From contig NZ_JABMCJ010000089.1 in the NCBI RefSeq assembly GCF_013359755.1, forward strand, positions 62,001-126,000: a stretch of 64,000 bases of DNA. Reading direction: 5' to 3'. Each line of letters begins with the position of its first letter. Positions within the stretch are counted from its first letter, which is position 1. Under the pieces are notes generated by a model. The model searched no databases. It saw only the letters and a program-made list of their open reading frames with translations, and had not been told where the DNA came from. The DNA comes from Tardiphaga robiniae. Lineage in GTDB: Bacteria; Pseudomonadota; Alphaproteobacteria; Rhizobiales; Xanthobacteraceae. Made by a program: the position numbers and the translations under genes. Shown piece after piece: positions 1 to 64,000 of the stretch.

Positions 1-2
1 TG

Positions 3-524
3 GAAATGCGCATCAAGCATGCTCTGGCGTGCTGGCGACCGTATGAGCTGTCGTCTCAGGTTCAACCAATCATTCTGACACCGGGCCACGGTACATTTCC
101 GAGCGGTCATTCAACCGAAAATCACATGATTGCGCGCATCCTGTGGGAGCTGTACGGGCGCGAACCGAGACTAGGTGAGCAGTTGATGCGACAGGCGGCG
201 CGCATCGCGGTCAACCGCACAGTGGCGGGTGTCCATTTCCCGGTCGACACTGCGGCCGGTCAGGTGCTTGGACTGTCACTTGCCCGCTATTTTATTCTGC
301 GGGCGAAAGGTGGGCCGAGGTTCAACGCTTGGCGTTTTGACGGCGGGCGATACGGAGCTACTCAGGACTTCAATTTCCATGATTTCTATAATCCAGCAAA
401 CGGACAGGAAAAGCTGAGCCCCCTGATTGATCCGCCCTATGTCGATTTTCTCGCCTCCACGCCGCCAGCTGTATCACCGATTATGAAGTGGCTGTGGGAC
501 GCGGCGCTTGCAGAGGTGAAGTAG
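3..524 (+). CDS. Vanadium haloperoxidase / PAP2-superfamily protein, 3' part of the gene
   Basis: The reading frame is open to the first complete codon of the window, so the gene starts upstream and only about the last 173 residues are seen. Counting from the first Met at 6, three superfamily motifs are present: K4-x6-R11-P12, PSGH at 32-35, and an N70-R71-x5-H77-x3-D81 version of the SRx5Hx3D motif. These residues bind vanadate or phosphate in vanadium haloperoxidases and type 2 phosphatidic acid phosphatases. Halide oxidation and phosphatase activity cannot be separated from this fragment. The usual SR pair is NR here, which is common in haloperoxidase-like members. The peptidase gene starts about 47 bp downstream on the same strand, so co-transcription is possible. 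Confidence 0.75.
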   Translation, partial: EMRIKHALACWRPYELSSQVQPIILTPGHGTFPSGHSTENHMIARILWELYGREPRLGEQLMRQAARIAVNRTVAGVHFPVDTAAGQVLGLSLARYFILRAKGGPRFNAWRFDGGRYGATQDFNFHDFYNPANGQEKLSPLIDPPYVDFLASTPPAVSPIMKWLWDAALAEVK

Positions 525-571
525 CTGCTGGGAAATGGCGGTAGGGCGATCGCATTCGCGAGGTGTGCGTT

Positions 572-2566
572 ATGGCAGAACAACGGAAGCGGGTTTCACC
601 TTATCTCGAATGGGCGGTGCTGACGGAGTTCGCTTATCTCCCGGGTGAGTGGTTCTGGGTCTTGCTGGAGCTTGATGGACCAGCAGAAGCCCTTGCCCGT
701 TCCGTTGTGCGCTCGGGGCTAGATCAGTTCCTTCGAATTCCCGCGGTCTATCAGGAGGCGCCACCGTCGCTGAGAGGTGCCGATCTAACATGCTGTATGG
801 CGATTGCGAGACGCGAGGCTCTTTCCGCATTTGTTTCCGGCAAGGTATCGCGCGGCGACGCCAAACAGTTTGCGCCCCTGCTGTCCTCGATCAATCGAAT
901 CGAGCTTGGAACGCCGACGACGAATCTGTTCGAGAAGACTGAACCGATCGAGCAGCAGTTGCTCGCCACGAGTCCGTCGCGGCGGGCAATTGTCGCGATC
1001 ATCGATGACGGATTGGCGTTCGCCCATGAGAGATTCCGCTTTCAGGATGGCCGATCGCGGGTGAAGTATTTCTGGAACCAGGACGATCACACAAATACAG
1101 GCATGCCGGCCGGCTTCGGCTGGGGGCGCGAGCTGCAGGAGAACGAGATCAATCAAATTCTGGCGTCCTGCACGCATACGGGATTGCTGGATGAGGATGA
1201 GTTCTATCGGTTGGCCGGTCAGAAGCTGGCTGCTCGCCGCGCCAAGCACGGTACGCACGTCATGGACATTGCTTGCGGGCTCGATCCGAAACATGCGGCT
1301 CCCGAAGATCCCAGCCTTCCCTATATCATCGGCGTTCAATTGCCGAAGTGGGTGACAGAAGAGACGTCGGGCGCATTCCTGACTCCGAATGTTTACGCCG
1401 CCATCTCCTATGTGCTCAGTCGTGCGGATCAGATCTCGGCCGCCGAAGGAACGGGGCCGATCCCTGTGGTCATCAATTTGAGTTATGGGACCATTGCCGG
1501 CCCGCACGATGGTACGTCACAGCTGGAAGCTGCGATCGATCAGTTGATAGCGTCACGCACCGCACCGCTCAGGGTCGTTCTGCCAGCCGGAAATCACTAT
1601 CTGGCGCGATGTCATGCCTTGGTCGAACTGTCTCAGGCATCAAGCCCTGGCCAATCGCCCAAGCGCTTGCGGTGGCGCGTGCAGCCCGACGATAAGGCCA
1701 ACAGCTTTATGGAGCTGTGGCTGCCCAAACAGGCAACAGAGAAGTCCCAGCCCGAAATCGCCATAAGGATTACCACTCCGACCAACCAGCGCAGTCCTTG
1801 GATTGGGGCTAACCAGAACTGGCAGTGGCGCATATCAGGCCAGCTCCGGTTTTTCGCGAAATACTACACTGCAGTCGGGGAGCGATCGCAGATATTCCTT
1901 GCTATGGCGCCCACGGCTGATCTCGCAATGCCCTCGCTGACTGCGCCGTCCGGGACATGGCTGATCGAACTCAAAAACAAAGGGGCAGCCACGACAGTCG
2001 ATGTTTGGGTTCAGCGCGGCGACACGCCATTTGGCTATCCGTTGTCAGGGCGACAATCTCGGCTTGAAGACGAGAATTACGTGCGCTTCGATCTTGCCGG
2101 ACGACCGGAGCAAGATGACAAGGGCTCCAGCCCGGTCCGGCGAGAAAGTACGATCAACGCATTGGCAACAGGAACGCACGCGATCGTCGTGGGTGCATAT
2201 CTTCGTAGCGACAAGGCCGTCAGTGAGTATTCGGGGGCCGGAGGGCGCGCGACATCAGGTGGCACGTCCCCCATCCGAAGCCCCGATGTGTCGGCAGTTG
2301 GAGACGAGTCGCCAGTGCACAGGAATCTGCTTGCCGCCGGTACACGCAGCGGTTCCGTTGTGACGATGAATGGGACAAGTGTCGCGGCTCCGCAGGTGAC
2401 ACGGTTGATCTCGGAGTTGATGATTTCGCAGCTTGCTTGCGATCGTCCGGACGTACAGCGCATCGCGAAAACAGGAGACACAAAGGCGCCAGGTCCCGGC
2501 TCACCATTGGCTGTGCGGATCGGGGCTGGCCGGCTGGATCGGTGCGGACGTCCAAACAGACCTTGA
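572..2566 (+). CDS. S8 (subtilisin-like) serine peptidase
   Basis: A 664-residue serine peptidase of the subtilase fold. Numbering from ATG 572, the triad is Asp145 (in AIIDDG), His226 (in HGTHV) and Ser603 (in NGTSVAAP); a PAGN segment between them is the likely oxyanion-hole Asn region. I see no signal peptide or membrane segment, so the enzyme looks cytoplasmic and lacks the usual secreted pre-pro layout. About 140 residues precede the first catalytic Asp, and a long insert of roughly 200 residues lies between the Asn and Ser regions. ATG 572 is preferred over GTG 563 because GCGAGG at 558-563 is spaced 8 nt from it. Substrate unknown. The Crp-type regulator starts 34 bp downstream. Confidence 0.85.
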   Translation: MAEQRKRVSPYLEWAVLTEFAYLPGEWFWVLLELDGPAEALARSVVRSGLDQFLRIPAVYQEAPPSLRGADLTCCMAIARREALSAFVSGKVSRGDAKQFAPLLSSINRIELGTPTTNLFEKTEPIEQQLLATSPSRRAIVAIIDDGLAFAHERFRFQDGRSRVKYFWNQDDHTNTGMPAGFGWGRELQENEINQILASCTHTGLLDEDEFYRLAGQKLAARRAKHGTHVMDIACGLDPKHAAPEDPSLPYIIGVQLPKWVTEETSGAFLTPNVYAAISYVLSRADQISAAEGTGPIPVVINLSYGTIAGPHDGTSQLEAAIDQLIASRTAPLRVVLPAGNHYLARCHALVELSQASSPGQSPKRLRWRVQPDDKANSFMELWLPKQATEKSQPEIAIRITTPTNQRSPWIGANQNWQWRISGQLRFFAKYYTAVGERSQIFLAMAPTADLAMPSLTAPSGTWLIELKNKGAATTVDVWVQRGDTPFGYPLSGRQSRLEDENYVRFDLAGRPEQDDKGSSPVRRESTINALATGTHAIVVGAYLRSDKAVSEYSGAGGRATSGGTSPIRSPDVSAVGDESPVHRNLLAAGTRSGSVVTMNGTSVAAPQVTRLISELMISQLACDRPDVQRIAKTGDTKAPGPGSPLAVRIGAGRLDRCGRPNRP

Positions 2567-2600
2567 TTTGGGACCGGTGCGGAGCACAGGGAACATCGCG

Positions 2601-3305
2601 GTGTCGAAAGCGAAGGCAGCGAGCTCAGCGAGCCGTCAGGCAGCAATGCGCATGAACGCGATCTTCAGCGACCTCGCGCCCGAGACGGTTGCCCAGCTGT
2701 TTCATCGCGCGTCTTTCCAGACCTTCGAACGGGGAGACTACATTTTTCGACGCGGAGACCCTGGGACGTGCCTGTTTGGAGTTGTGGAAGGCTCGGTGAG
2801 GATGTGTGCATCCTCTCCTGACGGTAAGAGCGCGGTATTAAATCTGATCGGTGCCGGTCAGACATTTGGCGAGATTGCTGTTTTGGATGGCCTCGACCGA
2901 ACAACCGATGCAATCGCGAACAGCGATTGTGAAATCTGGGGAATTGCGCGGCGCGATCTGATCCCCCTGGTTAGAGCCGAGCCGGCTTTGGCTGCAAAGT
3001 TCATTGACTTGTTATGCGCGCGCCTGAGATGGACGAGCGAGCATCTGGAAGAGGTGATCCTTCACGGTCTCGAGGCTCGTCTTGCCCATATCGTCATAAA
3101 GTTTGCGGAGCCGAATGTGCAAATGGATGGACCCCTTGTGGTGAATATGACGCAACAGAGTGTTAGCGAGATGGTGGGCATTTCGCGGGAGCGCGCAAAT
3201 AAAATCATATCCGCTTGGGCCGATCGCGGCTGGGTTCTGGTCAAGAATCGTACACTTGTCCTTCTCGATACTCAGGCGTTGAAGAACGTCGCCACGCGAA
3301 GTTAG
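2601..3305 (+). CDS. Crp/Fnr-family transcriptional regulator
   Basis: An approximately 234-residue DNA-binding regulator. The N-terminal half is a cyclic-nucleotide-binding-like beta-roll (ERGDYIFRRGDPGTCLF, then GQTFGEIAVLDG); the C-terminus is the Crp winged helix (QQSVSEMVGISRERANKII, then a wing ending LVLLD). The four-cysteine pattern of oxygen-sensing Fnr proteins is absent, so the ligand is unknown. The frame is open upstream to 2433 within the peptidase gene, but GTG 2601 (AGGGAA upstream) or ATG 2646 gives the normal family length. It follows the peptidase gene by 34 bp and may be co-transcribed with it, or may act elsewhere. Confidence 0.82.
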   Translation: MSKAKAASSASRQAAMRMNAIFSDLAPETVAQLFHRASFQTFERGDYIFRRGDPGTCLFGVVEGSVRMCASSPDGKSAVLNLIGAGQTFGEIAVLDGLDRTTDAIANSDCEIWGIARRDLIPLVRAEPALAAKFIDLLCARLRWTSEHLEEVILHGLEARLAHIVIKFAEPNVQMDGPLVVNMTQQSVSEMVGISRERANKIISAWADRGWVLVKNRTLVLLDTQALKNVATRS

Positions 3306-3513
3306 AACGTGACGGTGCTTTACCGATCGGATGTGCATTTTTGCGCCGAGCAGTGAAAAGATCTGATGCTTTCGATCTCCCGAGAGAAGCGGGCTAGAGG
3401 ACGAAGACCGCGCGACGCGGGATCGACGAAGCTACTGGTAAAAAGTTGCAATCGGGATAGTTGCTGAGGCTTTCTGCTGATGTTGAGTTCGACCGCAACA
3501 ACATCAACCTGAC
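3306..3513. other. Convergent intergenic gap with a weak hairpin
   Basis: The gap lies between the tails of the Crp-type gene and nadC. An 8-bp inverted repeat, TGATGTTG at 3478-3485 and CAACATCA at 3499-3506, could mark the end of the nadC transcript. It has no T-tract. I see no gene here and no copy of the palindrome found in the convergent gaps further right. Confidence 0.4.
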
Positions 3514-4380
3514 TCACATCTTCAAATCGTCCGGTTTAAAATCGAGCCCGATGTCGAGAACGCCGACGCTATGGGTGAGCCATCCGATCGAGATCAGATC
3601 GACGCCGGTCGCAGCGATGTGTGGCGCTGTAGCGGGCGTGATGCGGCCGGAGGCTTCGGTTACCGCCCGACCTGCGACCATCGCGACGGCTTCCGTGAGC
3701 GTGGGTGGATCCATATTGTCAAGGAGTACCGCGTCTACACCGTGATCGAGCGCCTCGCGCAGCTGATCGAGCGTGTCGACTTCGAGTTCGATCTTGACCA
3801 GATGCCCGACACCGGTTTTCGCCCGCTTCAGCGCCTCGGTTACGCTGCCGGCAATGGCGACGTGATTGTCCTTGATGAGCACGGCATCGTCGAGGCCGAA
3901 CCGGTGATTGCTGCCACCGCCAACGCGGATCGCATATTTTTCGATGGCGCGCAGCCCTGGCGTTGTCTTGCGCGTGCAGACAATTTTCGTCTGGTAGTCT
4001 CGGACCGCTGCAACCACAGAGGCAGTCGCCGTCGCGATTCCGCTCAGGCGGCACAGGAAATTCAATGCGACCCGTTCAGCGGTCAAAATACCTCGCGCGG
4101 GGCCGGTGATCGTGGCGATCACGTCGCCGGGCGCCAGGACTGCGCCGTCGTTGCGCTCGATATGCATCTCGATCGCGGGATCGATCAGTTGAAAGGCCAG
4201 TCGAGCGAGGTCGAGCCCGGCCACCACGCCGGGCTGGCGCGCAACAAGAAGTGTCGTGGCGCGTCGGCCGGCTGGCACGATCGCATCGGTCGTGAGATCG
4301 CCGGCTCGTCCGAGATCTTCAAGCAACGCCATGCGAACCAATGGCTCGATCATGACATGGGGGAGCGGTGAGGGCGTCAT
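3514..4380 (-). CDS. nadC: Quinolinate phosphoribosyltransferase (carboxylating)
   Basis: Converts quinolinate and PRPP to nicotinate mononucleotide, CO2 and pyrophosphate, the third step of de novo NAD synthesis. The 288 residues match the family length. Diagnostic segments are TRKT at 136-139, GGGSNHR at 154-160 and LIKDNH from 168, which carry the quinolinate- and PRPP-binding residues, followed by a C-terminal barrel segment with ELEVDTL and VLLDNM. It is the last gene of nadA-nadB-nadC, starting 14 bp after the nadB stop. It should follow the NadQ-controlled promoter upstream of nadA. Confidence 0.96.
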
Positions 4381-4394
4381 GGCGATCCTTTGGG

Positions 4395-5924
4395 TTAGGC
4401 GACGAGTTCCGGGATGTCGTCTCGCGCGGCTTGAAGCGCGTCATCAAGGCGCAGCGTCGAACGCTGTGCCAGACTCGTGTGCTTCGGGAAGTCGGTGCGT
4501 GCATGCGCGCCGCGGCTTTCTTGGCGGCGCAAGGCAGCGATCACGATCATCAGGCCGACAATTGCGGGATCGCTCGCAGCTTGCTGCGAGATCGCGAGGG
4601 GATAGAGCGCGCGGGCGGCGGCACGCAGGCCTTCGCCATCGCGCAACACGCCTGCGGCACGCGACAGAATAGGGCGCACCGAACTTGGATCGCTGCCTGT
4701 TACTCCACCGGGCAACAGTGGCCGCCGCCGCCGGATGGAGGTCGTTGCGGCAATATTCTCGGCAACCCAGCCGCCACACACGGCCGCCTCAAGGAGTGAA
4801 TTACTGGCAAGCCGGTTTGCGCCGTGCAGGCCAGTGCAGGCAGCTTCGCCGCAGGCCCACAGACCGTCGACGGAGGTCCGCCCGGTCCGGTCGACGAGTA
4901 TGCCGCCCATGTGGTAGTGCGCAGCGGGACGGACTGGGATTGGCTGCGTAACCGGATCGATTCCTGCATCGCGACAAAGTGCCGTGATGGCCGGGAACCG
5001 CCGCGCAAAGTCGAGTCCCTTCACGCCCCTTGCGTCGAGAAAAACCCGATGCCCCGCCGCGATGTGCCGCCAGACGGCACGTGCAACGATATCGCGGGAC
5101 GCAAGCTCGGCGCCGGGGGCACCGGCCATGAAGCGATCGCCATTTTCGTCGACCAGGATCGCGCCTTCTCCGCGTACGGCCTCACTGATGAGCTTCAGTG
5201 GAGAGGACTTGCTGTCGAGCGCCGTCGGATGGAATTGGATAAATTCAAGATCGGCCATGACGGCGCCGGCGCGGGCTGCGAGCGCGAGGCCCTGGCCAAA
5301 GGATCCAGCCGGATTCGTCCCATGCAGAAACAGACCTCCGATGCCGCCGGTCGCGATGACGACACGATCGGTGGCAAAGAGCACGGGTCCTCGACCGGTA
5401 TGGCCAAGAAGACCCACCACTGCATTGTCTTCGACGACCAGGCGCTGTGCCGTGGCTCCCTCGACCACCGTGATCGAAGGCGTCTCGCGAACCCTGCGGA
5501 CCAGGGCTCGAATAACGTCCCGGCCTGTCGCATCACCCCCGGCATGGACGATCCGGCGGCGCGAATGCGCGGCCTCGAGGCCGAGGATGATCTTGCGGCT
5601 GGCATCCCGATCGAAAATGACGCCGAGCCGCGCCAACTGTTCGATCGCGGCGGGCGCTGCGGCGACGATTGAGGCCGCGATGGTTTCGTCGCACAAACCG
5701 TCACCCGCGGCGAGTGTGTCTGCCAGATGCAGCGAAGTACTATCATCTGCCCCGATACTGGCAGCGATACCGCCTTGCGCAAGCGCACTCGACGATTCCA
5801 TGCCCAGCGGCGCGCCGGTCAGGAGCAGCACCGGTTGCGGCGCGAGCGCCAGGGCTGTCATGAGGCCGGCGATGCCACCGCCGATGATGACGGGAGCGCC
5901 GTTTGTATCGTGTAATGCTGTCAT
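4395..5924 (-). CDS. nadB: L-aspartate oxidase
   Basis: FAD enzyme that oxidises L-aspartate to iminoaspartate for NadA. The FAD dinucleotide motif GGGIAG is at residues 15-20, followed by [15 protein letters not shown] and, near the C-terminus of the FAD domain, HYHMGGI and [16 protein letters not shown], all typical of the aspartate oxidase / succinate dehydrogenase flavoprotein family. The expected length (509 residues) requires the ATG at 5924; the open frame continues upstream to 6314, but that part lies inside nadA. The start overlaps the nadA stop by the 4-base ATGA, implying translational coupling. Confidence 0.95.
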
Positions 5925-6904
5925 GTGACGGCCAGCATTCGTTCGACCGCGAGGCGTGCGCGCGCTGCGACACTGTCGTCGATCGTGACCTGGTGCTGCA
6001 TCGTCTCCAACGCGTGACGGATGTTGCCGAGCGTGATCGTCTTCATGTGCGGACAAAGATTGCACGGACGAATGAATTCGAGGTCCGGGTACTGGATGGC
6101 GACATTGTCGCTCATCGAGCATTCCGTCAGAAGCACGACTCGCGGTGGTCGTTTGCTTGCGACGTAGGACGACATGGCGGCCGTCGAGCCGGCGAAATCG
6201 GCCTCCGCCAGCACGTCCGGCGGGCATTCCGGGTGCGCCAGTACGACGACACCAGGGTGGTTCTCGCGCAATTGACGCACCTCTTCGGCGCTGAAGCGCT
6301 CGTGCACCTCGCAATGACCAGTCCAGGTAATCACTTTAACCTTGGTTTCGGCAGCGATGTTCCTGGCCAGATATTCGTCCGGCAGCATGATCACGCGTTC
6401 AACGCCAAGCGACTCGATCACCGCCTTGGCATTGCCCGAGGTGCAGCAGATATCCGACTCGGCCTTCACCGCTGCCGAGGTGTTCACATAAGTCACGATC
6501 GGCACGCCAGGATAAGTTTGCCGCAGCAGCCTCACGTCCTCGGGCGTAATGGAGTCGGCAAGCGAGCAGCCGGCGCCGCGATCGGGAATCAGCACGGTCT
6601 TCGACGGATTGAGTAATTTGGCCGTCTCGGCCATGAAGTGAACGCCGGCGAGAACGATGACGTCGGCCTCCACATGCATCGCTTCACGCGCCAGCGCGAG
6701 GCTGTCGCCGACTATGTCCGCGACGCAGTGGAAGATGTCCGGTGTCTGATAATTGTGGGCAAGGATGACGGCGTTGCGGCTCTTCTTCAACGCGATGATC
6801 GCGTCGATATCTTCTGACAGCATCGACCATTCGATCGCGGGGATCGCGTGGCGCACTTTCGCATAGAGATGTTCCGAAGGACGCAGTTCGGGTATCGACA
6901 GCAT
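5921..6904 (-). CDS. nadA: Quinolinate synthase (4Fe-4S)
   Basis: Condenses iminoaspartate with dihydroxyacetone phosphate to quinolinate, using an oxygen-sensitive 4Fe-4S cluster. The 327-residue protein contains the early AHNYQ segment, [10 protein letters not shown], and the conserved cysteines in [16 protein letters not shown] and PCNLCPHM, three of which ligate the cluster in this family. The ATG at 6904 is chosen because it gives the family length and places the two palindromic operators (6908-6950) immediately before the gene; the open frame extends further to 7081 without family similarity. First gene of the nadABC operon. Confidence 0.95.
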
Positions 6905-6907
6905 GAT

Positions 6908-6950
6908 ATATACTCTCGTTGAGCATATGTTATACTGTAATCGAGTATAA
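6908..6950. promoter_or_regulatory. Two tandem 21-bp palindromes, probable NadQ operators
   Basis: Site 1 (6908-6928) is ATATACTC-N5-GAGCATAT and site 2 (6930-6950) is TTATACTG-N5-GAGTATAA. In each, 7 of 8 arm positions pair, the spacer is 5 bp, and the centres are 22 bp apart (about two helical turns, same face of DNA). They fill the 52-bp gap between the nadQ stop and the nadA start. Position directly upstream of nadABC and next to the regulator gene supports an operator role. No canonical -10/-35 can be assigned with confidence. Confidence 0.72.
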
Positions 6951-6956
6951 GGCTTG

Positions 6957-7946
6957 TCAAGCCCCCGAGACGGGAAGTTTGGTTCCGGCGATGGCGCGTT
7001 CCGCAAGGACGGCACGGCGAAAGCGGAAGAGTTTTGCCGGACGTCCGCCGGTGTCCTGGCTGGTTTCGCCAGTTTCCTCAACGAGTTCCTGCTGCTCGAT
7101 CAGGCGGCGGAAATTCGGCTTGTGCACTTGCCGTCCCGCCAGCGCCTCAACACAGCGTTGCAATTGCAGCAGCGTGAATGTGTCCGGCATCAATTCAAAT
7201 ACGACAGGATGGTATTTGATCTTGGCCCTGAGTCTTGCAATTCCAGTGGCGAGAATCCGGCGATGGTCCAGGATCATGGCGTGACCCGGCGTGTTCGATA
7301 GAGCCGCATGGTTCGACGTGGATGTTGAGGAACTTCCGCGTGTCGCCTCGGGGATCAGTCTCGCCTCATATAATAGTTCGTACCTCTGCAGAACCAGTTC
7401 CTCGTTCCAGCTGTGCTCCTCGAAACCGAAGAGCATCGCGGCGCGCTGCCGACGAGCGCGCTGCGCCGTCCGATCGGATACTGCAGAGGCCCAGGCTTTG
7501 AGCCCTGGCTGCAGAGTCTTCTCCATCAGCGGCGGTGGGCCGTCACGATGATCCTCCCAAGGGAAGTAATCATACCAGCCGCGCCATCTGGCTTCGTGTT
7601 CGCCGAATGTCGGTTGTTCTCGTGTCAGGCCAAGATAGCTGATCGAGATGACATGCTGCCCAGTGGCGCCAGCGCGATCACGATCCGCAAAGGTGTAGAG
7701 TTGTTCGACATAACCGAGCGGCAACCGTGTCTGCCGTTCGACCCAGGCACGTAGCCCCGATTGCAGCGAACGATGGGCGAGTTCGAAAGGCCCGGAGGGC
7801 AGGGCGCGCTGATCCTGGATCGTTAGAACACGAGGCTCACCCGAGGTCACGGCTACCAGCACTGCAACAAGATCAGCCGCAATTCCTTGCGGCGATGACT
7901 GCGCTGCCAGCGCTGGCCTGGAATTGGGGCTGTCGAGCGGGTCCAT
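6957..7946 (-). CDS. nadQ: NadQ/NrtR-like regulator of NAD synthesis
   Basis: A 329-residue two-domain protein. Residues about 20-200 form a Nudix-like fold ([19 protein letters not shown], then [13 protein letters not shown]) without the catalytic Nudix box GX5EX7REUXEEXGU. Residues about 225-315 form a winged helix ([17 protein letters not shown], then [10 protein letters not shown]). The layout is that of NrtR-type NAD regulators and matches the alphaproteobacterial NadQ group known to repress nadABC. It lies immediately upstream of nadABC in the same orientation with the tandem palindromes between. The symbol nadQ is assigned from context and architecture. Confidence 0.8.
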
Positions 7947-8267
7947 GAGCTGGTCTGCTTAAGTGTTCATAGGGACAGGGTGAAAGGCCGCATCGCGAAT
8001 CCACGCGGATATTTTAGCATGAGGCTGCAACGCGACGCGCACGGCAAGGGCGGGCGCCCTTCACGCTGACCATTCGCTAATTCATGTCGGAATGCAGTCT
8101 GACCACAACACCGACTTGCCTGAGCCCGAAAGCGGCAGTTGGGTGGGCGCGGTGGCCGAGTCATTTTTGGCAACCGTGTCGTACCGATGTGCCGCACTGT
8201 GCCCCCGCTCTTCTGGGGCACCCCGCAAGGGAATTGGACCGTTAAGTCATTGAATTCGACGAAGACA

Positions 8268-8312
8268 TGGTGGGCGCACAAGGGATCGAACCTTGGACCT
8301 CTCCCGTGTGAA
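8268..8312 (-). other. 3' half of tRNA-Val(CAC), att site of an integrative element
   Basis: Read on the minus strand, the 45 bases give the anticodon loop TTCACAC (anticodon CAC), the 3' anticodon stem GGGAG, variable bases AGGTC, a T-arm CAAGG-TTCGATC-CCTTG with perfect pairing, the 3' acceptor strand TGCGCCC, discriminator A and CCA. Upstream of the anticodon loop (above 8312) the sequence does not complete the tRNA: the 5' anticodon-stem strand CTCCC and the D-arm are absent. This is the expected displaced 3' fragment left when a tyrosine integrase recombines inside a tRNA gene. The intact tRNA should lie at the other end of the element and is not seen in the window. Confidence 0.78.
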
Positions 8313-8344
8313 CCACAATCTGTAGACCCTAGCCAGCCAGCCCT

Positions 8345-8429
8345 AACCATAGTAAATTTGCATAATGGCCTGTTAATTATGGTGTTTTTGTAGTGTGTGA
8401 CCATAGTTGACCATGGTGGGCCATAGCAC
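8345..8429. repeat. Short direct and inverted repeats between att and int
   Basis: Variants of ACCATAGT occur at 8345-8354 (aaccatagta), 8399-8408 (gaccatagtt), 8409-8418 (gaccatggtg) and 8420-8429 (gccatagcac), with an inverted copy attatggtgt at 8376-8385. They cluster within 85 bp, between the tRNA fragment and the integrase start. This is where arm-type integrase sites or an excisionase/repressor site would be expected, but no function is shown. Confidence 0.4.
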
Positions 8430-8558
8430 ATCTTGTGTGCCCCTGTTGTGCCCCCCCGCGAATTTTCCCTTGGGGCACACAGTCGAGGGAAGGTCTGAGA
8501 CCCGGTTCTTGCCGGTCCGATCATTCCCGCGTGGGCACAAGACGGAAGGGCAGGGACC

Positions 8559-9890
8559 GTGGGAGAGCCGATCAACTATTTGACACTGACCGACACGGTC
8601 ATCCGCGACACGACAATGCCACCGGGCAAGGCGCAGCATTACCTCCACGACGACAAGCTGCCCGGTCTGGCGCTGCGCATGCGCGCGACGGGCGGCCGGA
8701 CCTGGGTTTACCTGTTCACCAAGCCGGGAGTGAGAGGCACTCAGCGCAAGACCCTCGGGGCCTGGCCAAGGTTCAATGAGCGGGCGGCTCGGAAGGCCGC
8801 CACCATCGCCGCTAGTGAGGTGGTCACAGGGGTCGATCCGAACGACGCGAAACGAGAAGCCAAGCGCCGGCAACTGGCCGAGATGCAGCGCACTACGCTG
8901 GTGGCCTTGATCAGTGAAGACGGCCCTTATCAGACATCCCTGACCGGACGCCAAGTCGTGAACTGGAGGCCTGCGATGTCGGCGCTGCGGCGCGGTCTCA
9001 AGGATCATTTCGATCTCGCCATCGGCGAATTGACGCGCCGGCAAATCATGGCGGCAGTGGACAAGACCGCCAAGACCGGTAAGCGCGGTGCAGCCAGGGA
9101 CTTGCGCAAGCACACCCACACATTCCTCGAGTGGTGTGTCGGCGAAGGTTACGTCGAGCACAACGTGCTTGCCGGCTATCGCGCGCCGAAAGAGACCCGT
9201 GCGCAGAGGGTCGGGCGCCGAACGAAGGGCCGCGCGCTGATGGATGAGGAGATCATCAAGGTCTGGCACGCATCCGGCAAGCTCGGGGCTTTTGGACAAT
9301 TAGCACGCATGTGCCTGCTCGGCGGTCCGCGCCGCAGCGAGCCAACCATCATTGAGTGGCGAAAGCACATCATGGATGACCGCATCACCTTCGATGCGGC
9401 GTGGACCAAGATGGGCCTGCATCACGACGTGCCGCGCACTCATCTCGTTGACGAGGTGCTCACAGCTGCGAAGCATTTCCAGCGCGCAACGTCCGACTAC
9501 GTCTTCCCGTCACCAAAGACCGGCGGCCAGTTGTCGGGCTTCACCAAGATGGTGAACCGTTTGGTTAAGGAAGCGGGTGTCGCCAGGTTCACCATGCACG
9601 ATTTGAGGCGCAGCTTGCGCACCGTTATGTCACGGTGCGGCTACGACAACGAAATCCAGCGGTTATGTGTCGGGCAAAAGCCGCGCGGAATCGATCAGGT
9701 CTACAATCACGACGAACAGTGGATCATCCGCAAGATGGCGTTCGAAGCTGCTCATGACTACATCGCGCAGTTGGTCGGTGCGCAACGGGTCGGAGGGGTC
9801 GTGCGCCTGCAACGGACGAATCCACTTGACCCCATCAAGGCTGAGCTGCTCGGTCGTCTTCGCGAGCATTATGCGGCGGAGGCGTCTTAG
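8559..9890 (+). CDS. int: Tyrosine recombinase / integrase
   Basis: A 443-residue site-specific recombinase with an N-terminal arm-binding DUF4102-like region (GLALRMRATGGRTWVYLF), a core-binding domain and a C-terminal catalytic domain. Visible catalytic residues are Arg258 (GGPRRSE), Lys284 (TKMGLHHDVP), His347 and Arg350 (HDLRR) and the nucleophile Tyr382 (VYNHD). The usual LGH motif between HxxR and Tyr reads VGQ (Gln373), so the third conserved His/Trp is replaced; this may lower activity. The GTG start at 8559 follows GGAAGGG. It lies 247 bp from the tRNA-Val att fragment and is transcribed away from it. Confidence 0.9.
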   Translation: MGEPINYLTLTDTVIRDTTMPPGKAQHYLHDDKLPGLALRMRATGGRTWVYLFTKPGVRGTQRKTLGAWPRFNERAARKAATIAASEVVTGVDPNDAKREAKRRQLAEMQRTTLVALISEDGPYQTSLTGRQVVNWRPAMSALRRGLKDHFDLAIGELTRRQIMAAVDKTAKTGKRGAARDLRKHTHTFLEWCVGEGYVEHNVLAGYRAPKETRAQRVGRRTKGRALMDEEIIKVWHASGKLGAFGQLARMCLLGGPRRSEPTIIEWRKHIMDDRITFDAAWTKMGLHHDVPRTHLVDEVLTAAKHFQRATSDYVFPSPKTGGQLSGFTKMVNRLVKEAGVARFTMHDLRRSLRTVMSRCGYDNEIQRLCVGQKPRGIDQVYNHDEQWIIRKMAFEAAHDYIAQLVGAQRVGGVVRLQRTNPLDPIKAELLGRLREHYAAEAS

Positions 9891-10143
9891 TGGCTTTATC
9901 GCATCTGGCTAGATAGTCGCGCACCGCATCGACCCGATAGAGCGGGCGACCATCGACATGGCGCCATTTCAGGGGATGGTTCCGATCGCGCCGCCACTGC
10001 TCCAGCGCTCCGGGCGTGCGCCGGATGACCGCGGCCGCTTCCAATGCCGTCAAATTCGAGCTGCCCGGCAGCGTATCGATATCGAACGTCGCTGGCGGCG
10101 GCATGCCACGTTTCTTGCGAGGGCGCTTCGTGGCACGCGGCAT
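9835..10143 (-). CDS. Helix-turn-helix protein of ICE (excisionase/AlpA-like)
   Basis: Small basic protein, 102 residues from the ATG at 10143, which has AGGGGG a few bases upstream; ATG 10203 would add 20 residues. After a lysine/arginine-rich start come LTALEAAAVIRRTPGALEQW and WRHVDGRPLYRVDAVRDYL, the pattern of MerR/AlpA/Xis-type winged-helix proteins in which a helix-turn-helix is followed by a strand and a terminal helix. Its 3' end overlaps the integrase 3' end by 56 bp, tail to tail. A recombination-directionality role is an inference from position next to int. Confidence 0.6.
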   Translation of the reverse strand: MPRATKRPRKKRGMPPPATFDIDTLPGSSNLTALEAAAVIRRTPGALEQWRRDRNHPLKWRHVDGRPLYRVDAVRDYLARCDKATKTPPPHNAREDDRAAQP

Positions 10144-10320
10144 TTTCCCCCTACCTGGCGACGCAAATGCCTCGATCCGAGTCTTTTCGTTCTTGCCGCC
10201 CATGCCTCCGCCCCGAACCACCATCGGTCTCAGACAATAAGATCGTAGGCTTCTCCAGCAAGAAAGAAATATAAAGCGCTGGTATGGCTGCTGTGTAGTT
10301 GTGGCGTACAAATAGGACGA

Positions 10321-10374
10321 ATCGCCCCCTTTTGCCGCGAAGTTGACGAGCAACTGTGAATCGTAGGGGGCGAT
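10321..10374. other. Nested inverted repeat between the HTH gene and the DUF2840 remnant
   Basis: Outer arms ATCGCCCCCT (10321-10330) and AGGGGGCGAT (10365-10374) are a perfect 10-bp inverted repeat 34 bp apart. Inside lies a second stem, AGTTG (10341-10345) with CAACT (10351-10355), 5-base loop. The surrounding 10204-10453 region is non-coding. It could be an operator, an attenuator or part of a transfer origin; nothing else distinguishes these. Confidence 0.45.
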
Positions 10375-10453
10375 CGGCATCCTAATTGTCTGATGGACCT
10401 GGCATCTGTGGGGGCACTGTTCGGAGCCGATCCTAGATCGCCGTCGGCGCGTT

Positions 10454-10807
10454 GTGTCGTTCACACCCGGCAGCATCTTCGCGTTCGTCCGCTGGACCTC
10501 AAATGACTTTGGCACGGTCATCTCGCGGATCGACATCTTGCGGGCAGTCGCGGCCGGTCAGCGTTGCACCACGGTGCCCTATGTGAAACCCGGCGGCGAG
10601 ATTCTGTTGCGGCTGTCGGGCTGGCCCAAGGTCGAGCGGGTGCTGCAACTGATCGATGCGATCGAAGCGCTCAGCATCGATCCCGCGGACGCTGCACCTG
10701 ATTATTGGCATCACGTCCATAACCGCTTGTCAGTCAACGAAGCTCCACGGACTTACTCAAAATCGCGTCACCAGGCCTGGCTTCACCGGCAGAGGATCGC
10801 GCCATGA
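10454..10807 (+). pseudogene. DUF2840-family ICE protein, 5'-truncated
   Basis: The 117-residue open part contains the core of the DUF2840 family (VVSFTPGSIFAFVRW, GTVISRIDILRAV, PGGEILLRLSGWPKVERVL, DYWHHVHNRLS). Family members begin about 40-50 residues earlier. Here, family-like codons continue upstream of GTG 10454 in the same frame (SEPILDRRRR) but soon meet a stop, and no plausible start precedes them. The gene therefore appears to have lost its 5' end. In related ICEs DUF2840 sits just before traF, as here, and its stop overlaps the traF start by ATGA. Function unknown. Confidence 0.65.
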
Positions 10808-11316
10808 ATGGTCGATTCTCGACGCTCGCAGTCATGCTTGTTGGGGTCGCCGTTCTCGTTGCACCGGTCGTCGCGGAGCCGGTTCCCCTCTACGTGTGGA
10901 ATGCTTCCGAAAGTGTGCCGCTTGGCCTCTATAGCTTACGGCCCGCTGACAAGCTGCTTGTCACCGAACTCGTCGCCATCAAGCCACCTGAACCGCTGGC
11001 GACCTTTCTTGACCTGAACGGCTATCTGCCAGTCGGCATTCCCATGTTGAAGCGCGTGCTGGCGCTTCCGGGGCAAACGGTTTGCAGAAACGGGCTCATA
11101 ATCTCGGTCGATGCGAGCGACATGGGTGAGGCGCGCGAGCGAGACAGCCGTGGCCGGCCGCTACCGGTCTGGCACGGCTGTCGTGTTGTCGGTGAGGACG
11201 AACTCTTTCTCATGAACTGGCAGTCCAAGGACTCGCTGGACGGTCGCTACTTCGGGCCGATCGCGGCATCTGCCATCATCGGCCGTGCATTCCCTGTGTG
11301 GACCGGGGAGGAATGA
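10804..11316 (+). CDS. traF: TraF-type S26 conjugative transfer peptidase
   Basis: A 170-residue signal-peptidase-like protein. TraF enzymes mature the conjugative pilin by cyclisation or signal cleavage at the inner membrane. An N-terminal hydrophobic segment (about residues 8-24) anchors it; catalytic Ser37 lies in SVPLGLY and Lys83 in MLKRVLALPG, the Ser-Lys dyad of family S26. It starts within the stop of the DUF2840 remnant and its own stop overlaps the transglycosylase start, so the three were one translation unit. The pilin gene is not in the window. Confidence 0.88.
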   Translation: MNGRFSTLAVMLVGVAVLVAPVVAEPVPLYVWNASESVPLGLYSLRPADKLLVTELVAIKPPEPLATFLDLNGYLPVGIPMLKRVLALPGQTVCRNGLIISVDASDMGEARERDSRGRPLPVWHGCRVVGEDELFLMNWQSKDSLDGRYFGPIAASAIIGRAFPVWTGEE

Positions 11317-12221
11317 GCGTGCGCATCTCTCTTTCTCGATCTGCCATTCCTCGGTTCGACGGAACGTTGCACCATTCCTCCGTCCCGACCAGAATTCGCA
11401 AAGCCGCCGCGCGCAGCGGCGGTCCAGGGCGGCCGCGAGGCCGGCGCGAAGCAGCTTTACCCTGGACGGGCGCGAGCACGGCGGCATGCCTGCGTCGTTT
11501 AGGGACGGCAGCTCGCATCGCTGCGATAGTGTTGTCGTTTGCGATTGTGCCGGATGGTGGCACGCTAGCCGACACCACATCAACGATGCATCCGGCGAGT
11601 CCCCGACCTGGCGGGTCGTTTGCGAATCTCATCGAAGAGGCCGCACGCCGCTTCGCCGTACTGGGGCATTGGATACGTGCCGTGATGACCGTCGAAAGTG
11701 CCGGCGACGCGCGAGCCAGGTCGCCAAAAGGCGCGATGGGGTTGATGCAGCTCATGCCCGAGACCTGGGTAGACCTGCGCGCACGTCACCGTTTCGGCAA
11801 CAATCCTTACGATCCCCATGACAACATCCTGGCGGGCGCAGCGTACCTCCACGAACTACACGACCGCTACGGCTCGCCCGGTTTCCTCGCGGCGTACAAT
11901 GCGGGACCAGGCCGCTACGAACAATATCTCGCGGGCCGTCCCTTGCCGGCCGAGACCCGCGCCTATGTGGCTGCGCTCGCTCCGTTGTTGGGCAGCGGTG
12001 CACTCGCCGGTCCGATCTCCGTCGCAGTTGGTCATTCAAAGTCATGGACCGAGGCGCCGCTGTTCATCGGGCGACCCGAACGCGCAACCGCTGCCGATCG
12101 GGTATCGGCTGAGCGTCGATCGGGCCACGCTCCGGCGACCGGTCCGATGCGCGATCTCTCTGCAATGCTGCCGCCAGCGCGCAGCGTGTTTGTTACTCGA
12201 TCCAGGGCGGGAGACCTGTAA
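11313..12221 (+). CDS. Conjugation-type lytic transglycosylase
   Basis: SLT-domain enzyme that opens peptidoglycan for assembly of the transfer apparatus. In the 302-residue protein a hydrophobic segment at about 68-80 follows an unusually long hydrophilic N-terminus. The catalytic Glu128 lies in MTVESAGDARARSPKGAMG, followed by GLMQLMPETW and GFLAAYNAGPGRYEQYLAG, all hallmarks of family 1 transglycosylases. The ATG at 11313 overlaps the traF stop and has GGGGAGGA upstream; GTG 11298 is less likely. The last 70 residues have no recognisable domain. Confidence 0.85.
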   Translation: MSVRISLSRSAIPRFDGTLHHSSVPTRIRKAAARSGGPGRPRGRREAALPWTGASTAACLRRLGTAARIAAIVLSFAIVPDGGTLADTTSTMHPASPRPGGSFANLIEEAARRFAVLGHWIRAVMTVESAGDARARSPKGAMGLMQLMPETWVDLRARHRFGNNPYDPHDNILAGAAYLHELHDRYGSPGFLAAYNAGPGRYEQYLAGRPLPAETRAYVAALAPLLGSGALAGPISVAVGHSKSWTEAPLFIGRPERATAADRVSAERRSGHAPATGPMRDLSAMLPPARSVFVTRSRAGDL

Positions 12222-12478
12222 TGACGGGATGTGCAGGCTGGTGCGCCATGGCGTGCTCCGGGATAGAACCGGCGGGAAGGCGAGGGCAGCAGGGAAACAC
12301 GACAGCGGGACGGCGAGATAAAAGCGGCTCGCCGCTCGAACCACAAGCCATTGGAATGGCTTGGGTTCGGCCGTGCCGGTCGGTCGGGGCGCGTGCCGCG
12401 CCTGATGCTTTCGCCAATGAATTCAAGAATGTTTTCGGCACTGTTCGCGATTTCATGTCCGTGGAGCCGTTGCCGTGA
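12221..12478 (+). CDS. Small hypothetical protein within the ICE operon
   Basis: An 85-residue open frame not assigned to a family. Support comes from junctions: its ATG overlaps the transglycosylase stop by one base (TAATG), and its stop overlaps the GTG of the next gene as GTGA, the spacing of a coupled operon. The composition (many Gly, Arg, Ala) resembles translated GC-rich DNA and gives no motif, so it could instead be a decayed remnant of a longer gene. Confidence 0.4.
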   Translation: MTGCAGWCAMACSGIEPAGRRGQQGNTTAGRRDKSGSPLEPQAIGMAWVRPCRSVGARAAPDAFANEFKNVFGTVRDFMSVEPLP

Positions 12479-13761
12479 GCGCTGGTGACAGCGATTTACG
12501 CATCCGGCCTGGCCGCATCCGCGGCACGCGCGCGCCGAGGCCGAAGAGCTTCATTAACCAGGTACTGCGTGCGGCGAAGAAGGCCGGTCCCACCTCCAGT
12601 CTCGCGGCTGCGGGGAAGCGCTCCTCAAGCTACGGGCGCTCGACCTTCGGGCGCGGGCGGATCAGTTTTAGCCGCAACCGCCTGTTCAGCCCGGCGCGGC
12701 GTGTGGTGGTGAAAGCGCGCGTCGTTCGTCACCGGGGACGATCCTTCCGTTCCGCGCCGCTGACTGGCCATCTCTCGTACCTCAAGCGCGACGGCGTCAC
12801 TCGTAACAGCGAGAAGGCGGTGATGTTCGATGCCGGTCATGACCGCACTGACGACGCGGCCTTTGCAGATCGCTGCAAGGACGACCGGCATCATTTCCGT
12901 TTCATCGTCTCGCCCGAGGACGCCGGCGAGATGACCGATCTCAAAGCCTTCACGCGCGATCTCGCCCGGCAGATGGAAGTCGATCTCGGTACTCGGCTCG
13001 CGCTCGGCCGGCTCGACTTCTTAGAATCCGCGCTGGCCTTCATGGCAGGTTACGACATCAAAAGCTTCCTGATCGCGCAGTCGCTGAACCAGATCGAGAA
13101 AGCCTACGGGCCCAACAACGCGATCCTCGACAACTGCCATGTCCGCGTCAGCTTTGCCACCAACGACGAGCGCACGGCGAAGCGTGTCTCCGATGCGCTG
13201 AGGACAGCAACCGAGATGCGCGCCATGAAGAACTATGCTGGTCACAGGCTGAATCCGTGGCTTGGTCACCTCATGGTCTCGCGGCAGGAGACGGCAAGGC
13301 CGCTGCTCACGCCGGGCGAGGTGATGCAGCTCCCGCCCACTGACGAGATCGTCATGGTTGCCGGCACGCCCCCGATCCGGGCGAAGAAAGCTCGCTATTA
13401 CGAGGATCACCGTTTCACCGAACGGGTGCTGACGCCGCCCGATCCGGCGAAGTCTGGCCGGTCGTCACGGATGGATGGGTGGTCAGCTCTAACGTCGCAG
13501 GCACCGGACGCCGTGTTGCTTGGTGAGATCCAGAAGGCGGAACAGGATGCCGCCAATAGCGGCTTGCGTCGCGAACCCGAGCTTCCCGACCATGTCGCCA
13601 TTGCCAAGGAGGCGACTGATCCGAGGCCTGCGGAAGAGTTTGCCGCTGTGCTCGACGACGAGTCGGACGATGCAGCCCGTCAGGCTCGCATCCTGCACCA
13701 GCAGATGCGTGGCATCGCTCGCCAGGTCTCGCTCGACCCGAATGACGGTATGGAGTTGTGA
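12475..13761 (+). CDS. In-frame chimera: relaxase N-terminus fused to TraG/VirD4 C-terminus
   Basis: Residues 1-175 match the N-terminus of the rhizobial ICE relaxase family (DUF3363/VirD2-like): LRIRPGRIRGTRA, HLSYLKRDGVTR, DRHHFRFIVSPEDAGEM, then RQMEVDLGTRL. From residue 176 the protein becomes the C-terminal part of the coupling protein TraG (ALGRLDFLESALAFMAGY, IKSFLIAQSLNQIEKAYGP, HLMVSRQETARPLLTPGEV), entering just after where its Walker B aspartate would be. The join is at about 12997-13002. The relaxase histidine metal site and the TraG Walker A and B motifs are both missing, so neither activity can survive. The frame is intact by chance. A deletion removed several kilobases between the two genes. 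Start GTG 12475. Confidence 0.85.
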   Translation: MSAGDSDLRIRPGRIRGTRAPRPKSFINQVLRAAKKAGPTSSLAAAGKRSSSYGRSTFGRGRISFSRNRLFSPARRVVVKARVVRHRGRSFRSAPLTGHLSYLKRDGVTRNSEKAVMFDAGHDRTDDAAFADRCKDDRHHFRFIVSPEDAGEMTDLKAFTRDLARQMEVDLGTRLALGRLDFLESALAFMAGYDIKSFLIAQSLNQIEKAYGPNNAILDNCHVRVSFATNDERTAKRVSDALRTATEMRAMKNYAGHRLNPWLGHLMVSRQETARPLLTPGEVMQLPPTDEIVMVAGTPPIRAKKARYYEDHRFTERVLTPPDPAKSGRSSRMDGWSALTSQAPDAVLLGEIQKAEQDAANSGLRREPELPDHVAIAKEATDPRPAEEFAAVLDDESDDAARQARILHQQMRGIARQVSLDPNDGMEL

Positions 13762-13765
13762 GACC

Positions 13766-14010
13766 ATGCGGGACCGGATGAATGTGTATTTCCCGCCGGA
13801 CCTTCTGAAGCAGATCGCCGATCTTGCCGACCGCAAGAAGCTTTCCCGATCGGCGATCGTGGAAGCGGCGGTCACCTCGTTTCTGTCTCCGGATGGGGAG
13901 GATCGGCGCGAGGCCGCTTCTGGCTGACGATCACGCCGCCCTTGCCGCACGATGCGCAGGCTGCCGCCCAGATCAAGGGTCGCGAGCGGTTTGGCGGCAC
14001 CTGCTTTTAA
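13766..14010 (+). pseudogene. CopG-family ribbon-helix-helix gene, deleted and frameshifted
   Basis: The ATG at 13766 opens a protein starting MRDRMNVYFPPDLLKQIADL, with the ribbon-helix-helix pattern, that stops at 13927 after 53 residues. From about 13919 another frame encodes the later part of the same family (WLTITPPLPHDAQAAAQIKG, then RERFGG) and stops at 14010. A middle section has thus been lost with a frame change, and the end is also cut short. In related ICEs this gene lies between traG and trbB, as its position 4 bp after the TraG part shows. Recognisable ICE sequence ends here. Confidence 0.72.
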
Positions 14011-14178
14011 AGAGTCTTTTTGTAGTAACGTTGCACAGATAGCGGCTACCACGCCGAGACGATCTGACCAAAATAGCGGCCTCCGTCTTCCGGAGGCATT
14101 CGTAACGGGGGACAGACACCGAAAGAACTCACGGCCCGCTTATATCTCGTCAATCCGAGAATTACATACACTTGGCGG

Positions 14179-14201
14179 CCGCTTCTGGCGCAAAGCGGAC
14201 G
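14179..14201. repeat. REP-like palindrome, copy 1
   Basis: CCGCTT-N7-AAAGCGG with the core GGCGCAAAGCGGAC. It lies in the convergent gap between the ICE remnant and the LysR gene, ending 2 bp before the LysR stop. Confidence 0.8.
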
Positions 14202-14202
14202 T

Positions 14203-15120
14203 CTATTGGTCCCGCCAATACCGCCAAGGCGGCGGATCGGGTAGTTTCGTCTTGAGGAAGTCTAAGAAGACCCTGACACGGTTACTTACCAGTCGGCGGC
14301 TCTGATACACCGCATAGATGGGATGTTCCTCTGGGCACTGATGTTCCGGAAAGAGCTCGACCAAGCGGCCTTGAGCGAGATCGTCGGCGATTTGGACTTC
14401 GACCAATCGCACGATGCCGAGGCCAGCGCGCGCGAACTCGATAAGGATCGAAGCCTGGTTCGAGCGTACACGGCTCTTGACGGCGAGCGGTGTGGACAAG
14501 CCATCGGCACCGCGAACGGTCCATGTGCTGGCGGCAATGGACGAATGAAAATTGAGACAGGCGTGGTCCGCTAACTCGTTGGGATGTGACGGCGTGCCGT
14601 ACTCGGCCAGATAGCTCGGCGACGCACAAATGATCCATCGCGTGCTCGTAAATCGCGTGGCCACGAGCGAGGAGTCATGGAGGTGGCCAACATGAATCGC
14701 GACGTCCGTTCCCTCGTCGAGTAGCGGCCCGGGATCGATCCGCAGCTGAAGTTCGACCTGAAGGTCGGGATGCTGCCGGCAGAACTCCGGGAGCTTCTTG
14801 GCGAGGATGACCTGCCCGAAGATTGGCATTGAGCGAATGCGCAGGGTTTCGCGACCGAGTTTGCCGCTGAAGATCGTCGCGTCAGCGGCCTCGACGGCTT
14901 CGATGGCTGCAAGCGCCGCCCGATAGAAGACCTCTCCCTCCGGCGTCATGACGATGTTGCGGTGCGCACGGCGGAATAGCAGCGCGCCCAACCGTTCTTC
15001 CATCCGCGTAATCAGCTTGCTGACTGCGGACGGCGTGATGGCAAGGTTTCGGGCCGCTGCAGAGAAGCTGCCGTCTTCCGCGGCCCTGACGAAAACCTGC
15101 ATCTCTGTGTAGCGGTTCAC
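14203..15120 (-). CDS. LysR-family transcriptional regulator
   Basis: A 305-residue LysR regulator: N-terminal winged helix (MQVFVRAAEDGSFSAAARNL, PSAVSKLITRMEERLGALLF) and a two-lobed effector domain from about residue 90. Members usually activate a divergent operon in response to a pathway intermediate. It is divergently placed from the Baeyer-Villiger-type monooxygenase gene with a 132-bp shared control region containing T-N11-A sites, so it is the likely regulator of module A. The effector cannot be predicted. Confidence 0.9.
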   Translation of the reverse strand: MNRYTEMQVFVRAAEDGSFSAAARNLAITPSAVSKLITRMEERLGALLFRRAHRNIVMTPEGEVFYRAALAAIEAVEAADATIFSGKLGRETLRIRSMPIFGQVILAKKLPEFCRQHPDLQVELQLRIDPGPLLDEGTDVAIHVGHLHDSSLVATRFTSTRWIICASPSYLAEYGTPSHPNELADHACLNFHSSIAASTWTVRGADGLSTPLAVKSRVRSNQASILIEFARAGLGIVRLVEVQIADDLAQGRLVELFPEHQCPEEHPIYAVYQSRRLVSNRVRVFLDFLKTKLPDPPPWRYWRDQ

Positions 15121-15131
15121 GTTTTTCTCTT

Positions 15132-15158
15132 GTGACGGAAATTCACATCAGGTTTGAA
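15132..15158. promoter_or_regulatory. Candidate LysR boxes
   Basis: Two overlapping dyads lie just upstream of the LysR start: GTGA-N7-TCAC at 15132-15146, which satisfies the T-N11-A rule (T15133, A15145), and TTCA-N9-TGAA at 15142-15158. Position in the divergent gap favours a LysR binding site with autoregulation. No experimental support. Confidence 0.45.
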
Positions 15159-15252
15159 CGATAGAGTATGGAAAGCAATCCGGCAAATCTCTAGCCTTCG
15201 AGGCAATAGCGCGGCATGCGAAGCCGCACATGAACGAACGGGGAGACGGTCG

Positions 15253-16893
15253 TTGGCGAGCAATGAGAGCACTGCTTTTGCAGTGAACGAACAATCGAGC
15301 CATGCCTGTGACGCGATCATCATCGGCGCCGGATTTTCCGGCCTTTACCAGTTGCACAAATTACGGGACGAACTCGGCCTCGACGTTGTCGTGCTCGAAA
15401 AAGGCGATGGCATCGGCGGTACCTGGTTCTGGAACCGCTATCCGGGCGCCCGCTGCGATTCCGAGAGCTATTACTACTGCTACTCCTTCAACAAGGAGAT
15501 CGAGCAGGAATGGAGCTGGAGCGAGCGTTATCCCGAACATCCGGAGATCCGAAAGTATCTGAATTTCGTCGCCGACAAGCTCGATCTCAAGCCCGATATC
15601 CGACTGAACACTGAAGTCACCTCGGCCGCGTTCGATGACGATGCCAATCTCTGGACGGTACAGACGAAGAACGGACAATCCTTTGCCGCTCCATTCCTGA
15701 TCACGGCAGTGGGCTGTCTCTCGACCGCCAATGTGCCTGATATCAAGGGCCTCGATAGCTTCAAGGGACAATGGTATCATACTGGCCTGTGGCCGCATGA
15801 GGGCGTCGATTTCAGCGGCAAGCGTGTGGGCCAGATCGGAACCGGATCGACCGGGATTCAGACCGCACCTGTTATTGCCGAGCAGGCAAAACATCTCACG
15901 GTTTTCCAGCGTACGGCAAATTACAGCATTCCGGCGCGTAACGGCCCGGTGACGGCGGACGACATCAAGCATACAAGGGACAATTACGACGAGATCTGGC
16001 GGCTGGCACGCGCCGGTACCAACGGACATCCGTTCACGATCTCGACGCGTTCCGCGCTGTCGGTGTCCGATGCGGAGCGGGAGGAGATCTATGAAAAGGC
16101 GTGGGAGCGCGGCGGATTGCGCTTCCGTGCATCGTTTTCCGATGTCCTGCAGAATGTCGAGGCAAACCTCACGGCCTCAGACTTCCTCCGCGACAAGATT
16201 AAGACCGTCGTCAAGAATCCGGTGGTCGCAGAGATGTTGACGCCACGCGATCATGGATTCGCGACCAAGCGTCCGCCGATCGACAGCGGCTATTTCGAAA
16301 CGTTCAATCGGGACAATGTGCTGCTGGTGGATCTCAAGGCAGAACCGATCGTCGAGGTGACGGCGAACGGCATCCGCACGACGAAGCAGGACTACGCGCT
16401 CGACATCATCGTGTTCGCGACAGGCTTCGACGCACTGACGGGACCACTCGTCAATCTAAACATCAGCGGCAGCCAGGGTATCAAGCTGAAGGATGCCTGG
16501 GCGGCCGGCCCGCGCACTTACCTTGGCCTGCAGTCGCCGAAATTCCCGAATCTGTTCACCATCACCGGTCCTGGCAGCCCGTCGGTGTTGTGCAATATGC
16601 CGATTGCCATCGAGCAGCATGTAGACTGGATCACCAATTGCATCCGCGACATGCGCGCGAACGGCCAAAAGCGGATCGAGGCCAATACCGACTCGACCGA
16701 AAAGTGGGTCGCGCATGTCAACGAAGCCGCGGATGCGACGCTGCTGCCCATGGCAAGTTCGTCCTGGTATCTTGGCGCCAATGTACCGGGCAAGCCGCGT
16801 GTCTTCATGCCCTACGCCGGTGGATTGGCGCGCTACACCTCGATCTGTGACGACGTTGCGCAAAGCGGTTATCGCGGCTTCGCGCTGAGCTAA
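15253..16893 (+). CDS. Baeyer-Villiger-type flavin monooxygenase
   Basis: FAD/NADPH enzyme of the cyclohexanone/phenylacetone monooxygenase class, which inserts oxygen next to a ketone carbonyl to give an ester or lactone. From TTG 15253, FAD motif GAGFSG is at 25-30, GGTWFWNRYPGARCD follows, the class fingerprint FKGQWYHTGLW is at about 170-180, and a second Rossmann motif GTGSTG binds NADPH. The TTG start is chosen for GGGGAGA six bases upstream and the resulting 546 residues, typical of the class; the frame also opens at ATG 15154. It heads module A, divergent from LysR. The ketone substrate is unknown; a neighbouring SDR could supply it from an alcohol. Confidence 0.87.
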   Translation: MASNESTAFAVNEQSSHACDAIIIGAGFSGLYQLHKLRDELGLDVVVLEKGDGIGGTWFWNRYPGARCDSESYYYCYSFNKEIEQEWSWSERYPEHPEIRKYLNFVADKLDLKPDIRLNTEVTSAAFDDDANLWTVQTKNGQSFAAPFLITAVGCLSTANVPDIKGLDSFKGQWYHTGLWPHEGVDFSGKRVGQIGTGSTGIQTAPVIAEQAKHLTVFQRTANYSIPARNGPVTADDIKHTRDNYDEIWRLARAGTNGHPFTISTRSALSVSDAEREEIYEKAWERGGLRFRASFSDVLQNVEANLTASDFLRDKIKTVVKNPVVAEMLTPRDHGFATKRPPIDSGYFETFNRDNVLLVDLKAEPIVEVTANGIRTTKQDYALDIIVFATGFDALTGPLVNLNISGSQGIKLKDAWAAGPRTYLGLQSPKFPNLFTITGPGSPSVLCNMPIAIEQHVDWITNCIRDMRANGQKRIEANTDSTEKWVAHVNEAADATLLPMASSSWYLGANVPGKPRVFMPYAGGLARYTSICDDVAQSGYRGFALS

Positions 16894-16943
16894 CTGCCCA
16901 TGCCGCGGCCGACGGAGCGAAAGCCGCGGGCAAGAGGAGTCGG

Positions 16944-16977
16944 CGCCGCAGCATTGGTCCCCGACCTCGCTGCGGCG
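16944..16977. terminator. GC-rich stem-loop between monooxygenase and importer genes
   Basis: A perfect 9-bp inverted repeat, CGCCGCAGC (16944-16952) and GCTGCGGCG (16969-16977), with a 16-base loop. No T-run follows, so it is a weak candidate terminator or an mRNA end. The rest of the 264-bp gap 16894-17157 holds no gene; open frames there are extensions of the next gene. Confidence 0.35.
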
Positions 16978-17157
16978 AATTTACTCGAGGCATTCGGAAA
17001 GTCCGTTGGACAGCGCGCCGTTCCTGCTGCACGATCTTCGTATTGCGCTGATCGACCAAAGGACCGAGTGAGGAGAGTAAGTCACCAAGACGACGCTGAT
17101 CTGGAAATAATAAAATCTGTACCGGCAAAGCCGGACATCAAAATCAGGGAGGGTTCA

Positions 17158-18420
17158 ATGACCAAGACGACCAAGGGCATTTCACGCCGACGCGTCCTCA
17201 AGGGCGCTGGCGCCATGGCAGGCCTTGCCGCATTCGGCGCGCCGCATATCGCCGGTGCACAGGCGAAAGTCATCAAGATCGGCCTGCCGACGATCCTGTC
17301 GGGACGCGTTGCAATCCTCGGCACGTCCAGTCGGTTTGCAGTCCAGCTCGCTTTCAATCAGATAAACGAAGCCGGCGGCATCAATGGCCGCAAATTCGAA
17401 GTGGTCGACCGCGACTCCAAGGGGCGTCCCGACGAAGCCGCCAAGGTCACGCGCGATCTCATCAATAATGACGGTTGCGATATCATCGTCGATGGCGAGG
17501 CGTCGTCAGGCAGCTTCGCGGTGCATGAGGTCGTGCGCGATCTCGGCATCCTTTGCCTCCATACCTGCAGCGAAACCTCGTCGCTGACGGCAGACCCCAA
17601 GCAGTTCAGCAAGAATGTGTTCAGATGCGCCCGACAGGGCATCCATGATGCCGTCGCAGGTGGTAGCTACGCAGCGAAGATTGCCAAGGAGAAGGGGCTC
17701 AAGAAGTGGGCGACCTGTTCGCCCGATTACGCCTATGGCCGCGACAACACCGCGGAATTTCTGCAATACGCCAAGGTGTTCGAGCCGTCGATCGAAGTGG
17801 TCGATCAGCTCTGGCCGAAACTGTTTGCGCCCGATTACACCGAGAGCATCACCAAGCTGATGCAGGTGAAGCCGCAGGCGGTCTATTCGGCGCTGTGGGG
17901 CGGCGATCTCGTCGCGTTTATCGAGCAGTCGAACCTGTATCGCCTGTTCCAGAACACCGCCTATTTCTCCGGTGGTCTTGGCGATCCGCCGATCCTGACG
18001 GCCATCAAGAACCTGCCGCAGGGACTCAACACGGCCTATCGGTATAACAACGGATTTCCGAGTTCACCCGAGAACACCGCCTTCTGCGATGCCTATGTCA
18101 AGGTGGCGCCGCACGAGCCGACCAACTGGGCGTGGCAGAACTACGCGGCGTCGCAATTCATTATCGAGGCGCTGCGTCGCACGAACGGCAATACCGACAG
18201 TTCTGCGCTGGCGAAGGAAATCTCCGGCATGACGGTGAAGAAGCCGTTTGGCGGTGCCGGCATCACCATGCGTGACAGCGATCATACGATCATCAATTAC
18301 CCCGTCGCATGGGGCAAGACGGTCAGCAAGTCACCCTGGGTGGTCGATTACGTCGATACGGAATGGTCGAAGATCGTCGAGCTCGAGAAGGAGTGGAAGA
18401 AGGAAAAGGGTTACGCCTGA
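17158..18420 (+). CDS. Branched-chain-type ABC importer, substrate-binding protein (module A)
   Basis: Periplasmic receptor of the LivJ/AmiC-like Peripla_BP_6 family, about 420 residues. The N-terminus carries a twin-arginine export signal SRRRVLK at 9-15 followed by a hydrophobic stretch and GAQA, so the protein is probably folded before export. The body starts IKIGLPTILSGRVAILG and contains FNQINEAGGINGRKFEVVDRD, typical of the family. ATG 17158 has AGGGAGGG upstream; the upstream extension to 16900 is not supported. It precedes the permease genes by 147 bp. Family members bind amino acids, amides, aromatic acids or other small acids; the ligand here is unknown. Confidence 0.9.
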   Translation: MTKTTKGISRRRVLKGAGAMAGLAAFGAPHIAGAQAKVIKIGLPTILSGRVAILGTSSRFAVQLAFNQINEAGGINGRKFEVVDRDSKGRPDEAAKVTRDLINNDGCDIIVDGEASSGSFAVHEVVRDLGILCLHTCSETSSLTADPKQFSKNVFRCARQGIHDAVAGGSYAAKIAKEKGLKKWATCSPDYAYGRDNTAEFLQYAKVFEPSIEVVDQLWPKLFAPDYTESITKLMQVKPQAVYSALWGGDLVAFIEQSNLYRLFQNTAYFSGGLGDPPILTAIKNLPQGLNTAYRYNNGFPSSPENTAFCDAYVKVAPHEPTNWAWQNYAASQFIIEALRRTNGNTDSSALAKEISGMTVKKPFGGAGITMRDSDHTIINYPVAWGKTVSKSPWVVDYVDTEWSKIVELEKEWKKEKGYA

Positions 18421-18452
18421 GCTGTCTGCGGGCATCGTCGCTAGATGACGTG

Positions 18453-18473
18453 GCCCGTCGCATGGTGACGGGC
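18453..18473. promoter_or_regulatory. Stem-loop between binding-protein and permease genes
   Basis: GCCCGTC (18453-18459) pairs with GACGGGC (18467-18473), 7-base loop. Such hairpins after a binding-protein gene often protect its mRNA and lower downstream expression. No T-tract is present. Confidence 0.4.
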
Positions 18474-18567
18474 TCGGCCGCTCCGTCGCACATCCGGCCT
18501 GCCGTTCGCGTCGGCCGGAACAGGCTCGTTCAGACCATCGAAGGTCAGACCATCAAAGGACTGCGCT

Positions 18568-19473
18568 GTGAACCTCGAAGCCCTTGCATCCTGCCTGTCA
18601 TCGTCAGCCTGCGCCGTGACGCAGATATCGACGGCGCTCATCATCGGCATGCTGCTGTTCATGGTGGCGTCCGGCCTGTCGCTGATCTTCGGCGTGCTCG
18701 GCGTCATCAATTTCGCCCATGGCGCATTCTATATGGCTGGCGCCTATATCGCCTTCTTCACCTATCAGGCGACATCGAGCTTTTTACTGGCATTCCTGGC
18801 CGGCGCGCTCGGGGCAGGCCTGATCGGGGTCATCTTTGAGCGGTTCATCATCAGCAAGGTGTATGGCAAGGACATCCTGATGCAGTTGCTGGTTTGCTAC
18901 GCCATCATCCTGATCTTCGACGATCTGGTGAAGATCATTGCCGGCCCGGAATACAAGATGATGGGCATGCCCGACGTGTTCGCGCTTCCGCCGCTTGAAT
19001 TCGCCGGCGGCTTCGTTCCGGCCTATTACGTCTTCATGATCGTCGCGAGCCTGTTGATCGGCGCGATGCTCTGGCTCGCAATCGAGAAGACCCGGATCGG
19101 CAAGATCATCCGCGCCCTCGCCATCAATCCGCAGATGGTCGGCGCACTCGGGATCAACACGACGCTGCTCTACGCGGCCGTGTTTGGCGTCGGCAGCATG
19201 CTGGCGGGTATCGCCGGCTCCCTCGCGGCGCCGACACGCACATTGACGCCGGGTATGGGTCTATCGATCCTGATCGAAAGCTTCATCGTCACCGTGATCG
19301 GCGGGATGGGATCGATTGTCGGCGCGCTGATCGCAGCGTTGCTCATCGGCTTCACGCGGGCCTTCGGAGCGATCGGCTTCCCGCTCTTCGTTGACGGGAT
19401 CATGTTCGGCATGATGGCCGTCGTTCTGATCGTCAAGCCCAGCGGTCTGCTCGGCCGGGAGATCGCGCGATGA
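18568..19473 (+). CDS. Branched-chain-type ABC permease, LivH-like (module A)
   Basis: Inner-membrane permease of 301 residues with about eight hydrophobic segments. It shows the LivH signatures INFAHGAFYMAGAYIAF near the N-terminus and TVIGGMGSIVGALIAALLIG near the C-terminus. The start is a GTG at 18568. Its stop overlaps the LivM-like ATG by 4 bases, so the two permease subunits are coupled and should form the heterodimeric channel. Confidence 0.9.
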   Translation: MNLEALASCLSSSACAVTQISTALIIGMLLFMVASGLSLIFGVLGVINFAHGAFYMAGAYIAFFTYQATSSFLLAFLAGALGAGLIGVIFERFIISKVYGKDILMQLLVCYAIILIFDDLVKIIAGPEYKMMGMPDVFALPPLEFAGGFVPAYYVFMIVASLLIGAMLWLAIEKTRIGKIIRALAINPQMVGALGINTTLLYAAVFGVGSMLAGIAGSLAAPTRTLTPGMGLSILIESFIVTVIGGMGSIVGALIAALLIGFTRAFGAIGFPLFVDGIMFGMMAVVLIVKPSGLLGREIAR

Positions 19474-20489
19474 TGAAAGCGGGGTTCCTGCGCGATCTGC
19501 TCTTTGCGGCTGCCGTGCTGATCGTTTTGATTGTCGTACCGTTCATCTTCACCAAGCCATCGCTGCGCGACTTCCTCATCTATGTGATGGCCTATGGCCT
19601 GCTGGCGATGTCGCTGAATCTCCTCGTGGGGCTCACGGGGCTGGTCTCGTTCGGGCATGCGGCCTTCTTCGTGTCCGGCGCCTATATGTTCGGTCTGCTG
19701 ATGCAGTCCGGCCGCGTGTCGATCCCCGTTGCAATTCTCGTCACGGTGCTCGGCACTGCGGTGCTTGCGCTGGTGATCGGTGCGATCTGCGTGCGGCTCA
19801 AGGAAATCTATTTCTCCTTCATCACGCTGGCCTTCCAGATGTTCATCCACTCGATCATCCTGACATGGGTCAGCTTGACCGGCGGGGATCAGGGCTTGCG
19901 CGGCGGCATTCCGCGGCCCCCGTTCTTCGGCATCGATCTCAGCAGCGGCGTGTCGCTTTATATCTTCTCGGCTTGCGTCTTCGTCGTCTGTATCCTGATC
20001 ATGCGTCAGGTCTGGCAGTCGCCGTTCGGCTACACGCTGCGCTTGATCCGCGACAATCCGAACCGGGCCAATTACCTCGGCGTCGATATCGTTCGCATGA
20101 AGCTCGGCGTGTTCATCCTGGCCGGTGCGATGGCCAGCGTTGCCGGCATCCTGCTGTCGCTGTTCGTCTCCGGCGCCTATCCGGAATTCGGCTTCTGGAC
20201 GACCTCGGGCGAGGCCATCTTCATGATCATGCTCGGCGGCTCGCAACTGTTCGTCGGGCCGATCATCGGCGCCATCCTGCTGCGCCTGATCGAGCATTTC
20301 GTATCCATCTACACAGAATATCACGGCCTGGTGCTGGGCATCGTCATTCTGGCCATCGTGCTCGGTCTGCGGCAGGGCATCGCCGATTACATCGTCGAAT
20401 TTCTGCAGCGACGCAAAGAGGCCAGGGCGGCTCCTGCCCAGGACGCTTCCGCCAAGGATGCCACCTTCGCCAAGGAGAGGATTGCCTGA
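19470..20489 (+). CDS. Branched-chain-type ABC permease, LivM-like (module A)
   Basis: The 339-residue second membrane subunit, with about eight to nine hydrophobic segments and the LivM signature (NLLVGLTGLVSFGHAAFFV, later MLGGSQLFVGPIIGAILL). The last 30 residues are a charged cytoplasmic tail. The stop shares one base with the start of the LivG-like ATPase gene (TGATG). Confidence 0.9.
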   Translation: MMKAGFLRDLLFAAAVLIVLIVVPFIFTKPSLRDFLIYVMAYGLLAMSLNLLVGLTGLVSFGHAAFFVSGAYMFGLLMQSGRVSIPVAILVTVLGTAVLALVIGAICVRLKEIYFSFITLAFQMFIHSIILTWVSLTGGDQGLRGGIPRPPFFGIDLSSGVSLYIFSACVFVVCILIMRQVWQSPFGYTLRLIRDNPNRANYLGVDIVRMKLGVFILAGAMASVAGILLSLFVSGAYPEFGFWTTSGEAIFMIMLGGSQLFVGPIIGAILLRLIEHFVSIYTEYHGLVLGIVILAIVLGLRQGIADYIVEFLQRRKEARAAPAQDASAKDATFAKERIA

Positions 20490-21256
20490 TGCTCTCGGTG
20501 CAGAACCTCGATAAACGCTTCGGCGGTGTTCACGCCACGCGCAATGTCTCGATCGATTTTCCCGACGGCTCGCTCACGGCGATCATCGGACCGAATGGCG
20601 CAGGCAAGACCACCTTCTTCAACCTGATCTCGGGCGCGTTCCGGCCGAATTCGGGGAAGGTCATTTTCGACGGTCAGGATATCGTTGGTAAATCGAGCCT
20701 TGAGGTCGTGCGGCTCGGCATGACGCGGGCGTTCCAGGTCGCCGAGATCTTCCCCAGCCTGACCGTCACCGAGGCGATCATGGCGACGGTGATCTCTCAT
20801 TTGCGCAAGTCATGGACCTTTCTGCGGCGGTTTCCTGTCGCGGAAGCCAAGGCGCGGACGGAAGAGATCATCGAACTGCTCGGGCTCGCGGACAAGGCGG
20901 GGACGCTCTCGCGCAATCTCTCCCATGGCGACCAGAAGCTGCTCGATATCGGCCTTGCGCTCGCCATGGAGCCAAAGGTGCTGCTGCTCGACGAGCCGAC
21001 CGCGGGCATGGGGCCGGACGAGCGCTGGCGCATGATCGGCAAGGTGCAGCATCTGTGGCAGGTCAAGAAGATGACGGTGCTGTTCATCGAGCATGACATG
21101 GATATCGTCTTCAAGATCGCCCAGAAAATCCATGTGCTGAAATACGGCGCCGTGCTCGCGCAGGGCACGGCCAACGAGATCCGGCGCAATCAGGATGTCA
21201 TCGACGCCTATCTCGGTGCCGATCACCATCTCTCCGCAGCAGTGGGAGAGGCATGA
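20489..21256 (+). CDS. Branched-chain-type ABC ATPase, LivG-like (module A)
   Basis: A 255-residue ATP-binding subunit: Walker A GPNGAGKTT, a LivG-type signature LSHGDQ, Walker B LLLDEPTAGMG and H-loop FIEHDMDIVF. ATG 20489 is supported by one-base overlap with the permease stop; the open frame upstream belongs to the overlapping permease. Its stop overlaps the LivF-like start (ATGA). Confidence 0.93.
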   Translation: MLSVQNLDKRFGGVHATRNVSIDFPDGSLTAIIGPNGAGKTTFFNLISGAFRPNSGKVIFDGQDIVGKSSLEVVRLGMTRAFQVAEIFPSLTVTEAIMATVISHLRKSWTFLRRFPVAEAKARTEEIIELLGLADKAGTLSRNLSHGDQKLLDIGLALAMEPKVLLLDEPTAGMGPDERWRMIGKVQHLWQVKKMTVLFIEHDMDIVFKIAQKIHVLKYGAVLAQGTANEIRRNQDVIDAYLGADHHLSAAVGEA

Positions 21257-21969
21257 TGACCGACCCGTTCCTCCATGTCGAAGCGGCAGACGTCTATTAC
21301 GGTGCCAGCCAGATCCTGTTCGGCGTCGATCTCGCGGTCGAGCAGGGGCAAACCATGGCGCTGCTCGGCCGTAACGGCGCCGGCAAGTCGACGACGTTCA
21401 AGATGATCGCCGGCCTCGCGCCGCCACGCCGCGGCAAGGTTGCTCTTGCAGGTCAAGGGCTGGCCGGTCGACCGTCCTACAGGATCGCGCGCGCGGGGAT
21501 CGGCTATGTTCCGGAGAACCGGCAGGTGTTCCCTGACCATACGGTCGATGACAATCTCATCGTCGCCGCCAAGAAGGGGCCGCGCGGCGACCATCACTGG
21601 AATCGCGAGCGCATCTATGAGGTGTTTCCGATCCTCGCCTCGATGAAGGACCGCCTGGCCGGCCGGCTGTCGGGTGGCGAGCAGCAGATGCTGACCATCG
21701 CCCGCACGCTGATGGGCAATCCCGCTGTGTTGTTGCTCGACGAGCCCAGTGAGGGCCTCGCGCCAATCATCGTCCAGGCCATCGGCGAACTTATCAAGAC
21801 GCTGCGCGGCATGGGCGTCACCATTCTGCTGGCCGAACAGAACATGCATTTCTGCCTGGGTATCGCGACCCATGCCACGGTGATCGACAAGGGCCAGATC
21901 GTGTATCGCGCGACCATAGATGAACTCAGGCACAACGAGAACATCAAGCAACGCTATCTTGCGGTCTAG
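21253..21969 (+). CDS. Branched-chain-type ABC ATPase, LivF-like (module A)
   Basis: A 238-residue second ATPase with Walker A GRNGAGKST, signature LSGGEQQML, Walker B LLLDEPSEGLAP and H-loop AEQN, as in LivF. With the LivG-like protein it should form the ATPase heterodimer. It completes the five-gene importer; the first SDR of the module begins 67 bp later. Confidence 0.93.
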   Translation: MMTDPFLHVEAADVYYGASQILFGVDLAVEQGQTMALLGRNGAGKSTTFKMIAGLAPPRRGKVALAGQGLAGRPSYRIARAGIGYVPENRQVFPDHTVDDNLIVAAKKGPRGDHHWNRERIYEVFPILASMKDRLAGRLSGGEQQMLTIARTLMGNPAVLLLDEPSEGLAPIIVQAIGELIKTLRGMGVTILLAEQNMHFCLGIATHATVIDKGQIVYRATIDELRHNENIKQRYLAV

Positions 21970-22036
21970 CGCCGTCGCCATCGTCAAACGCGCAGCTTTG
22001 CTGCGTGCAACAAGAAACGGACAACGGGAGTGCAGG

Positions 22037-22822
22037 ATGAAGCGAGACGAGGGGCGCGGCCGCATCGCCGTGGTGACGGGCGGAGCAAGCGGAATCGGCC
22101 TAGCCACAGCCGGTATCTTGATCGAGCGCGGATGGCGCGTCGTCATTTCCGACATCAATGCGAAGGCCAATCAGGAATCTGCAGCGAAGATCCGCGCCGA
22201 TTCAGTGCCGTTCGACGTGACTGATGAACAAGCGACCGAAACGGCTTTCGCGGATATCGAGGCGCGGCTGGGGCCGATCGAGGCGCTGTTCGCCAATGCC
22301 GGCGTGATCCAGTCCGGCGGCCGCGCGGAGAACCTGCCGCTCGCCGAATTCGACAAGGTGATCGCCGCAAATCTGCGCGGCGTCTACGTGTCCTGCCTCG
22401 CGGCCGGCAAGCGGATGGTCACGCGCGGCCGCGGAGGCATCGTGATCACCGGCTCGGTCACCGCGTCGCGCACAGCGCCGTTACACGCCTATGCGCCCTC
22501 AAAGGCTGCGGCCGTTCATATGGCGGCGTGCCTCGCGGCCGATTGGGGCCGTTCGGGTGTGCGCGTCAACGCGGTGTCGCCGGGCTATGTGGGAACGCCA
22601 CCGGTGCTCGCCAACATCGAACGCGGGACGCGCGATCCGAAACTGCTGATCGAAGGCTCCGCGCTGGGACGCATGGTCGATCCGGAAGAAATCGGACGCG
22701 GCGTCGCGTTTCTACTGTCCGACGATGCGTCGGCGGTCACCGGGATCAATCTTCCGATCGATGCCGGCTGGCTCGCGAGTTCGCATCTGACGACCTATGG
22801 CGGCGTGCCGCCGGCGCGCTGA
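22037..22822 (+). CDS. SDR-family NAD(P)-dependent oxidoreductase (module A, first)
   Basis: Classical short-chain dehydrogenase of 261 residues: cofactor motif TGGASGIG, NAG triad (LFANAGVIQ), catalytic Ser in ITGSVTAS and Tyr/Lys in YAPSK. An acidic residue after the second strand (SDINAK) suggests NAD(H). ATG 22037 is chosen over an upstream open frame inside the ATPase gene. In this context it may oxidise an imported alcohol to the ketone used by the Baeyer-Villiger-type enzyme; this is inference. Confidence 0.9.
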   Translation: MKRDEGRGRIAVVTGGASGIGLATAGILIERGWRVVISDINAKANQESAAKIRADSVPFDVTDEQATETAFADIEARLGPIEALFANAGVIQSGGRAENLPLAEFDKVIAANLRGVYVSCLAAGKRMVTRGRGGIVITGSVTASRTAPLHAYAPSKAAAVHMAACLAADWGRSGVRVNAVSPGYVGTPPVLANIERGTRDPKLLIEGSALGRMVDPEEIGRGVAFLLSDDASAVTGINLPIDAGWLASSHLTTYGGVPPAR

Positions 22823-22903
22823 TCGCCGTTACGTCAACCGAATTGAACACCGTATCCTGCGTGGGTTTGCAGAGGTGTGGCATCACAAACGGGAATTATC
22901 GTC

Positions 22904-23647
22904 ATGCCGTCTTCTGAAAAATCCCCATTCGATCTCACCGGACAGCGCATTGTGATCGCGGGCGCGGCCGGCGGCATCGGCAGCGCCACGGCGAAGCTAT
23001 GCGCACAGCAAGGCGCGACGCTTGTGCTGGTCGATATCGCGGGAAAAGATCGCATCCGCGAACGCGTCGGTGCCGAGCTTGCGGACCGCTCTGACATTCA
23101 CAGCCTCGATACTGGCTCGCGCGCGGACGTCACCGCGCTCGCGAAGCAGACGGGCTCCGTCTATGGACTGATCGATACCGCAGCGATCGCGCCGCATGAC
23201 GACTGGATGGCGGAAGACTGGGACGAGTCGCTTGATCGCGTCATTCGCGCCAATGTGAAGGGGCCGATCAATCTAACCCGCGCCTTCCTGCCCGGCATGA
23301 TGGAGGCGGGCGAAGGCCGCATTGTGCTATGCGGATCGGTCGCCGGCTGGATGGGCGGCCTGCGCACCGGGCCGCATTATGCCTTTGCCAAAGGCGGCAT
23401 CCATTCCTTCGTGCGCTGGCTGGCGAGCAAGGCCGCACCGCGCAACGTCCTCGTGAACGGCATTGCGCCGGGGCCGGTAGAGACCGCGATGACCGAGGGC
23501 AAAGGCTATGACACATCGCTCTATCCGTTGAAGCGCATGGCCAAGCCGGAAGAGATCGCCGCCACCGCGGTGTTCTTATGCGGCGCTGGCAGTGGTTACG
23601 CCTCCGGTGCGATTTTCGATATTAACGGGGCGACCCACTTCCATTGA
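22904..23647 (+). CDS. SDR-family oxidoreductase (module A, second)
   Basis: About 247 residues with Rossmann motif AGAAGGIG, catalytic Ser in LCGSVAGW and YAFAK. The usual NNAG motif is replaced by DTAAIA, a departure that could affect cofactor-site stability. Start is uncertain: ATG 22904 has GGGAA about eight bases upstream, whereas GTG 22877 would add nine residues. It ends module A; the next gene is convergent. Its substrate is unknown. Confidence 0.85.
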   Translation: MPSSEKSPFDLTGQRIVIAGAAGGIGSATAKLCAQQGATLVLVDIAGKDRIRERVGAELADRSDIHSLDTGSRADVTALAKQTGSVYGLIDTAAIAPHDDWMAEDWDESLDRVIRANVKGPINLTRAFLPGMMEAGEGRIVLCGSVAGWMGGLRTGPHYAFAKGGIHSFVRWLASKAAPRNVLVNGIAPGPVETAMTEGKGYDTSLYPLKRMAKPEEIAATAVFLCGAGSGYASGAIFDINGATHFH

Positions 23648-23979
23648 CTGCTGCGGGCGCTGATCGCCTGCAGGACGCGGCGGATCTGCGCGCTGCGCCA
23701 CCCACGATAACGCTGGGCCTGGCGTGTCACCGAGAAGATAGGGCGGCACGCATTGTTCGCCGCAATAGGTGCGGTCACATCCCCCGATCCGTCGGCTTGC
23801 GAGACAAAGGGATGTCACTTATTCGCTTGCAAGGTCTATGTCCGCTCCTGGCGCAAAGCGGACTCCTGTGAAAAAGGTGCCGCAGGTTTCGTGGCGAAGT
23901 TGCGCAGCGGCTTGCAACTAATACCGAACTGATTGCGGTTCCTGCATTCCCGATGGTCACCTAGCTGAGAGTTTGAGGC
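23648..23979. other. Convergent gap between modules A and B
   Basis: 332 bp between two convergent SDR genes. It holds palindrome copy 2 at 23841-23863 and no gene that I can support; short open frames are not conserved-looking. Confidence 0.5.
23841..23863. repeat. REP-like palindrome, copy 2
   Basis: TCCGCT and AGCGGA arms (7 bp with the preceding G at 23840) around CTGGCGCA; core GGCGCAAAGCGGAC. Lies in the convergent gap between modules A and B. Confidence 0.8.
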
Positions 23980-24792
23980 TCATGCCGGCCAGAGCTGGCC
24001 GCCGCCGTCGACGCGAATGACCTGCCCCGATACGAACGCTCCCATAGGTCCGGCAAATAACTCAATGACGCGCGCAACCTCGTCTATGGTGGCAATCCGG
24101 TCGAGCGACCCTTCCTGGATCAGCCGCGCCGGATCGACGGTACGTGTTGCCATAAACCGCTCCGTGCGTGTGTCGCCTGGGGCGATCGTGTTGACGGTGA
24201 CATCATAGGTCCGCATCTGGTCGGCGAGACACCGCGTAAAATGCATCGCGCCGGCTTTTGCCGTTGCGTAGATCGATGCATTTGTGCGCCCTTTGAATGC
24301 CGCAACCGAGCCGATGTTGATAATGCGCCCGCGGCGTCGGTCCATCATGCCTCGCGCCACCTGCTGGCAGACGAAGATTGTGCTCAGAAGATTACGGTCG
24401 ATAACGGCTCGCACATCTTCTGCCTTGATATTCACGACATCGTTCGGGTTTGGCTTCCCGCCTGCAGCCGCGATATCGCCGCCGGCATTGTGCACGAGGA
24501 TATCGATGGGCCCGAGATTGGCCTCGGTGACTTGAATGACCCGCGCGATGTCTTCTGATTGCGTAAGATCGCCGAGAACCTTGAAAGTGCGGACGCCATG
24601 TTTGTCCGCTATCGATCGCGCGACATCCGTAAGCGTTTCGGTGCCACCAAATTCGGAAGGGCCGTGCTCGCGCATGCCATGAATCGCAGTATGGCAACCG
24701 AGGGCCGCGAGACGTTCGGCAAAGGCGCGGCCAAGCCCGCGACCTGCGCCTGTGATGAGTGCGACCTGGCCTTCCAGCATGCGAGCGGACAT
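23980..24792 (-). CDS. SDR-family oxidoreductase (module B)
   Basis: A 270-residue classical SDR: TGAGRGLG cofactor motif, HNAGG, catalytic Ser in NIGSVAAF, Tyr/Lys in YATAK, and the C-terminal VSGQVIRVDGGGQLWP typical of FabG-like enzymes. It lies 32 bp downstream of the RpiR gene on the same strand, so the two are probably one operon divergent from the importer. Likely a sugar, polyol or hydroxy-acid dehydrogenase in module B; substrate unknown. Confidence 0.9.
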   Translation of the reverse strand: MSARMLEGQVALITGAGRGLGRAFAERLAALGCHTAIHGMREHGPSEFGGTETLTDVARSIADKHGVRTFKVLGDLTQSEDIARVIQVTEANLGPIDILVHNAGGDIAAAGGKPNPNDVVNIKAEDVRAVIDRNLLSTIFVCQQVARGMMDRRRGRIINIGSVAAFKGRTNASIYATAKAGAMHFTRCLADQMRTYDVTVNTIAPGDTRTERFMATRTVDPARLIQEGSLDRIATIDEVARVIELFAGPMGAFVSGQVIRVDGGGQLWPA

Positions 24793-24824
24793 GACTTCAT
24801 CCTGTCAGTTAGTGAGAGTTATCT

Positions 24825-25667
24825 TCAGTCGAGTGTAAGCGTGAGACCGACGGCTAGTGTCTGGGCGAGACACATGGGAGCAACCATCGTACGGAGTGCG
24901 GCTTCCGGCATATCCGGAATTTCGAAAACGACGCTGGCACCTTCGACAATCGGGCTGAGCAAGCTGTCCGTGATCGAAATGACAGGCAAGCGGCGGGCTA
25001 CGAGTTCTGGAAACAGTCGTGCTGTGTCGGGATTGTAGACCCTGAAACTGATGGCAACGAGCGCATCGGCGGGTGTCGCCGAGGCTGCCTGGTCGCCAAG
25101 CGCGCTGCCAAGCCCGTCGAGAATAACAACGCGGCGCCCGAGTTTGCGCAAAACATAGGTCAGATGAGCTGCGACCGGGAAAGAGCCGCCGAGGCCCAGG
25201 ACGTAGATCGTCTCTGCGGCGCCAAGCAGTTCGATTGCGCGCGCAAGATCTACCTGCCTTACGCGGTCCTGCAGGCTTTCGAGCGAGACCATGCCTTCTG
25301 ACGCGAAGCGGGTCAGAACCGCCTGCGGATTGTTCGCATCCTGGAAGCGGCCATCGCGTCGCAGCCCCGTGATGCGCTCCTTGTAGCTCGGCGGCACGCT
25401 GGCGACGAGCCTTGAACGGAACACCTGTTGCAATTCCGTGAAGCCGCCATAGCCCAATGCGCGTGCAAATCTCACAATGGCGGATGGCTGCACCTTCGCA
25501 CGCTGTGCGACTTCCGCGACGGTCCCGAGCGCCATCTCGGTGGGATGCTCGAGTGCAAACTCCGCGATCACGCGAAGACGATCTGAAAAATCCGGATGTT
25601 GGCGCGCGATCTCGTGACGGAGGTTTTCATAAGTGCCGTGCTGGAGGGCGCTGGCTTTAGTGGGCAT
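24825..25667 (-). CDS. RpiR/MurR-family transcriptional regulator
   Basis: A 280-residue regulator with an N-terminal RpiR helix-turn-helix (GTVAEVAQRAKVQPSAIVRF, ALGYGGFTELQQVF) and a C-terminal SIS sugar-isomerase fold (about residues 120-260; YVLGLGGSFPVAAHLTYVL, VAISFRVYNPDT). SIS domains of this family usually sense phosphosugars or related metabolites. It is divergent from the module B importer with a 135-bp control region, and is its probable regulator. Confidence 0.9.
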   Translation of the reverse strand: MPTKASALQHGTYENLRHEIARQHPDFSDRLRVIAEFALEHPTEMALGTVAEVAQRAKVQPSAIVRFARALGYGGFTELQQVFRSRLVASVPPSYKERITGLRRDGRFQDANNPQAVLTRFASEGMVSLESLQDRVRQVDLARAIELLGAAETIYVLGLGGSFPVAAHLTYVLRKLGRRVVILDGLGSALGDQAASATPADALVAISFRVYNPDTARLFPELVARRLPVISITDSLLSPIVEGASVVFEIPDMPEAALRTMVAPMCLAQTLAVGLTLTLD

Positions 25668-25706
25668 GCGGTTGGCTCGTATTTGCGGTCATCGATTTCT
25701 CTGACT

Positions 25707-25724
25707 TGTATATTCTACTTTACA
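25707..25724. promoter_or_regulatory. Candidate RpiR operator
   Basis: TGTA-N10-TACA in the divergent region between the RpiR gene and its target importer. In addition TATTCTA occurs at 25711 and again at 25741, 30 bp apart (about three helical turns). AGGAGG just before ATG 25803 is a strong ribosome site for the importer gene. Confidence 0.35.
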
Positions 25725-25802
25725 TAGTTCGTGGAATGTTTATTCTAAGTCCATACAATGCGCGGACATCAATAAAAGAGCCGCCGAGTCCAGGAGGAAA
25801 CA

Positions 25803-27098
25803 ATGAAGCGACGTAGCGATACGTCCGGGTTGTCCCGGCGTGCCCTCGTGAAGGGCGGCTTGCTGTCTGCCACAGCGACATTTTTCGGTCCATGGCAACA
25901 CACACGTGTTCTGGCGCAGGGAGAAAAGAAGCCAATCAAGTTGGGGCTCACCTGTGATGCCAGCGGCCAATACGGCAATAGCGGGCAGGACGATATGCGC
26001 GGCATCCGCCTCGCAATTGATGAATTCAACGCAAAAGGCGGCGTGCTCGGTCGCAAGATCGAATGGACGACGGCCGACACCGAAACCAACGCGGCGACAG
26101 GTACACGCATCGCGGAGCGTTTCATCACGCAGGAGCAGTGTGGCTTTCTGATAGGCGCTGTGCATTCGGGCGTCGCCAATGCCATCACGCAAGTCGCAAA
26201 TAAATATGGCACCATCTATTTCAACACCAACTCGTCGGCGCCAAGTGAAGCAGGCGAGAACTGCTCGCGCATCAAATTCGTCTGGGATGGGAACGGGACC
26301 AATTTTTCCAAGGCCGCTGTCCAGAACGCGGTTCAGAAGATTGGCAAGAAGTGGCTGCTGCTGACCAACGACTATGTATGGGGGCACACGACATCGGCCG
26401 CGACCAAAGCCGAGGTCGAGAAGGCTGGCGGGCAGATCATCGATAATCTGCTGATCCCGCAGAACACCCGCGATTTCACTTCGTATCTCCTCAAGGTGCA
26501 GCAGGCCAAGCCTGATGTGGTCGCGATGGCGGTTGGCGGCGATGATATGAAGGCGCTACGTCAGCAGATCAGCGCGCTGAAGCTGGAAGAGAAAACAGCA
26601 TGGGTTAACAATCAGCAGGATTGGCCTGATATCTGGGGCGCGGAGGATACGCTGTTCGGCGTCTTCGGCACCAATTGGTATCATCTTTTGCCGCTACCCG
26701 GCGTTGCTGAATTCGTCAAGCGCTGGCAAACGACATATCCGCAGTCGCCCATTCCGGTGCCGGGGAATGTCTCTTACAACGGTTACATCGCGACACGCGA
26801 ATTGCTGCGCGCCATCGAGCGCGCCGGTACGACCAGCAATCATGCTGTGATCAAGCAGTTGGAAGGGCACAAGATGCTCGCTGCCGACCGCATGCAGCAT
26901 TTCGATGCGTATATCGATCCCGTGACGCATCAAGTGCAGCAGACGATTTATCTTGCCCGCCGCAATGCAAAACCCGTCGACAAGACGGATCTGTATGAGG
27001 TCATCAGCTGGACCAAGCCCGAAACGGCGGTGGACGATGCCTCATTGGAAAAATGCAAAATGAAGGCGATCGCCGACGTTCCAGTCTTCGACACATAA
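25803..27098 (+). CDS. Branched-chain/urea-type ABC importer, substrate-binding protein (module B)
   Basis: A 431-residue Peripla_BP_6/5 family receptor with a twin-arginine signal (SRRALVK at 11-17). Typical segments are KLGLTCDASGQYGNSG, DEFNAKGGVLGRKIEW and NTRDFTSYLLKVQQAKPD. It is more like the amide/urea (AmiC/UrtA) branch than LivJ by its overall pattern, but I cannot name the ligand. AGGAGGAAACA precedes the ATG. It is separated from the permease genes by a strong hairpin. Confidence 0.9.
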   Translation: MKRRSDTSGLSRRALVKGGLLSATATFFGPWQHTRVLAQGEKKPIKLGLTCDASGQYGNSGQDDMRGIRLAIDEFNAKGGVLGRKIEWTTADTETNAATGTRIAERFITQEQCGFLIGAVHSGVANAITQVANKYGTIYFNTNSSAPSEAGENCSRIKFVWDGNGTNFSKAAVQNAVQKIGKKWLLLTNDYVWGHTTSAATKAEVEKAGGQIIDNLLIPQNTRDFTSYLLKVQQAKPDVVAMAVGGDDMKALRQQISALKLEEKTAWVNNQQDWPDIWGAEDTLFGVFGTNWYHLLPLPGVAEFVKRWQTTYPQSPIPVPGNVSYNGYIATRELLRAIERAGTTSNHAVIKQLEGHKMLAADRMQHFDAYIDPVTHQVQQTIYLARRNAKPVDKTDLYEVISWTKPETAVDDASLEKCKMKAIADVPVFDT

Positions 27099-27105
27099 AG
27101 CTTAC

Positions 27106-27141
27106 GCATGAGCGCCCGGAACATTCTCCGGGTGCTCATGC
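27106..27141. promoter_or_regulatory. Strong stem-loop after the module B binding-protein gene
   Basis: Fifteen paired positions (27106-27120 with 27127-27141, one G-U pair) and a 6-base loop ACATTC. No T-tract follows, so read-through is expected. A stem of this size directly behind a binding-protein gene fits mRNA 3'-end protection that gives more receptor than permease. Confidence 0.6.
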
Positions 27142-27167
27142 TCGCTCATTGGAATAGATGAACGCTT

Positions 27168-28094
27168 ATGTCGCTTCTCAATCTCCTTCCGCATTTGCTG
27201 AACGGTATAGCGCTCGGCTTGCTTTTTTCTTTGATTGCACTTGGCTTCATGCTGATCCTCGGACTGATGGAGCAGATCAATCTTGCTCATGGCTCGTTGT
27301 TCGCTCTCGGGGCGTATTTTGCCTACGCCATTTGTGGGGCGAAACTGCCGTTGCCGCCGGATGTCCTGATCGCGTGGGCGGGTGTGCCGCTTGGCTTGCG
27401 GTTTGCCACAGCAGTTGTAGTCGCCCCGATCCTGGTTGCGCCCTTTGGTCTTGTGCTTGAGCGACTGATGCGCCGCACCTATGGGCGCGATCCGCTCTAT
27501 GGGCTTCTGCTCACCTTTGGTGTTGCCATGGTGCTGGAGGAGTTGATCCGCGTGGTATGGGGCACGCGCGACTACATGATGCCGGTGCCGCGTGACATGT
27601 CCGGCGGCTTTATCATGCTCGATCTGATCTGGTCGACCTATCGTTTCTGGGCTGCCGGCATGGCGATCGTGGCCATGGGAGCCGTCTGGTTCATCGTCGA
27701 ACGCACGCGCTTCGGTGCGATGGTCAAGGCAGGCGCCCATGACAGCGAAATCGTCCAGGCGCTCGGCATCGATCTGACACGACTGCGGGTTTGGGTGTTC
27801 GTCCTTGGCACGATGCTGGCGGCGTTCGCCGGTGTGATCATGGCACCGCTTTGGGGAATCCGGCCGCATATGGGAGTCGATGCCGTTGTGCCGGCATTTC
27901 TCATCATCGTGCTCGGTGGCGTCGGAAGTTTCTGGGGGGCCGCGTTGGGCGGGCTCCTGGTCGGCATGGTGGTCGGATTGTCCGGTGCCTATGCCTCCGA
28001 ATGGTCGATGCTGTCCATGTATCTGTTGCTGATTGTTGTCGTGACGTTCCGCGCACGGGGTCTGTTCGGCAAGAAAAGTGTGTTGGAGGCTTGA
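27168..28094 (+). CDS. Branched-chain-type ABC permease, LivH-like (module B)
   Basis: A 308-residue membrane protein with about eight hydrophobic segments and LivH marks: GLMEQINLAHGSLFALGAYF near the N-terminus and IIVLGGVGSFWGAALGGLLV near the C-terminus. The LivM-like gene begins 2 bp after its stop (start 28096). Confidence 0.9.
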   Translation: MSLLNLLPHLLNGIALGLLFSLIALGFMLILGLMEQINLAHGSLFALGAYFAYAICGAKLPLPPDVLIAWAGVPLGLRFATAVVVAPILVAPFGLVLERLMRRTYGRDPLYGLLLTFGVAMVLEELIRVVWGTRDYMMPVPRDMSGGFIMLDLIWSTYRFWAAGMAIVAMGAVWFIVERTRFGAMVKAGAHDSEIVQALGIDLTRLRVWVFVLGTMLAAFAGVIMAPLWGIRPHMGVDAVVPAFLIIVLGGVGSFWGAALGGLLVGMVVGLSGAYASEWSMLSMYLLLIVVVTFRARGLFGKKSVLEA

Positions 28095-28095
28095 T

Positions 28096-29109
28096 ATGGC
28101 AGCAGCCCGTACGGTCCCCAGCTTCACGCCTGCGATGCTTGTTACATGGATCCTGTTTGCAACCGTTCCGTTCTGGATCGAGCGGGTCGGTCTCTATCAA
28201 TATCTCGGGGTCGAGATCCTGATTTTTGCGCTCTATGCGCTGGCCTACAATCTGGTCCTGGGTCATGCGGGATTGCCGTCATTCGGGCATGGCGCATTTT
28301 TCGGGATTGGTGCCTACGCATTCGGTCTGGCGCAATCAAACATCGCGCCGAACCTGTGGGTCTGTCTTGCGGTTGCTGCATTTGCGGCCGCAATCGCAGG
28401 TGCCTTTGTGGCGCTCTTCATCTCGCACAGGCGAGGCATCTATTACGCATTGATGACCATCGCTTTCGGGCAAATCTTCTGGTTCATCGCGATCAAGGCG
28501 CATCGCATAACCGGCGGCGAAGATGGCTTGCTCAAAATCGAGAGGCTGCCCGCCTCGCTTGGCATCACGACGTTTAATCTCGGCAGCAACATCGCGCTGT
28601 ATTACTTCGTGCTCGCAGTCTTCGCTGTCGTCTCGTTCCTGCTGTGGCGGCTCGTGCATTCCCCGTTTGGGCGGGTGGTGAAGGCCATAAAGCAGAACGA
28701 AATACGTGCTCGTTTCGTTGGCTACGACGTCTGGCGCTACAAGGCGGCAGTCCTGGTTGTATCTACGACCTTATCCGGACTCGCGGGCGGATTATTCGCG
28801 ATGGCACAGACTTCCGCCTTCCCGGACGTGATGAGCCTGCACTATTCCGGCTACGTCGTCATGATGACACTGGTGGGCGGCGGGCTTGTCTCGTTCTGGG
28901 GCCCCGTCATTGGTGCCGTGGCCTTCTTTCTTGCACGCGACGTCATCGGATCATTCACCACGGGGTGGATGCTGTGGTTCGGCCTGTCGTTTGTTGTCTT
29001 GGTACTTTTCAAGCCGGAGGGGATCGCCGGCATATTTGCCGGCGTCATGAAGGGACGAGACAAGATCGTTCCGCGCCCTGCCGCCGCTCCGCAATCGCAG
29101 GCGAGGTGA
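28096..29109 (+). CDS. Branched-chain-type ABC permease, LivM-like (module B)
   Basis: A 337-residue inner-membrane subunit with LivM marks (YNLVLGHAGLPSFGHGAFFG, TLVGGGLVSFWGPVIGA). ATG 28096 has GGAGGC upstream and is preferred over GTG 28078, which lies inside the preceding gene. A short charged tail follows the last membrane segment. The LivG-like gene begins 3 bp downstream. Confidence 0.9.
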   Translation: MAAARTVPSFTPAMLVTWILFATVPFWIERVGLYQYLGVEILIFALYALAYNLVLGHAGLPSFGHGAFFGIGAYAFGLAQSNIAPNLWVCLAVAAFAAAIAGAFVALFISHRRGIYYALMTIAFGQIFWFIAIKAHRITGGEDGLLKIERLPASLGITTFNLGSNIALYYFVLAVFAVVSFLLWRLVHSPFGRVVKAIKQNEIRARFVGYDVWRYKAAVLVVSTTLSGLAGGLFAMAQTSAFPDVMSLHYSGYVVMMTLVGGGLVSFWGPVIGAVAFFLARDVIGSFTTGWMLWFGLSFVVLVLFKPEGIAGIFAGVMKGRDKIVPRPAAAPQSQAR

Positions 29110-29112
29110 GCC

Positions 29113-29856
29113 ATGCCACTGTTTGAAGCCAAAGATCTGCATCTGCGATTCGGCGATCGCGTTGTGCTTGAGAGCGTCTCGCTTGCATTTGAAGCCGGCC
29201 AGTTGTCCGGCATCATGGGACCGAACGGCGCCGGCAAGACGACCTGTTTCAACGTGCTGACCGGCCGCTACAAGCCCAATCGCGGACAGGTATTGTGGCA
29301 GGGAGACGACATCACCGGGAAAAGTCCCCAGGATATCGCACGCCTCGGCATCGCACGGTCGTTCCAGCTGATGAACCTGTTCGACGAGTTCACGGTATTC
29401 GAGAACATAGCCATTGCGCTTCCGGGCACGCGCCGGCGTGGGCATGACATGATTGCTCAGGCATATGCCGACACCGCGCTGGTCGACGAAGCTCACAGCA
29501 TTCTCGAAAAGGTGGGTCTTGCAGGACGCGCCAACGATGAAGCCAAGTCGCTCTCCTATGGCGCACGCCGCGCGCTCGAAATCGGCGTCGCGCTGGCCTG
29601 TCGTCCAAAGCTGCTTTTTCTCGATGAACCGACTGCGGGTCTGGGTAGCGACGGGCGCGCGCGACTTACCGATCTCATCCTTCAGCTCAAAGGCGACCTG
29701 ACCATCGTTGTCATCGAACATGACATGGAATTCCTCTTCTCGCTGGCCGATGAGATATCCGTCATTCATTGGGGGCAGGTGATCGCGCGCGGCGCGCCGG
29801 CCGCACTCAAGACGAACCCATGGGTCGAGGCTTCCAACCTGGGGCGGCTCAACTGA
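29113..29856 (+). CDS. Branched-chain-type ABC ATPase, LivG-like (module B)
   Basis: A 247-residue ATPase: Walker A GPNGAGKTT, signature LSYGARR (a LivG-branch variant of LSGGQ), Walker B LLFLDEPTAGLG, H-loop VIEHDMEFLF. Its stop shares one base with the start of the LivF-like gene (TGATG). Confidence 0.93.
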   Translation: MPLFEAKDLHLRFGDRVVLESVSLAFEAGQLSGIMGPNGAGKTTCFNVLTGRYKPNRGQVLWQGDDITGKSPQDIARLGIARSFQLMNLFDEFTVFENIAIALPGTRRRGHDMIAQAYADTALVDEAHSILEKVGLAGRANDEAKSLSYGARRALEIGVALACRPKLLFLDEPTAGLGSDGRARLTDLILQLKGDLTIVVIEHDMEFLFSLADEISVIHWGQVIARGAPAALKTNPWVEASNLGRLN

Positions 29857-30557
29857 TGCTCGATGTATCCAGTATCGATTCTTTCTACGGCGAGACGCAG
29901 GCGCTGTTTTCGGTCTCGTTGTCCGTACGCGCAGGCGAGGTGCTTGCCCTGCTCGGCGCTAACGGCGCTGGCAAAACCACGGTGCTCCGCTCCATCCTCG
30001 GTCTCACGCGCGCGCGCCGGGGTGACATCCGTTTTCAGGGAAAGTCGATCGCAGCAAGCGCGACGCATCATATAGCATGCGCCGGAATTGGCTGGGTGCC
30101 GGACGACCGTCGCCTCTGTCCGACACTCACCGTCGCGAAAAATCTGTCGTTAGGCGAAAAGCGCACGAACTTTCGAGGATGGTCTCTCGGAGAAGTCACC
30201 GAGATTTTCACACCGCTCAAATATCTGATGACGCGCGAGGCCGAGACTTTGTCCGGCGGCGAGATGCAGATGGTGGCCATTGCCCGCGCGTTGCTCGGTT
30301 CACCCGGCCTCGTGCTGTTCGACGAGCCAAGCCAGGGCCTTGCACCGAAAATCGTCGATGACGTGATGGCTGTCATCCGGCGCCTCAGGCAGGCGGGCAT
30401 TGCCAGTATCGTGGTCGAACAGAATGCCGATGTCGCATTGAGCGTTGCCGATCGGGTTGTTGTGCTGTCGCAGGGGCATGTTGCCTGGGCGGGGGACGCG
30501 GCGGCACTGACTGCAGATCTCAGCCTCAAGCGCAAGCTTCTGGGAGGGCTGTCATGA
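29856..30557 (+). CDS. Branched-chain-type ABC ATPase, LivF-like (module B)
   Basis: A 233-residue ATPase: Walker A GANGAGKTT, signature LSGGEMQMV, Walker B LVLFDEPSQGLAP and an EQN H-loop region. The chosen ATG shares one base with the LivG-like stop; a longer frame from 29769 lies inside that gene. Its own stop overlaps the next ATPase gene by ATGA, so the atypical third ATPase is translated with it. Confidence 0.92.
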   Translation: MLDVSSIDSFYGETQALFSVSLSVRAGEVLALLGANGAGKTTVLRSILGLTRARRGDIRFQGKSIAASATHHIACAGIGWVPDDRRLCPTLTVAKNLSLGEKRTNFRGWSLGEVTEIFTPLKYLMTREAETLSGGEMQMVAIARALLGSPGLVLFDEPSQGLAPKIVDDVMAVIRRLRQAGIASIVVEQNADVALSVADRVVVLSQGHVAWAGDAAALTADLSLKRKLLGGLS

Positions 30558-31171
30558 GCGATACGCCGCTACTTGCGCTGGAAGGCGTGATCAAGATCTA
30601 TCGCCGCGGCTTGCTCGACCGGGAGCCCGCATTTCAACTGCACGTGGATCGTGCTTTCATGCAGCCCGAGATCGTGGGCGTCATGGGGCCAAACGGCGCC
30701 GGCAAGACGACGCTATTCGAGATGATCGCGGGATCGAACGTGCCGTCGGAAGGGCGCGTGATGGTTGCCGGTCAGGACATGCAGAGGGTTCGCTATCTTC
30801 AGCGTGATCGTCTGGCCATTCATTACCATCAATCCTATCAAGTCCGTCAGTTCAGAAAGACGAGACCGTCCTTCACGATGGAGCAGGCTGCAAGCGCCTA
30901 TCCGCTCGTTCATCTGTTCGATGAACCGCAGTTCAATACCCAGGATGGCTATATCGGATTCATGCTGGATTTCTTCCGCAAGCTGCGCACTGAGAATCGG
31001 CTCGTTTTCATCTGCCTGCATCCGACGGCGACGTTTCAGCTGACGATCCTCAAGGAGATCTGCGAGCGTTTCCTGTTCGTCAGCGGCGGAGCGGTCACTA
31101 ACTATGCTCATTTTGATGACCTCACCAGCCAGCCCGATGTCCGCCAATATCTTGGTGTGCTGGCCCCCTGA
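30554..31171 (+). CDS. Atypical ABC-type ATPase without signature motif (module B)
   Basis: A 205-residue ATP-binding protein, third ATPase of the module B operon. Walker A GPNGAGKTT (45-53), Walker B followed by D-E-P (123-125) and an H-loop-like His156 (CLHPT) are present. The helical subdomain and LSGGQ signature that should lie between are missing: only about 30 residues separate the Q-loop region (YHQSYQ) from Walker B. Typical full-length importer ATPases are 230-260 residues. It cannot complete a partner's ATP site through a signature motif, so it may be regulatory, accessory, or act with a canonical subunit in an asymmetric dimer. Overlap with the LivF-like stop shows it is kept in the operon. 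The frame is intact, with no sign of decay. Confidence 0.75.
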   Translation: MSDTPLLALEGVIKIYRRGLLDREPAFQLHVDRAFMQPEIVGVMGPNGAGKTTLFEMIAGSNVPSEGRVMVAGQDMQRVRYLQRDRLAIHYHQSYQVRQFRKTRPSFTMEQAASAYPLVHLFDEPQFNTQDGYIGFMLDFFRKLRTENRLVFICLHPTATFQLTILKEICERFLFVSGGAVTNYAHFDDLTSQPDVRQYLGVLAP

Positions 31172-31225
31172 ATAGACTCGCAACTCAATTCACGACAAAC
31201 CGAAATCTGGAACAGGATTCAATCC

Positions 31226-32668
31226 ATGCAGCGACAATATCTCGATACGCTCCCGCACTATATCAATGGCGCATGGGTCCAACCAACTTCGGGCGATTAC
31301 CAGGATGTGATGAATCCATCCACGAATACGCCCATCGGCAAACTCGGGCATGCGTCAAAGGCCGATCTCGACAAGGCGATCGCGGCTGCTCAATCCGGCT
31401 TCAATACCTGGCGACGCGTCTCCGCCTTCGAGCGCAGCAAGATCCTGCGCAAGGCTGCCGATCTGGTGCGCGCGCGGGTCGAGCAGATCGCCACCATTCT
31501 CACCTTTGAGCAAGGCAAGCTCCTGGCCGAGGCGAAGCTCGAAGTCATGGGCTCGGCCGACGTCATCGAATGGTTCGCCGAGGAAGGTCGCCGCGCCTAT
31601 GGCCGCATCATTCCGGCGCGCGCCGACGGCGTCCGCAACATGGTGCTGATGGAGCCTGTCGGTCCGGTGGCGGGCTTCTCGCCCTGGAATTTTCCGGTGT
31701 TACAGGCTGCTCGGAAAATCTCCGGTGCGCTTGCCGCCGGTTGCTCGATCATCATCAAATGCCCGGAGGAAACGCCGGGTTCGCCAATCGAGTTCGTAAA
31801 ATGCTTCGAAGAGGCCGGTGTGCCCGCCGGTGTGATCAATCTGGTTTACGGCGTTCCGGCCGTGATCTCGGAATATCTCATCAGCTCACCGGCGATCCGC
31901 AAGATATCGTTCACGGGATCTGTCCCGGTCGGCAAGCATCTGGCCTCGCTTGCCGGACAGCATATGAAGCGCTCGACCATGGAGCTTGGCGGCCACGCGC
32001 CCGTGCTAGTTTTTGACGATGTCGAGACCGATGGCATTGCTACACTTCTGGCCGGCATGAAATATCGCAACGCGGGCCAGGTCTGTGTTTCGCCAACGCG
32101 GTTCTTTGTTCAGGAGAGGTCCTACGACAAGTTTGTTGCCAAATTCACGGACCTTGCGCGCGGTATCACAGTCGGAGACGGGTTTGATCCCAACAGCAAA
32201 ATGGGACCGCTTGCCAATCCGCGGCGGGTCAATGCGATGGAAACCACTCTGCTCGATGCCCAGGAGAAGGGTGCTAAAGTCGAAACGGGTGGCAAGCGCA
32301 TTGGCAATGCGGGCAACTTCTTCGAGCCGACTGTACTGACGAATGTCCCCGCTCATGCGCGAATTATGCACGAGGAGCCATTTGGCCCGATCGCGGTGAT
32401 GCTACGTTTCAAGGATGCCGATGAAGTGCTGGAGCGCGCCAATAGTCTGCCGTTCGGTCTTGCGAGCTATGCCTTTACCAAGGATGCGAAGACTGTAACC
32501 AAGGTGTCCGATGGACTCGACCACGGAATGGTATCTATCAATCATTTTGGTATCGCGCTTCCGGAAACGCCATTTGGTGGCGTAAAAGAGTCAGGTTACG
32601 GGCACGAGGGAGGTATTGAGGGGCTTAATGCTTACTTGAGTACAAAATTCGTGAGCCATCTCGGTTGA
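31226..32668 (+). CDS. NAD(P)-dependent aldehyde dehydrogenase (succinate-semialdehyde dehydrogenase-like)
   Basis: A 480-residue aldehyde dehydrogenase of the GabD / alpha-ketoglutarate-semialdehyde dehydrogenase branch. The general base Glu253 lies in MELGGHAPVLVF and nucleophile Cys287 in NAGQVCVSPTR; FSPWNFPVLQ and FTGSVPVGK mark the cofactor site; the C-terminus has ETPFGGVKESGYGHEGG. It lies 54 bp after the last importer gene of module B and is probably its final catabolic enzyme, oxidising a semialdehyde to a dicarboxylate. The exact substrate is not determined. Confidence 0.9.
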   Translation: MQRQYLDTLPHYINGAWVQPTSGDYQDVMNPSTNTPIGKLGHASKADLDKAIAAAQSGFNTWRRVSAFERSKILRKAADLVRARVEQIATILTFEQGKLLAEAKLEVMGSADVIEWFAEEGRRAYGRIIPARADGVRNMVLMEPVGPVAGFSPWNFPVLQAARKISGALAAGCSIIIKCPEETPGSPIEFVKCFEEAGVPAGVINLVYGVPAVISEYLISSPAIRKISFTGSVPVGKHLASLAGQHMKRSTMELGGHAPVLVFDDVETDGIATLLAGMKYRNAGQVCVSPTRFFVQERSYDKFVAKFTDLARGITVGDGFDPNSKMGPLANPRRVNAMETTLLDAQEKGAKVETGGKRIGNAGNFFEPTVLTNVPAHARIMHEEPFGPIAVMLRFKDADEVLERANSLPFGLASYAFTKDAKTVTKVSDGLDHGMVSINHFGIALPETPFGGVKESGYGHEGGIEGLNAYLSTKFVSHLG

Positions 32669-32978
32669 GTTTGGCAGCTAGTCTCTCATGAAACCGTGGA
32701 CGCAATTCTTCGTTCTGGATGCGGGTGTAGGGGAAAGTATCGACGCGTCGACAGTTCCCTTTGTAGATCGCTTTTGACCGCTTATGGCGCAAAGCGGACA
32801 TTGATACGAGCCTGGGATGGATAGCTTGCTTACGGCGCATTATGAACGGACGGTTGAAGTCATTCTTCTCAAGATGAGCGGACATTCTCAGAGCTCACGG
32901 GAGTGGGCCAACGCAATCTTTGATAGTATCCGTTTGTAAAGGCGGATTGCAGGCGATGCGTGATCGCGAGGTAAAGTC
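32669..32978. other. Convergent gap between modules B and C
   Basis: 310 bp between the tails of the aldehyde dehydrogenase and IlvD-like genes. It contains palindrome copy 3 at 32777-32803 and no supported gene or clear terminator. Confidence 0.5.
32777..32803. repeat. REP-like palindrome, copy 3
   Basis: GACCGCTTATGGCGCAAAGC followed by GGACATT; stem CCGCTT/AAGCGG, core GGCGCAAAGCGGAC. Between the tails of modules B and C. Confidence 0.8.
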
Positions 32979-34679
32979 TTACGTCTTTTTCGCGATCATG
33001 AAATCGAAGTCGCAGCCCTTATCGGCTTGCGTTACTGTCTGCTGAAACAGGCGAGCGTAGCCACGTTCAGGCAGGACTGCATGAACCTTTGACTGTGCTG
33101 CGCGGCGCCCGTCGAGTTCGGATTCATCGACCAGGAGGTTGATGGACCGCCCATCGACGTCAAGCCTGATCTGATCACCGTTGCGGACCAGTCCGAGCGG
33201 GCCGCCCACCGCGGATTCGGGCGTGATATGCAGCACGATTGTGCCGAATGCAGTGCCACTCATGCGGGCATCTGAAATGCGCACCATGTCCTTCACGCCT
33301 TGTCGGCCGAGCTTTTTGGGGATCGGTAGATAGCCCGCTTCCGGCATGCCGGGAGCGCCTTTGGGGCCGGTGTTCAGCAATACCAGAACGTCGTCGGCCG
33401 TTACGTCGAGATCGGGATCGTCGATCCGTAGTGCCATGTCCTCGACAGAAGTAAACACCACGGCGCGGCCGGTGTGCTGCAGCAGCCGGGGCGTCGCGGC
33501 CGAGCGCTTGATGATCGCGCCGCCTGGTGCGAGGTTGCCGTACAGCACGGCCATGGAGCCTTCGGCCTTGATCGGATTGCTGCGCGGCCGGATGACGTCC
33601 TGACCGGGGACGATCTCAGCTTCGGCCGCAATCTCGCCCAGCGTCTTGTCTGCGATGGTCGGCGCGCTGCCATCAATAAGGTCGCCAAGTTCTGCAAGCA
33701 ACCTGGGCATGCCACCAGCGTGATGGAAATGTTCCATGTAGTGAGCGCCCGAGGGTTTCAGATCGATCAGCACAGGCGCAATGCGACCGATCTCGTCGAG
33801 CATGTCGAGATCGTAACCATAGGGCGTTCGGTTGGCGATCGCGGTGAGATGAATGATGCCGTTGGTGGAGCCGCCGATCGCTTGCATGACAACGGTGGCA
33901 TTACGGAAAGCTGCAGGTGTCAGCAATTCCGAGGGACGTGGTCCGCCGCTTACCGCTATTTCGGCGGCGCGCTTGCCGCTTGCTTCGGCGAGACGGAAAC
34001 GTTCGGCGTGCGGGGCAGGGATGGTCGCGCTCATCGGCAGCGACAGGCCCAGTACTTCCGTGACGCAGGCCATCGTGCTGGCGGTACCCATCACCATGCA
34101 GGTCCCGACGGAGGGCGCGAGGCGTTCGTTGACTATCTCGATTTCCTCGGCGTCGATCTCGCCGGCGCGGTGCGCGCTCCAGAGGCGGCGACAATCGGTA
34201 CAGGCGCCGAGCACCTCACCCTTGTGATGACCGACGACCATGGGGCCGACAGGGATCACTACCGTCGGCAGATTGACGGATGCCGCGGCCATGATCTGGG
34301 CCGGCAGCGTCTTGTCACAGCCGCCGATGACCACGATGGCGTCCATCGGCTGCGCGCGGATCATCTCCTCGGTGTCCATGGCCATCAGGTTGCGCAGGAA
34401 CATCGAGGTGGGGTGCGCAAAACTTTCGTGGATCGAGATGGTCGGGAACACCATGGGCATCGCGCCGGCCAGCATCACGCCGCGCTTCACCGCCTCGATG
34501 ATGGCAGGGACGTTACCGTGGCACGGATTGTAGTCGCTGTAGGTGTTGGTGATTCCAACGATCGGGCGCTCCAGCGCATCGTCGGAATAGCCCATCGCCT
34601 TGATGAACGCCTTGCGCAGAAATAGCGCAAATCCCGCGTCGCCATAGTTTGTCAGCCCTTTGCGAAGCCCTTTGGACAT
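32979..34679 (-). CDS. IlvD/Edd-family sugar-acid dehydratase
   Basis: A 566-residue Fe-S dehydratase. Three family cysteines, Cys53 (NPCHGN), Cys121 (GGCDKT) and Cys194 (GTCMVMGTA), and Lys123 of the CDKT motif are present. The family contains dihydroxy-acid, phosphogluconate and sugar-acid (arabinonate, xylonate) dehydratases. Divergence from a CUT1 sugar importer and the presence of a DHDPS-family lyase in the same module favour dehydration of an aldonate to a 2-keto-3-deoxy acid rather than branched-chain amino acid synthesis. ATG 34679 has AGGGGG upstream; eight extra residues upstream (to 34703) are unlikely. Confidence 0.87.
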   Translation of the reverse strand: MSKGLRKGLTNYGDAGFALFLRKAFIKAMGYSDDALERPIVGITNTYSDYNPCHGNVPAIIEAVKRGVMLAGAMPMVFPTISIHESFAHPTSMFLRNLMAMDTEEMIRAQPMDAIVVIGGCDKTLPAQIMAAASVNLPTVVIPVGPMVVGHHKGEVLGACTDCRRLWSAHRAGEIDAEEIEIVNERLAPSVGTCMVMGTASTMACVTEVLGLSLPMSATIPAPHAERFRLAEASGKRAAEIAVSGGPRPSELLTPAAFRNATVVMQAIGGSTNGIIHLTAIANRTPYGYDLDMLDEIGRIAPVLIDLKPSGAHYMEHFHHAGGMPRLLAELGDLIDGSAPTIADKTLGEIAAEAEIVPGQDVIRPRSNPIKAEGSMAVLYGNLAPGGAIIKRSAATPRLLQHTGRAVVFTSVEDMALRIDDPDLDVTADDVLVLLNTGPKGAPGMPEAGYLPIPKKLGRQGVKDMVRISDARMSGTAFGTIVLHITPESAVGGPLGLVRNGDQIRLDVDGRSINLLVDESELDGRRAAQSKVHAVLPERGYARLFQQTVTQADKGCDFDFMIAKKT

Positions 34680-34740
34680 GTCGTTTCCCCCTGCGGCCAC
34701 CAAAGCCGATTTTCTTCGTTACATCGCCGGCGTCGTTGGA

Positions 34741-34814
34741 ATTGTCAATAATCCTATTCGATACAGCGGATATAATCGCTAATACCGCGGAATTGGATAT
34801 TTATTATTGACAAT
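34741..34814. promoter_or_regulatory. 12-bp inverted repeat in the module C divergent promoter
   Basis: ATTGTCAATAAT (34741-34752) and ATTATTGACAAT (34803-34814) are perfect reverse complements 50 bp apart. Each arm contains an ATTG-x-CAAT half-palindrome, and each presents TTGACA on the strand reading toward the far gene. They are candidate operators for the GntR/FCD protein encoded in this module and/or divergent -35 elements controlling the dehydratase and the sugar importer. Confidence 0.5.
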
Positions 34815-34874
34815 ATACCTGGACCTGTTCCAGGGTCCGGCCCAATAAAAAACAGACATCCGGAGGAGATCACC

Positions 34875-36158
34875 ATGACGGCACGGAGAATTGGACTGGC
34901 TGCGGTTGTCGCGGCGGCCACCATCGCGAGCGCTGCTCCCGCTTTTGCGCAGGCCACGCAGATCACGATGTGGAGCAACTGGCCCGACGAGCCCGCCAAG
35001 AAGGATTGGGTGACGACGCGGGTGAAAGACTTTGAGGCTGCGAACAAGCAGTGTTCGGTCAAGCTCAGCTTCATCCCGAAAGCGGATCTCTACACCCAGG
35101 CCAAATCAGCGGTGCGGACCGGGCAGGCGCCCGACATCTTCTACATGGAGCCGGATCAGCCGGAATTTCTCGCCGGAGGCTTCCTCGAACCGCTGGATAG
35201 CTATGTCGATCTGGCGCAATACGAGGACTGGTCGAAACCAGCCTGGACATCGAAGGGCAAAGTCTACGGCCTGCCGGTCGAGGCTTATACGGTCGAGCTC
35301 TACTACAATAAGGACGCGGTCAAGAAGGTCGGCGTGGATGTACCGGCGTCGTTCCAGCTAACGCAGGAGCAGTTCACCGATCTGGTGAAGAAGGGCGTTG
35401 CCGCCGGCATCACCCCGGTGTCGCAGGGCGTCGGCGATCGTCCGTTCCCGGGTGGCTTGCTTCTGTTCGAGTCGCTGCTGCGTAAGCTCGGTATCGAGGA
35501 CTATGGCAAGCTGCTCAATGGTGGGCTGTCGTTCAAGGATCCGCGCGTCGTTGAAGTCATGACCTGGATGAAGGGGCTGGTCGATGCCGGTGCCTATCCG
35601 AAGAGTTTTTCCACGCTGAAGCTCGGTGAGTCCCACTTCTATTTCTACAACACGCCGGGCGCGCTGACCTTCCCGGATCCGAGCTGGTTCACGGGTCGCG
35701 CCTTTGCGCCACCGGAAGGTGGTGGCATGCCGGCCAATTTCCCGCTCGGCATCATGCAATTTCCGGCAATGGACAAGGGCGCTTGTCCGGATTGCAAGAC
35801 GCTCGCCGTCGCCGGCAGCTTCGTGATGTATTCAAAGAGCAAGAACAAGGATTGCGCCGGTGCGCTGATGAAATCCATGGCCACCGTCGAGAATGGCACC
35901 AAGTGGATGGAGCAGGTCTCGCTGCAGACCGGTCTGAAATCCGACCCGGCCAAGATCAACAGCCCGCGCAAGGACTACTTTGCGGAGCTCAACGCACGCA
36001 ACAAGAACGTCAAATACTTCTTCGGCACGCCTCTGCTGTATTACCGCGCCAAGTGTGCGGAGACCTACACCCAGGTCATGAACAACGCTTTTCCGGCTGG
36101 CCTTCTGAGCGTTCAGGAAGCCGCGGAGAAGATGGACAGCGCCTGCTTCAAGAGCTGA
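34875..36158 (+). CDS. CUT1 sugar ABC importer, substrate-binding protein
   Basis: A 427-residue family-1 extracellular solute-binding protein (MalE/UgpB-like). A Sec signal peptide ends near AFAQA (about residues 24-28). Family features are VKDFEAANKQCSVKLSFIPK early in the chain, the hinge-region IFYMEPDQPEFLAGGFLEPL and a YSFYNTPG-like segment (FYFYNTPGALTFPDPSW). GGAGG precedes the ATG. First gene of the plus-strand arm of module C; the ligand is probably a sugar, oligosaccharide or sugar derivative. Confidence 0.9.
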   Translation: MTARRIGLAAVVAAATIASAAPAFAQATQITMWSNWPDEPAKKDWVTTRVKDFEAANKQCSVKLSFIPKADLYTQAKSAVRTGQAPDIFYMEPDQPEFLAGGFLEPLDSYVDLAQYEDWSKPAWTSKGKVYGLPVEAYTVELYYNKDAVKKVGVDVPASFQLTQEQFTDLVKKGVAAGITPVSQGVGDRPFPGGLLLFESLLRKLGIEDYGKLLNGGLSFKDPRVVEVMTWMKGLVDAGAYPKSFSTLKLGESHFYFYNTPGALTFPDPSWFTGRAFAPPEGGGMPANFPLGIMQFPAMDKGACPDCKTLAVAGSFVMYSKSKNKDCAGALMKSMATVENGTKWMEQVSLQTGLKSDPAKINSPRKDYFAELNARNKNVKYFFGTPLLYYRAKCAETYTQVMNNAFPAGLLSVQEAAEKMDSACFKS

Positions 36159-36167
36159 GTACTAACA

Positions 36168-37118
36168 ATGACATCGATCAGCATTCCATCCGCTGCCGAG
36201 GAGGGGGCTCAGCACGCAGCCCCCTCGCTGGCCGATCCGCGCCGGGCGAGCTGGTGGGTGCTGGCCGTCTTTCTGGCGCCGGCTTTGGCGGTGTATATCG
36301 GACTGACCGCCTATCCGGCGTTTCGAACCTTCTATGACAGCTTCTTCACCATTGAAGGTCTCGATGCGACCTTCGTCGGCCTGGATAACTATCGCGCGCT
36401 GATGTCCGACGAGACGTTCTGGGTGTCGGTGCGGAACACATTCATCTGGTCGTTCATCGCGCCCGTGCTCGATGTTGTGACAGGCCTGCTGCTCGCACTG
36501 GCGCTATATGCGGGCGTTCCTGCCGCGCGCTTCCTGCGGGTCGCGTGGTTCACTCCGGTCCTTCTATCCTACGTCGTCGTCGCGATCCTCTGGATGTGGA
36601 TATTCAACTACGACTGGGGAATCCTCAACGCCATGCTGCGCGCCGTCGGGCTTGGGGCACTGGCGTCGTCCTGGCTCGGTGATCCAAATTTAGCGCTCGG
36701 CGCACTCATCGTGACCCATGCCTGGAAATGGGCAGGCTTCAACATGGTGGTCTGTCTCGCGGCGATTCATTCGTTGCCGCGCGAGGTACTAGAAGCCTCC
36801 GAACTCGACAATTGCGGCTGGGGCGCCAAGCTGCGCTACGTCATTGTGCCGATGCTGCGGCCGACCTTGCTGAACCTTTATATTCTTGCCTTCATCGGCA
36901 AGATGAAGATCTTCGATCTGGTCTGGATCATGACCCAGGGCGGCCCGCTATGGGCGACCGAAACCGTATCCACCTACGTCTACAAGCGTGCTTTCAACTG
37001 GAACACCTTTGATCTCGGATATCCTTCCGCCATCGCGTCGGTGTGGTTCGTGGTGGTCTGCGCCGCTGTCATCATCCTCAATCGCCTTCTGGCGACCCGC
37101 GAACGTCTGGAGTACTGA
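36168..37118 (+). CDS. CUT1 sugar ABC permease, MalF/UgpA-like
   Basis: A 316-residue inner-membrane permease with six predicted membrane segments after a short cytoplasmic N-terminus. The EAA loop that docks the ATPase reads EASELDNCGWGAKLRYVIVP. It begins 9 bp after the binding-protein gene, without an intervening hairpin, unlike modules A and B. Confidence 0.92.
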   Translation: MTSISIPSAAEEGAQHAAPSLADPRRASWWVLAVFLAPALAVYIGLTAYPAFRTFYDSFFTIEGLDATFVGLDNYRALMSDETFWVSVRNTFIWSFIAPVLDVVTGLLLALALYAGVPAARFLRVAWFTPVLLSYVVVAILWMWIFNYDWGILNAMLRAVGLGALASSWLGDPNLALGALIVTHAWKWAGFNMVVCLAAIHSLPREVLEASELDNCGWGAKLRYVIVPMLRPTLLNLYILAFIGKMKIFDLVWIMTQGGPLWATETVSTYVYKRAFNWNTFDLGYPSAIASVWFVVVCAAVIILNRLLATRERLEY

Positions 37119-37120
37119 TC

Positions 37121-37972
37121 GTGGCTGCCATGCTTGCGGAACGCGCACCTTTGCCGCGTTTCTTCAGCCGCGGAGCGCTTGCTCTCGTGCTGGGCCTCTA
37201 CACTATCTACACGCTGGGACCGTTCCTGTGGCTCGCCACGATGTCGGTGCGCACCACCGCCGAGATCAGCGCCGACCACTATGCGTGGCCCAAAGTGTTC
37301 CACTGGGAGCAGTTCCGGATCGCCTGGGTCGATTCCGATTTTGCGACCTATTTCTGGAATTCCACGATTGTCGTGGTGGGCGCCGTCGCCGTCGTGACGC
37401 TGCTTGGCGCCGCAGCAGCGCATGCGTTGGCGCGCTATCGTTTCCGCGGCAATCGGCTGGTCTACGGCATCCTGTTCTCGTCGATCATTTTCCCGCCGCA
37501 GATTACGTTGATCTCGCTGTATCAGATCCTGGTCGACTACAATCTTTACAACAGCCTGCTCGGGCTGACGCTGGTCTATGTGTCGCTGCAGCTGCCGCTG
37601 ACAATCTATCTTCTGGAAGGGTTCTTTGCGCGCATTCCGCAGGATCTGTTCGACGCCGCCAAGATCGATGGCTACGGCGATCTCGAAATTTTCCGGCGCA
37701 TCGTGCTGCCCATCGGCATGCCGGCGATTGCCACTACGCTGATCCTGAACTTTATCCAGCTCTGGAACGAGTTTCTGTTTGCCGTCGTGCTGATCACCGA
37801 TCCTGACAAGCGCACGCTGCCGGTCGGCATTCGCGCCTTCATGGGCGATCATTTCCAGGACATCGGCATGATCGCCACCGGCGTCATGATCTCCGTCATT
37901 CCGGTGATCATCGTCTACGTTTTCTTCTCAGAGAAACTCATTCGCGGCATGACTGCCGGCGCAATCAAATAA
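37121..37972 (+). CDS. CUT1 sugar ABC permease, MalG/UgpE-like
   Basis: About 283 residues and six membrane segments; the EAA loop reads DAAKIDGYGDLEIFRRIVLP. The start could be GTG 37121 or ATG 37130; upstream in-frame codons to 37043 lie inside the preceding gene. It pairs with the MalF-like subunit encoded immediately upstream. Confidence 0.9.
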   Translation: MAAMLAERAPLPRFFSRGALALVLGLYTIYTLGPFLWLATMSVRTTAEISADHYAWPKVFHWEQFRIAWVDSDFATYFWNSTIVVVGAVAVVTLLGAAAAHALARYRFRGNRLVYGILFSSIIFPPQITLISLYQILVDYNLYNSLLGLTLVYVSLQLPLTIYLLEGFFARIPQDLFDAAKIDGYGDLEIFRRIVLPIGMPAIATTLILNFIQLWNEFLFAVVLITDPDKRTLPVGIRAFMGDHFQDIGMIATGVMISVIPVIIVYVFFSEKLIRGMTAGAIK

Positions 37973-37981
37973 GAGGCAGCC

Positions 37982-39114
<1,133 letters not shown>

Positions 39115-39118
<4 letters not shown>

Positions 39119-40134
39119 GCAAGCCGTTGCGGATCGGATTGATTGGTGCGGGGTGGGTCACGCAATATCATCTGCTGGCATGGCAAAAGCTCGCGGGGCG
39201 TGCCGCGGTCGTCGCGATCGCCGATCCCTCGTCGGAGAATGCTGCTGCGCGCGCCCGGCAGTTCGGTATCGGGCAATGCTTTTCGCGTGCGGAAGACATG
39301 CTGGCGGCATGTGAACTCGATGCGGTCGATATTGCTGCGCCGCGTGCCTTCCATGCGCCTTTGGTACGCCTCGTCGCCGATCGTGGTCTGTCGGTGCTTT
39401 GCCAGAAGCCGCTCGCCCCGACACTCGCAGAAGCCGAGGCGTTGGCGCGTGATGTCGAGGGTCGCATCCGGTTGATGGTGCATGAGAACTGGCGCTTTCG
39501 TGCATACTATCGCGATGCCGCATCCTGGATCAGGGACGGTCGTATCGGGGCGGTGACAGCTGCCCGTCTGACGCTGCTGACATCGGGCACGATTCCCGAT
39601 GCAAACGGCCAATATCCTGCGATCGAGCGCCAGCCGTTCATGCGCGGCGAGTCCCGCATGCTGGTGGCTGAAGTACTAATTCACCATCTCGATACTTTGC
39701 GCATGCTGCTAGGCCCGCTGGATGTGATCGCGGCGGCGCTGACCCAAACATGTCCGGATATTGCGGGTGAAGACGGTGCCGTGATCCAGATGCGATCCCG
39801 CGGCGGCGCCGGTGTGTCGTTGTTCGCGAGCTTTGCAGCTCATGGCGCGCCGATATCGCAGGCCGATCAACTCGAAATCCTTGGCACGATTGGCTCAATT
39901 CGGCTCGAAGGTACGCAGCTGAAGCTGACGGGCGCGCAAAGCGAGATCCGCGCCTACGATCTAGCTGCGACCTATCAGGGTTCCTACGATGCGACCATCG
40001 CGCATTTCATCGATGCGCTGCAAAGCAGCGCGCCTTTCGAGACCTCTCCCGCGGACAATCTGCAAACCCTGCGCCTTGTCGAGGATTGCTACCGGTTGTC
40101 AGGGCGCGAAGCATCTCGAGGCAATGCCAGATGA
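39115..40134 (+). CDS. Gfo/Idh/MocA-family oxidoreductase
   Basis: A 339-residue NAD(P)-dependent dehydrogenase: N-terminal Rossmann motif IGLIGAGWVTQYH, then LCQKPLAPTLAEAEAL with the EKP-type Lys (QKP), and a C-terminal alpha/beta domain (VHENWRFRAYYRDA, VAEVLIHHLDTLR) that holds the active-site His. Family members oxidise or reduce sugars, inositols and sugar acids. It is translationally coupled to the importer ATPase and to the GntR gene, so it belongs to the sugar pathway of module C. Confidence 0.87.
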
Positions 40135-40814
40135 CCGTCACCAAAATTGCGTCACGCGCCGATGAACAGGCCGAGATCATCCGACGTGTCGAAGAGGATA
40201 TCATCTTTGGCCGATTACCGCCCGGCGCGCGGCTGATCGAAGACAACCTGATGGAACGCTATGGCGCCTCGCGGCACTTCGTGCGCCAGGCGCTGGTGCA
40301 TCTCGAGCATACCGGCATCGTCCAGAGGGAGAAGAATGTGGGCGCGACAGTGCGTTCCTATTCGACGGCCGAGGTGAAGCAGATCTATGAAGTGCGCGAG
40401 ATGCTCACGCGCCAGGCCGCACTGATGATCCCGTTGCCAGCCAAGGCGTCGCTGATCATGGAGCTCGAAGCCATTCAAGCAGAATATGTGCGGTATGCCG
40501 AGCGCGGCGATTTGCGCGGCATTCACGACACCAATGACGCGTTCCACATCGCTCTGTTTGCGGCGTGCGGAAACCCGTATCTGGTGCGATCGCTGCAGGA
40601 TTACATGGGCCTGACACTGCCCATGCGTGCCAAGAACCTTGCCGATCACAACGGGCTGCAGGTGTCGATCCAGCAGCACGATATGATGATTTCACTGCTG
40701 CGTGGCAACGACAATTGGGCGCTGTCGCAGCTCTGCGTCGAGCACATGCACTCCAGCAAGGCCGATTACCTGCAACGCGTGGCCGTGCCCGGCCCAAATC
40801 TAGGGCCGGACTGA
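40131..40814 (+). CDS. GntR-family regulator, FCD branch
   Basis: A 227-residue regulator with an N-terminal GntR winged helix (RLIEDNLMERYGASRHFVRQ, ALVHLEHTGIVQREKN) and an all-helical FCD ligand domain from about residue 90 (YEVREMLTRQAALMI, NDAFHIALFAACGNPYLV). FCD-branch regulators usually sense organic or sugar acids and repress their catabolic genes. It is encoded inside the operon it may control; the ATTG-x-CAAT arms at 34741-34814 are its candidate sites. ATG 40131 overlaps the preceding stop. Confidence 0.9.
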   Translation: MTVTKIASRADEQAEIIRRVEEDIIFGRLPPGARLIEDNLMERYGASRHFVRQALVHLEHTGIVQREKNVGATVRSYSTAEVKQIYEVREMLTRQAALMIPLPAKASLIMELEAIQAEYVRYAERGDLRGIHDTNDAFHIALFAACGNPYLVRSLQDYMGLTLPMRAKNLADHNGLQVSIQQHDMMISLLRGNDNWALSQLCVEHMHSSKADYLQRVAVPGPNLGPD

Positions 40815-40860
40815 CAGGCCAACACGTATATCGATTCCGCATCTCGACAAAGGACAGGAC

Positions 40861-41646
40861 ATGGATCTCGGACTTCAGGGCAAGGTCGCGCTGGTGCTTG
40901 GCGCCGGCGGCGGCCTTGGAAGCGCTATCGCGAAGACGCTGGCGAGTGAAGGCGTGCGTGTCGCGCTTGCCGACATCGACGCGGCCGCGCTCGATCGTGT
41001 CGTCGCGGAGATCAAGCAGGGTGGAGGCGACGCGATGGCCGCCGCTTTCGATCTGGCCGATCGTGCCGCGATGGATGCGCGCGTCAGTGCCATCGAGGCA
41101 GCGTTCGGCCCCATCGACATCCTTGTCAACAATACCGGTGGGCCGCCGCCGACGCCTGCTGCCGGGCAGGACCCGGAACTGTGGAGCAGGAGCTTCGAGC
41201 AGATGGTGCTGTCGGTCATCACGCTGACCGATCGCGTATTACCCGGCATGCGCGCCCGCAAATGGGGACGTATCGTGACATCGACATCGTCTGGCGTGGT
41301 GTCGCCGATTCCCAATCTCGGCATTTCGAATGCACTGCGATTGTCGCTCGTGGGCTGGTCGAAGACGCTGGCCCGCGAAGTTGGGCGTGACGGCATCACA
41401 GCCAATATCGTGCTTCCAGGCCGGGTTGCCACCAGTCGCATCCGTTTCCTGGACGAGCAGAAGGCAAAGCGTGAAAGTCGCTCCGTCGAGGACGTGTCTG
41501 CGGAGAGCACCGCCAGTATTCCTGCCGGCCGTTATGGTGAGCCACAAGAATATGCTGATGTGGTCGCCTTTCTCGCCAGCACCCGCGCATCTTACGTCAA
41601 CGGCTCGGTCATCCGCGTCGATGGTGGTCTCATTACTAGCATCTGA
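40861..41646 (+). CDS. Atypical SDR-family protein lacking the YxxxK pair
   Basis: A 261-residue short-chain dehydrogenase-like protein. The cofactor motif LGAGGGLG, NNTGGPP and the terminal VNGSVIRVDGG are normal, and Ser is present in TSTSSGV. Where the catalytic Tyr-x-x-x-Lys should be, the sequence reads LGISNALRLSLVGW, with neither Tyr nor Lys. A recognised subgroup of SDRs shares this SNALR pattern, so it is probably a real but mechanistically different enzyme. It lies between the GntR gene and the lyase gene of module C. Confidence 0.85.
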   Translation: MDLGLQGKVALVLGAGGGLGSAIAKTLASEGVRVALADIDAAALDRVVAEIKQGGGDAMAAAFDLADRAAMDARVSAIEAAFGPIDILVNNTGGPPPTPAAGQDPELWSRSFEQMVLSVITLTDRVLPGMRARKWGRIVTSTSSGVVSPIPNLGISNALRLSLVGWSKTLAREVGRDGITANIVLPGRVATSRIRFLDEQKAKRESRSVEDVSAESTASIPAGRYGEPQEYADVVAFLASTRASYVNGSVIRVDGGLITSI

Positions 41647-41657
41647 AGGATCAAATC

Positions 41658-42575
41658 ATGGCTCTCGACGCAACCGCCTCTGGCGTTTTCCCAATCGCCC
41701 CCACCCCGTTTCATCCCGATGGTCGTCTCGATGAAACCTCGCTAGGCACATTGATCGACGGATATCTCAAGGCTGGCTCCACCGGCGTCACGGTGCTCGG
41801 CATCATGGGTGAGGCGCCGAAGCTCGAGCCCGAGGAATCGATCGCGATTGCTAAGCATTTCGTGAAGGGCTTCGGAAAACTGCCGGTGATCGTCGGCGTT
41901 TCGGCGTCCGGTTTCGCAGCGATGCGCGCGCTGTCGCGAACCGTGATGGAGAACGGTGCGGCGGGTGTGATGATTGCTCCGGTGCCGAGCCTGCGCACGG
42001 ACGATCAGATCATAGGCTATTATCGTCAGGCTATTGAGGCAATCGGCGCCGACATTCCGTTCGTGATCCAGGATTATCCTTTGACACTGTCGGTACAGAT
42101 GACGCCGAAAGTCATCCGTCAGATCGTGCAGGAGAATCCTTCCTGCATTATGCTCAAGCATGAAGACTGGCCCGGTCTTGAAAAGATATCGACGCTGCGT
42201 GCGTTCCAGGCCGAAGGGTCGTTGCGACCGATCTCGATTCTGACCGGTAATGGCGGACTGTTCCTCGACTTCGAAATGGAGCGTGGTGCAGACGGCGCAA
42301 TGACTGGCTACGCCTTTCCGGACATGTTGGTCGAGCTGGTCAAGCTGCAGAAGGCCGGCAAGCGCGACGAGGCGCATGATCTGTTCGATGCGCACTTGCC
42401 GCTCTTGCGATACGAACAGCAGCAGGGTGTTGGCCTCGCCGTGCGGAAATATGTGATGATGAAGCGTGGGTTCCTGGCATCGGATGCCCAGCGCAAGCCC
42501 GGCTCGGTTCTCTCGGTGAAGGCGCGCGAGGAGGTCGACTACATGCTGTCGCGTTTGGAGCGGGCTGTGAGGTAG
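41658..42575 (+). CDS. Dihydrodipicolinate synthase-family lyase/dehydratase
   Basis: A 305-residue (beta/alpha)8 aldolase-type enzyme. The Schiff-base lysine is Lys167 (CIMLKHED) and Tyr140 (IQDYP) matches the catalytic Tyr; the usual GTTGE reads GIMGE, typical of sugar-acid or hydroxy-acid branches rather than DapA. Such enzymes cleave or dehydrate 2-keto-3-deoxy sugar acids. Together with the IlvD/Edd-type dehydratase it suggests aldonate to 2-keto-3-deoxyaldonate and then pyruvate plus an aldehyde, or a keto semialdehyde. Last gene of module C, 11 bp after the SDR. Confidence 0.88.
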   Translation: MALDATASGVFPIAPTPFHPDGRLDETSLGTLIDGYLKAGSTGVTVLGIMGEAPKLEPEESIAIAKHFVKGFGKLPVIVGVSASGFAAMRALSRTVMENGAAGVMIAPVPSLRTDDQIIGYYRQAIEAIGADIPFVIQDYPLTLSVQMTPKVIRQIVQENPSCIMLKHEDWPGLEKISTLRAFQAEGSLRPISILTGNGGLFLDFEMERGADGAMTGYAFPDMLVELVKLQKAGKRDEAHDLFDAHLPLLRYEQQQGVGLAVRKYVMMKRGFLASDAQRKPGSVLSVKAREEVDYMLSRLERAVR

Positions 42576-42610
42576 TCGGTGGCAAGCCTCAAAGGCGGAG
42601 TTTTTCAACA

Positions 42611-42626
42611 CGGCGCAAAGCGGACA
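42611..42626. repeat. REP-like palindrome core, copy 4 (half)
   Basis: Core GGCGCAAAGCGGAC is intact, but the left arm is not recognisable; 36 bp after the end of module C. Confidence 0.6.
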
Positions 42627-43185
42627 GAGGCAGTCGTCAGCCTTGCCCCTCTACAAATTCCGCGATCTGCGCCTTCAGAAATGCCTTTCTGGAGATTGTT
42701 CTCCTGCCGGAAATAGTAGAGCAAATGAACGCCACTTTCGGATGGAGTAGCTACGCCCAAGAAACCTGTTGCGCTCATCCGCCGCGCAGTGCGCGGCGGA
42801 AAACCCCAAAATCGGCCCATTGCGTTTGAAGACTGGCGAGAAGCCCACTCTGGGCGAAGATCGAACCAAGTCTCCGCGCGCAGTCTCCCGAAAACGGGAG
42901 TTTCTGCGGTGTTAGCCGGAGATTTTTGGGAATTGGGCGGGTTATGGGGCCGATTTTGCCACCCGGAGACTTTCCCGCTCGCCTGAAAAGCCGCCCAATA
43001 CGGGCCTTTCTCGACAAATTGGGGCTATCGGCCGTTTGGCCGGACTGCTTGGCTGGGGCGGGAGTGCCGTTCTGTCTCCGTGTCAATTCCCTGCAAACAG
43101 GGTATTTTACAGGGAATTTGCGATTTTCGACACCGGTGTTCATTTTCGACCCATCCATTCAGCGGATTAAAGGGGGAAAATCGTC

Positions 43186-43215
43186 GAATTCCCTGTGCCA
43201 TCGAACAGGGAATTC
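43186..43215. repeat. Perfect 11-bp hairpin with CAGGGAATTC arms
   Basis: GAATTCCCTGT (43186-43196) and ACAGGGAATTC (43205-43215) around an 8-base loop; part of the CAGGGAATT-rich stretch from 43085 to about 43250. Confidence 0.6.
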
Positions 43216-43471
43216 ATTTCGAATTGCAGGCAATAATGAAAATGGATCAGGGAAGACAAAAGCTGCTCTTTATGCGAGGGCTAGCTACAGGACTTGCTAG
43301 AACCTTTTATTGGGAATGCCCGGACCAGGGCGACGCATACGACGATGAGATTGCATCGTTGCGGGACTACAGTCGAATCGATCGAACGTTGGCGTCGCCG
43401 TCTTGGATAGGCAGTCTGTTGCGTTTCGCGTGCGTGAACCCAGGACATAGTCGTTCCAGAATAGCCAAATG

Positions 43472-43498
43472 GCAGCTTTCGGCGCAAAGCGGACATCG
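43472..43498. repeat. REP-like palindrome, copy 5
   Basis: GCAGCTTTCGGCGCAAAGCG followed by GACATCG; core GGCGCAAAGCGGAC with a degenerate left arm, ending just before the AraC stop. Confidence 0.7.
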
Positions 43499-43500
43499 GT

Positions 43501-44493
43501 CTAGTTGTTACGAGTTAGTTCCAGATTTGCATCCGCACGCGCGCGCCGCAGAGTTTCGGACGGAAGTTCGGTGAAGTGTCGCTTGTAGTCCTGCGAGAAC
43601 TGGCTGAAGTGCCAGAAGCCCCACTTCACCGCGATATCATAGACGCCGATCCGCTCGTCTACACAGTGCTTGAGCTCGCGGCGCACGCGATTGAGGCGGA
43701 CGGCGCGTAGATAGTGGATGGGGTTGCTGCCGAGTACGTCCTGGAAACAGTAGTTCAGCTTGCGACGGCTGGCGCCGACGCCCTTGCAGATGTCGAGGAT
43801 GGTCATCGGCTGTTCGGGCGTGGACAGCATGAGGGAGCAGGCCCGATCAACGAGACGCTTGCGGGTGCCGCCACTACGGAGGTCATCGCATGGCTCGAGG
43901 TTCGGTAATAGATCGATCACCTCGGTCAGCAGGTTATCCTCGAGCTGCTGCCGTGCTGCGGGATTGTCGAGGATTGCCGGATTGTCGTCGGTGATCTCCT
44001 GGACGTATTCCAGCAATTGGCGAAGACGTTGCGCAGCGACGGGATCGGTGCGCAATTCCCGCAGCTGGTGCCAGATGCCCTCAGGCAGCTCGATCTGCAT
44101 ATCCTGCAGCGTGTCCTCAAGCAGCTGAGCATTCATCACAACCCCGCGCAGTTCGAATTCGGGCGGGGTGCACATATCGACTTCGGCATCAAAGCACGCG
44201 ATCACATTGCCGGACGACATGCAGGCGCCATTGAAGTTGATGTCGCCAGCGCGCCAGGGCAGGGCAATGCCGAAACTATCGACCCCGAGGTGTCCATACT
44301 GGCGAACACGCTGGCTGGTGGTTTCGCGGAAGACCTGGATACCTGGCAGCCGCACCTCGACAAAACTGCCGCGAAACGCGCCGGCGCTGATCTGATCATA
44401 GTCAAGCCGCCAGCGCCCGAGATTGGCGCAATGTGCATCGACATCGTTGCTCGACGCAGCAAACAGCCAATGATCCGAGGCGTTTAGCGACAT
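43501..44493 (-). CDS. AraC-family regulator, EutR-like
   Basis: A 330-residue regulator with the double helix-turn-helix of AraC/XylS at the C-terminus (MTILDICKGVGASRRKLNYC, VYDIAVKWGFWHFSQFSQDY, FTELPSETLRR). The N-terminal half (ISAGAFRGSFVEVRLPGIQV, RETTSQRVRQYGHL) resembles ethanolamine-type EutR regulators. ATG 44493 is chosen over 44514 because GGAGGG lies five bases upstream. Divergent from the hydrolase and dipeptide-importer operon, so it is the probable activator of module D; an amine-type effector would suit the amine oxidase in that operon. Confidence 0.88.
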   Translation of the reverse strand: MSLNASDHWLFAASSNDVDAHCANLGRWRLDYDQISAGAFRGSFVEVRLPGIQVFRETTSQRVRQYGHLGVDSFGIALPWRAGDINFNGACMSSGNVIACFDAEVDMCTPPEFELRGVVMNAQLLEDTLQDMQIELPEGIWHQLRELRTDPVAAQRLRQLLEYVQEITDDNPAILDNPAARQQLEDNLLTEVIDLLPNLEPCDDLRSGGTRKRLVDRACSLMLSTPEQPMTILDICKGVGASRRKLNYCFQDVLGSNPIHYLRAVRLNRVRRELKHCVDERIGVYDIAVKWGFWHFSQFSQDYKRHFTELPSETLRRARADANLELTRNN

Positions 44494-44539
44494 GCAGGCC
44501 CTCCGGACAGCCATTCAGGCGGTGCCAGACATAGATTGA

Positions 44540-44551
44540 TCTTTCGAAAGA
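44540..44551. promoter_or_regulatory. Perfect 12-bp palindrome in the module D divergent promoter
   Basis: TCTTTCGAAAGA, 47 bp upstream of the AraC-type start, in the 209-bp gap to the hydrolase gene. A possible regulator-binding site; AraC proteins more often use direct repeats, so this is uncertain. Confidence 0.3.
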
Positions 44552-44702
44552 CCGTTTTGCAAGCGACGTGCCATCTCGCTGTGAGCCGCGGGGCGCTCAA
44601 GAATTGCTGATTTTTGATAACGGTCAATTCGCATGCTCGCCGATGATCGCTCGTCCGGATCAATGCTGATGCCGGGCGACGGACATGTTCTGCGAGGATG
44701 CG

Positions 44703-45896
44703 ATGAAGCCAAGCGATGTCATGAAAGGTGCTCCGCCCGCCGCTGAGGCGCTCGTGACCCGGTTCAACTGGCGCAAATATCCCTACAGCCAGTGGAGTTT
44801 TCGCAATGTCCGCCAGGTGTTGCCGACCGCCGATATACGGCGCGGTGCGGCGCCAAGGCCGCTCAAGACGGCATTTCGCGATCTCGGCGCCCTTGCATTC
44901 ACCTATGGCGAGGGCGTCTCAACAACGCTCGCAGAGACGTTGGCCCAGACCTATGCCGATGGCCTCGTCGTGCTGCATCGCGGCGAGATCGTAACCGAGT
45001 GGTACGGCGAGGGCATGACCCCGCACACGCCGCATCTGGTCTGCTCGGTGAGCAAGTCGATCTGTGGCACGCTCGGCGGCGTGCTGGTCGAGCGCAGCCT
45101 GCTCGATCCCGACAAGCCGGTCACGCATTATGTCCCGGAAGTCGCGTCATCGGTCTATGGCGGCTGCACGGTCCGCGACCTGCTCGATATGACCGTGGCG
45201 ATCAAGTTCGACGAGGACTACGACGATCCCGAAGGCGACGTGGTCAAGTATCGGCTATGCAATGGCTGGGACGTGCTGCCGGACGGAACGGCGCAAGGCG
45301 ACCAGCGCAGCTTCCTCGCCACGCTGCGGCCGAATGGCGGGTCGCATGGCAAGGTCTTTCATTACGTCTCGACCAATACGGACGTACTCGGCTGGGTCTA
45401 TGAAAAGGCCTGCGGCAAGCCCTATGCGCAGATTCTCTCGGACTATATCTGGGCGCCGATGGGGGCTGCGGACGATGCCTATATCACCCTCGACACCCAT
45501 GGCGCGTCACGCTCGGCCGGGGGCATCTGCGCCACGTTGCGCGATCTCGCACGGTTCGGTGAAATGATCCGTCAGCGGGGTATCGCCAATGGCACGCAGG
45601 TGGTGCCGGGGGCGTGGATCGACGACATCCATGCCAACGGCGACAAGCAGGCCTGGAAAGACGGCGATCTGGCATTCGTGTTTCCAGACGGCCGCTACCG
45701 TGCCTGCTGGTACACGATTGATCCCGCGCGCAACGATCTCGCGGCGGTGGGTATTCACGGTCAGTGGATCCATGTCGATCCATCGACTGACGCCGTGATC
45801 GTGAAGGTCGCCGCCCAGCCCAGTCCGATGGATATCGCGATCGATCATCGCTGGCTTGCTGCCTTCCGAGCCATCGGTGCGCATCTGACCGCGTAG
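44703..45896 (+). CDS. Serine hydrolase, beta-lactamase / NylB-like fold
   Basis: A 397-residue enzyme of the class C beta-lactamase / 6-aminohexanoate-dimer hydrolase superfamily. The nucleophile motif SxxK is S115-V-S-K118 (VCSVSKSICG), and FHYVSTNTDVLGW provides the second conserved Tyr region. No signal peptide is seen, suggesting a cytoplasmic amidase or esterase like NylB rather than a periplasmic beta-lactamase. ATG 44703 has GAGG six bases upstream; ATG 44685 is the alternative. It heads an operon with a peptide-type importer and an amine oxidase, so hydrolysis of an imported amide is plausible. Confidence 0.85.
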   Translation: MKPSDVMKGAPPAAEALVTRFNWRKYPYSQWSFRNVRQVLPTADIRRGAAPRPLKTAFRDLGALAFTYGEGVSTTLAETLAQTYADGLVVLHRGEIVTEWYGEGMTPHTPHLVCSVSKSICGTLGGVLVERSLLDPDKPVTHYVPEVASSVYGGCTVRDLLDMTVAIKFDEDYDDPEGDVVKYRLCNGWDVLPDGTAQGDQRSFLATLRPNGGSHGKVFHYVSTNTDVLGWVYEKACGKPYAQILSDYIWAPMGAADDAYITLDTHGASRSAGGICATLRDLARFGEMIRQRGIANGTQVVPGAWIDDIHANGDKQAWKDGDLAFVFPDGRYRACWYTIDPARNDLAAVGIHGQWIHVDPSTDAVIVKVAAQPSPMDIAIDHRWLAAFRAIGAHLTA

Positions 45897-45947
45897 TTGT
45901 CCGACATCGTCCTTTCGATTTCAATTCCCATTGCCCCGGAGATCGTC

Positions 45948-47540
45948 ATGTTCAATGATTTCAGCCGACGCTCGTTGCTCAAGGCAGGTGCCGCAGGGCT
46001 TGCTGCCGGGATGATGCCGCGCATCGCGCGTGCGCAGTCTGGCAAGGTTATCCGTGCAGTGATGCATGCGCCTTTGCGTGCCACCGATCCGGTCATCAAC
46101 ACGGCCTGGACCGGGCGCAATCACGGCCTGAACATCTATGACACGCTGTTCTCCACCGACTCCAAATTCCAGATCCGTCCGCAGATGGTCGATACCTATG
46201 AGGTGTCGGCCGACAAGCTGACCTATACATTCAAGCTGCGCTCCGGGCTGAAATTCCACGATGGCGCGCCGGTGACGTCCGCCGACGTCATCCCCTCGCT
46301 GCAACGTTGGGCCAAGCGCGACACCATGGGCGCGCGAATGATGACCTTCGTCGCCGAACTCAAGCCAGTGGACGAGCGCACGTTCCAGCTTGTGTTGAAA
46401 TCGCCCTATGGCCAGGTGCTACAGACGCTCGCCAAGCCGTCGAGCATCATGCCTTTCATCATGCCGGCGCGCCTTGCCGCGCAGCCGCCGGAACAGCCGG
46501 TCACCGAATTTGTCGGCTCCGGCCCATTCCGCTTCGTTACCTCCGAATTCCGTCCGGGCAGCCGCGCGGTCTATGAGCGTAATGCGGACTATGTCTCGCG
46601 CGACGAGCCGTCGGACGGCCTCGCCGGCGGCAAGATTGTGAAGATCGACCGTTACGAGTGGATCAGCATGCCGGACTTCCAGACCGCGGCGAATGCGCTG
46701 ATCAACAAGGAGATCGACTTCCTCGAAGCCGCGCCGCACGACATGCTGCCGTCGCTGATCGCGGCCAAGGACGTCACCGTGGCCGATTACAATCCGCTCG
46801 GCTTCATGTCGGTGGTGCGCATGAACTGGCTCAGCGAGCCGTTCAACAAGCAGGAAATCCGCCAGGCCGTCATGTATGCGAGCGACCAGGCCGACTGGCT
46901 CGACGCACAGGTAGGCAATCCCGACTACTATCAGGCCTCCGCAGCGATGTTCGGCGTCACCACGCCGCTGGCCAGCGAAGTCGGCTGGAACACCAAGCCT
47001 GATATCGCTCGCGCCAAGGATCTGCTCAAGAAGGGCGGCTACAAGGGCGAGAAGGCGGTGATGCTGCAGGGCACCGACTCGCCGCTGCTGTCTGGCTCCA
47101 GCACGGTCACTGCACAAAAACTGCGTGCCATCGGCATGAATGTCGAGGTGCAGACGATGGATTGGGGCTCGCTGCTGGCGCGCCGCGTCAAGCAGGATTC
47201 GACAGCGAATGGCGGCTGGTCGATGACCCACTGGGTCACCACGACCACCGAGTTGATGAATCCACTGGCCAGCACAGTGCTCGACACCCGCGGCAAGACC
47301 GGCGGCTTCTTTGGCTGGCCGGAGGATACGGAGATCGAAAGCCTGCGCAACAAGTTCGCGCTGGAGACAGATGCCGCTGCCCAGAAGACGGTAGCCGAAG
47401 CGATCCAGAAGCGGGCTTATGATGTGATGACCCATATTCCCGGTGGCCAGTTCAAGCAGCCGGTGTCGCACAGCAAGGCGCTCAAGAACATCGTCACCGC
47501 ACCGGCGCCGCTGTTCTGGAACGTCGAGAAGACGGCCTGA
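45948..47540 (+). CDS. Dipeptide/oligopeptide-type ABC importer, substrate-binding protein
   Basis: A 530-residue family-5 solute-binding protein (DppA/OppA-like) with a twin-arginine signal (SRRSLLK at 6-12). Typical segments are MVDTYEVSADKLTYTFKLRS, GLKFHDGAPVTSADVIPSL and VRMNWLSEPFNKQEIRQAVM. ATG 45948 has GGAG upstream; a TTG at 45897 immediately after the hydrolase stop is less likely. It is followed by the two permease genes with 2-bp spacing. Ligands of the family include peptides, nickel chelates, opines and cationic amines. Confidence 0.92.
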   Translation: MFNDFSRRSLLKAGAAGLAAGMMPRIARAQSGKVIRAVMHAPLRATDPVINTAWTGRNHGLNIYDTLFSTDSKFQIRPQMVDTYEVSADKLTYTFKLRSGLKFHDGAPVTSADVIPSLQRWAKRDTMGARMMTFVAELKPVDERTFQLVLKSPYGQVLQTLAKPSSIMPFIMPARLAAQPPEQPVTEFVGSGPFRFVTSEFRPGSRAVYERNADYVSRDEPSDGLAGGKIVKIDRYEWISMPDFQTAANALINKEIDFLEAAPHDMLPSLIAAKDVTVADYNPLGFMSVVRMNWLSEPFNKQEIRQAVMYASDQADWLDAQVGNPDYYQASAAMFGVTTPLASEVGWNTKPDIARAKDLLKKGGYKGEKAVMLQGTDSPLLSGSSTVTAQKLRAIGMNVEVQTMDWGSLLARRVKQDSTANGGWSMTHWVTTTTELMNPLASTVLDTRGKTGGFFGWPEDTEIESLRNKFALETDAAAQKTVAEAIQKRAYDVMTHIPGGQFKQPVSHSKALKNIVTAPAPLFWNVEKTA

Positions 47541-47542
47541 GC

Positions 47543-48493
47543 ATGGCAGTCGCCGGCGTCCTCCTGAAGCGATCGGTCTCCGTCATTCCCGTCCTGGGGG
47601 TGGTGGCGTTGATCGCATTCATGCTGCTGCGCTTCGCCTCGGGCGATCCGGTGGCGCAGCTCGCCGGCGATAATGCCGATCCCGCGGCCATCGCTGCCAT
47701 CCGAGCGCGTCTCGGACTTGATCAGCCGCTGGCGATGCAGTTCCTGAACTGGCTATGGCGCATGTTGCATGGCGATCTCGGCACCTCGATCGTGTCCGGC
47801 CAGCCTGTCACGGCGCTGATCGCCCAACGCGTTGGCCCGACGGTGGCCGTGTCGATCACCACGATCGTGTTCTCGGTGGTGGTCGGTGTGCCAATCGGCG
47901 TGCTCGCCGCATGGCGGCGCGGCGGCTGGCTCGATCGCTTCGCCATGTGGACCTCGGTGACGGGCTTTGCGGTACCGACCTTCGCCATCGGTTATTTCTG
48001 GATCTATCTTCTCTCGATGCAGTTCGGGCTGTTTCCGGTGCAGGGTTATGTGCCGCTGAGTGATGGGCTCGGTCTGTTTCTCTGGCACCTTACATTGCCG
48101 ACGCTGACGCTGAGCCTCGTCTATATCGCGCTGATCGCGCGCGTGGCGCGCACGAGCATGCTCGAAGTTCTGTCGGAGGATTTTGTCCGTACCGCGCGGG
48201 CCAAGGGCTTGCCGGAGCGGATCGTGGTGTTCAAGCATGCGCTGCGCAATGCGGCGGTGCCGATCGTCTCCATCGTCGGCATCGGCATCGCGTTGCTGAT
48301 CGGTGGCGTCGTGGTGACCGAAAGCGTGTTCAATCTGCCGGGCCTCGGACGTCTCGTCGTGGATTCGGTGCTGGCGCGTGACTATCCGGTGATCCAGGGC
48401 GTGATCGTCGTATTCGGCAGCGCCTATGTGGCGATCAATCTGCTGGTCGATCTCAGCTATTCCTTCTTCGACCCAAGGATCAGCCAGCAATGA
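47543..48493 (+). CDS. Dipeptide-type ABC permease, DppB-like
   Basis: A 316-residue inner-membrane permease with six membrane segments. DppB features include the early GDPVAQLAGDNADPAAIAAI and LGLDQPLAMQFLNWL periplasmic loop and the ATPase-docking EAA region FVRTARAKGLPERIVVFKHA. Its stop overlaps the DppC-like gene by ATGA. Confidence 0.93.
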   Translation: MAVAGVLLKRSVSVIPVLGVVALIAFMLLRFASGDPVAQLAGDNADPAAIAAIRARLGLDQPLAMQFLNWLWRMLHGDLGTSIVSGQPVTALIAQRVGPTVAVSITTIVFSVVVGVPIGVLAAWRRGGWLDRFAMWTSVTGFAVPTFAIGYFWIYLLSMQFGLFPVQGYVPLSDGLGLFLWHLTLPTLTLSLVYIALIARVARTSMLEVLSEDFVRTARAKGLPERIVVFKHALRNAAVPIVSIVGIGIALLIGGVVVTESVFNLPGLGRLVVDSVLARDYPVIQGVIVVFGSAYVAINLLVDLSYSFFDPRISQQ

Positions 48494-49377
48494 GCGCGAT
48501 CACGGTCTCTGCACCCACCTCATCGATCAATATTCGCGCTTTCGCCGGCCGACTGCTGCGCAACAGGACAGTGCTGTTCGGCCTCTGCATCCTCGTGCTG
48601 TTGGCGTTGATCTCGATCTTTGCCAGCTGGCTATGGACGGTGGATCCAGCGGCCATCAAGCCGCGCTTGCGGTTGCGTCCGCCCAGTGCGGTCAATTGGC
48701 TCGGTACCGATAATCTCGGTCGCGATATCTGGAGCCGGCTGGTCTATGGCAGCCGCGTCTCGCTGGTCGTCGGCGGCTCGGTGGCCTTCATCGCCGTCGC
48801 ATTGGGTAGCTTGCTTGGCCTGATCGCCGGCATGGTGCGCTGGATCGACAATGTGCTGATGCGCATGATGGACGGGATGATGGCGATTCCGGCCATCCTG
48901 CTGGCGATCGCGCTGATCGGCGGTCTCGGACCGTCCATCACCACCATCTGCATTGCCATCGCGATCCCCGAAATCCCGCGCGTTGCCCGCATGGTGCGCA
49001 GTGTGGTGCTCACGGTGCGCGAGGAGGCCTATGTCGAGGCGGCAGTCAGCATGGGCACGCGGCTGCCGGTGCTGATGGCTCGGCATATCGTCCCGAACAT
49101 CATGGCGCCGCTGATCGTGCAGGCGACTTATATCGCCTCATCCGCAATCCTGATCGAGGCGTCGCTGTCGTTCCTCGGCATCGGCATGCCCGACGAGATT
49201 CCAAGCTGGGGCAACATGATGTCCGATGCGCGGCTTTATTTTCAGGTGCGGCCGGGACTGATGTTGTTTCCCGGCATCTGCATCGCGCTGACGGTGCTTG
49301 GCATCAACCGGCTCGGCGACGGTTTGCGTGACATGCTCGATCCGCGGCTGGCCCGATCGGTGGGAGGCCCGAAATGA
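48490..49377 (+). CDS. Dipeptide-type ABC permease, DppC-like
   Basis: A 295-residue permease with DppC marks: the periplasmic LGTDNLGRDIWSRLVYGSRV, and the docking region EEAYVEAAVSMGTRLPVLMA followed by RHIVPN. About six membrane segments. Its stop overlaps the ATPase gene by ATGA. Confidence 0.93.
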   Translation: MSAITVSAPTSSINIRAFAGRLLRNRTVLFGLCILVLLALISIFASWLWTVDPAAIKPRLRLRPPSAVNWLGTDNLGRDIWSRLVYGSRVSLVVGGSVAFIAVALGSLLGLIAGMVRWIDNVLMRMMDGMMAIPAILLAIALIGGLGPSITTICIAIAIPEIPRVARMVRSVVLTVREEAYVEAAVSMGTRLPVLMARHIVPNIMAPLIVQATYIASSAILIEASLSFLGIGMPDEIPSWGNMMSDARLYFQVRPGLMLFPGICIALTVLGINRLGDGLRDMLDPRLARSVGGPK

Positions 49378-50984
49378 GCGAAGAATTGCTCGACATCCGC
49401 GGCTTGAAAGTCGGCCTGAGCGGCGAGGCCGATGGTCGTCGTATCGTCAAAGATATCGATATCACGGTGCCATCGGGCGGCATTGTCTGCGTCGTTGGCG
49501 AGTCCGGCTCCGGCAAATCGGTCACGGCCTTCAGCGTCATGGGGCTGTTGCCTGACGGGCTGAGACCGGTGGGAGGCTCGATTAAGCTGCTAGGCGAGGA
49601 ATTGCTTGGCGCATCAACAGAGCGCATGCGCGCGCTGCGCGGCAGCCGCATCGGCATGATCTTCCAGGAGCCGATGACGGCGCTCAATCCGGTAATGACC
49701 GTCCGCGAGCAGCTCGCCGAGCTCATCGAATGGCACTCGGACGTTCGGCCGAGCAAAGCCGAGGTCAATAGACGCGTGCTGGCGGCGCTGGAAGACATGC
49801 TGCTGCCCAATGCACCGCAGATGATGCATGCCTATCCGCACCAGCTGTCAGGCGGCCAGCGCCAGCGTGTGATGATCGCCATGGCGATGCTGCTGGAGCC
49901 GGTGCTGCTGATCGCGGACGAGCCCACCACGGCACTCGACGTGACCACACAGAAGCAGATTCTTATGCTCATCAAGGATCTGGTGAAGCGCAAGAATATC
50001 GGTGTGCTCTTCATCACGCATGATTTTGGCGTGGTTGCCGACATCGCCGATCAGGTGGTGGTGATGCAAAAGGGCGCGGTGGTCGAGAGTGGCGGCGCCG
50101 ACGCGGTGCTCGGGCATCCCGCCCAGGCCTATACGCGCTTGCTGATCGACTCCGTGCCGAAGGGCATCACTATCCCGACGTCCGCGCGCGAGCTGGCGCC
50201 CGATGTGCTCGCGGTGAAGGGTCTGAAGATGACCTATGGTCATCGTGGCTTATTCGGGCGTGGTCGTGTCACCCATGCGGTCCGCGATGCCGCCTTCACG
50301 CTCGGCCGCGGCGAGATTCTCGGGGTAGTCGGCGAGTCCGGTTCCGGCAAATCGACGCTGGCGCGCTGCGTAGCACGGCTGATGAAGCCGACATCCGGCG
50401 AGATCAATCTGCTCGGCACGGATATCGCCGCTGTCTCCAATGAGACGCTAAGGCCACACCGACGCTACATTCAAGTCGTCTTCCAAGACCCTTATCGCTC
50501 GCTCAATCCACGCCTGTCGGTCGGACAGTCGATGATCGAGGGCGTGGTGAATTTCGGTGCCTCTCCGCAGGTCGCACGCGAAAAGGTGTCGGCGCTGCTC
50601 GAACTGGTCGGGATGGATCCGCAGGTGATGCATCGCTTCCCACACGAATTCTCCGGCGGCCAGCGCCAGCGCATTTGCATTGCGCGTGCCCTGGCCTCGG
50701 AGCCGCAGATACTGATCGCCGACGAAGCGGTGTCGGCGCTCGACGTCACCGTTCAGGCGCAGGTGTTGAAGCTGTTTGCTGACCTGCGCAGCCGGCTTGG
50801 CCTGGCGATGCTGTTCATCACCCATGACCTGCGCGTTGCCGGCGAACTTTGCGATCGCATCATGGTGATGAAATCCGGCGAGATCGTCGAGAGCGGTCCG
50901 ACCGCGGAGATCTTTGCCAATCCGCAACATACCTATACCCGCGCGCTGTTCGCTGCTGCGCCCGGCCGCGAGCGTCTTCAATAA
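49374..50984 (+). CDS. Fused dipeptide-type ABC ATPase (DppD-DppF in one chain)
   Basis: A 536-residue protein with two complete ABC domains. Domain 1 (about 1-265): GESGSGKSV, LSGGQRQRV, IADEPTTALD. Domain 2 (about 285-536): GESGSGKST, FSGGQRQRI, IADEAVSALD. The fusion is of the GsiA type. Each half keeps Walker A, signature, Walker B and H-loop (FITHD), so both sites should be active. It completes the importer of module D; the amine oxidase gene begins 42 bp later. Confidence 0.93.
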   Translation: MSEELLDIRGLKVGLSGEADGRRIVKDIDITVPSGGIVCVVGESGSGKSVTAFSVMGLLPDGLRPVGGSIKLLGEELLGASTERMRALRGSRIGMIFQEPMTALNPVMTVREQLAELIEWHSDVRPSKAEVNRRVLAALEDMLLPNAPQMMHAYPHQLSGGQRQRVMIAMAMLLEPVLLIADEPTTALDVTTQKQILMLIKDLVKRKNIGVLFITHDFGVVADIADQVVVMQKGAVVESGGADAVLGHPAQAYTRLLIDSVPKGITIPTSARELAPDVLAVKGLKMTYGHRGLFGRGRVTHAVRDAAFTLGRGEILGVVGESGSGKSTLARCVARLMKPTSGEINLLGTDIAAVSNETLRPHRRYIQVVFQDPYRSLNPRLSVGQSMIEGVVNFGASPQVAREKVSALLELVGMDPQVMHRFPHEFSGGQRQRICIARALASEPQILIADEAVSALDVTVQAQVLKLFADLRSRLGLAMLFITHDLRVAGELCDRIMVMKSGEIVESGPTAEIFANPQHTYTRALFAAAPGRERLQ

Positions 50985-51026
50985 TCTTCCAACCTACCGG
51001 CGCGATGCGCCTTCAGGAGTGTCGTC

Positions 51027-53036
51027 ATGACGGTGATGCAGAAAATCCAGAACGATGCCGTGGTCGCCGCCATCCATCCGCTCGATCCGTTGACGCTGGA
51101 GGAGATCGGCGCCGCCTGCGATCTCGTCAAGGCGAATGGTAAGGTCACGCCGCGGTGCCGCTTCCCGATCGTACGGCTGGAAGAGCCAAGCAAGGCCGAG
51201 TTACGCAGTCATGCGACAGGTGCGCCGTTGCCGCGACTGGCTTTTGTGGTGGCGCTGGAATCCGAGACTGGCGCTGCGACGGAGTTCATTGTCGATTTGA
51301 CGGCGGCTCGCATCGTTGACACCAAGCTGCTGCCCAATGCCGATGCGCCCTATGGCCAGCCGCCGGTGATGATCGCCGAATTCATGCTGTGCGAGCAAAT
51401 CGTCAAGGCAGATGAGGGCTGGCGCACTGCCATGCGCCGCCGCGGAATGTCTGACAAGGACATGGAAATGGCGCAGGTCGATCCGTTTTCGTCGGGGTTC
51501 TTCGATAGGGACTTCGAACGGGGGCGCCGCATCCTGCGCGCGGTGACATTCTTCCGCGACGATCTCAAGGATAACGCCTATGCACATCCAGTGGAAGGTG
51601 TCGTCGCTGTCGTCGATCTCGTCCATCAGAAGGTGGTCGATCTGCTGGATGACGACAAGGTCATTCCGATCCCGAAGAAAAAGCGCAACTACGGCGCTCA
51701 TGAAAACACTAATCCGCGTACCGACATCAAGCCTTTGAACATTGAGCAGCCGGAAGGGCCGAGCTTCAAGGTCGACGGCTGGAAGGTAGACTGGCAGAAG
51801 TGGAGCTTTCGCGTCGGCTTCACGCCGCGCGAAGGATTGGTGCTGCATCAGCTGTCTTATCAGGACGGAGATCGCAAGCGTTCTATCATCCATCGCGCGA
51901 GCGTCACCGAAATGGTGGTGCCTTACGCCGACCCGACCGCCAATCACTATTGGAAGTCGGCCTTCGATGCCGGCGAATATGGCCTCGGCATGCTCGCCAA
52001 TGCGCTGGAGCTTGGCTGCGACTGCCTCGGCAACATCCACTATTTCAATATCCCGGCGGCCGACGAGCAGGGCCAGCCATTTGAGATGAAGAATGCGGTC
52101 TGCATGCACGAAGAGGATTACGGCATCCTCTGGAAGCACTACGAATTCCGCAACGGGTTGTTCGAGGTGCGTCGCTCGCGGCGCCTAGTGATCAGCTTCT
52201 TCGCCACCGTCGGAAATTATGACTACGGCTTTTACTGGTATCTCTACCAGGACGGCACCATTCAGCTTGAGGCCAAGCTCACCGGTATCATCCAGACTGC
52301 GGCGGTGATGCCCGGCGAGAAATATGCGTGGGGCGGCATGGTCGATGACAATCTCGGCGGCCCCACGCATCAGCATTTTTTCAATGTGCGCATACATATG
52401 GATCTCGATGGCGGCGGCAACACCGTCACTGAACATGAATTCGCGCAGCGCCCATGGGGCACGGACAACCCTTATGGCAATGCTTTCGATCTCAAGAGCA
52501 AGACGCTGTCGCGCGAACGCGATGCAGCGGCCATCGCCGACGGGCAAAGCGGGCGTTACTGGAAGGTCACCAATCCGAACAGCAAGAACAGCGTCGGCAA
52601 TCCCGTCGGCTACAAGCTGATCGTAACGCCGAGCCCGGTGATGCTGGCGCAGGAAGGCAGCTTCGTACGCAAGCGCGGCGGCTTCGCCACCAAGCATGTC
52701 TGGGTCACGCCCTACGATCCCGCGGAGAAATATGCCAGCGGCGACTATCCGAACGTGCATGCTGGCGGGGACGGCCTGCCGCATTACATCGAGCAGAACC
52801 GTAATATCGAGAACACTGACATCGTGCTGTGGCACTCGTTTGGCCACACCCATGTCTGCAAGCCCGAGGACTTTCCCGTGATGCCAGTGGAATATGCGGG
52901 CTTCATGCTGAAGCCGAACGGTTTCTTTGCTGCAAATCCGGCCAATGACATTGCTCCGGAGCGCAACGGACGCAGCGTGCTGAGTGCGGACACTGCAGGT
53001 GCTGCGACGGCTTCGTCATGCTGCGGCAAATCCTGA
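51027..53036 (+). CDS. Copper-containing primary-amine oxidase (topaquinone)
   Basis: A 669-residue copper amine oxidase, oxidising primary amines to aldehydes with release of ammonia and H2O2. The cofactor tyrosine is Tyr398 in the TxxNYD motif (TVGNYD, 394-399), which self-processes to topaquinone. The catalytic base is Asp314 (SAFDAGEYG); copper ligands are His448 and His450 (HQH) and probably His609 (GHTHV). No signal peptide, so it is cytoplasmic, as in other bacterial non-periplasmic members. Downstream of the dipeptide-type importer in module D, it may act on an amine released from an imported amide. Confidence 0.93.
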   Translation: MTVMQKIQNDAVVAAIHPLDPLTLEEIGAACDLVKANGKVTPRCRFPIVRLEEPSKAELRSHATGAPLPRLAFVVALESETGAATEFIVDLTAARIVDTKLLPNADAPYGQPPVMIAEFMLCEQIVKADEGWRTAMRRRGMSDKDMEMAQVDPFSSGFFDRDFERGRRILRAVTFFRDDLKDNAYAHPVEGVVAVVDLVHQKVVDLLDDDKVIPIPKKKRNYGAHENTNPRTDIKPLNIEQPEGPSFKVDGWKVDWQKWSFRVGFTPREGLVLHQLSYQDGDRKRSIIHRASVTEMVVPYADPTANHYWKSAFDAGEYGLGMLANALELGCDCLGNIHYFNIPAADEQGQPFEMKNAVCMHEEDYGILWKHYEFRNGLFEVRRSRRLVISFFATVGNYDYGFYWYLYQDGTIQLEAKLTGIIQTAAVMPGEKYAWGGMVDDNLGGPTHQHFFNVRIHMDLDGGGNTVTEHEFAQRPWGTDNPYGNAFDLKSKTLSRERDAAAIADGQSGRYWKVTNPNSKNSVGNPVGYKLIVTPSPVMLAQEGSFVRKRGGFATKHVWVTPYDPAEKYASGDYPNVHAGGDGLPHYIEQNRNIENTDIVLWHSFGHTHVCKPEDFPVMPVEYAGFMLKPNGFFAANPANDIAPERNGRSVLSADTAGAATASSCCGKS

Positions 53037-53061
53037 TCGTCATGATCGAGAGGCCGGGGCG

Positions 53062-53322
53062 ATGATCTGCTGTTTGCTGGCGCTGCTTGCAGCGCTTCCC
53101 GGCTTGTCGATGCTCCGCCGAAATCATCTCGGTCGCGGTCACTGCGCGGTGCATCGCAGTCATATTACAACAGGTCATGCCGCGGCCAGGCAGATCACAA
53201 TCGCCGCCGGCTTGGCGTTCGCGGTTACGTTGGGCCTGTTGACGGTCGGCATCTCAGGCATCGTGAGCCATCCGCTTGGGCCGATCTGCTCGGCCATCGA
53301 TCGCGCCACGTTGGTTCGCTGA
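53062..53322 (+). CDS. Small hypothetical membrane protein
   Basis: An 86-residue frame from ATG 53062 (AGAGG upstream) with two hydrophobic stretches, about 1-17 (MICCLLALLAALPGLS) and 45-68 (QITIAAGLAFAVTLGLLTVG). It has no recognised family. It sits between the amine oxidase and the gamma-glutamyltransferase remnant with 25- and 29-bp gaps. A frame continuing from 52984 is possible but would start inside the amine oxidase gene. It may be an accessory membrane peptide or spurious. Confidence 0.4.
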   Translation: MICCLLALLAALPGLSMLRRNHLGRGHCAVHRSHITTGHAAARQITIAAGLAFAVTLGLLTVGISGIVSHPLGPICSAIDRATLVR

Positions 53323-53351
53323 TCCGAGCCATCTATTGATGAGGAAACATC

Positions 53352-54928
53352 ATGCGTGACTTCATGGCTGTCGCCCGTTCCGTAGCCGTCGCCGAACGCG
53401 GCATGGCAGCAACCTCGCATCCGCAGGCGACGCTTGCGGCGGTCGAAATGCTGAAGGCCGGCGGCAATGCCATTGACGCGGCGCTGGCGGCCGTTGCGGT
53501 TCAAGGCGTTGTCGAGCCGCAGATGACCGGAATTGGCGGCGACTGCTTCGCACTGTATTCGCCGAAGGGTGGCGCTCCCGTTGCGCTCAATGGCTCTGGC
53601 CGCACACCGGCCAAGACCGATGTCAGCCGATATGCTGACGCGGGCGGCCGCGATATTCCGCCAACCTCACCCGAGGCGGTGACCGTCCCCGGCTCGATCG
53701 ACGCCTGGTGCAGGCTGAGCGCCGACTACGGCAGCAGGCCGCTTTCCGAGGTTTTTGCGGCGGCCATTGACGCAGCCGAGAACGGTTTTCGCATTACGCC
53801 GCGTGTGCCGCCGACTGGGCAGCGTTCCGTAGCCGGGTCGAGAGCCTTCCGGACACCGCAGCACAGTTTCTGCCGCACGGTGAGGCGCCGACAGTCGGCG
53901 ACAAGCGGGCCCAACCTGCGCTGGCAACCACATTCCGGCGCATAGCGCGCGAAGGCCGTGCCGGCTTCTACGAGGGCGAGGTTGCCGACGACATCGTCGC
54001 GACGTTGCGTTCGCTCGGCGGTGTGCATGAAGCCGGAGATTTTGCCGCCCAGCGCAGCGAATATGTCACGCCGATCTCGGCGTCGTACCGTGATCACGAC
54101 GTGATGGAGTGTCCGCCGAACGGGCAGGGTCTTGCCGCGCTGATGATCCTGCGCACCTTGGCCGGCTACAGCATGGGTGATCTGTCCGAGGCAGATCGCA
54201 TTCATCTGCTGGCCGAGGCAACCAAGGCGGCGTATCGTGCCCGCGATGCATATTTCTGCGATCCGGTAACGGATGCGGTCGATGCATCGCACTTTCTGTC
54301 CGATGATTACATCGCCGCCATCCGCGCAAAAATCGACATGGCGAAAGCTTCCACGGTGGAAAGCTGGGACGACATTGAGCATCGCGACACGGTTTATGTC
54401 ACGGTCGTGGACCGCGACCTCAACGCGGTATCGCTGATCAACTCGCTATTCTATCCGTTCGGCAGCGGAATTTATGCGCGGAAGTCGGGTGTGCTGCTAC
54501 ACAATCGCGGCTGGAGTTTTCGCGCCACGCCTGGCCACCCGAATTCGCTGGGACCGCGCAAGCGTCCGATGCATACAATCATCCCGGGGATGTTGATGAA
54601 GAGCGGCCGTGCGGTGATGCCGTTCGGCGTGATGGGCGGCCATTATCAGGCCTGTGGTCACGCAAACTTCCTCTGCAATATGCTCGATCATGGAATGGAT
54701 ATCCAGGCAGCGGCGGAAGCGCCGCGCTCATTTGCTTTCGACGGCATGCTGGAGCTGGAAACCACAATTCCGGAGGCGATGAAAAACGAGCTTTCCGCAC
54801 GCGGGCATCGCATCAGGTGGGCGGATGCCGGAATTGGAGGTTGTCAGGCGATCCAGATCGACCGCGACCGCGGCGTCCTGCTTGGCGCATCGGACCATCG
54901 GAAGGACGGCCTTGCGCTCGGATTTTAG
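53352..54928 (+). pseudogene. ggt: Gamma-glutamyltransferase, disrupted by a one-base deletion
   Basis: The N-terminal frame (53352-53945) contains HPQATLAAVEMLKAGGNAID and VVEPQMTGIGGDCF, the start of a GGT. After IT-P-R-V the frame goes wrong; the family sequence ([14 protein letters not shown], then [26 protein letters not shown], later [11 protein letters not shown]) continues in another frame to 54928. The change fits loss of one G after 53807 (GTG-GCC-GCC expected, GTGCCGCC seen). Rejoined, the protein is about 525 residues, normal for GGT. It may be a recent pseudogene or a sequencing error. GGT transfers or hydrolyses gamma-glutamyl groups; next to an amine oxidase it could release amines from gamma-glutamyl conjugates. 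Confidence 0.82.
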
Positions 54929-54936
54929 TCCCGTGA

Positions 54937-54963
54937 CAGACCGCTTTTGGCGCAAAGCGGACG
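54937..54963. repeat. REP-like palindrome, copy 6
   Basis: CAGACCGCTTTTGGCGCAAA followed by GCGGACG; stem CCGCTTT/AAAGCGG (7 bp), core GGCGCAAAGCGGAC. Nine bases after the GGT stop, between the tails of modules D and E. Confidence 0.8.
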
Positions 54964-55120
54964 TTGCTCAACACTGGATTCCGAACCTCCGGATAGGGGC
55001 GGTGACGAACTACGCCCAATCCGCGAAAGCACCTTATAGGGATGCAAAAATGGCATTCTGAACAGCAGGTTGATTGCGCTTGTAACAGAATGATCGTCCC
55101 CACATTGGAGTAGTCTAATC

Positions 55121-56014
55121 TCACTTGACTCTGGAGACGATTTCTCCCGTGGTCGCGTGCCAAATTTCAGTGTGGCTGGCGATATGCTCAACAATCTCAC
55201 TTAGATGGCGAAACCGCGCCGGCTGGGCTGATATCCACGGATGGATGTGGAGACCGAAGAACTTGGTCGATGCGGCGCCTTCAGCATAAAGGCCGTCGAA
55301 CGCATCCATCACCGCAAGCGCATAGTCTTCACTGGTCACCTTGCGATGGACGAGCATCTCCACGTCGTTCCATTCCGACTGGTTAGGAACGGAGATAAGC
55401 GGAGGCGTTGTCATGGTCGCGTAGGGCTGTTCGTCATTTCCATAGTCGCAAAGATAATCAAAGCCCGTCTCTGCCAGAATCAACGGAAGTTCGCGGGATT
55501 GCCCGTAGTCTTGCGATAGCCAGCCTTTCGGCCGCTGCCCTGTCGCTCTCTCGAGTGTGTCCTGTGATCGCGTCACGATCTGCCGCTGTTGCGCCAACGG
55601 CATTGCGGACGTGATCATCCGCGACGCATAATCGCCATGTGCCAGGAATTCGAAGCCGCGTTGTCGGAATTGATCGACCAGATAAGGGTAGGCGGTGACC
55701 GCCGCGTTGTTGGCCGCCACGCTCGCGCGCAGGCCGTGCCGGTCAAGAAGATCAAGGACCCGGAATATCCCGACCCTGTTGCCATATTCGAAAGCTGCGT
55801 TGGCGCGCAGATGCGGAGCATGCCGCGCAATGCCGTGAATATAGCGCCGGTCGAAGATCGCATCTTGCGGTGGCATCGCCTCGAATTGTTCGAAGTACAA
55901 ATAGATAACGAAGGCAATGCGGGCGTTGCCATGAGGCTTCCATGGCTTGCGACCCGGCAGCGGCCAGTGTGGGTAGATGCCCTGGTCCAGAGCATGAGGC
56001 GTGCATGGGTGCAT
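55121..56014 (-). CDS. PuuE-like polysaccharide-deacetylase-fold hydrolase (second of the pair)
   Basis: A 297-residue protein of the NodB/PuuE superfamily. It shows ARIAFVIYLYFEQFE, YGNRVGIFRVLDLLDRHGLR, EFLAHGDYASRMI and GLHIHPWISAQPARFRHLSE. The single His-Gly of HGDYAS without a second His four residues on is the pattern of cofactor-independent allantoinase PuuE rather than metal-dependent CE4 deacetylases. It probably hydrolyses a cyclic amide or related C-N bond. Its ATG shares one base with the stop of the preceding homologue, so the two are coupled. Confidence 0.82.
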   Translation of the reverse strand: MHPCTPHALDQGIYPHWPLPGRKPWKPHGNARIAFVIYLYFEQFEAMPPQDAIFDRRYIHGIARHAPHLRANAAFEYGNRVGIFRVLDLLDRHGLRASVAANNAAVTAYPYLVDQFRQRGFEFLAHGDYASRMITSAMPLAQQRQIVTRSQDTLERATGQRPKGWLSQDYGQSRELPLILAETGFDYLCDYGNDEQPYATMTTPPLISVPNQSEWNDVEMLVHRKVTSEDYALAVMDAFDGLYAEGAASTKFFGLHIHPWISAQPARFRHLSEIVEHIASHTEIWHATTGEIVSRVK

Positions 56015-56931
56015 TAGCGGACCTCGTCGAAGAACCCGGCTCCGCGCAACAGCGGTTCGATCAGCGGGTAGTGATGCTCGTAATACCAGTCGGCGATCTG
56101 GCTTCCAGTCGCGAACCAGACGTCGTCATGTGCGCTGACATGAGCCAGAATCTCGTCGAGATATTTGGCGCGGTGCGGCTGTCCAAGGAAGAACGGATGG
56201 ATCGGAATGCAGGCGACCCGTCCGCCGCCGTTCGCGCTGTCGCTGTAGAGCTGATCGAAATAGGCGATTGTATTTTTAGCGAAAGCCTTTGCCTCCACAT
56301 TGCCACGGAAATTCATACCGTCATTGACGTCGAATGAGTAGGGGATGGCGAGCAGCTTCCCGCTCGGAACCCGCAGTGGCGTCGGCTGATCGTCGAAACC
56401 ATAGTCGACATAGTAACTCAGGCCGAGTTCCGCGCAGAGGTCCTCGGTATGTTCGGTCGATGCAGCAAAGGGCGCGAAGAAGCCGCGCATGTCGCGTCCG
56501 GTCAGGGCCTTGTGCCGGTCGATCGAGTTCTGAATCACCGCTCTCTCATTGTCGCGGCTTAGGCCCCAGTGGTGACGGCTGTTGTAGATGCCATGGCTCA
56601 TGACTTCCCATCCGCGGGCCTCACCGGCCTCGCGGATTTCAGGAAACATCTCGTACACAGCAAGATTTAGCGAGCAGGTGATCGGCAGTTGGTAGCGATC
56701 GAACACGTCCAGCATGCGCCAGAAGCCGATCCGGTTGCCGTAGTCGACGTCCGTGTAGACCATCATGTCGGGATGTGGCAGGCGCGGATACGGATCAACT
56801 TTTTGGCCGACGTCGCCTAGATATTGGTAGTGCTCGACATTCGGGACGATCCAGCACGCCATCCGTTTGCCGCCGGGCCAGCGCAGGTCTGGACGCTTGG
56901 TGATGGGGATATAGGCGATACGTGCGTTCAT
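56014..56931 (-). CDS. PuuE-like polysaccharide-deacetylase-fold hydrolase (first of the pair)
   Basis: A 305-residue homologue of the downstream gene: KRMACWIVPNVEHYQYLG, VDYGNRIGFWRMLDVFDRYQ, GWEVMSHGIYNSRHH, GFFAPFAASTEHTEDLCAEL and IPIHPFFLGQPHRAKYLDEI. The SHG-x-Y-N-S motif and the GFFAP loop are those of the PuuE/allantoinase-like group. ATG 56931 (AGGAAG upstream) is preferred over 57051. The pair may form a hetero-oligomer or act in sequence on a ureide or cyclic amide. Divergent from the NMT1-type importer of module E. Confidence 0.85.
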   Translation of the reverse strand: MNARIAYIPITKRPDLRWPGGKRMACWIVPNVEHYQYLGDVGQKVDPYPRLPHPDMMVYTDVDYGNRIGFWRMLDVFDRYQLPITCSLNLAVYEMFPEIREAGEARGWEVMSHGIYNSRHHWGLSRDNERAVIQNSIDRHKALTGRDMRGFFAPFAASTEHTEDLCAELGLSYYVDYGFDDQPTPLRVPSGKLLAIPYSFDVNDGMNFRGNVEAKAFAKNTIAYFDQLYSDSANGGGRVACIPIHPFFLGQPHRAKYLDEILAHVSAHDDVWFATGSQIADWYYEHHYPLIEPLLRGAGFFDEVR

Positions 56932-56981
56932 CAGCGGACTTCCTTGGTGAGGGGCGATGTGTTCAGCCATTGTATTGATCG

Positions 56982-56994
56982 CACAATCATTGTG
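56982..56994. promoter_or_regulatory. CACAATCATTGTG palindrome upstream of the PuuE-like pair
   Basis: A perfect 13-base palindrome (odd centre) 51 bp upstream of ATG 56931, in the divergent control region of module E. A candidate site for the IclR regulator encoded in this module. Confidence 0.4.
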
Positions 56995-57094
56995 TGCCGA
57001 GGAAGGCTGGCTACGCGGTCTTGCTCTGCCGGTCGGCGCATTGGGCGCCAAGCTGGATGGGCGGCGACCACGGTCGCGTAGGCGCCATCGTGCG

Positions 57095-57181
57095 GAAACG
57101 GAGCGCCTTAAACTTCGGCAAGTCGCTCAATTGGATAGCATGGTCGCCGGCCGTGCGGGGATATCACAACGGTCTCGGTAG
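57095..57181 (+). pseudogene. C-terminal remnant of an IclR-family gene
   Basis: In the frame ending at 57181 the codons encode ERLKLRQVAQLDSMVAGRAG, matching the C-terminus of the intact IclR protein at 61744-62538 (ERLKLQQVAQLGSMIASLAG), followed by a truncated end. Nothing upstream in this frame resembles IclR. The similarity continues at DNA level through the following non-coding sequence to 57350. Confidence 0.75.
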
Positions 57182-57349
57182 GCCAGTCGGTCGCTGATTG
57201 GGTTCCTGGGGGAGCACGTGGCCGGCAGGAACTCGCGATCTTTGGTTAGCCATCTCATCAGGTGGAATAAGATCGTCGTGAATACAGGGCGATCCGATTG
57301 TGGTGTCAGTCTTGCTTTGTGGTGATTACCGCCTTTGCAAGGAGCTGCC

Positions 57350-57517
57350 ATGGCCACTTTCACCAACGGGTTGTCGACAACCTCTGCGCGTATCAACGCA
57401 TCCACCGGCCTGACTGTTTTGCGCCCTCGCGTTTTCGCCGGGCAGATCGACGCCGAGAAGGTCGAATTCCGCCTGCGTGGCAATATCAATTCGATTGTCG
57501 GAACTTGGGAGAACTAA
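57350..57517 (+). pseudogene. N-terminal remnant of a BMP-type binding-protein gene
   Basis: A 55-residue frame starting 168 bp after the IclR remnant and ending 9 bp before the NMT1-type gene. Its ribosome site and start (tgcaaggagctgccATG) are the same as those of the intact BMP gene at 62690, and the product aligns with its first 55 residues (GL...FAG...AEK..F.L.G.IN) but has lost the hydrophobic signal core. It is a decayed paralogue, not an expressed receptor. The remaining part of the 595-bp gap 56932-57526 contains no other gene. Confidence 0.65.
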
Positions 57518-57526
57518 GGAACGGAC

Positions 57527-58489
57527 ATGAGAAAAATCATACTTCTGACCACTCTGCTTGCGGCGACCGGCTTTGCAGCGCCCTCCTTTGCGGCGGACAA
57601 GGTCATCGTTGGATATGGAACTGGCACCACGGCGCTTCCATATTTCGTCGGCGTCGAGACCGGTATTTTCGCCAAACACGGCATCGATATCGAAGGCGCT
57701 AAGATTCCGCTCAATTCGAATCTGCAAAGCTCGCTGATTGCGAACCAGATCGACGCCGCTGCGGTCATGCTGGCGGTTGAGGGCATGGCAGGCAACTTCG
57801 TCAAGCCGGGATCGATCACCTATATTTCGTTGAACGCACAAAGCGACGACTACCGCATGGAGCAGTTCGTTGCCCGCAAGGGTGTGGACATCAAGTCGCT
57901 TGCGGATTTCAAGGGCAAGAAGCTGGTCGCGGCGCCGGGCATTGGCAATGTGACAATCGCCAAGGCGGCTCTGCAGGCGGCAGGTCTGAAAGAGGGCGAC
58001 TACAAGCTCGATCAGCTCGACACTTCCCAGCACATCAACGTGCTGACCTCCGGCCAGTATGATGGCGCCTTCACCCTCGAGCCCAATGCCACCATGATGA
58101 GGGCCAAGGATGTCGCCTACACGGTCGAGGCGGGCGTCGTTGCCGATATCGTGCTCGGCAACCGCAAGGCCAAGGCCTATATGGCGGGCGGTGCACTATC
58201 GCAGAAGTTCCTGGCGGATCGGCCGGAGGTCGCAAAGCGCTATGTCGCTGCGTGGGACGAGGCGCTTGATTTCATCAAGCAGAAGCCGACCGAGGCGCGC
58301 CAGACCCTTCTGAAATACACGCCGACTGCACCCGAGATCGTCAACGACGTGCCGTTGGTGTTGTTCTCGAAAATTTCGGATGTCAGTCAGGCGGATATCG
58401 AGAATTTCCAGAAGTATATCGATTTCTCGGTAAAAATCGGTGTGATCCCCGGCGCCGTCGATGTCCGGCGTTACATCGTGAAGTTCTGA
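57527..58489 (+). CDS. NMT1/SsuA-type ABC importer, substrate-binding protein
   Basis: A 320-residue periplasmic receptor of the NMT1/THI5 / SsuA-TauA group. A Sec signal peptide runs to about AFAAPSFAAD (residues 16-25). Typical segments are VIVGYGTGTTALPYFVGVET, GIFAKHGIDIE, DFKGKKLVAAPG and KYVAAWDEAL-like helices (RYVAAWDEALDFIKQKP). Family members bind pyrimidine precursors, sulfonates, taurine or aromatic acids. Its stop shares one base with the ATPase start, so importer genes are coupled. The neighbouring PuuE-like genes would suit a pyrimidine- or ureide-like ligand. Confidence 0.9.
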   Translation: MRKIILLTTLLAATGFAAPSFAADKVIVGYGTGTTALPYFVGVETGIFAKHGIDIEGAKIPLNSNLQSSLIANQIDAAAVMLAVEGMAGNFVKPGSITYISLNAQSDDYRMEQFVARKGVDIKSLADFKGKKLVAAPGIGNVTIAKAALQAAGLKEGDYKLDQLDTSQHINVLTSGQYDGAFTLEPNATMMRAKDVAYTVEAGVVADIVLGNRKAKAYMAGGALSQKFLADRPEVAKRYVAAWDEALDFIKQKPTEARQTLLKYTPTAPEIVNDVPLVLFSKISDVSQADIENFQKYIDFSVKIGVIPGAVDVRRYIVKF

Positions 58490-59334
58490 TGAGCGCGGAC
58501 GCTCGCACTTCCATTCTGAAACCGATGTCCGTCGCGGGCAATCCCGATGCGCCGGTCGATACCCGCCCGTCAAAGTTCCGGCGCCCGCACGTGACCGTGC
58601 GGGGGCTTACCAAGCGTTTCGATGACCGCACGATCTATGAGAAGTTCGATCTCGATCTGCCGCGCGGGCAGTTCGTTTCGATCTTCGGCCCGAACGGTTG
58701 CGGAAAATCAACATTGATGAACATGATTGCCGGCCTGATCCCGGTGGACGAAGGACAGATTCTGTTCGACGGCCAGACCATCGATGAGATCCGGTTCGGC
58801 TATGTCTTCCAGAACTACCGTGACGCCCTGTTCCCGTGGATCAGCGCGTGGGACAACATCGCCTATCCTCTGCGTTTCATGAAGGTACCGAAGGCGGAGC
58901 GCAACAGACGCGTCGATGCGCTAGTGAAGAAATTCGATGTTCGCATCAATCTGAAACAGTACCCGTATCAAATGTCCGGCGGACAGCAACAGCTTGTCTC
59001 GATTTTGCGCGCGCTCGTGGTCGATCCAGAGATTCTCTTTCTCGACGAGCCATTCTCCGCCCTCGACTATGAGATGACTTTGTTCATGCGCGACCAGATG
59101 CAGCGCATGTTCCAGGAAACCGGAACGACGACGATTATCGTTTCCCATGATCTCGACGAGGCCGTCTATCTCGCCGACCGCATCCTGCTGCTGTCTCGCG
59201 CGCCGGCCAAGGTCGTCGATTTTCCGATAGTGGATGTGCCGCGCCCGCGCAATGCGCTGACACTGGCGGATCCAGAGTTCAACCGCGTTAAGGGGCATTG
59301 CCTCGAAATCTTCCAGCAGCAGGTCAGAAAATGA
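58489..59334 (+). CDS. NMT1/Tau-type ABC importer, ATPase
   Basis: A 281-residue ATPase of the SsuB/TauB branch: Walker A GPNGCGKST, Q-loop YVFQNYRDALFPW, signature MSGGQQQLV, Walker B FLDEPFSALD, H-loop VSHDLDEAV. About 35 extra hydrophilic residues precede the core domain. The start overlaps the receptor stop (TGATG) and the stop overlaps the permease start (ATGA). Confidence 0.92.
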   Translation: MSADARTSILKPMSVAGNPDAPVDTRPSKFRRPHVTVRGLTKRFDDRTIYEKFDLDLPRGQFVSIFGPNGCGKSTLMNMIAGLIPVDEGQILFDGQTIDEIRFGYVFQNYRDALFPWISAWDNIAYPLRFMKVPKAERNRRVDALVKKFDVRINLKQYPYQMSGGQQQLVSILRALVVDPEILFLDEPFSALDYEMTLFMRDQMQRMFQETGTTTIIVSHDLDEAVYLADRILLLSRAPAKVVDFPIVDVPRPRNALTLADPEFNRVKGHCLEIFQQQVRK

Positions 59335-60092
59335 AGAGCAAGACCCTTGATCGGCTGCGTCCGTTTATTGGAGTCGTGATCCTCATTGGCATATGGCAGG
59401 CCATCGTCACGCTCAAGATCGTCGACCCTGTGCTGCTTCCGTCGCCGGGCAAGACGTTCTCGGCTGTTTACACCGGACTGTTCGAACAGGGCCGGCTGGC
59501 CTTCGATTTCGGCAAGACGGTCGAGCGCGCTTGTATGGGCATTGCGCTGGCGACGGTGATAGGCGTTCCGGTCGGCGTCATTCTTGGGGCGTCGGAAAAC
59601 GTCTACCGCTCCGTCGAGTTCATTATCGATTTTTTTCGTTCGACGCCGGCATCGGCCGTCTTTCCGCTGTTTCTCCTGTTGTTCGGCGTCGGTGAGATCA
59701 CAAAAGTCTATATCTCCGCTTTCGGCGCATCGCTCGCGATCATTTTTAATGTTGCTTATGGCGTCATGAACGCGCGCAAGACACGCGTGCTTGCTGCGAA
59801 GATCATGGGTGCGCCGCCGTTGCAGCGGATGCTGGTAGTGCTGCTTGAATCGTTGCCGCAAACTTTCATCGGCCTGCGCATGGGAGCAACCCTCGCGCTC
59901 GTGCTGATGATCACGTCGGAGATGCTGCTCGGTGCGATCGATGGACTTGGTTTGCGGATCTTCGAGGAGCAGCAGCTGTTCAATATGCCGGGGATGTATG
60001 CGGCGATTTTCTGTTCCGGGCTTCTGGGTTATACGCTGAACCTATTTTTCTTCATAACAGAACGCCGGTTCGTCCATTGGGCTGGTCGATAA
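59331..60092 (+). CDS. NMT1/Tau-type ABC importer, permease
   Basis: A 253-residue inner-membrane permease with about six hydrophobic segments. The docking EAA-type loop reads VLAAKIMGAPPLQRMLVVLL, and the periplasmic TPASAVFPLFLLLFGVGE is typical of the SsuC/TauC family. ATG 59331 overlaps the ATPase stop; an upstream frame to 59298 is inside that gene. Completes a three-gene importer. Confidence 0.9.
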   Translation: MKSKTLDRLRPFIGVVILIGIWQAIVTLKIVDPVLLPSPGKTFSAVYTGLFEQGRLAFDFGKTVERACMGIALATVIGVPVGVILGASENVYRSVEFIIDFFRSTPASAVFPLFLLLFGVGEITKVYISAFGASLAIIFNVAYGVMNARKTRVLAAKIMGAPPLQRMLVVLLESLPQTFIGLRMGATLALVLMITSEMLLGAIDGLGLRIFEEQQLFNMPGMYAAIFCSGLLGYTLNLFFFITERRFVHWAGR

Positions 60093-60129
60093 TGCGTCAA
60101 TCTCGCGACCGCGGCGCCTTGGAGTTTCT

Positions 60130-61668
60130 ATGAATAAATATGTGAAAGACGATAGGTTTACGTCGCCGCAGCATTCGGAGGCCGTCGACGTAGCTGGCTG
60201 GATGCCCGAGGTGCCGTATGCCGACGAAAGCGCCTTTGCGGACGGCAAGGTGCAACTGCCAAAGACGATAAGTGAGCTGGCCGCCCATGCGCGCCGCGAA
60301 ATGAATATTGCCCGCTATCCATCCAAGCATTGGTGTCTGCCGCGCACCAGCCCGGATGGCACGCAGGCACTGGACGTGCTGGTGGTCGGCGGCGGGCAGG
60401 CTGGTTTTGGCGTTGCTCATGCGCTCAAGCGCTCGCACATCGATAACATCCTCGTCGTCGAGGCCGAGCAGGAGGGCAGGGAAGGCCCGTGGGGTACATA
60501 TGCCCGCATGCCGACGCTGCGAACCCACAAGGACAATGGTGGTCTTGAGGCCGGCATTCCCTCGCTGTCATTTCGGGCCTGGTATGAAGTGCAGCACGGC
60601 TACGGCAGCTGGCAGGCGCTCTATAAGGTGCCGACCGCTGCGTGGCATGCGTATCTTTCGTGGTTTCGTGAGGTCGCTGAACTTCCGGTACGCAACGAGA
60701 CGCGCTTCGAAGGTTTCAGCCGCGACGGGTCTGGACTTATCGCCGCGCAGGTTACGGGACCGGCGGGGAGCTATACTTTGTTCACCCGCGCGCTGGTGCT
60801 GGCCACGGGTATCGAGGGAAATGGAATTCGCAATCTGCCCAGTTTGATCGGCGACGACATTCCGCGCGCGCTCTATGCGCATACCCAGGACGACATCGAC
60901 TTTGCCGCTCTGAAAGGGAAGAAAGTTCTGGCGCTCGGCGGCGGCGCCTCTGCATACGACAATGCCATCATGGCCGCGGAGGCCGGCGCCGACGTGCACG
61001 TGTTCCATCGCGTGAAAGAGCTGGTGTCGGTCAATCCGGGTACCTGGGGTGAATTCAACGGCTATCTGGCACATTATGTCGAATTGCCGCCGGCGGCGAA
61101 ATGGCGGTTCGCCAAGACGTTCGGCACGATCAAGAGCGGACCGCCAATCGCCACGCTGAAGCGGGCGCAGTCGATGGACAACCTTGCCATTCATCCCGGT
61201 GAAAGCTGGACCAGCATTGCTCACGAGGGCAATCGTCTAACGGTTGCGGCGACCAGCGGCACCTACGAGGCGGATTTCCTGATCCTCGGCACAGGCTACC
61301 GTCTTGATCTGTCCGCCGTCCCGGCGCTGAAAGATCAACTCGACGATATAGCGCTGTGGCGCGATATGTACACGCCGCCAGCAGACCTGCCTGGCAATGG
61401 CCTCGAACTCGCGCCCTGGCTGAACCGGGATTTCACGTTCTGCCCGAAGCCGGGCGGTATGCGGAGCTGGCATGACCAAGTGTTCAATTTCTCACGTGGC
61501 GCGCAGTTGTCGATGGGCACGCAGACGATCGGCCTGTCCGGTATTCGCTTCGGGATGGCCCGGCTGGCCGGCTGTGTGGAGAGCTATTTCTTCAAGCAGG
61601 ACAGTGCGCTCTATCTCGAAGGCCTGCAGAGCTGGCAGACGCGCGACCTGGCCGCATTGGATACCTGA
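60130..61668 (+). CDS. FAD/NAD(P)-dependent monooxygenase-like flavoprotein
   Basis: A 512-residue flavoprotein with two dinucleotide motifs: VVGGGQAG (FAD, about 85-92) and ALGGGASAYDNAIMAAEAGA (NAD(P)H, about 275-295), plus an ATG motif in LATGIEGNG and a terminal-FAD DG-like LILGTGYRLDLS. The layout is that of flavin-containing or N-hydroxylating monooxygenases; the BVMO fingerprint of the module A enzyme is not visible. An unusually long segment of about 80 residues precedes the FAD motif. It follows the NMT1-type importer by 37 bp and precedes the IclR gene, so it probably initiates breakdown of the imported compound. Exact reaction unknown. Confidence 0.82.
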   Translation: MNKYVKDDRFTSPQHSEAVDVAGWMPEVPYADESAFADGKVQLPKTISELAAHARREMNIARYPSKHWCLPRTSPDGTQALDVLVVGGGQAGFGVAHALKRSHIDNILVVEAEQEGREGPWGTYARMPTLRTHKDNGGLEAGIPSLSFRAWYEVQHGYGSWQALYKVPTAAWHAYLSWFREVAELPVRNETRFEGFSRDGSGLIAAQVTGPAGSYTLFTRALVLATGIEGNGIRNLPSLIGDDIPRALYAHTQDDIDFAALKGKKVLALGGGASAYDNAIMAAEAGADVHVFHRVKELVSVNPGTWGEFNGYLAHYVELPPAAKWRFAKTFGTIKSGPPIATLKRAQSMDNLAIHPGESWTSIAHEGNRLTVAATSGTYEADFLILGTGYRLDLSAVPALKDQLDDIALWRDMYTPPADLPGNGLELAPWLNRDFTFCPKPGGMRSWHDQVFNFSRGAQLSMGTQTIGLSGIRFGMARLAGCVESYFFKQDSALYLEGLQSWQTRDLAALDT

Positions 61669-61743
61669 GGACTTATCGTGCAGGCTTGACTTCTGGTATG
61701 GTAGCGTCGGCGCGTAAACGCCGGACATCAACCGGAGAGACCC

Positions 61744-62538
61744 GTGGCGCAAGACCCCGAAACTGGACAGACATCAGGCGTTCGCTCGGTCGATCGTGCA
61801 CTGGCGATCCTGCAAGCGGTTGCGGGCAGCCATGATGGTGCCACGCTTGCTGACGTCGCTCGGCAGCTATCGCTATCGCCCTCGACGGGGCATCGTCTTC
61901 TGACAACGTTACAGGAACGTGGTTTCGTTCGTTTTGAACGGCGAACGGGCCGTTGGATGATTGGGCGTTCGGCGCTCAATGTAGGCGCCAACTACGCCGC
62001 GTCACGCGATATTGTCGCACTAGCGCAGCCTTTCATGCAGCAGGCGTCGGTCCTGTGCGGCGAGACCATCAATCTCGGATTGCTGGAAGACGGTCACGTG
62101 ACCTTTCTCTATCGAGTCGAGCCGCGAACGCGCCGTAGCTACGTTCCAGAGGCGCGCGTTAGGATCCCGGCTCATGGATCCAGTATCGGCAAGGCGCTGC
62201 TCTCCATGATGCCCGAGCGCGAGGTTCAGTCGTGCCTGGAGCAGAATACGCTCGTCCCGCTCACGCCGCATACGCTGCTCTCGCAGAATGCTCTGCGGCA
62301 GGAATTCGAGTCGATCCGGCGCGACGGTTATGCCGTCGACAACCAGGAAAACACGTTAGGGCTACGATGCCTGGCTGCGGCGATTTCCGATGAGTATCGC
62401 CGGCCCGTTGCGGCGCTGTCGATGGCGGCCCCTATCGAACGCCTCAAACTTCAGCAAGTTGCTCAACTGGGAAGCATGATCGCCTCCCTGGCTGGAGATA
62501 TCACGACGGCCTGGAGCGGTCGGCCGGCGGTACGCTAG
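61744..62538 (+). CDS. IclR-family transcriptional regulator
   Basis: A 264-residue IclR regulator: N-terminal winged helix (GATLADVARQLSLSPSTGHR, LLTTLQERGFVRFE) and a C-terminal effector domain with ETINLGLLEDGHVTFLYRVE and the catalytic-like IPAHGSSIGKALLS region. GTG 61744 follows GGAGAGA. It probably controls module E; the 56982-56994 palindrome is a candidate target. A decayed copy of its C-terminus is at 57095-57181, showing that this region has been duplicated. Confidence 0.9.
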   Translation: MAQDPETGQTSGVRSVDRALAILQAVAGSHDGATLADVARQLSLSPSTGHRLLTTLQERGFVRFERRTGRWMIGRSALNVGANYAASRDIVALAQPFMQQASVLCGETINLGLLEDGHVTFLYRVEPRTRRSYVPEARVRIPAHGSSIGKALLSMMPEREVQSCLEQNTLVPLTPHTLLSQNALRQEFESIRRDGYAVDNQENTLGLRCLAAAISDEYRRPVAALSMAAPIERLKLQQVAQLGSMIASLAGDITTAWSGRPAVR

Positions 62539-62689
62539 GCCCGTAGCGGGCCGAGGCCTTGGAGAAGGCTGGCGATCTTCGGTCGGCCATCTCACCACGT
62601 GGAATAGGATTGCATTGACGATCGCGCGGGCCAGTTGTGGTGCCAGTCTTGCTTGGTGAGGTCATGTACCGCCTGTGCAAGGAGCTGCC

Positions 62690-63727
62690 ATGAGTGTTCT
62701 GACCAAGGATTCGCCGACAAGCCGTTCGCGCGCTGCGTTTGTTGGCCTGTTTGGATTGTGTGCCGCCATCTTTGCCGGACCGGCTGGTGCGGCCGAAAAG
62801 GCTGCTTTCCTGCTGCCTGGCAGCATCAACGACCAGAGCTGGAACGCGCAGGGCTACCAGGGTGCCGAGAAGCTCAAGGCTGTCGGCTGGGACGTAGCCT
62901 ATACCGAAAACGTGCAGGTCGCCGACATGGTCGAGGCGCTGCGCGATTATGCGCGCAAGGATTACAAGGTTGTGGTCGGTCACACCGGCCGGTTCCTATC
63001 GGCGATGGAGCGTATCGGTCCCGATTTCCCGAAGACGCTGTTCATTGTCGGTTCGGGCTCAGCCGGCGCCGGGACTAACGTGACCTCAATAGACTACGAC
63101 AACACGCAGTTCGGCTTCATGATGGGCGTGCTGGCCGCGCGCATGAGCAGGACCGGCAAGATCGGTTCGGTGAACAGCCTCGAAGGGTTGCCGAACGTGG
63201 TCGCGCAAGTCGGCGGTTTCCGCAAGGGTGCCAAGAGCGTGCGCCCCGACATCGAGGTTAAGGTCATCTACATCAAAAGCATGGAAGACGCGGCCGAAGC
63301 CAAAGAGGCTGCATTGTCGCTGATCGCAGGCGGAGCCGACTTCATCAGCGGAAAGTTGAATGCGGGCCAGACCGGCATCATTCAGGCCGCCAAGGAAAAG
63401 GGAGTTTACGCCAACGGACGTTCGTTCGGTCACAGCGAGATCGCACCAGATGCCGTGCTGACCAACATCGTCGAAAAATGGTCCGACATGTATTCGCAGA
63501 CGGCGCAGGAGCAGGCTAAGTCCGGCGGAGTCGGTGGAAAATACGTGCTCTACGGCCTGAACACGCCCGGCAGCACTGGTGCCGAGCTTGCCTACAATGC
63601 GACACAGCCGTTGAATCCCGCCGTGCCTGCGAGCGTGGCTAACGAACTGGACGCGTTGAAAGGAAAGTTCAAGGACGGGTCGCTCAAGATCGCTGTCAAC
63701 CGCGAAGACGCGCACGGAGGAATCTGA
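62690..63727 (+). CDS. BMP-family ABC importer, substrate-binding protein
   Basis: A 345-residue member of the basic membrane protein / purine-nucleoside receptor family (PnrA-like). The N-terminus has a signal-like hydrophobic segment (about 14-30, ending AGPAGAAEK) without a lipobox Cys. Body segments are LLPGSINDQSWNAQGYQGAE, HTGRFLSAMERI, NVTSIDYDNTQFGFMMGVLA and VNSLEGLPNVVAQVGGFRKG. Ribosome site CAAGGAG precedes ATG 62690. Followed by a sugar/nucleoside-type ATPase gene. The ligand may be a nucleoside, nucleobase or other heterocycle, which would fit the PuuE-like hydrolases. Confidence 0.88.
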   Translation: MSVLTKDSPTSRSRAAFVGLFGLCAAIFAGPAGAAEKAAFLLPGSINDQSWNAQGYQGAEKLKAVGWDVAYTENVQVADMVEALRDYARKDYKVVVGHTGRFLSAMERIGPDFPKTLFIVGSGSAGAGTNVTSIDYDNTQFGFMMGVLAARMSRTGKIGSVNSLEGLPNVVAQVGGFRKGAKSVRPDIEVKVIYIKSMEDAAEAKEAALSLIAGGADFISGKLNAGQTGIIQAAKEKGVYANGRSFGHSEIAPDAVLTNIVEKWSDMYSQTAQEQAKSGGVGGKYVLYGLNTPGSTGAELAYNATQPLNPAVPASVANELDALKGKFKDGSLKIAVNREDAHGGI

Positions 63728-63744
63728 CCCTTGGCTATGGATTG

Positions 63745-64000
63745 ATGCCCATGCTTGAGATGCGCGGCATCAAGAAAGCCTATGGCACTGTGCAGGCCAA
63801 CCGCGGCATTGATCTCGATGTCGCGGCGGGCCAGATCGTTGGGCTACTCGGCGAGAACGGCTCCGGCAAAAGTACATTGATGAAGCTGCTGTTCGGTGTC
63901 GTCAGCGCAGATGCCGGGACGATCCGCTTCAAGGACAAGCCGCTCTCTGGGCATGGCCCCGCGCAGGCGATGGCTGCTGGCCTCGGCATGATCCATCAGC
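63745..64000 (+). CDS. Sugar/nucleoside-type (CUT2-like) ABC ATPase, 5' part only
   Basis: The frame opens at ATG 63745 (or 63751) and runs off the window after 85 codons. Walker A GENGSGKST follows EMRGIKKAYGTVQANRGIDL, and the Q-loop begins at GLGMIHQ. The GENGSGKST and GMIHQ motifs are those of the double ATPases (YufO/RbsA-like) that serve BMP-type receptors. It begins 17 bp after the receptor stop. The rest, including a probable second ABC domain and permease genes, lies beyond the window. Confidence 0.88.
   Translation, partial: MPMLEMRGIKKAYGTVQANRGIDLDVAAGQIVGLLGENGSGKSTLMKLLFGVVSADAGTIRFKDKPLSGHGPAQAMAAGLGMIHQ

What the first reader, a model, noticed from the sequence alone, without database searches (positions are those of the whole stretch)
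14179..64000. Five consecutive catabolic modules share one divergent layout, each with its own importer and a different regulator family
From 14.2 kb rightward the same pattern repeats: minus-strand arm, divergent promoter, plus-strand arm with a complete ABC importer plus enzymes, then a convergent gap. Regulators are LysR, RpiR, GntR/FCD, AraC and IclR; importers are HAAT, HAAT, CUT1, PepT, NMT1/Tau and BMP. Operons alternate so regularly that the array looks assembled from self-contained units. Gene families and order are seen directly; the idea that modules were joined as units is inference.
Basis: partly seen in the sequence, partly recalled or inferred. Interest (0 to 1): 0.72.

Follow-up and report, generated by a model that had tools for sequence, protein, structure and literature searches.

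The report
Nutrient-operon cassettes joined at palindromic sites
A soil bacterium's chromosome carries a row of self-contained nutrient-uptake gene units joined at copies of one short directional palindrome, and comparison with relatives shows many cases where neighbouring DNA is swapped exactly at that palindrome.

Summary
The layout is real: five divergent gene blocks, convergent gaps, six importers, five regulator families. Only LysR, RpiR and AraC sit in the minus arm. The row continues beyond the window.

M1-M4 recur singly at different loci in relatives; no searched genome holds the block. All 7 convergent gaps hold one palindrome, CCGCTTNTGGCGCAAAGCGGAC, same way round; 0 of 7 divergent gaps do. 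The genome has 14 copies at up to 3 mismatches, 7 here.

In 81 loci of the genus, homology between strains stops at such sites beyond chance: 28 of 255 breakpoints, null 1.8-4.1, maximum 10 in 2000. Each arm of the site tends to follow its own flank, placing the crossover inside. One end of a 7.4-kb importer unit has five different neighbours.

Against: 227 of 255 breakpoints lie elsewhere; M2 and M3 copies in G005 end at stop codons, and the 20 loci fetched by unit show no good site. The enzyme is unknown. REP palindromes as recombination points are known; I found no description of directional exchange of catabolic units at them.

The parts
1..8053 (.). core chromosome (nadC, nadB, nadA, NrtR-type regulator and neighbours); homology to relatives stops here
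   Evidence: 95% to G001 and G016, 92% to G005, all ending at 8053; 3514-8053 to G002 at 91%
8559..9890 (+). tyrosine integrase (Arm-DNA-bind_3 + Phage_integrase), left edge of accessory DNA
   Evidence: also G000:C2:71306-71710
11298..13761 (+). remnants of a conjugative element: SLT transglycosylase and C-terminal part of a VirD4/TraG-family coupling protein
   Evidence: 89-90% to G016 at another locus with about 2.5 kb more at position 13000
14179..14200 (+). junction site 1 CCGCTTCTGGCGCAAAGCGGAC
   Evidence: homology to G002 M1 begins inside it
14203..23647 (.). unit M1: LysR(-) / FMO-like oxidoreductase, HAAT importer, two SDRs (+)
23842..23863 (+). junction site 2; a 237-bp block of spacer plus site shared with G005 C16 ends on its last base
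23980..32668 (.). unit M2: SDR and RpiR(-) / HAAT importer, aldehyde dehydrogenase (+)
32778..32799 (+). junction site 3
32979..42575 (.). unit M3: IlvD/Edd dehydratase(-) / CUT1 importer, Gfo/Idh, GntR-FCD, SDR, DHDPS-family (+)
42604..42625 (+). degenerate site, right half GGCGCAAAGCGGAC intact
   Evidence: read by eye; not among the counted sites
43473..43494 (+). junction site 4; M4 homology to Bradyrhizobium sp. 149 begins 3 bp before it
43501..54928 (.). unit M4: AraC(-) / beta-lactamase-family hydrolase, PepT importer, copper amine oxidase, split gamma-glutamyltranspeptidase (+)
54941..54962 (+). junction site 5
55121..61668 (.). unit M5: two polysaccharide-deacetylase-family genes(-) / NMT1 (Tau) importer, FAD oxidoreductase (+)
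61744..64000 (+). unit M6 start: IclR, BMP binding protein; continues in L013 with ATPase, two permeases, AtzD/TrzD-family amidohydrolase, amidase; no site between M5 and M6; further sites at L013:5968 and L013:8448

Best explanation
The array is a row of operon-scale transport-and-catabolism cassettes. Each has its own divergent promoter region, and neighbours are joined at copies of one directional palindromic site, (GT)CCGCTTN-TGGCGC-AAAGCGGAC(AT). Units are lost, gained and re-joined by crossover between two such sites. Shown: sites in every convergent gap of the array, all on one strand; homology between strains ending at sites far above chance; arms of the site tending to be inherited with their own flank; orientation of blocks fixed relative to the sites. 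Inferred: a unit between two direct sites can leave as a circle and enter at another site; the crossover is made by a recombinase that reads the arms (a tyrosine recombinase is the first candidate because the consensus can be read as two 11-bp arms and a 6-bp spacer), not by long homology. The array sits beside an integrase and conjugation remnants, so the island as a whole probably came by a conjugative element and grew by site-to-site exchange. This is not the only process: most breakpoints are elsewhere.
For: Sites: 7 of 7 convergent and 0 of 7 divergent gaps; 14 copies at up to 3 mismatches in 6.3 Mb, 7 in this 58-kb stretch, 0 for the reversed-pattern control in this genome (3 in all over the 10 genomes); 0 in 100 shuffles of the window. 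Breakpoints: 70 of 466 directed alignment ends within 17 bp of a site centre, 0.97 expected if uniform; after removing IS-caused ends and merging, 28 of 255, null means 1.8 (any intergenic) and 4.1 (convergent only), largest 8 and 10 in 2000; within gaps that hold a site, 28 of 62 against 5.5 expected. Arms: right flank shared, 14 site pairs, mismatch per base 0.26 left and 0.06 right; left flank shared, 10 pairs, 0.16 left and 0.20 right; all site pairs 0.30 and 0.16. Orientation: 76 of 76 blocks of 500 bp or more between contigs with sites on one strand (23 of 23 with an end at a site) keep orientation relative to the sites; 45 of 48 neighbouring sites share a strand, the 3 exceptions in chromosome-length contigs. 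Unit U1 (G000 C84:120924-128343; GntR/FCD, polar amino acid importer, SDRs): five copies of one end share the sequence from the right arm onward and have different neighbours before it; three copies of the other end share the sequence up to the spacer and differ after it. Of the five, the G005 C8 copy is only about 540 bp of U1 and the G001 copy was fetched in part. Named records (115 stretches, mostly alphaproteobacterial, compared with each other and the window): 20 of 122 binned alignment ends at sites, 1.3 expected.
Against: The 20 relatives' loci fetched by unit and not by site (L022-L041) hold no site at up to 5 mismatches except two weak hits (4 and 5) inside M1 of G009 and G012, so copies of the units elsewhere often lack the site; a weaker site-like string follows M3 in G005 (by eye). 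Several window unit ends lie at stop codons and not at sites. In G005 M2 adjoins an M7-like unit without a site, and the one unit-sized insertion found between two genomes (12.7 kb with M2 in G005 C8 against G012 C6) has no site at its ends. U1 in G005 C16 has no site at its far end. The M5/M6 joint has none. 227 of 255 breakpoints are not at sites. 10 of 76 sites are spanned by homology; viral stretches with the right-half string are commonly homologous straight through it. No clean A-site-B versus A-site-unit-site-B pair was found in the fetched stretches. No recombinase is linked to the site. Pairs in the arm test are not independent (U1 copies give many of them).
Confidence: 0.68

Rival explanations
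1. Ordinary RecA-dependent or annealing-based recombination between dispersed REP-like repeats, with no dedicated recombinase; units move because convergent gaps tolerate breaks and the repeats supply short homology.
For: The element is extragenic, palindromic and mostly in convergent gaps (40 of 76 sites). REP-REP recombination is described for F128 amplification and lambda bio junctions (PMC1525189, passages read). Arm co-inheritance is also what a homologous crossover inside a repeat predicts.
Against: 22-28 bp with degenerate arms is short for RecA (general knowledge). Longer identical repeats such as IS copies exist (G016), but I did not measure whether they are better or worse breakpoints.
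Confidence: 0.35
2. The palindrome is a passive marker, e.g. a bidirectional terminator or REP that collects in convergent gaps, and joints fall there only because that is where breaks do no harm.
For: Sites favour convergent gaps; several unit ends are at stop codons and not at sites; loci of the same units fetched without regard to sites mostly lack it.
Against: Within gaps that hold a site, 28 of 62 breakpoints are on it against 5.5 expected, and arms tend to follow their flanks.
Confidence: 0.12
3. Stepwise capture of catabolic operons by an integrative conjugative element at one attachment hot spot, each step by the element's own integrase.
For: Integrase at 8559-9890 and VirD4/SLT remnants at the left edge; sharp end of core homology at 8053.
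Against: No integrase domain among the unit genes scanned; the same site behaviour is seen at other loci (C78, C84, C68) and in other genomes.
Confidence: 0.1
4. Insertion-sequence-mediated rearrangement: an IS30-family element targets the palindrome and moves DNA between its copies.
For: In G016 a 1226-bp IS (386-aa transposase, IS30 type by my reading of the sequence) interrupts the site at two places where G001 or G000 has it without the IS.
Against: No IS or remnant was seen at the swapped joints printed; the third G016 copy is not in a recognised site. These cases were removed before the statistics.
Confidence: 0.07

Closest known systems
REP elements (repetitive extragenic palindromic sequences)
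   Same: Short extragenic palindrome, several copies, convergent gaps, IS target; doublets about 46 bp apart in other records. REPs as recombination and insertion points are an existing idea (PMC1525189, passages read).
   Different: No Y1 (RAYT) transposase found in 16 of 16 genus genomes searched; low copy number; strand polarity; joints between strains placed inside the site with operon units exchanged.
pdif (dif) modules of Acinetobacter plasmids, XerC/XerD
   Same: Genes between short Xer-type sites, module shuffling, ISs targeting the sites (search listings and abstract starts only: PMC13141974, PMC6449649, PMC10132070). The 28-bp 11-6-11 geometry of such sites is recalled.
   Different: Chromosomal; importer/catabolic units; direct, not alternating, sites (alternation in Acinetobacter recalled); site unlike dif (recalled, not tested); no recombinase shown.
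Integron gene cassettes
   Same: Palindromic site at gene 3' ends and oriented arrays (recalled features).
   Different: No attC core consensus (recalled); units carry their own divergent promoter regions and many genes. IntI was not searched for.
Catabolic genomic islands / ICEs
   Same: Integrase and conjugation remnants beside stacked catabolic operons.
   Different: Internal joints are marked by one site found also at other chromosomal loci.

Membership tests
REP elements | short (20-40 bp) imperfect palindrome outside genes | tested here: met
   74 of 76 unique genus sites intergenic by my gene caller, 1 in a gene, 1 at a locus edge
REP elements | preference for convergent gaps | tested here: met
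   40 of 76 sites in convergent gaps, which are 110 of 625 gaps over 40 bp in the loci, overlapping loci counted twice
REP elements | high copy number | tested here: not met
   0-16 copies per genome in 10 genomes at up to 3 mismatches
REP elements | associated RAYT (Y1 transposase, PF01797) in the genome | tested here: not met
   0 of 16 genus genomes; 5 of 14 control genomes positive
pdif modules | 28-bp site of two 11-bp arms and 6-bp spacer | tested here: inconclusive
   the consensus can be read as ATGTCCGCTTN-TGGCGC-AAAGCGGACAT, but the outermost positions and positions 5-6 of the left arm are weakly conserved over 76 sites; binding not testable
pdif modules | genes exchanged as units with breakpoints at the sites | tested here: met
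   U1 in G000, G002 and G016 with breaks at sites at both ends, the G016 right end also carrying an IS in the site; statistics
pdif modules | site related in sequence to the chromosomal dif and used by XerC/XerD | not tested
   dif of this genus was not located; each of 10 genomes has two high-scoring tyrosine recombinases that I read as Xer-like, not typed with a specific model
integron cassette array | IntI integrase and attC sites | not tested
   no IntI or attC model was run
genomic island / ICE | integrase at the edge and foreign block with sharp end of core homology | tested here: met
genomic island / ICE | attachment repeat (tRNA end) on both sides | tested here: inconclusive
   46 bp at 8267-8312 look like a tRNA 3' end by eye and are identical in G001, but ARAGORN finds no tRNA; the right edge was not found

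The most novel reading that the evidence does not exclude
A chromosomal cassette system: a dedicated site-specific recombinase acting on a ~28-bp directional palindrome exchanges whole nutrient-acquisition operons, with promoters and regulators, within and between alphaproteobacterial genomes, an operon-scale counterpart of integrons.
Probability: 0.3. Interest if true: 0.92.

Novelty: new variant of a known kind. Interest (0 to 1): 0.77.

Why it matters
How large soil bacteria assemble and reshuffle dozens of uptake and catabolic operons is an open question; horizontal gain is seen but the joints are rarely marked. Here many joints have a recognisable sequence, a direction and a measurable crossover position, so the process can be tested directly (circles, reporter excision, recombinase knock-outs) and traced in public genomes. 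It could also help to find functional operon boundaries from sequence.

Tried and rejected
Whole-block synteny: not found in any searched relative. Plasmid origin: no plasmid record covered 80% of either half; the listed best records cover 1-7% at 71-80% identity, and some unlisted records have shorter pieces above 80%. RAYT/Y1 transposition: no PF01797 in 16 genomes. Small RNA or riboswitch at the site: no Rfam match at gathering score in window or L013. The J12 spacer as a mobile repeat of its own: one long match elsewhere (G005 C16) in 61 genomes, the rest 48 bp or less. IS30 as the cause: cases removed, not general. Clean insertion at a site: none in the fetched stretches. Viral contigs: 63 stretches with the 15-base right half, compared only, not pursued. 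Literature: string searches and topic searches listed no paper whose title or abstract start describes this site; listings were capped, and only passages of PMC1525189 were read.

Rows dropped before counts: alignments under 200 bp or under 75% identity, same-place overlaps, ends within 60 bp of a locus end; ends next to IS copies in G016 (not removed); for alignments under 200 bp, under 70% or over 99.5% identity, and its 122 is a count of 30-bp bins that includes the window. Most loci compared were chosen because they hold sites.
Full report
What was given. The finding describes five catabolic modules from 14.2 kb to the window end with one divergent layout, and infers that they were joined as units. 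The window is G000:C2:62001-126000 of a 6.3-Mb genome in 94 contigs; C2 is 141,026 bp.

Gene content. Pfam scans give M1 LysR / FMO-like, HAAT importer, two SDRs; M2 SDR, RpiR / HAAT importer, aldehyde dehydrogenase; M3 IlvD/Edd / CUT1 importer, Gfo/Idh, GntR-FCD, SDR, DHDPS family; M4 AraC / beta-lactamase-family hydrolase, PepT importer, copper amine oxidase, gamma-glutamyltranspeptidase in two frames; M5 two polysaccharide-deacetylase-family genes / NMT1 (Tau) importer, FAD oxidoreductase; M6 IclR, BMP importer, AtzD/TrzD-family amidohydrolase, amidase (cyanurate- or barbiturate-type ring opening by family); M7 LysR / MFS; M8 enoyl-CoA hydratase / AraC, CoA transferase. M6 onward lies partly or wholly in L013, right of the window. 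Substrates are inferred from families only.

Left edge. Core DNA (nad genes) matches G001 and G016 at 95% and G005 at 92%, all ending at window 8053; G002 matches from 3514 to the same point at 91%. Beyond it are a tyrosine integrase and fragments of a conjugation system.

Synteny test. With each module as a DNA query, copies were found singly: M1 in 4 of 39 other genomes at E<=1e-100 (G002 whole; G009, G012, G015 in pieces); M2 whole in 1 of 39, partly in the more distant G055, with 3 further genomes matching only the aldehyde dehydrogenase; the plus arm of M3 whole in 4 of 60 and split in 2 more (the dehydratase arm goes with it in G005, G011, G003, G035 and G018); M4 in 2 of 39 over most of its length; M5-M6 whole in 0 of 39. 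In G005, M2, M3 and M4 are on three contigs. Identity of M1 to G002 (93%) and of M2 and M3 to G005 (94.6%) is a little above that of the one core stretch compared, so the units look resident in the genus and re-sorted, not recently imported from afar; this is inference from few loci. G001 and G016, closest by that core stretch, lack M1 and M2 at the threshold used and show only single-gene matches to M3.

The site. Inspection of the gaps showed one palindrome in each. It occurs 5 times in the window at up to 3 mismatches, none in 100 shuffles, and 14 times in the genome, 7 of them at C2:76179-134469, all on the + strand; the reversed-pattern control gave 0 in this genome and 3 over the 10 genomes searched. 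It is in 7 of 7 convergent and 0 of 7 divergent gaps of the array. Over 76 unique genus sites the spacer and right arm are better conserved than the outer and inner ends of the left arm.

Breakpoints at sites. 81 loci of the genus (1.33 Mb, some overlapping) were compared all against all. 70 of 466 directed ends lie within 17 bp of a site centre, 0.97 expected if uniform. With IS-caused ends removed and ends merged, 28 of 255 are at sites; moving the sites to random intergenic or convergent positions of the same locus gives 1.8 and 4.1 on average and at most 8 and 10 in 2000. Of 62 distinct breakpoints in gaps that hold a site, 28 are on it, 5.5 expected. By site, without the IS correction: 24 of 76 have a break at the site, 10 are spanned by homology, 4 of these both, and 46 had no homologue among the fetched loci. 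The other 227 breakpoints show that this is not the only process.

Crossover inside the site. Where two strains share only the flank beyond the right arm, right arms agree (0.06 mismatch per base) and left arms are near random (0.26 versus 0.30 for all pairs); where they share only the left flank, left arms agree better (0.16) and right arms do not (0.20 versus 0.16) (14 and 10 pairs, not independent). The U1 ends show it directly: five copies of the right-arm end share the sequence from the arm onward and differ before it; three copies of the other end share the sequence up to the spacer and differ after it. U1 is bounded by sites at both ends in G000 and G002; in G016 the right site is interrupted by an IS; in G005 C16 the far end has no site; in G001 only part was fetched; in G005 C8 only about 540 bp are present.

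Direction. 76 of 76 homologous blocks of at least 500 bp between contigs whose sites all lie on one strand keep their orientation relative to the sites, 23 of 23 when only blocks ending at a site are counted; part of this is plain synteny. 45 of 48 neighbouring sites on a contig share a strand; the 3 exceptions are in chromosome-length contigs of G006, G011 and G016, which fits a change of replichore, but the origins were not mapped.

Content of other units. The units next to sites elsewhere in this genome that I scanned are of the same kind: U1 GntR/FCD and polar amino acid importer; W FAD oxidoreductase, amidohydrolase and PepT importer; R nitrilase-family, formamidase and ABC genes; F HAAT importer and amidase; E phosphoketolase and acetate kinase with an Mla-type ABC system (not every gene was scanned). 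G005 C8 and G012 C6 carry W, T and M8 in one cluster, with M2 and an M7-like unit in addition in G005, without sites at that insertion; in G000 these pieces are on C84, C68 and C2.

Other records. Among 115 named stretches (mostly alphaproteobacterial) plus the window, 20 of 122 binned alignment ends are at sites, 1.3 expected; one is M4 of the window against Bradyrhizobium sp. 149 (7.9 kb, 85.7%).

Mechanism. Crossover inside a directional palindrome is the best reading. The geometry suggests a tyrosine recombinase; each of 10 genomes has two high-scoring ones that I read as Xer-like, the others vary. This step is inference. REP-REP homologous recombination is the main rival and is a known idea (PMC1525189, passages). 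pdif modules are the closest working analogue (listings).

Limits. Loci were chosen largely by site, so the genome-wide share of rearrangements that use the site is unknown, and loci chosen by unit lack good sites. Several assemblies are drafts. Genes for the gap classes come from my own simple caller. M2 and M3 in G005 and the M5/M6 joint do not fit the simple scheme. No paper on this site appeared in the searches listed, in an open-access library only.

Noticed in passing
window 42800-43290: A second repeat family (AATTCCCTG...CAGGGAATT motifs) fills the M3/M4 gap; similar sequence follows M2 in G005 and M3 in G011 (by eye).
   Followed up: no
window 53352-54928: Gamma-glutamyltranspeptidase is in two open frames of different phase covering profile positions 2-148 and 192-512; decay or assembly error. 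Relatives' copies were not checked for intactness.
   Followed up: no
G016:C1:2884041-2885266 (L237) and 2513954 onward (L236): An IS with a 386-aa transposase (IS30 type by my reading) interrupts the junction palindrome at both places.
   Followed up: partly
window 8267-8312: Looks like a tRNA 3' end by eye and is identical in G001 beside the same core genes, but ARAGORN finds no tRNA in the window, L239 or L246.
   Followed up: partly
window 10424-13917: Conjugation-gene block 89-90% like one elsewhere in G016, which has about 2.5 kb more at position 13000: an internal deletion here or an insertion there.
   Followed up: no
window 30554-31171: A third, partial ABC ATPase-like frame (205 aa) follows the two ATPases of the second HAAT importer.
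   Followed up: no
L102 and L114: Bins labelled Parvibaculaceae and Nitrospira share 3.4 kb at 92% beginning at the site; mis-binning or transfer.
   Followed up: no
L054, L057, L079, L118 and others: In other records the palindrome occurs as doublets about 46 bp apart, TGGCGC type then TGACCC-like type.
   Followed up: partly
G012:C3:14674-18667: Four tyrosine recombinase genes in tandem.
   Followed up: no
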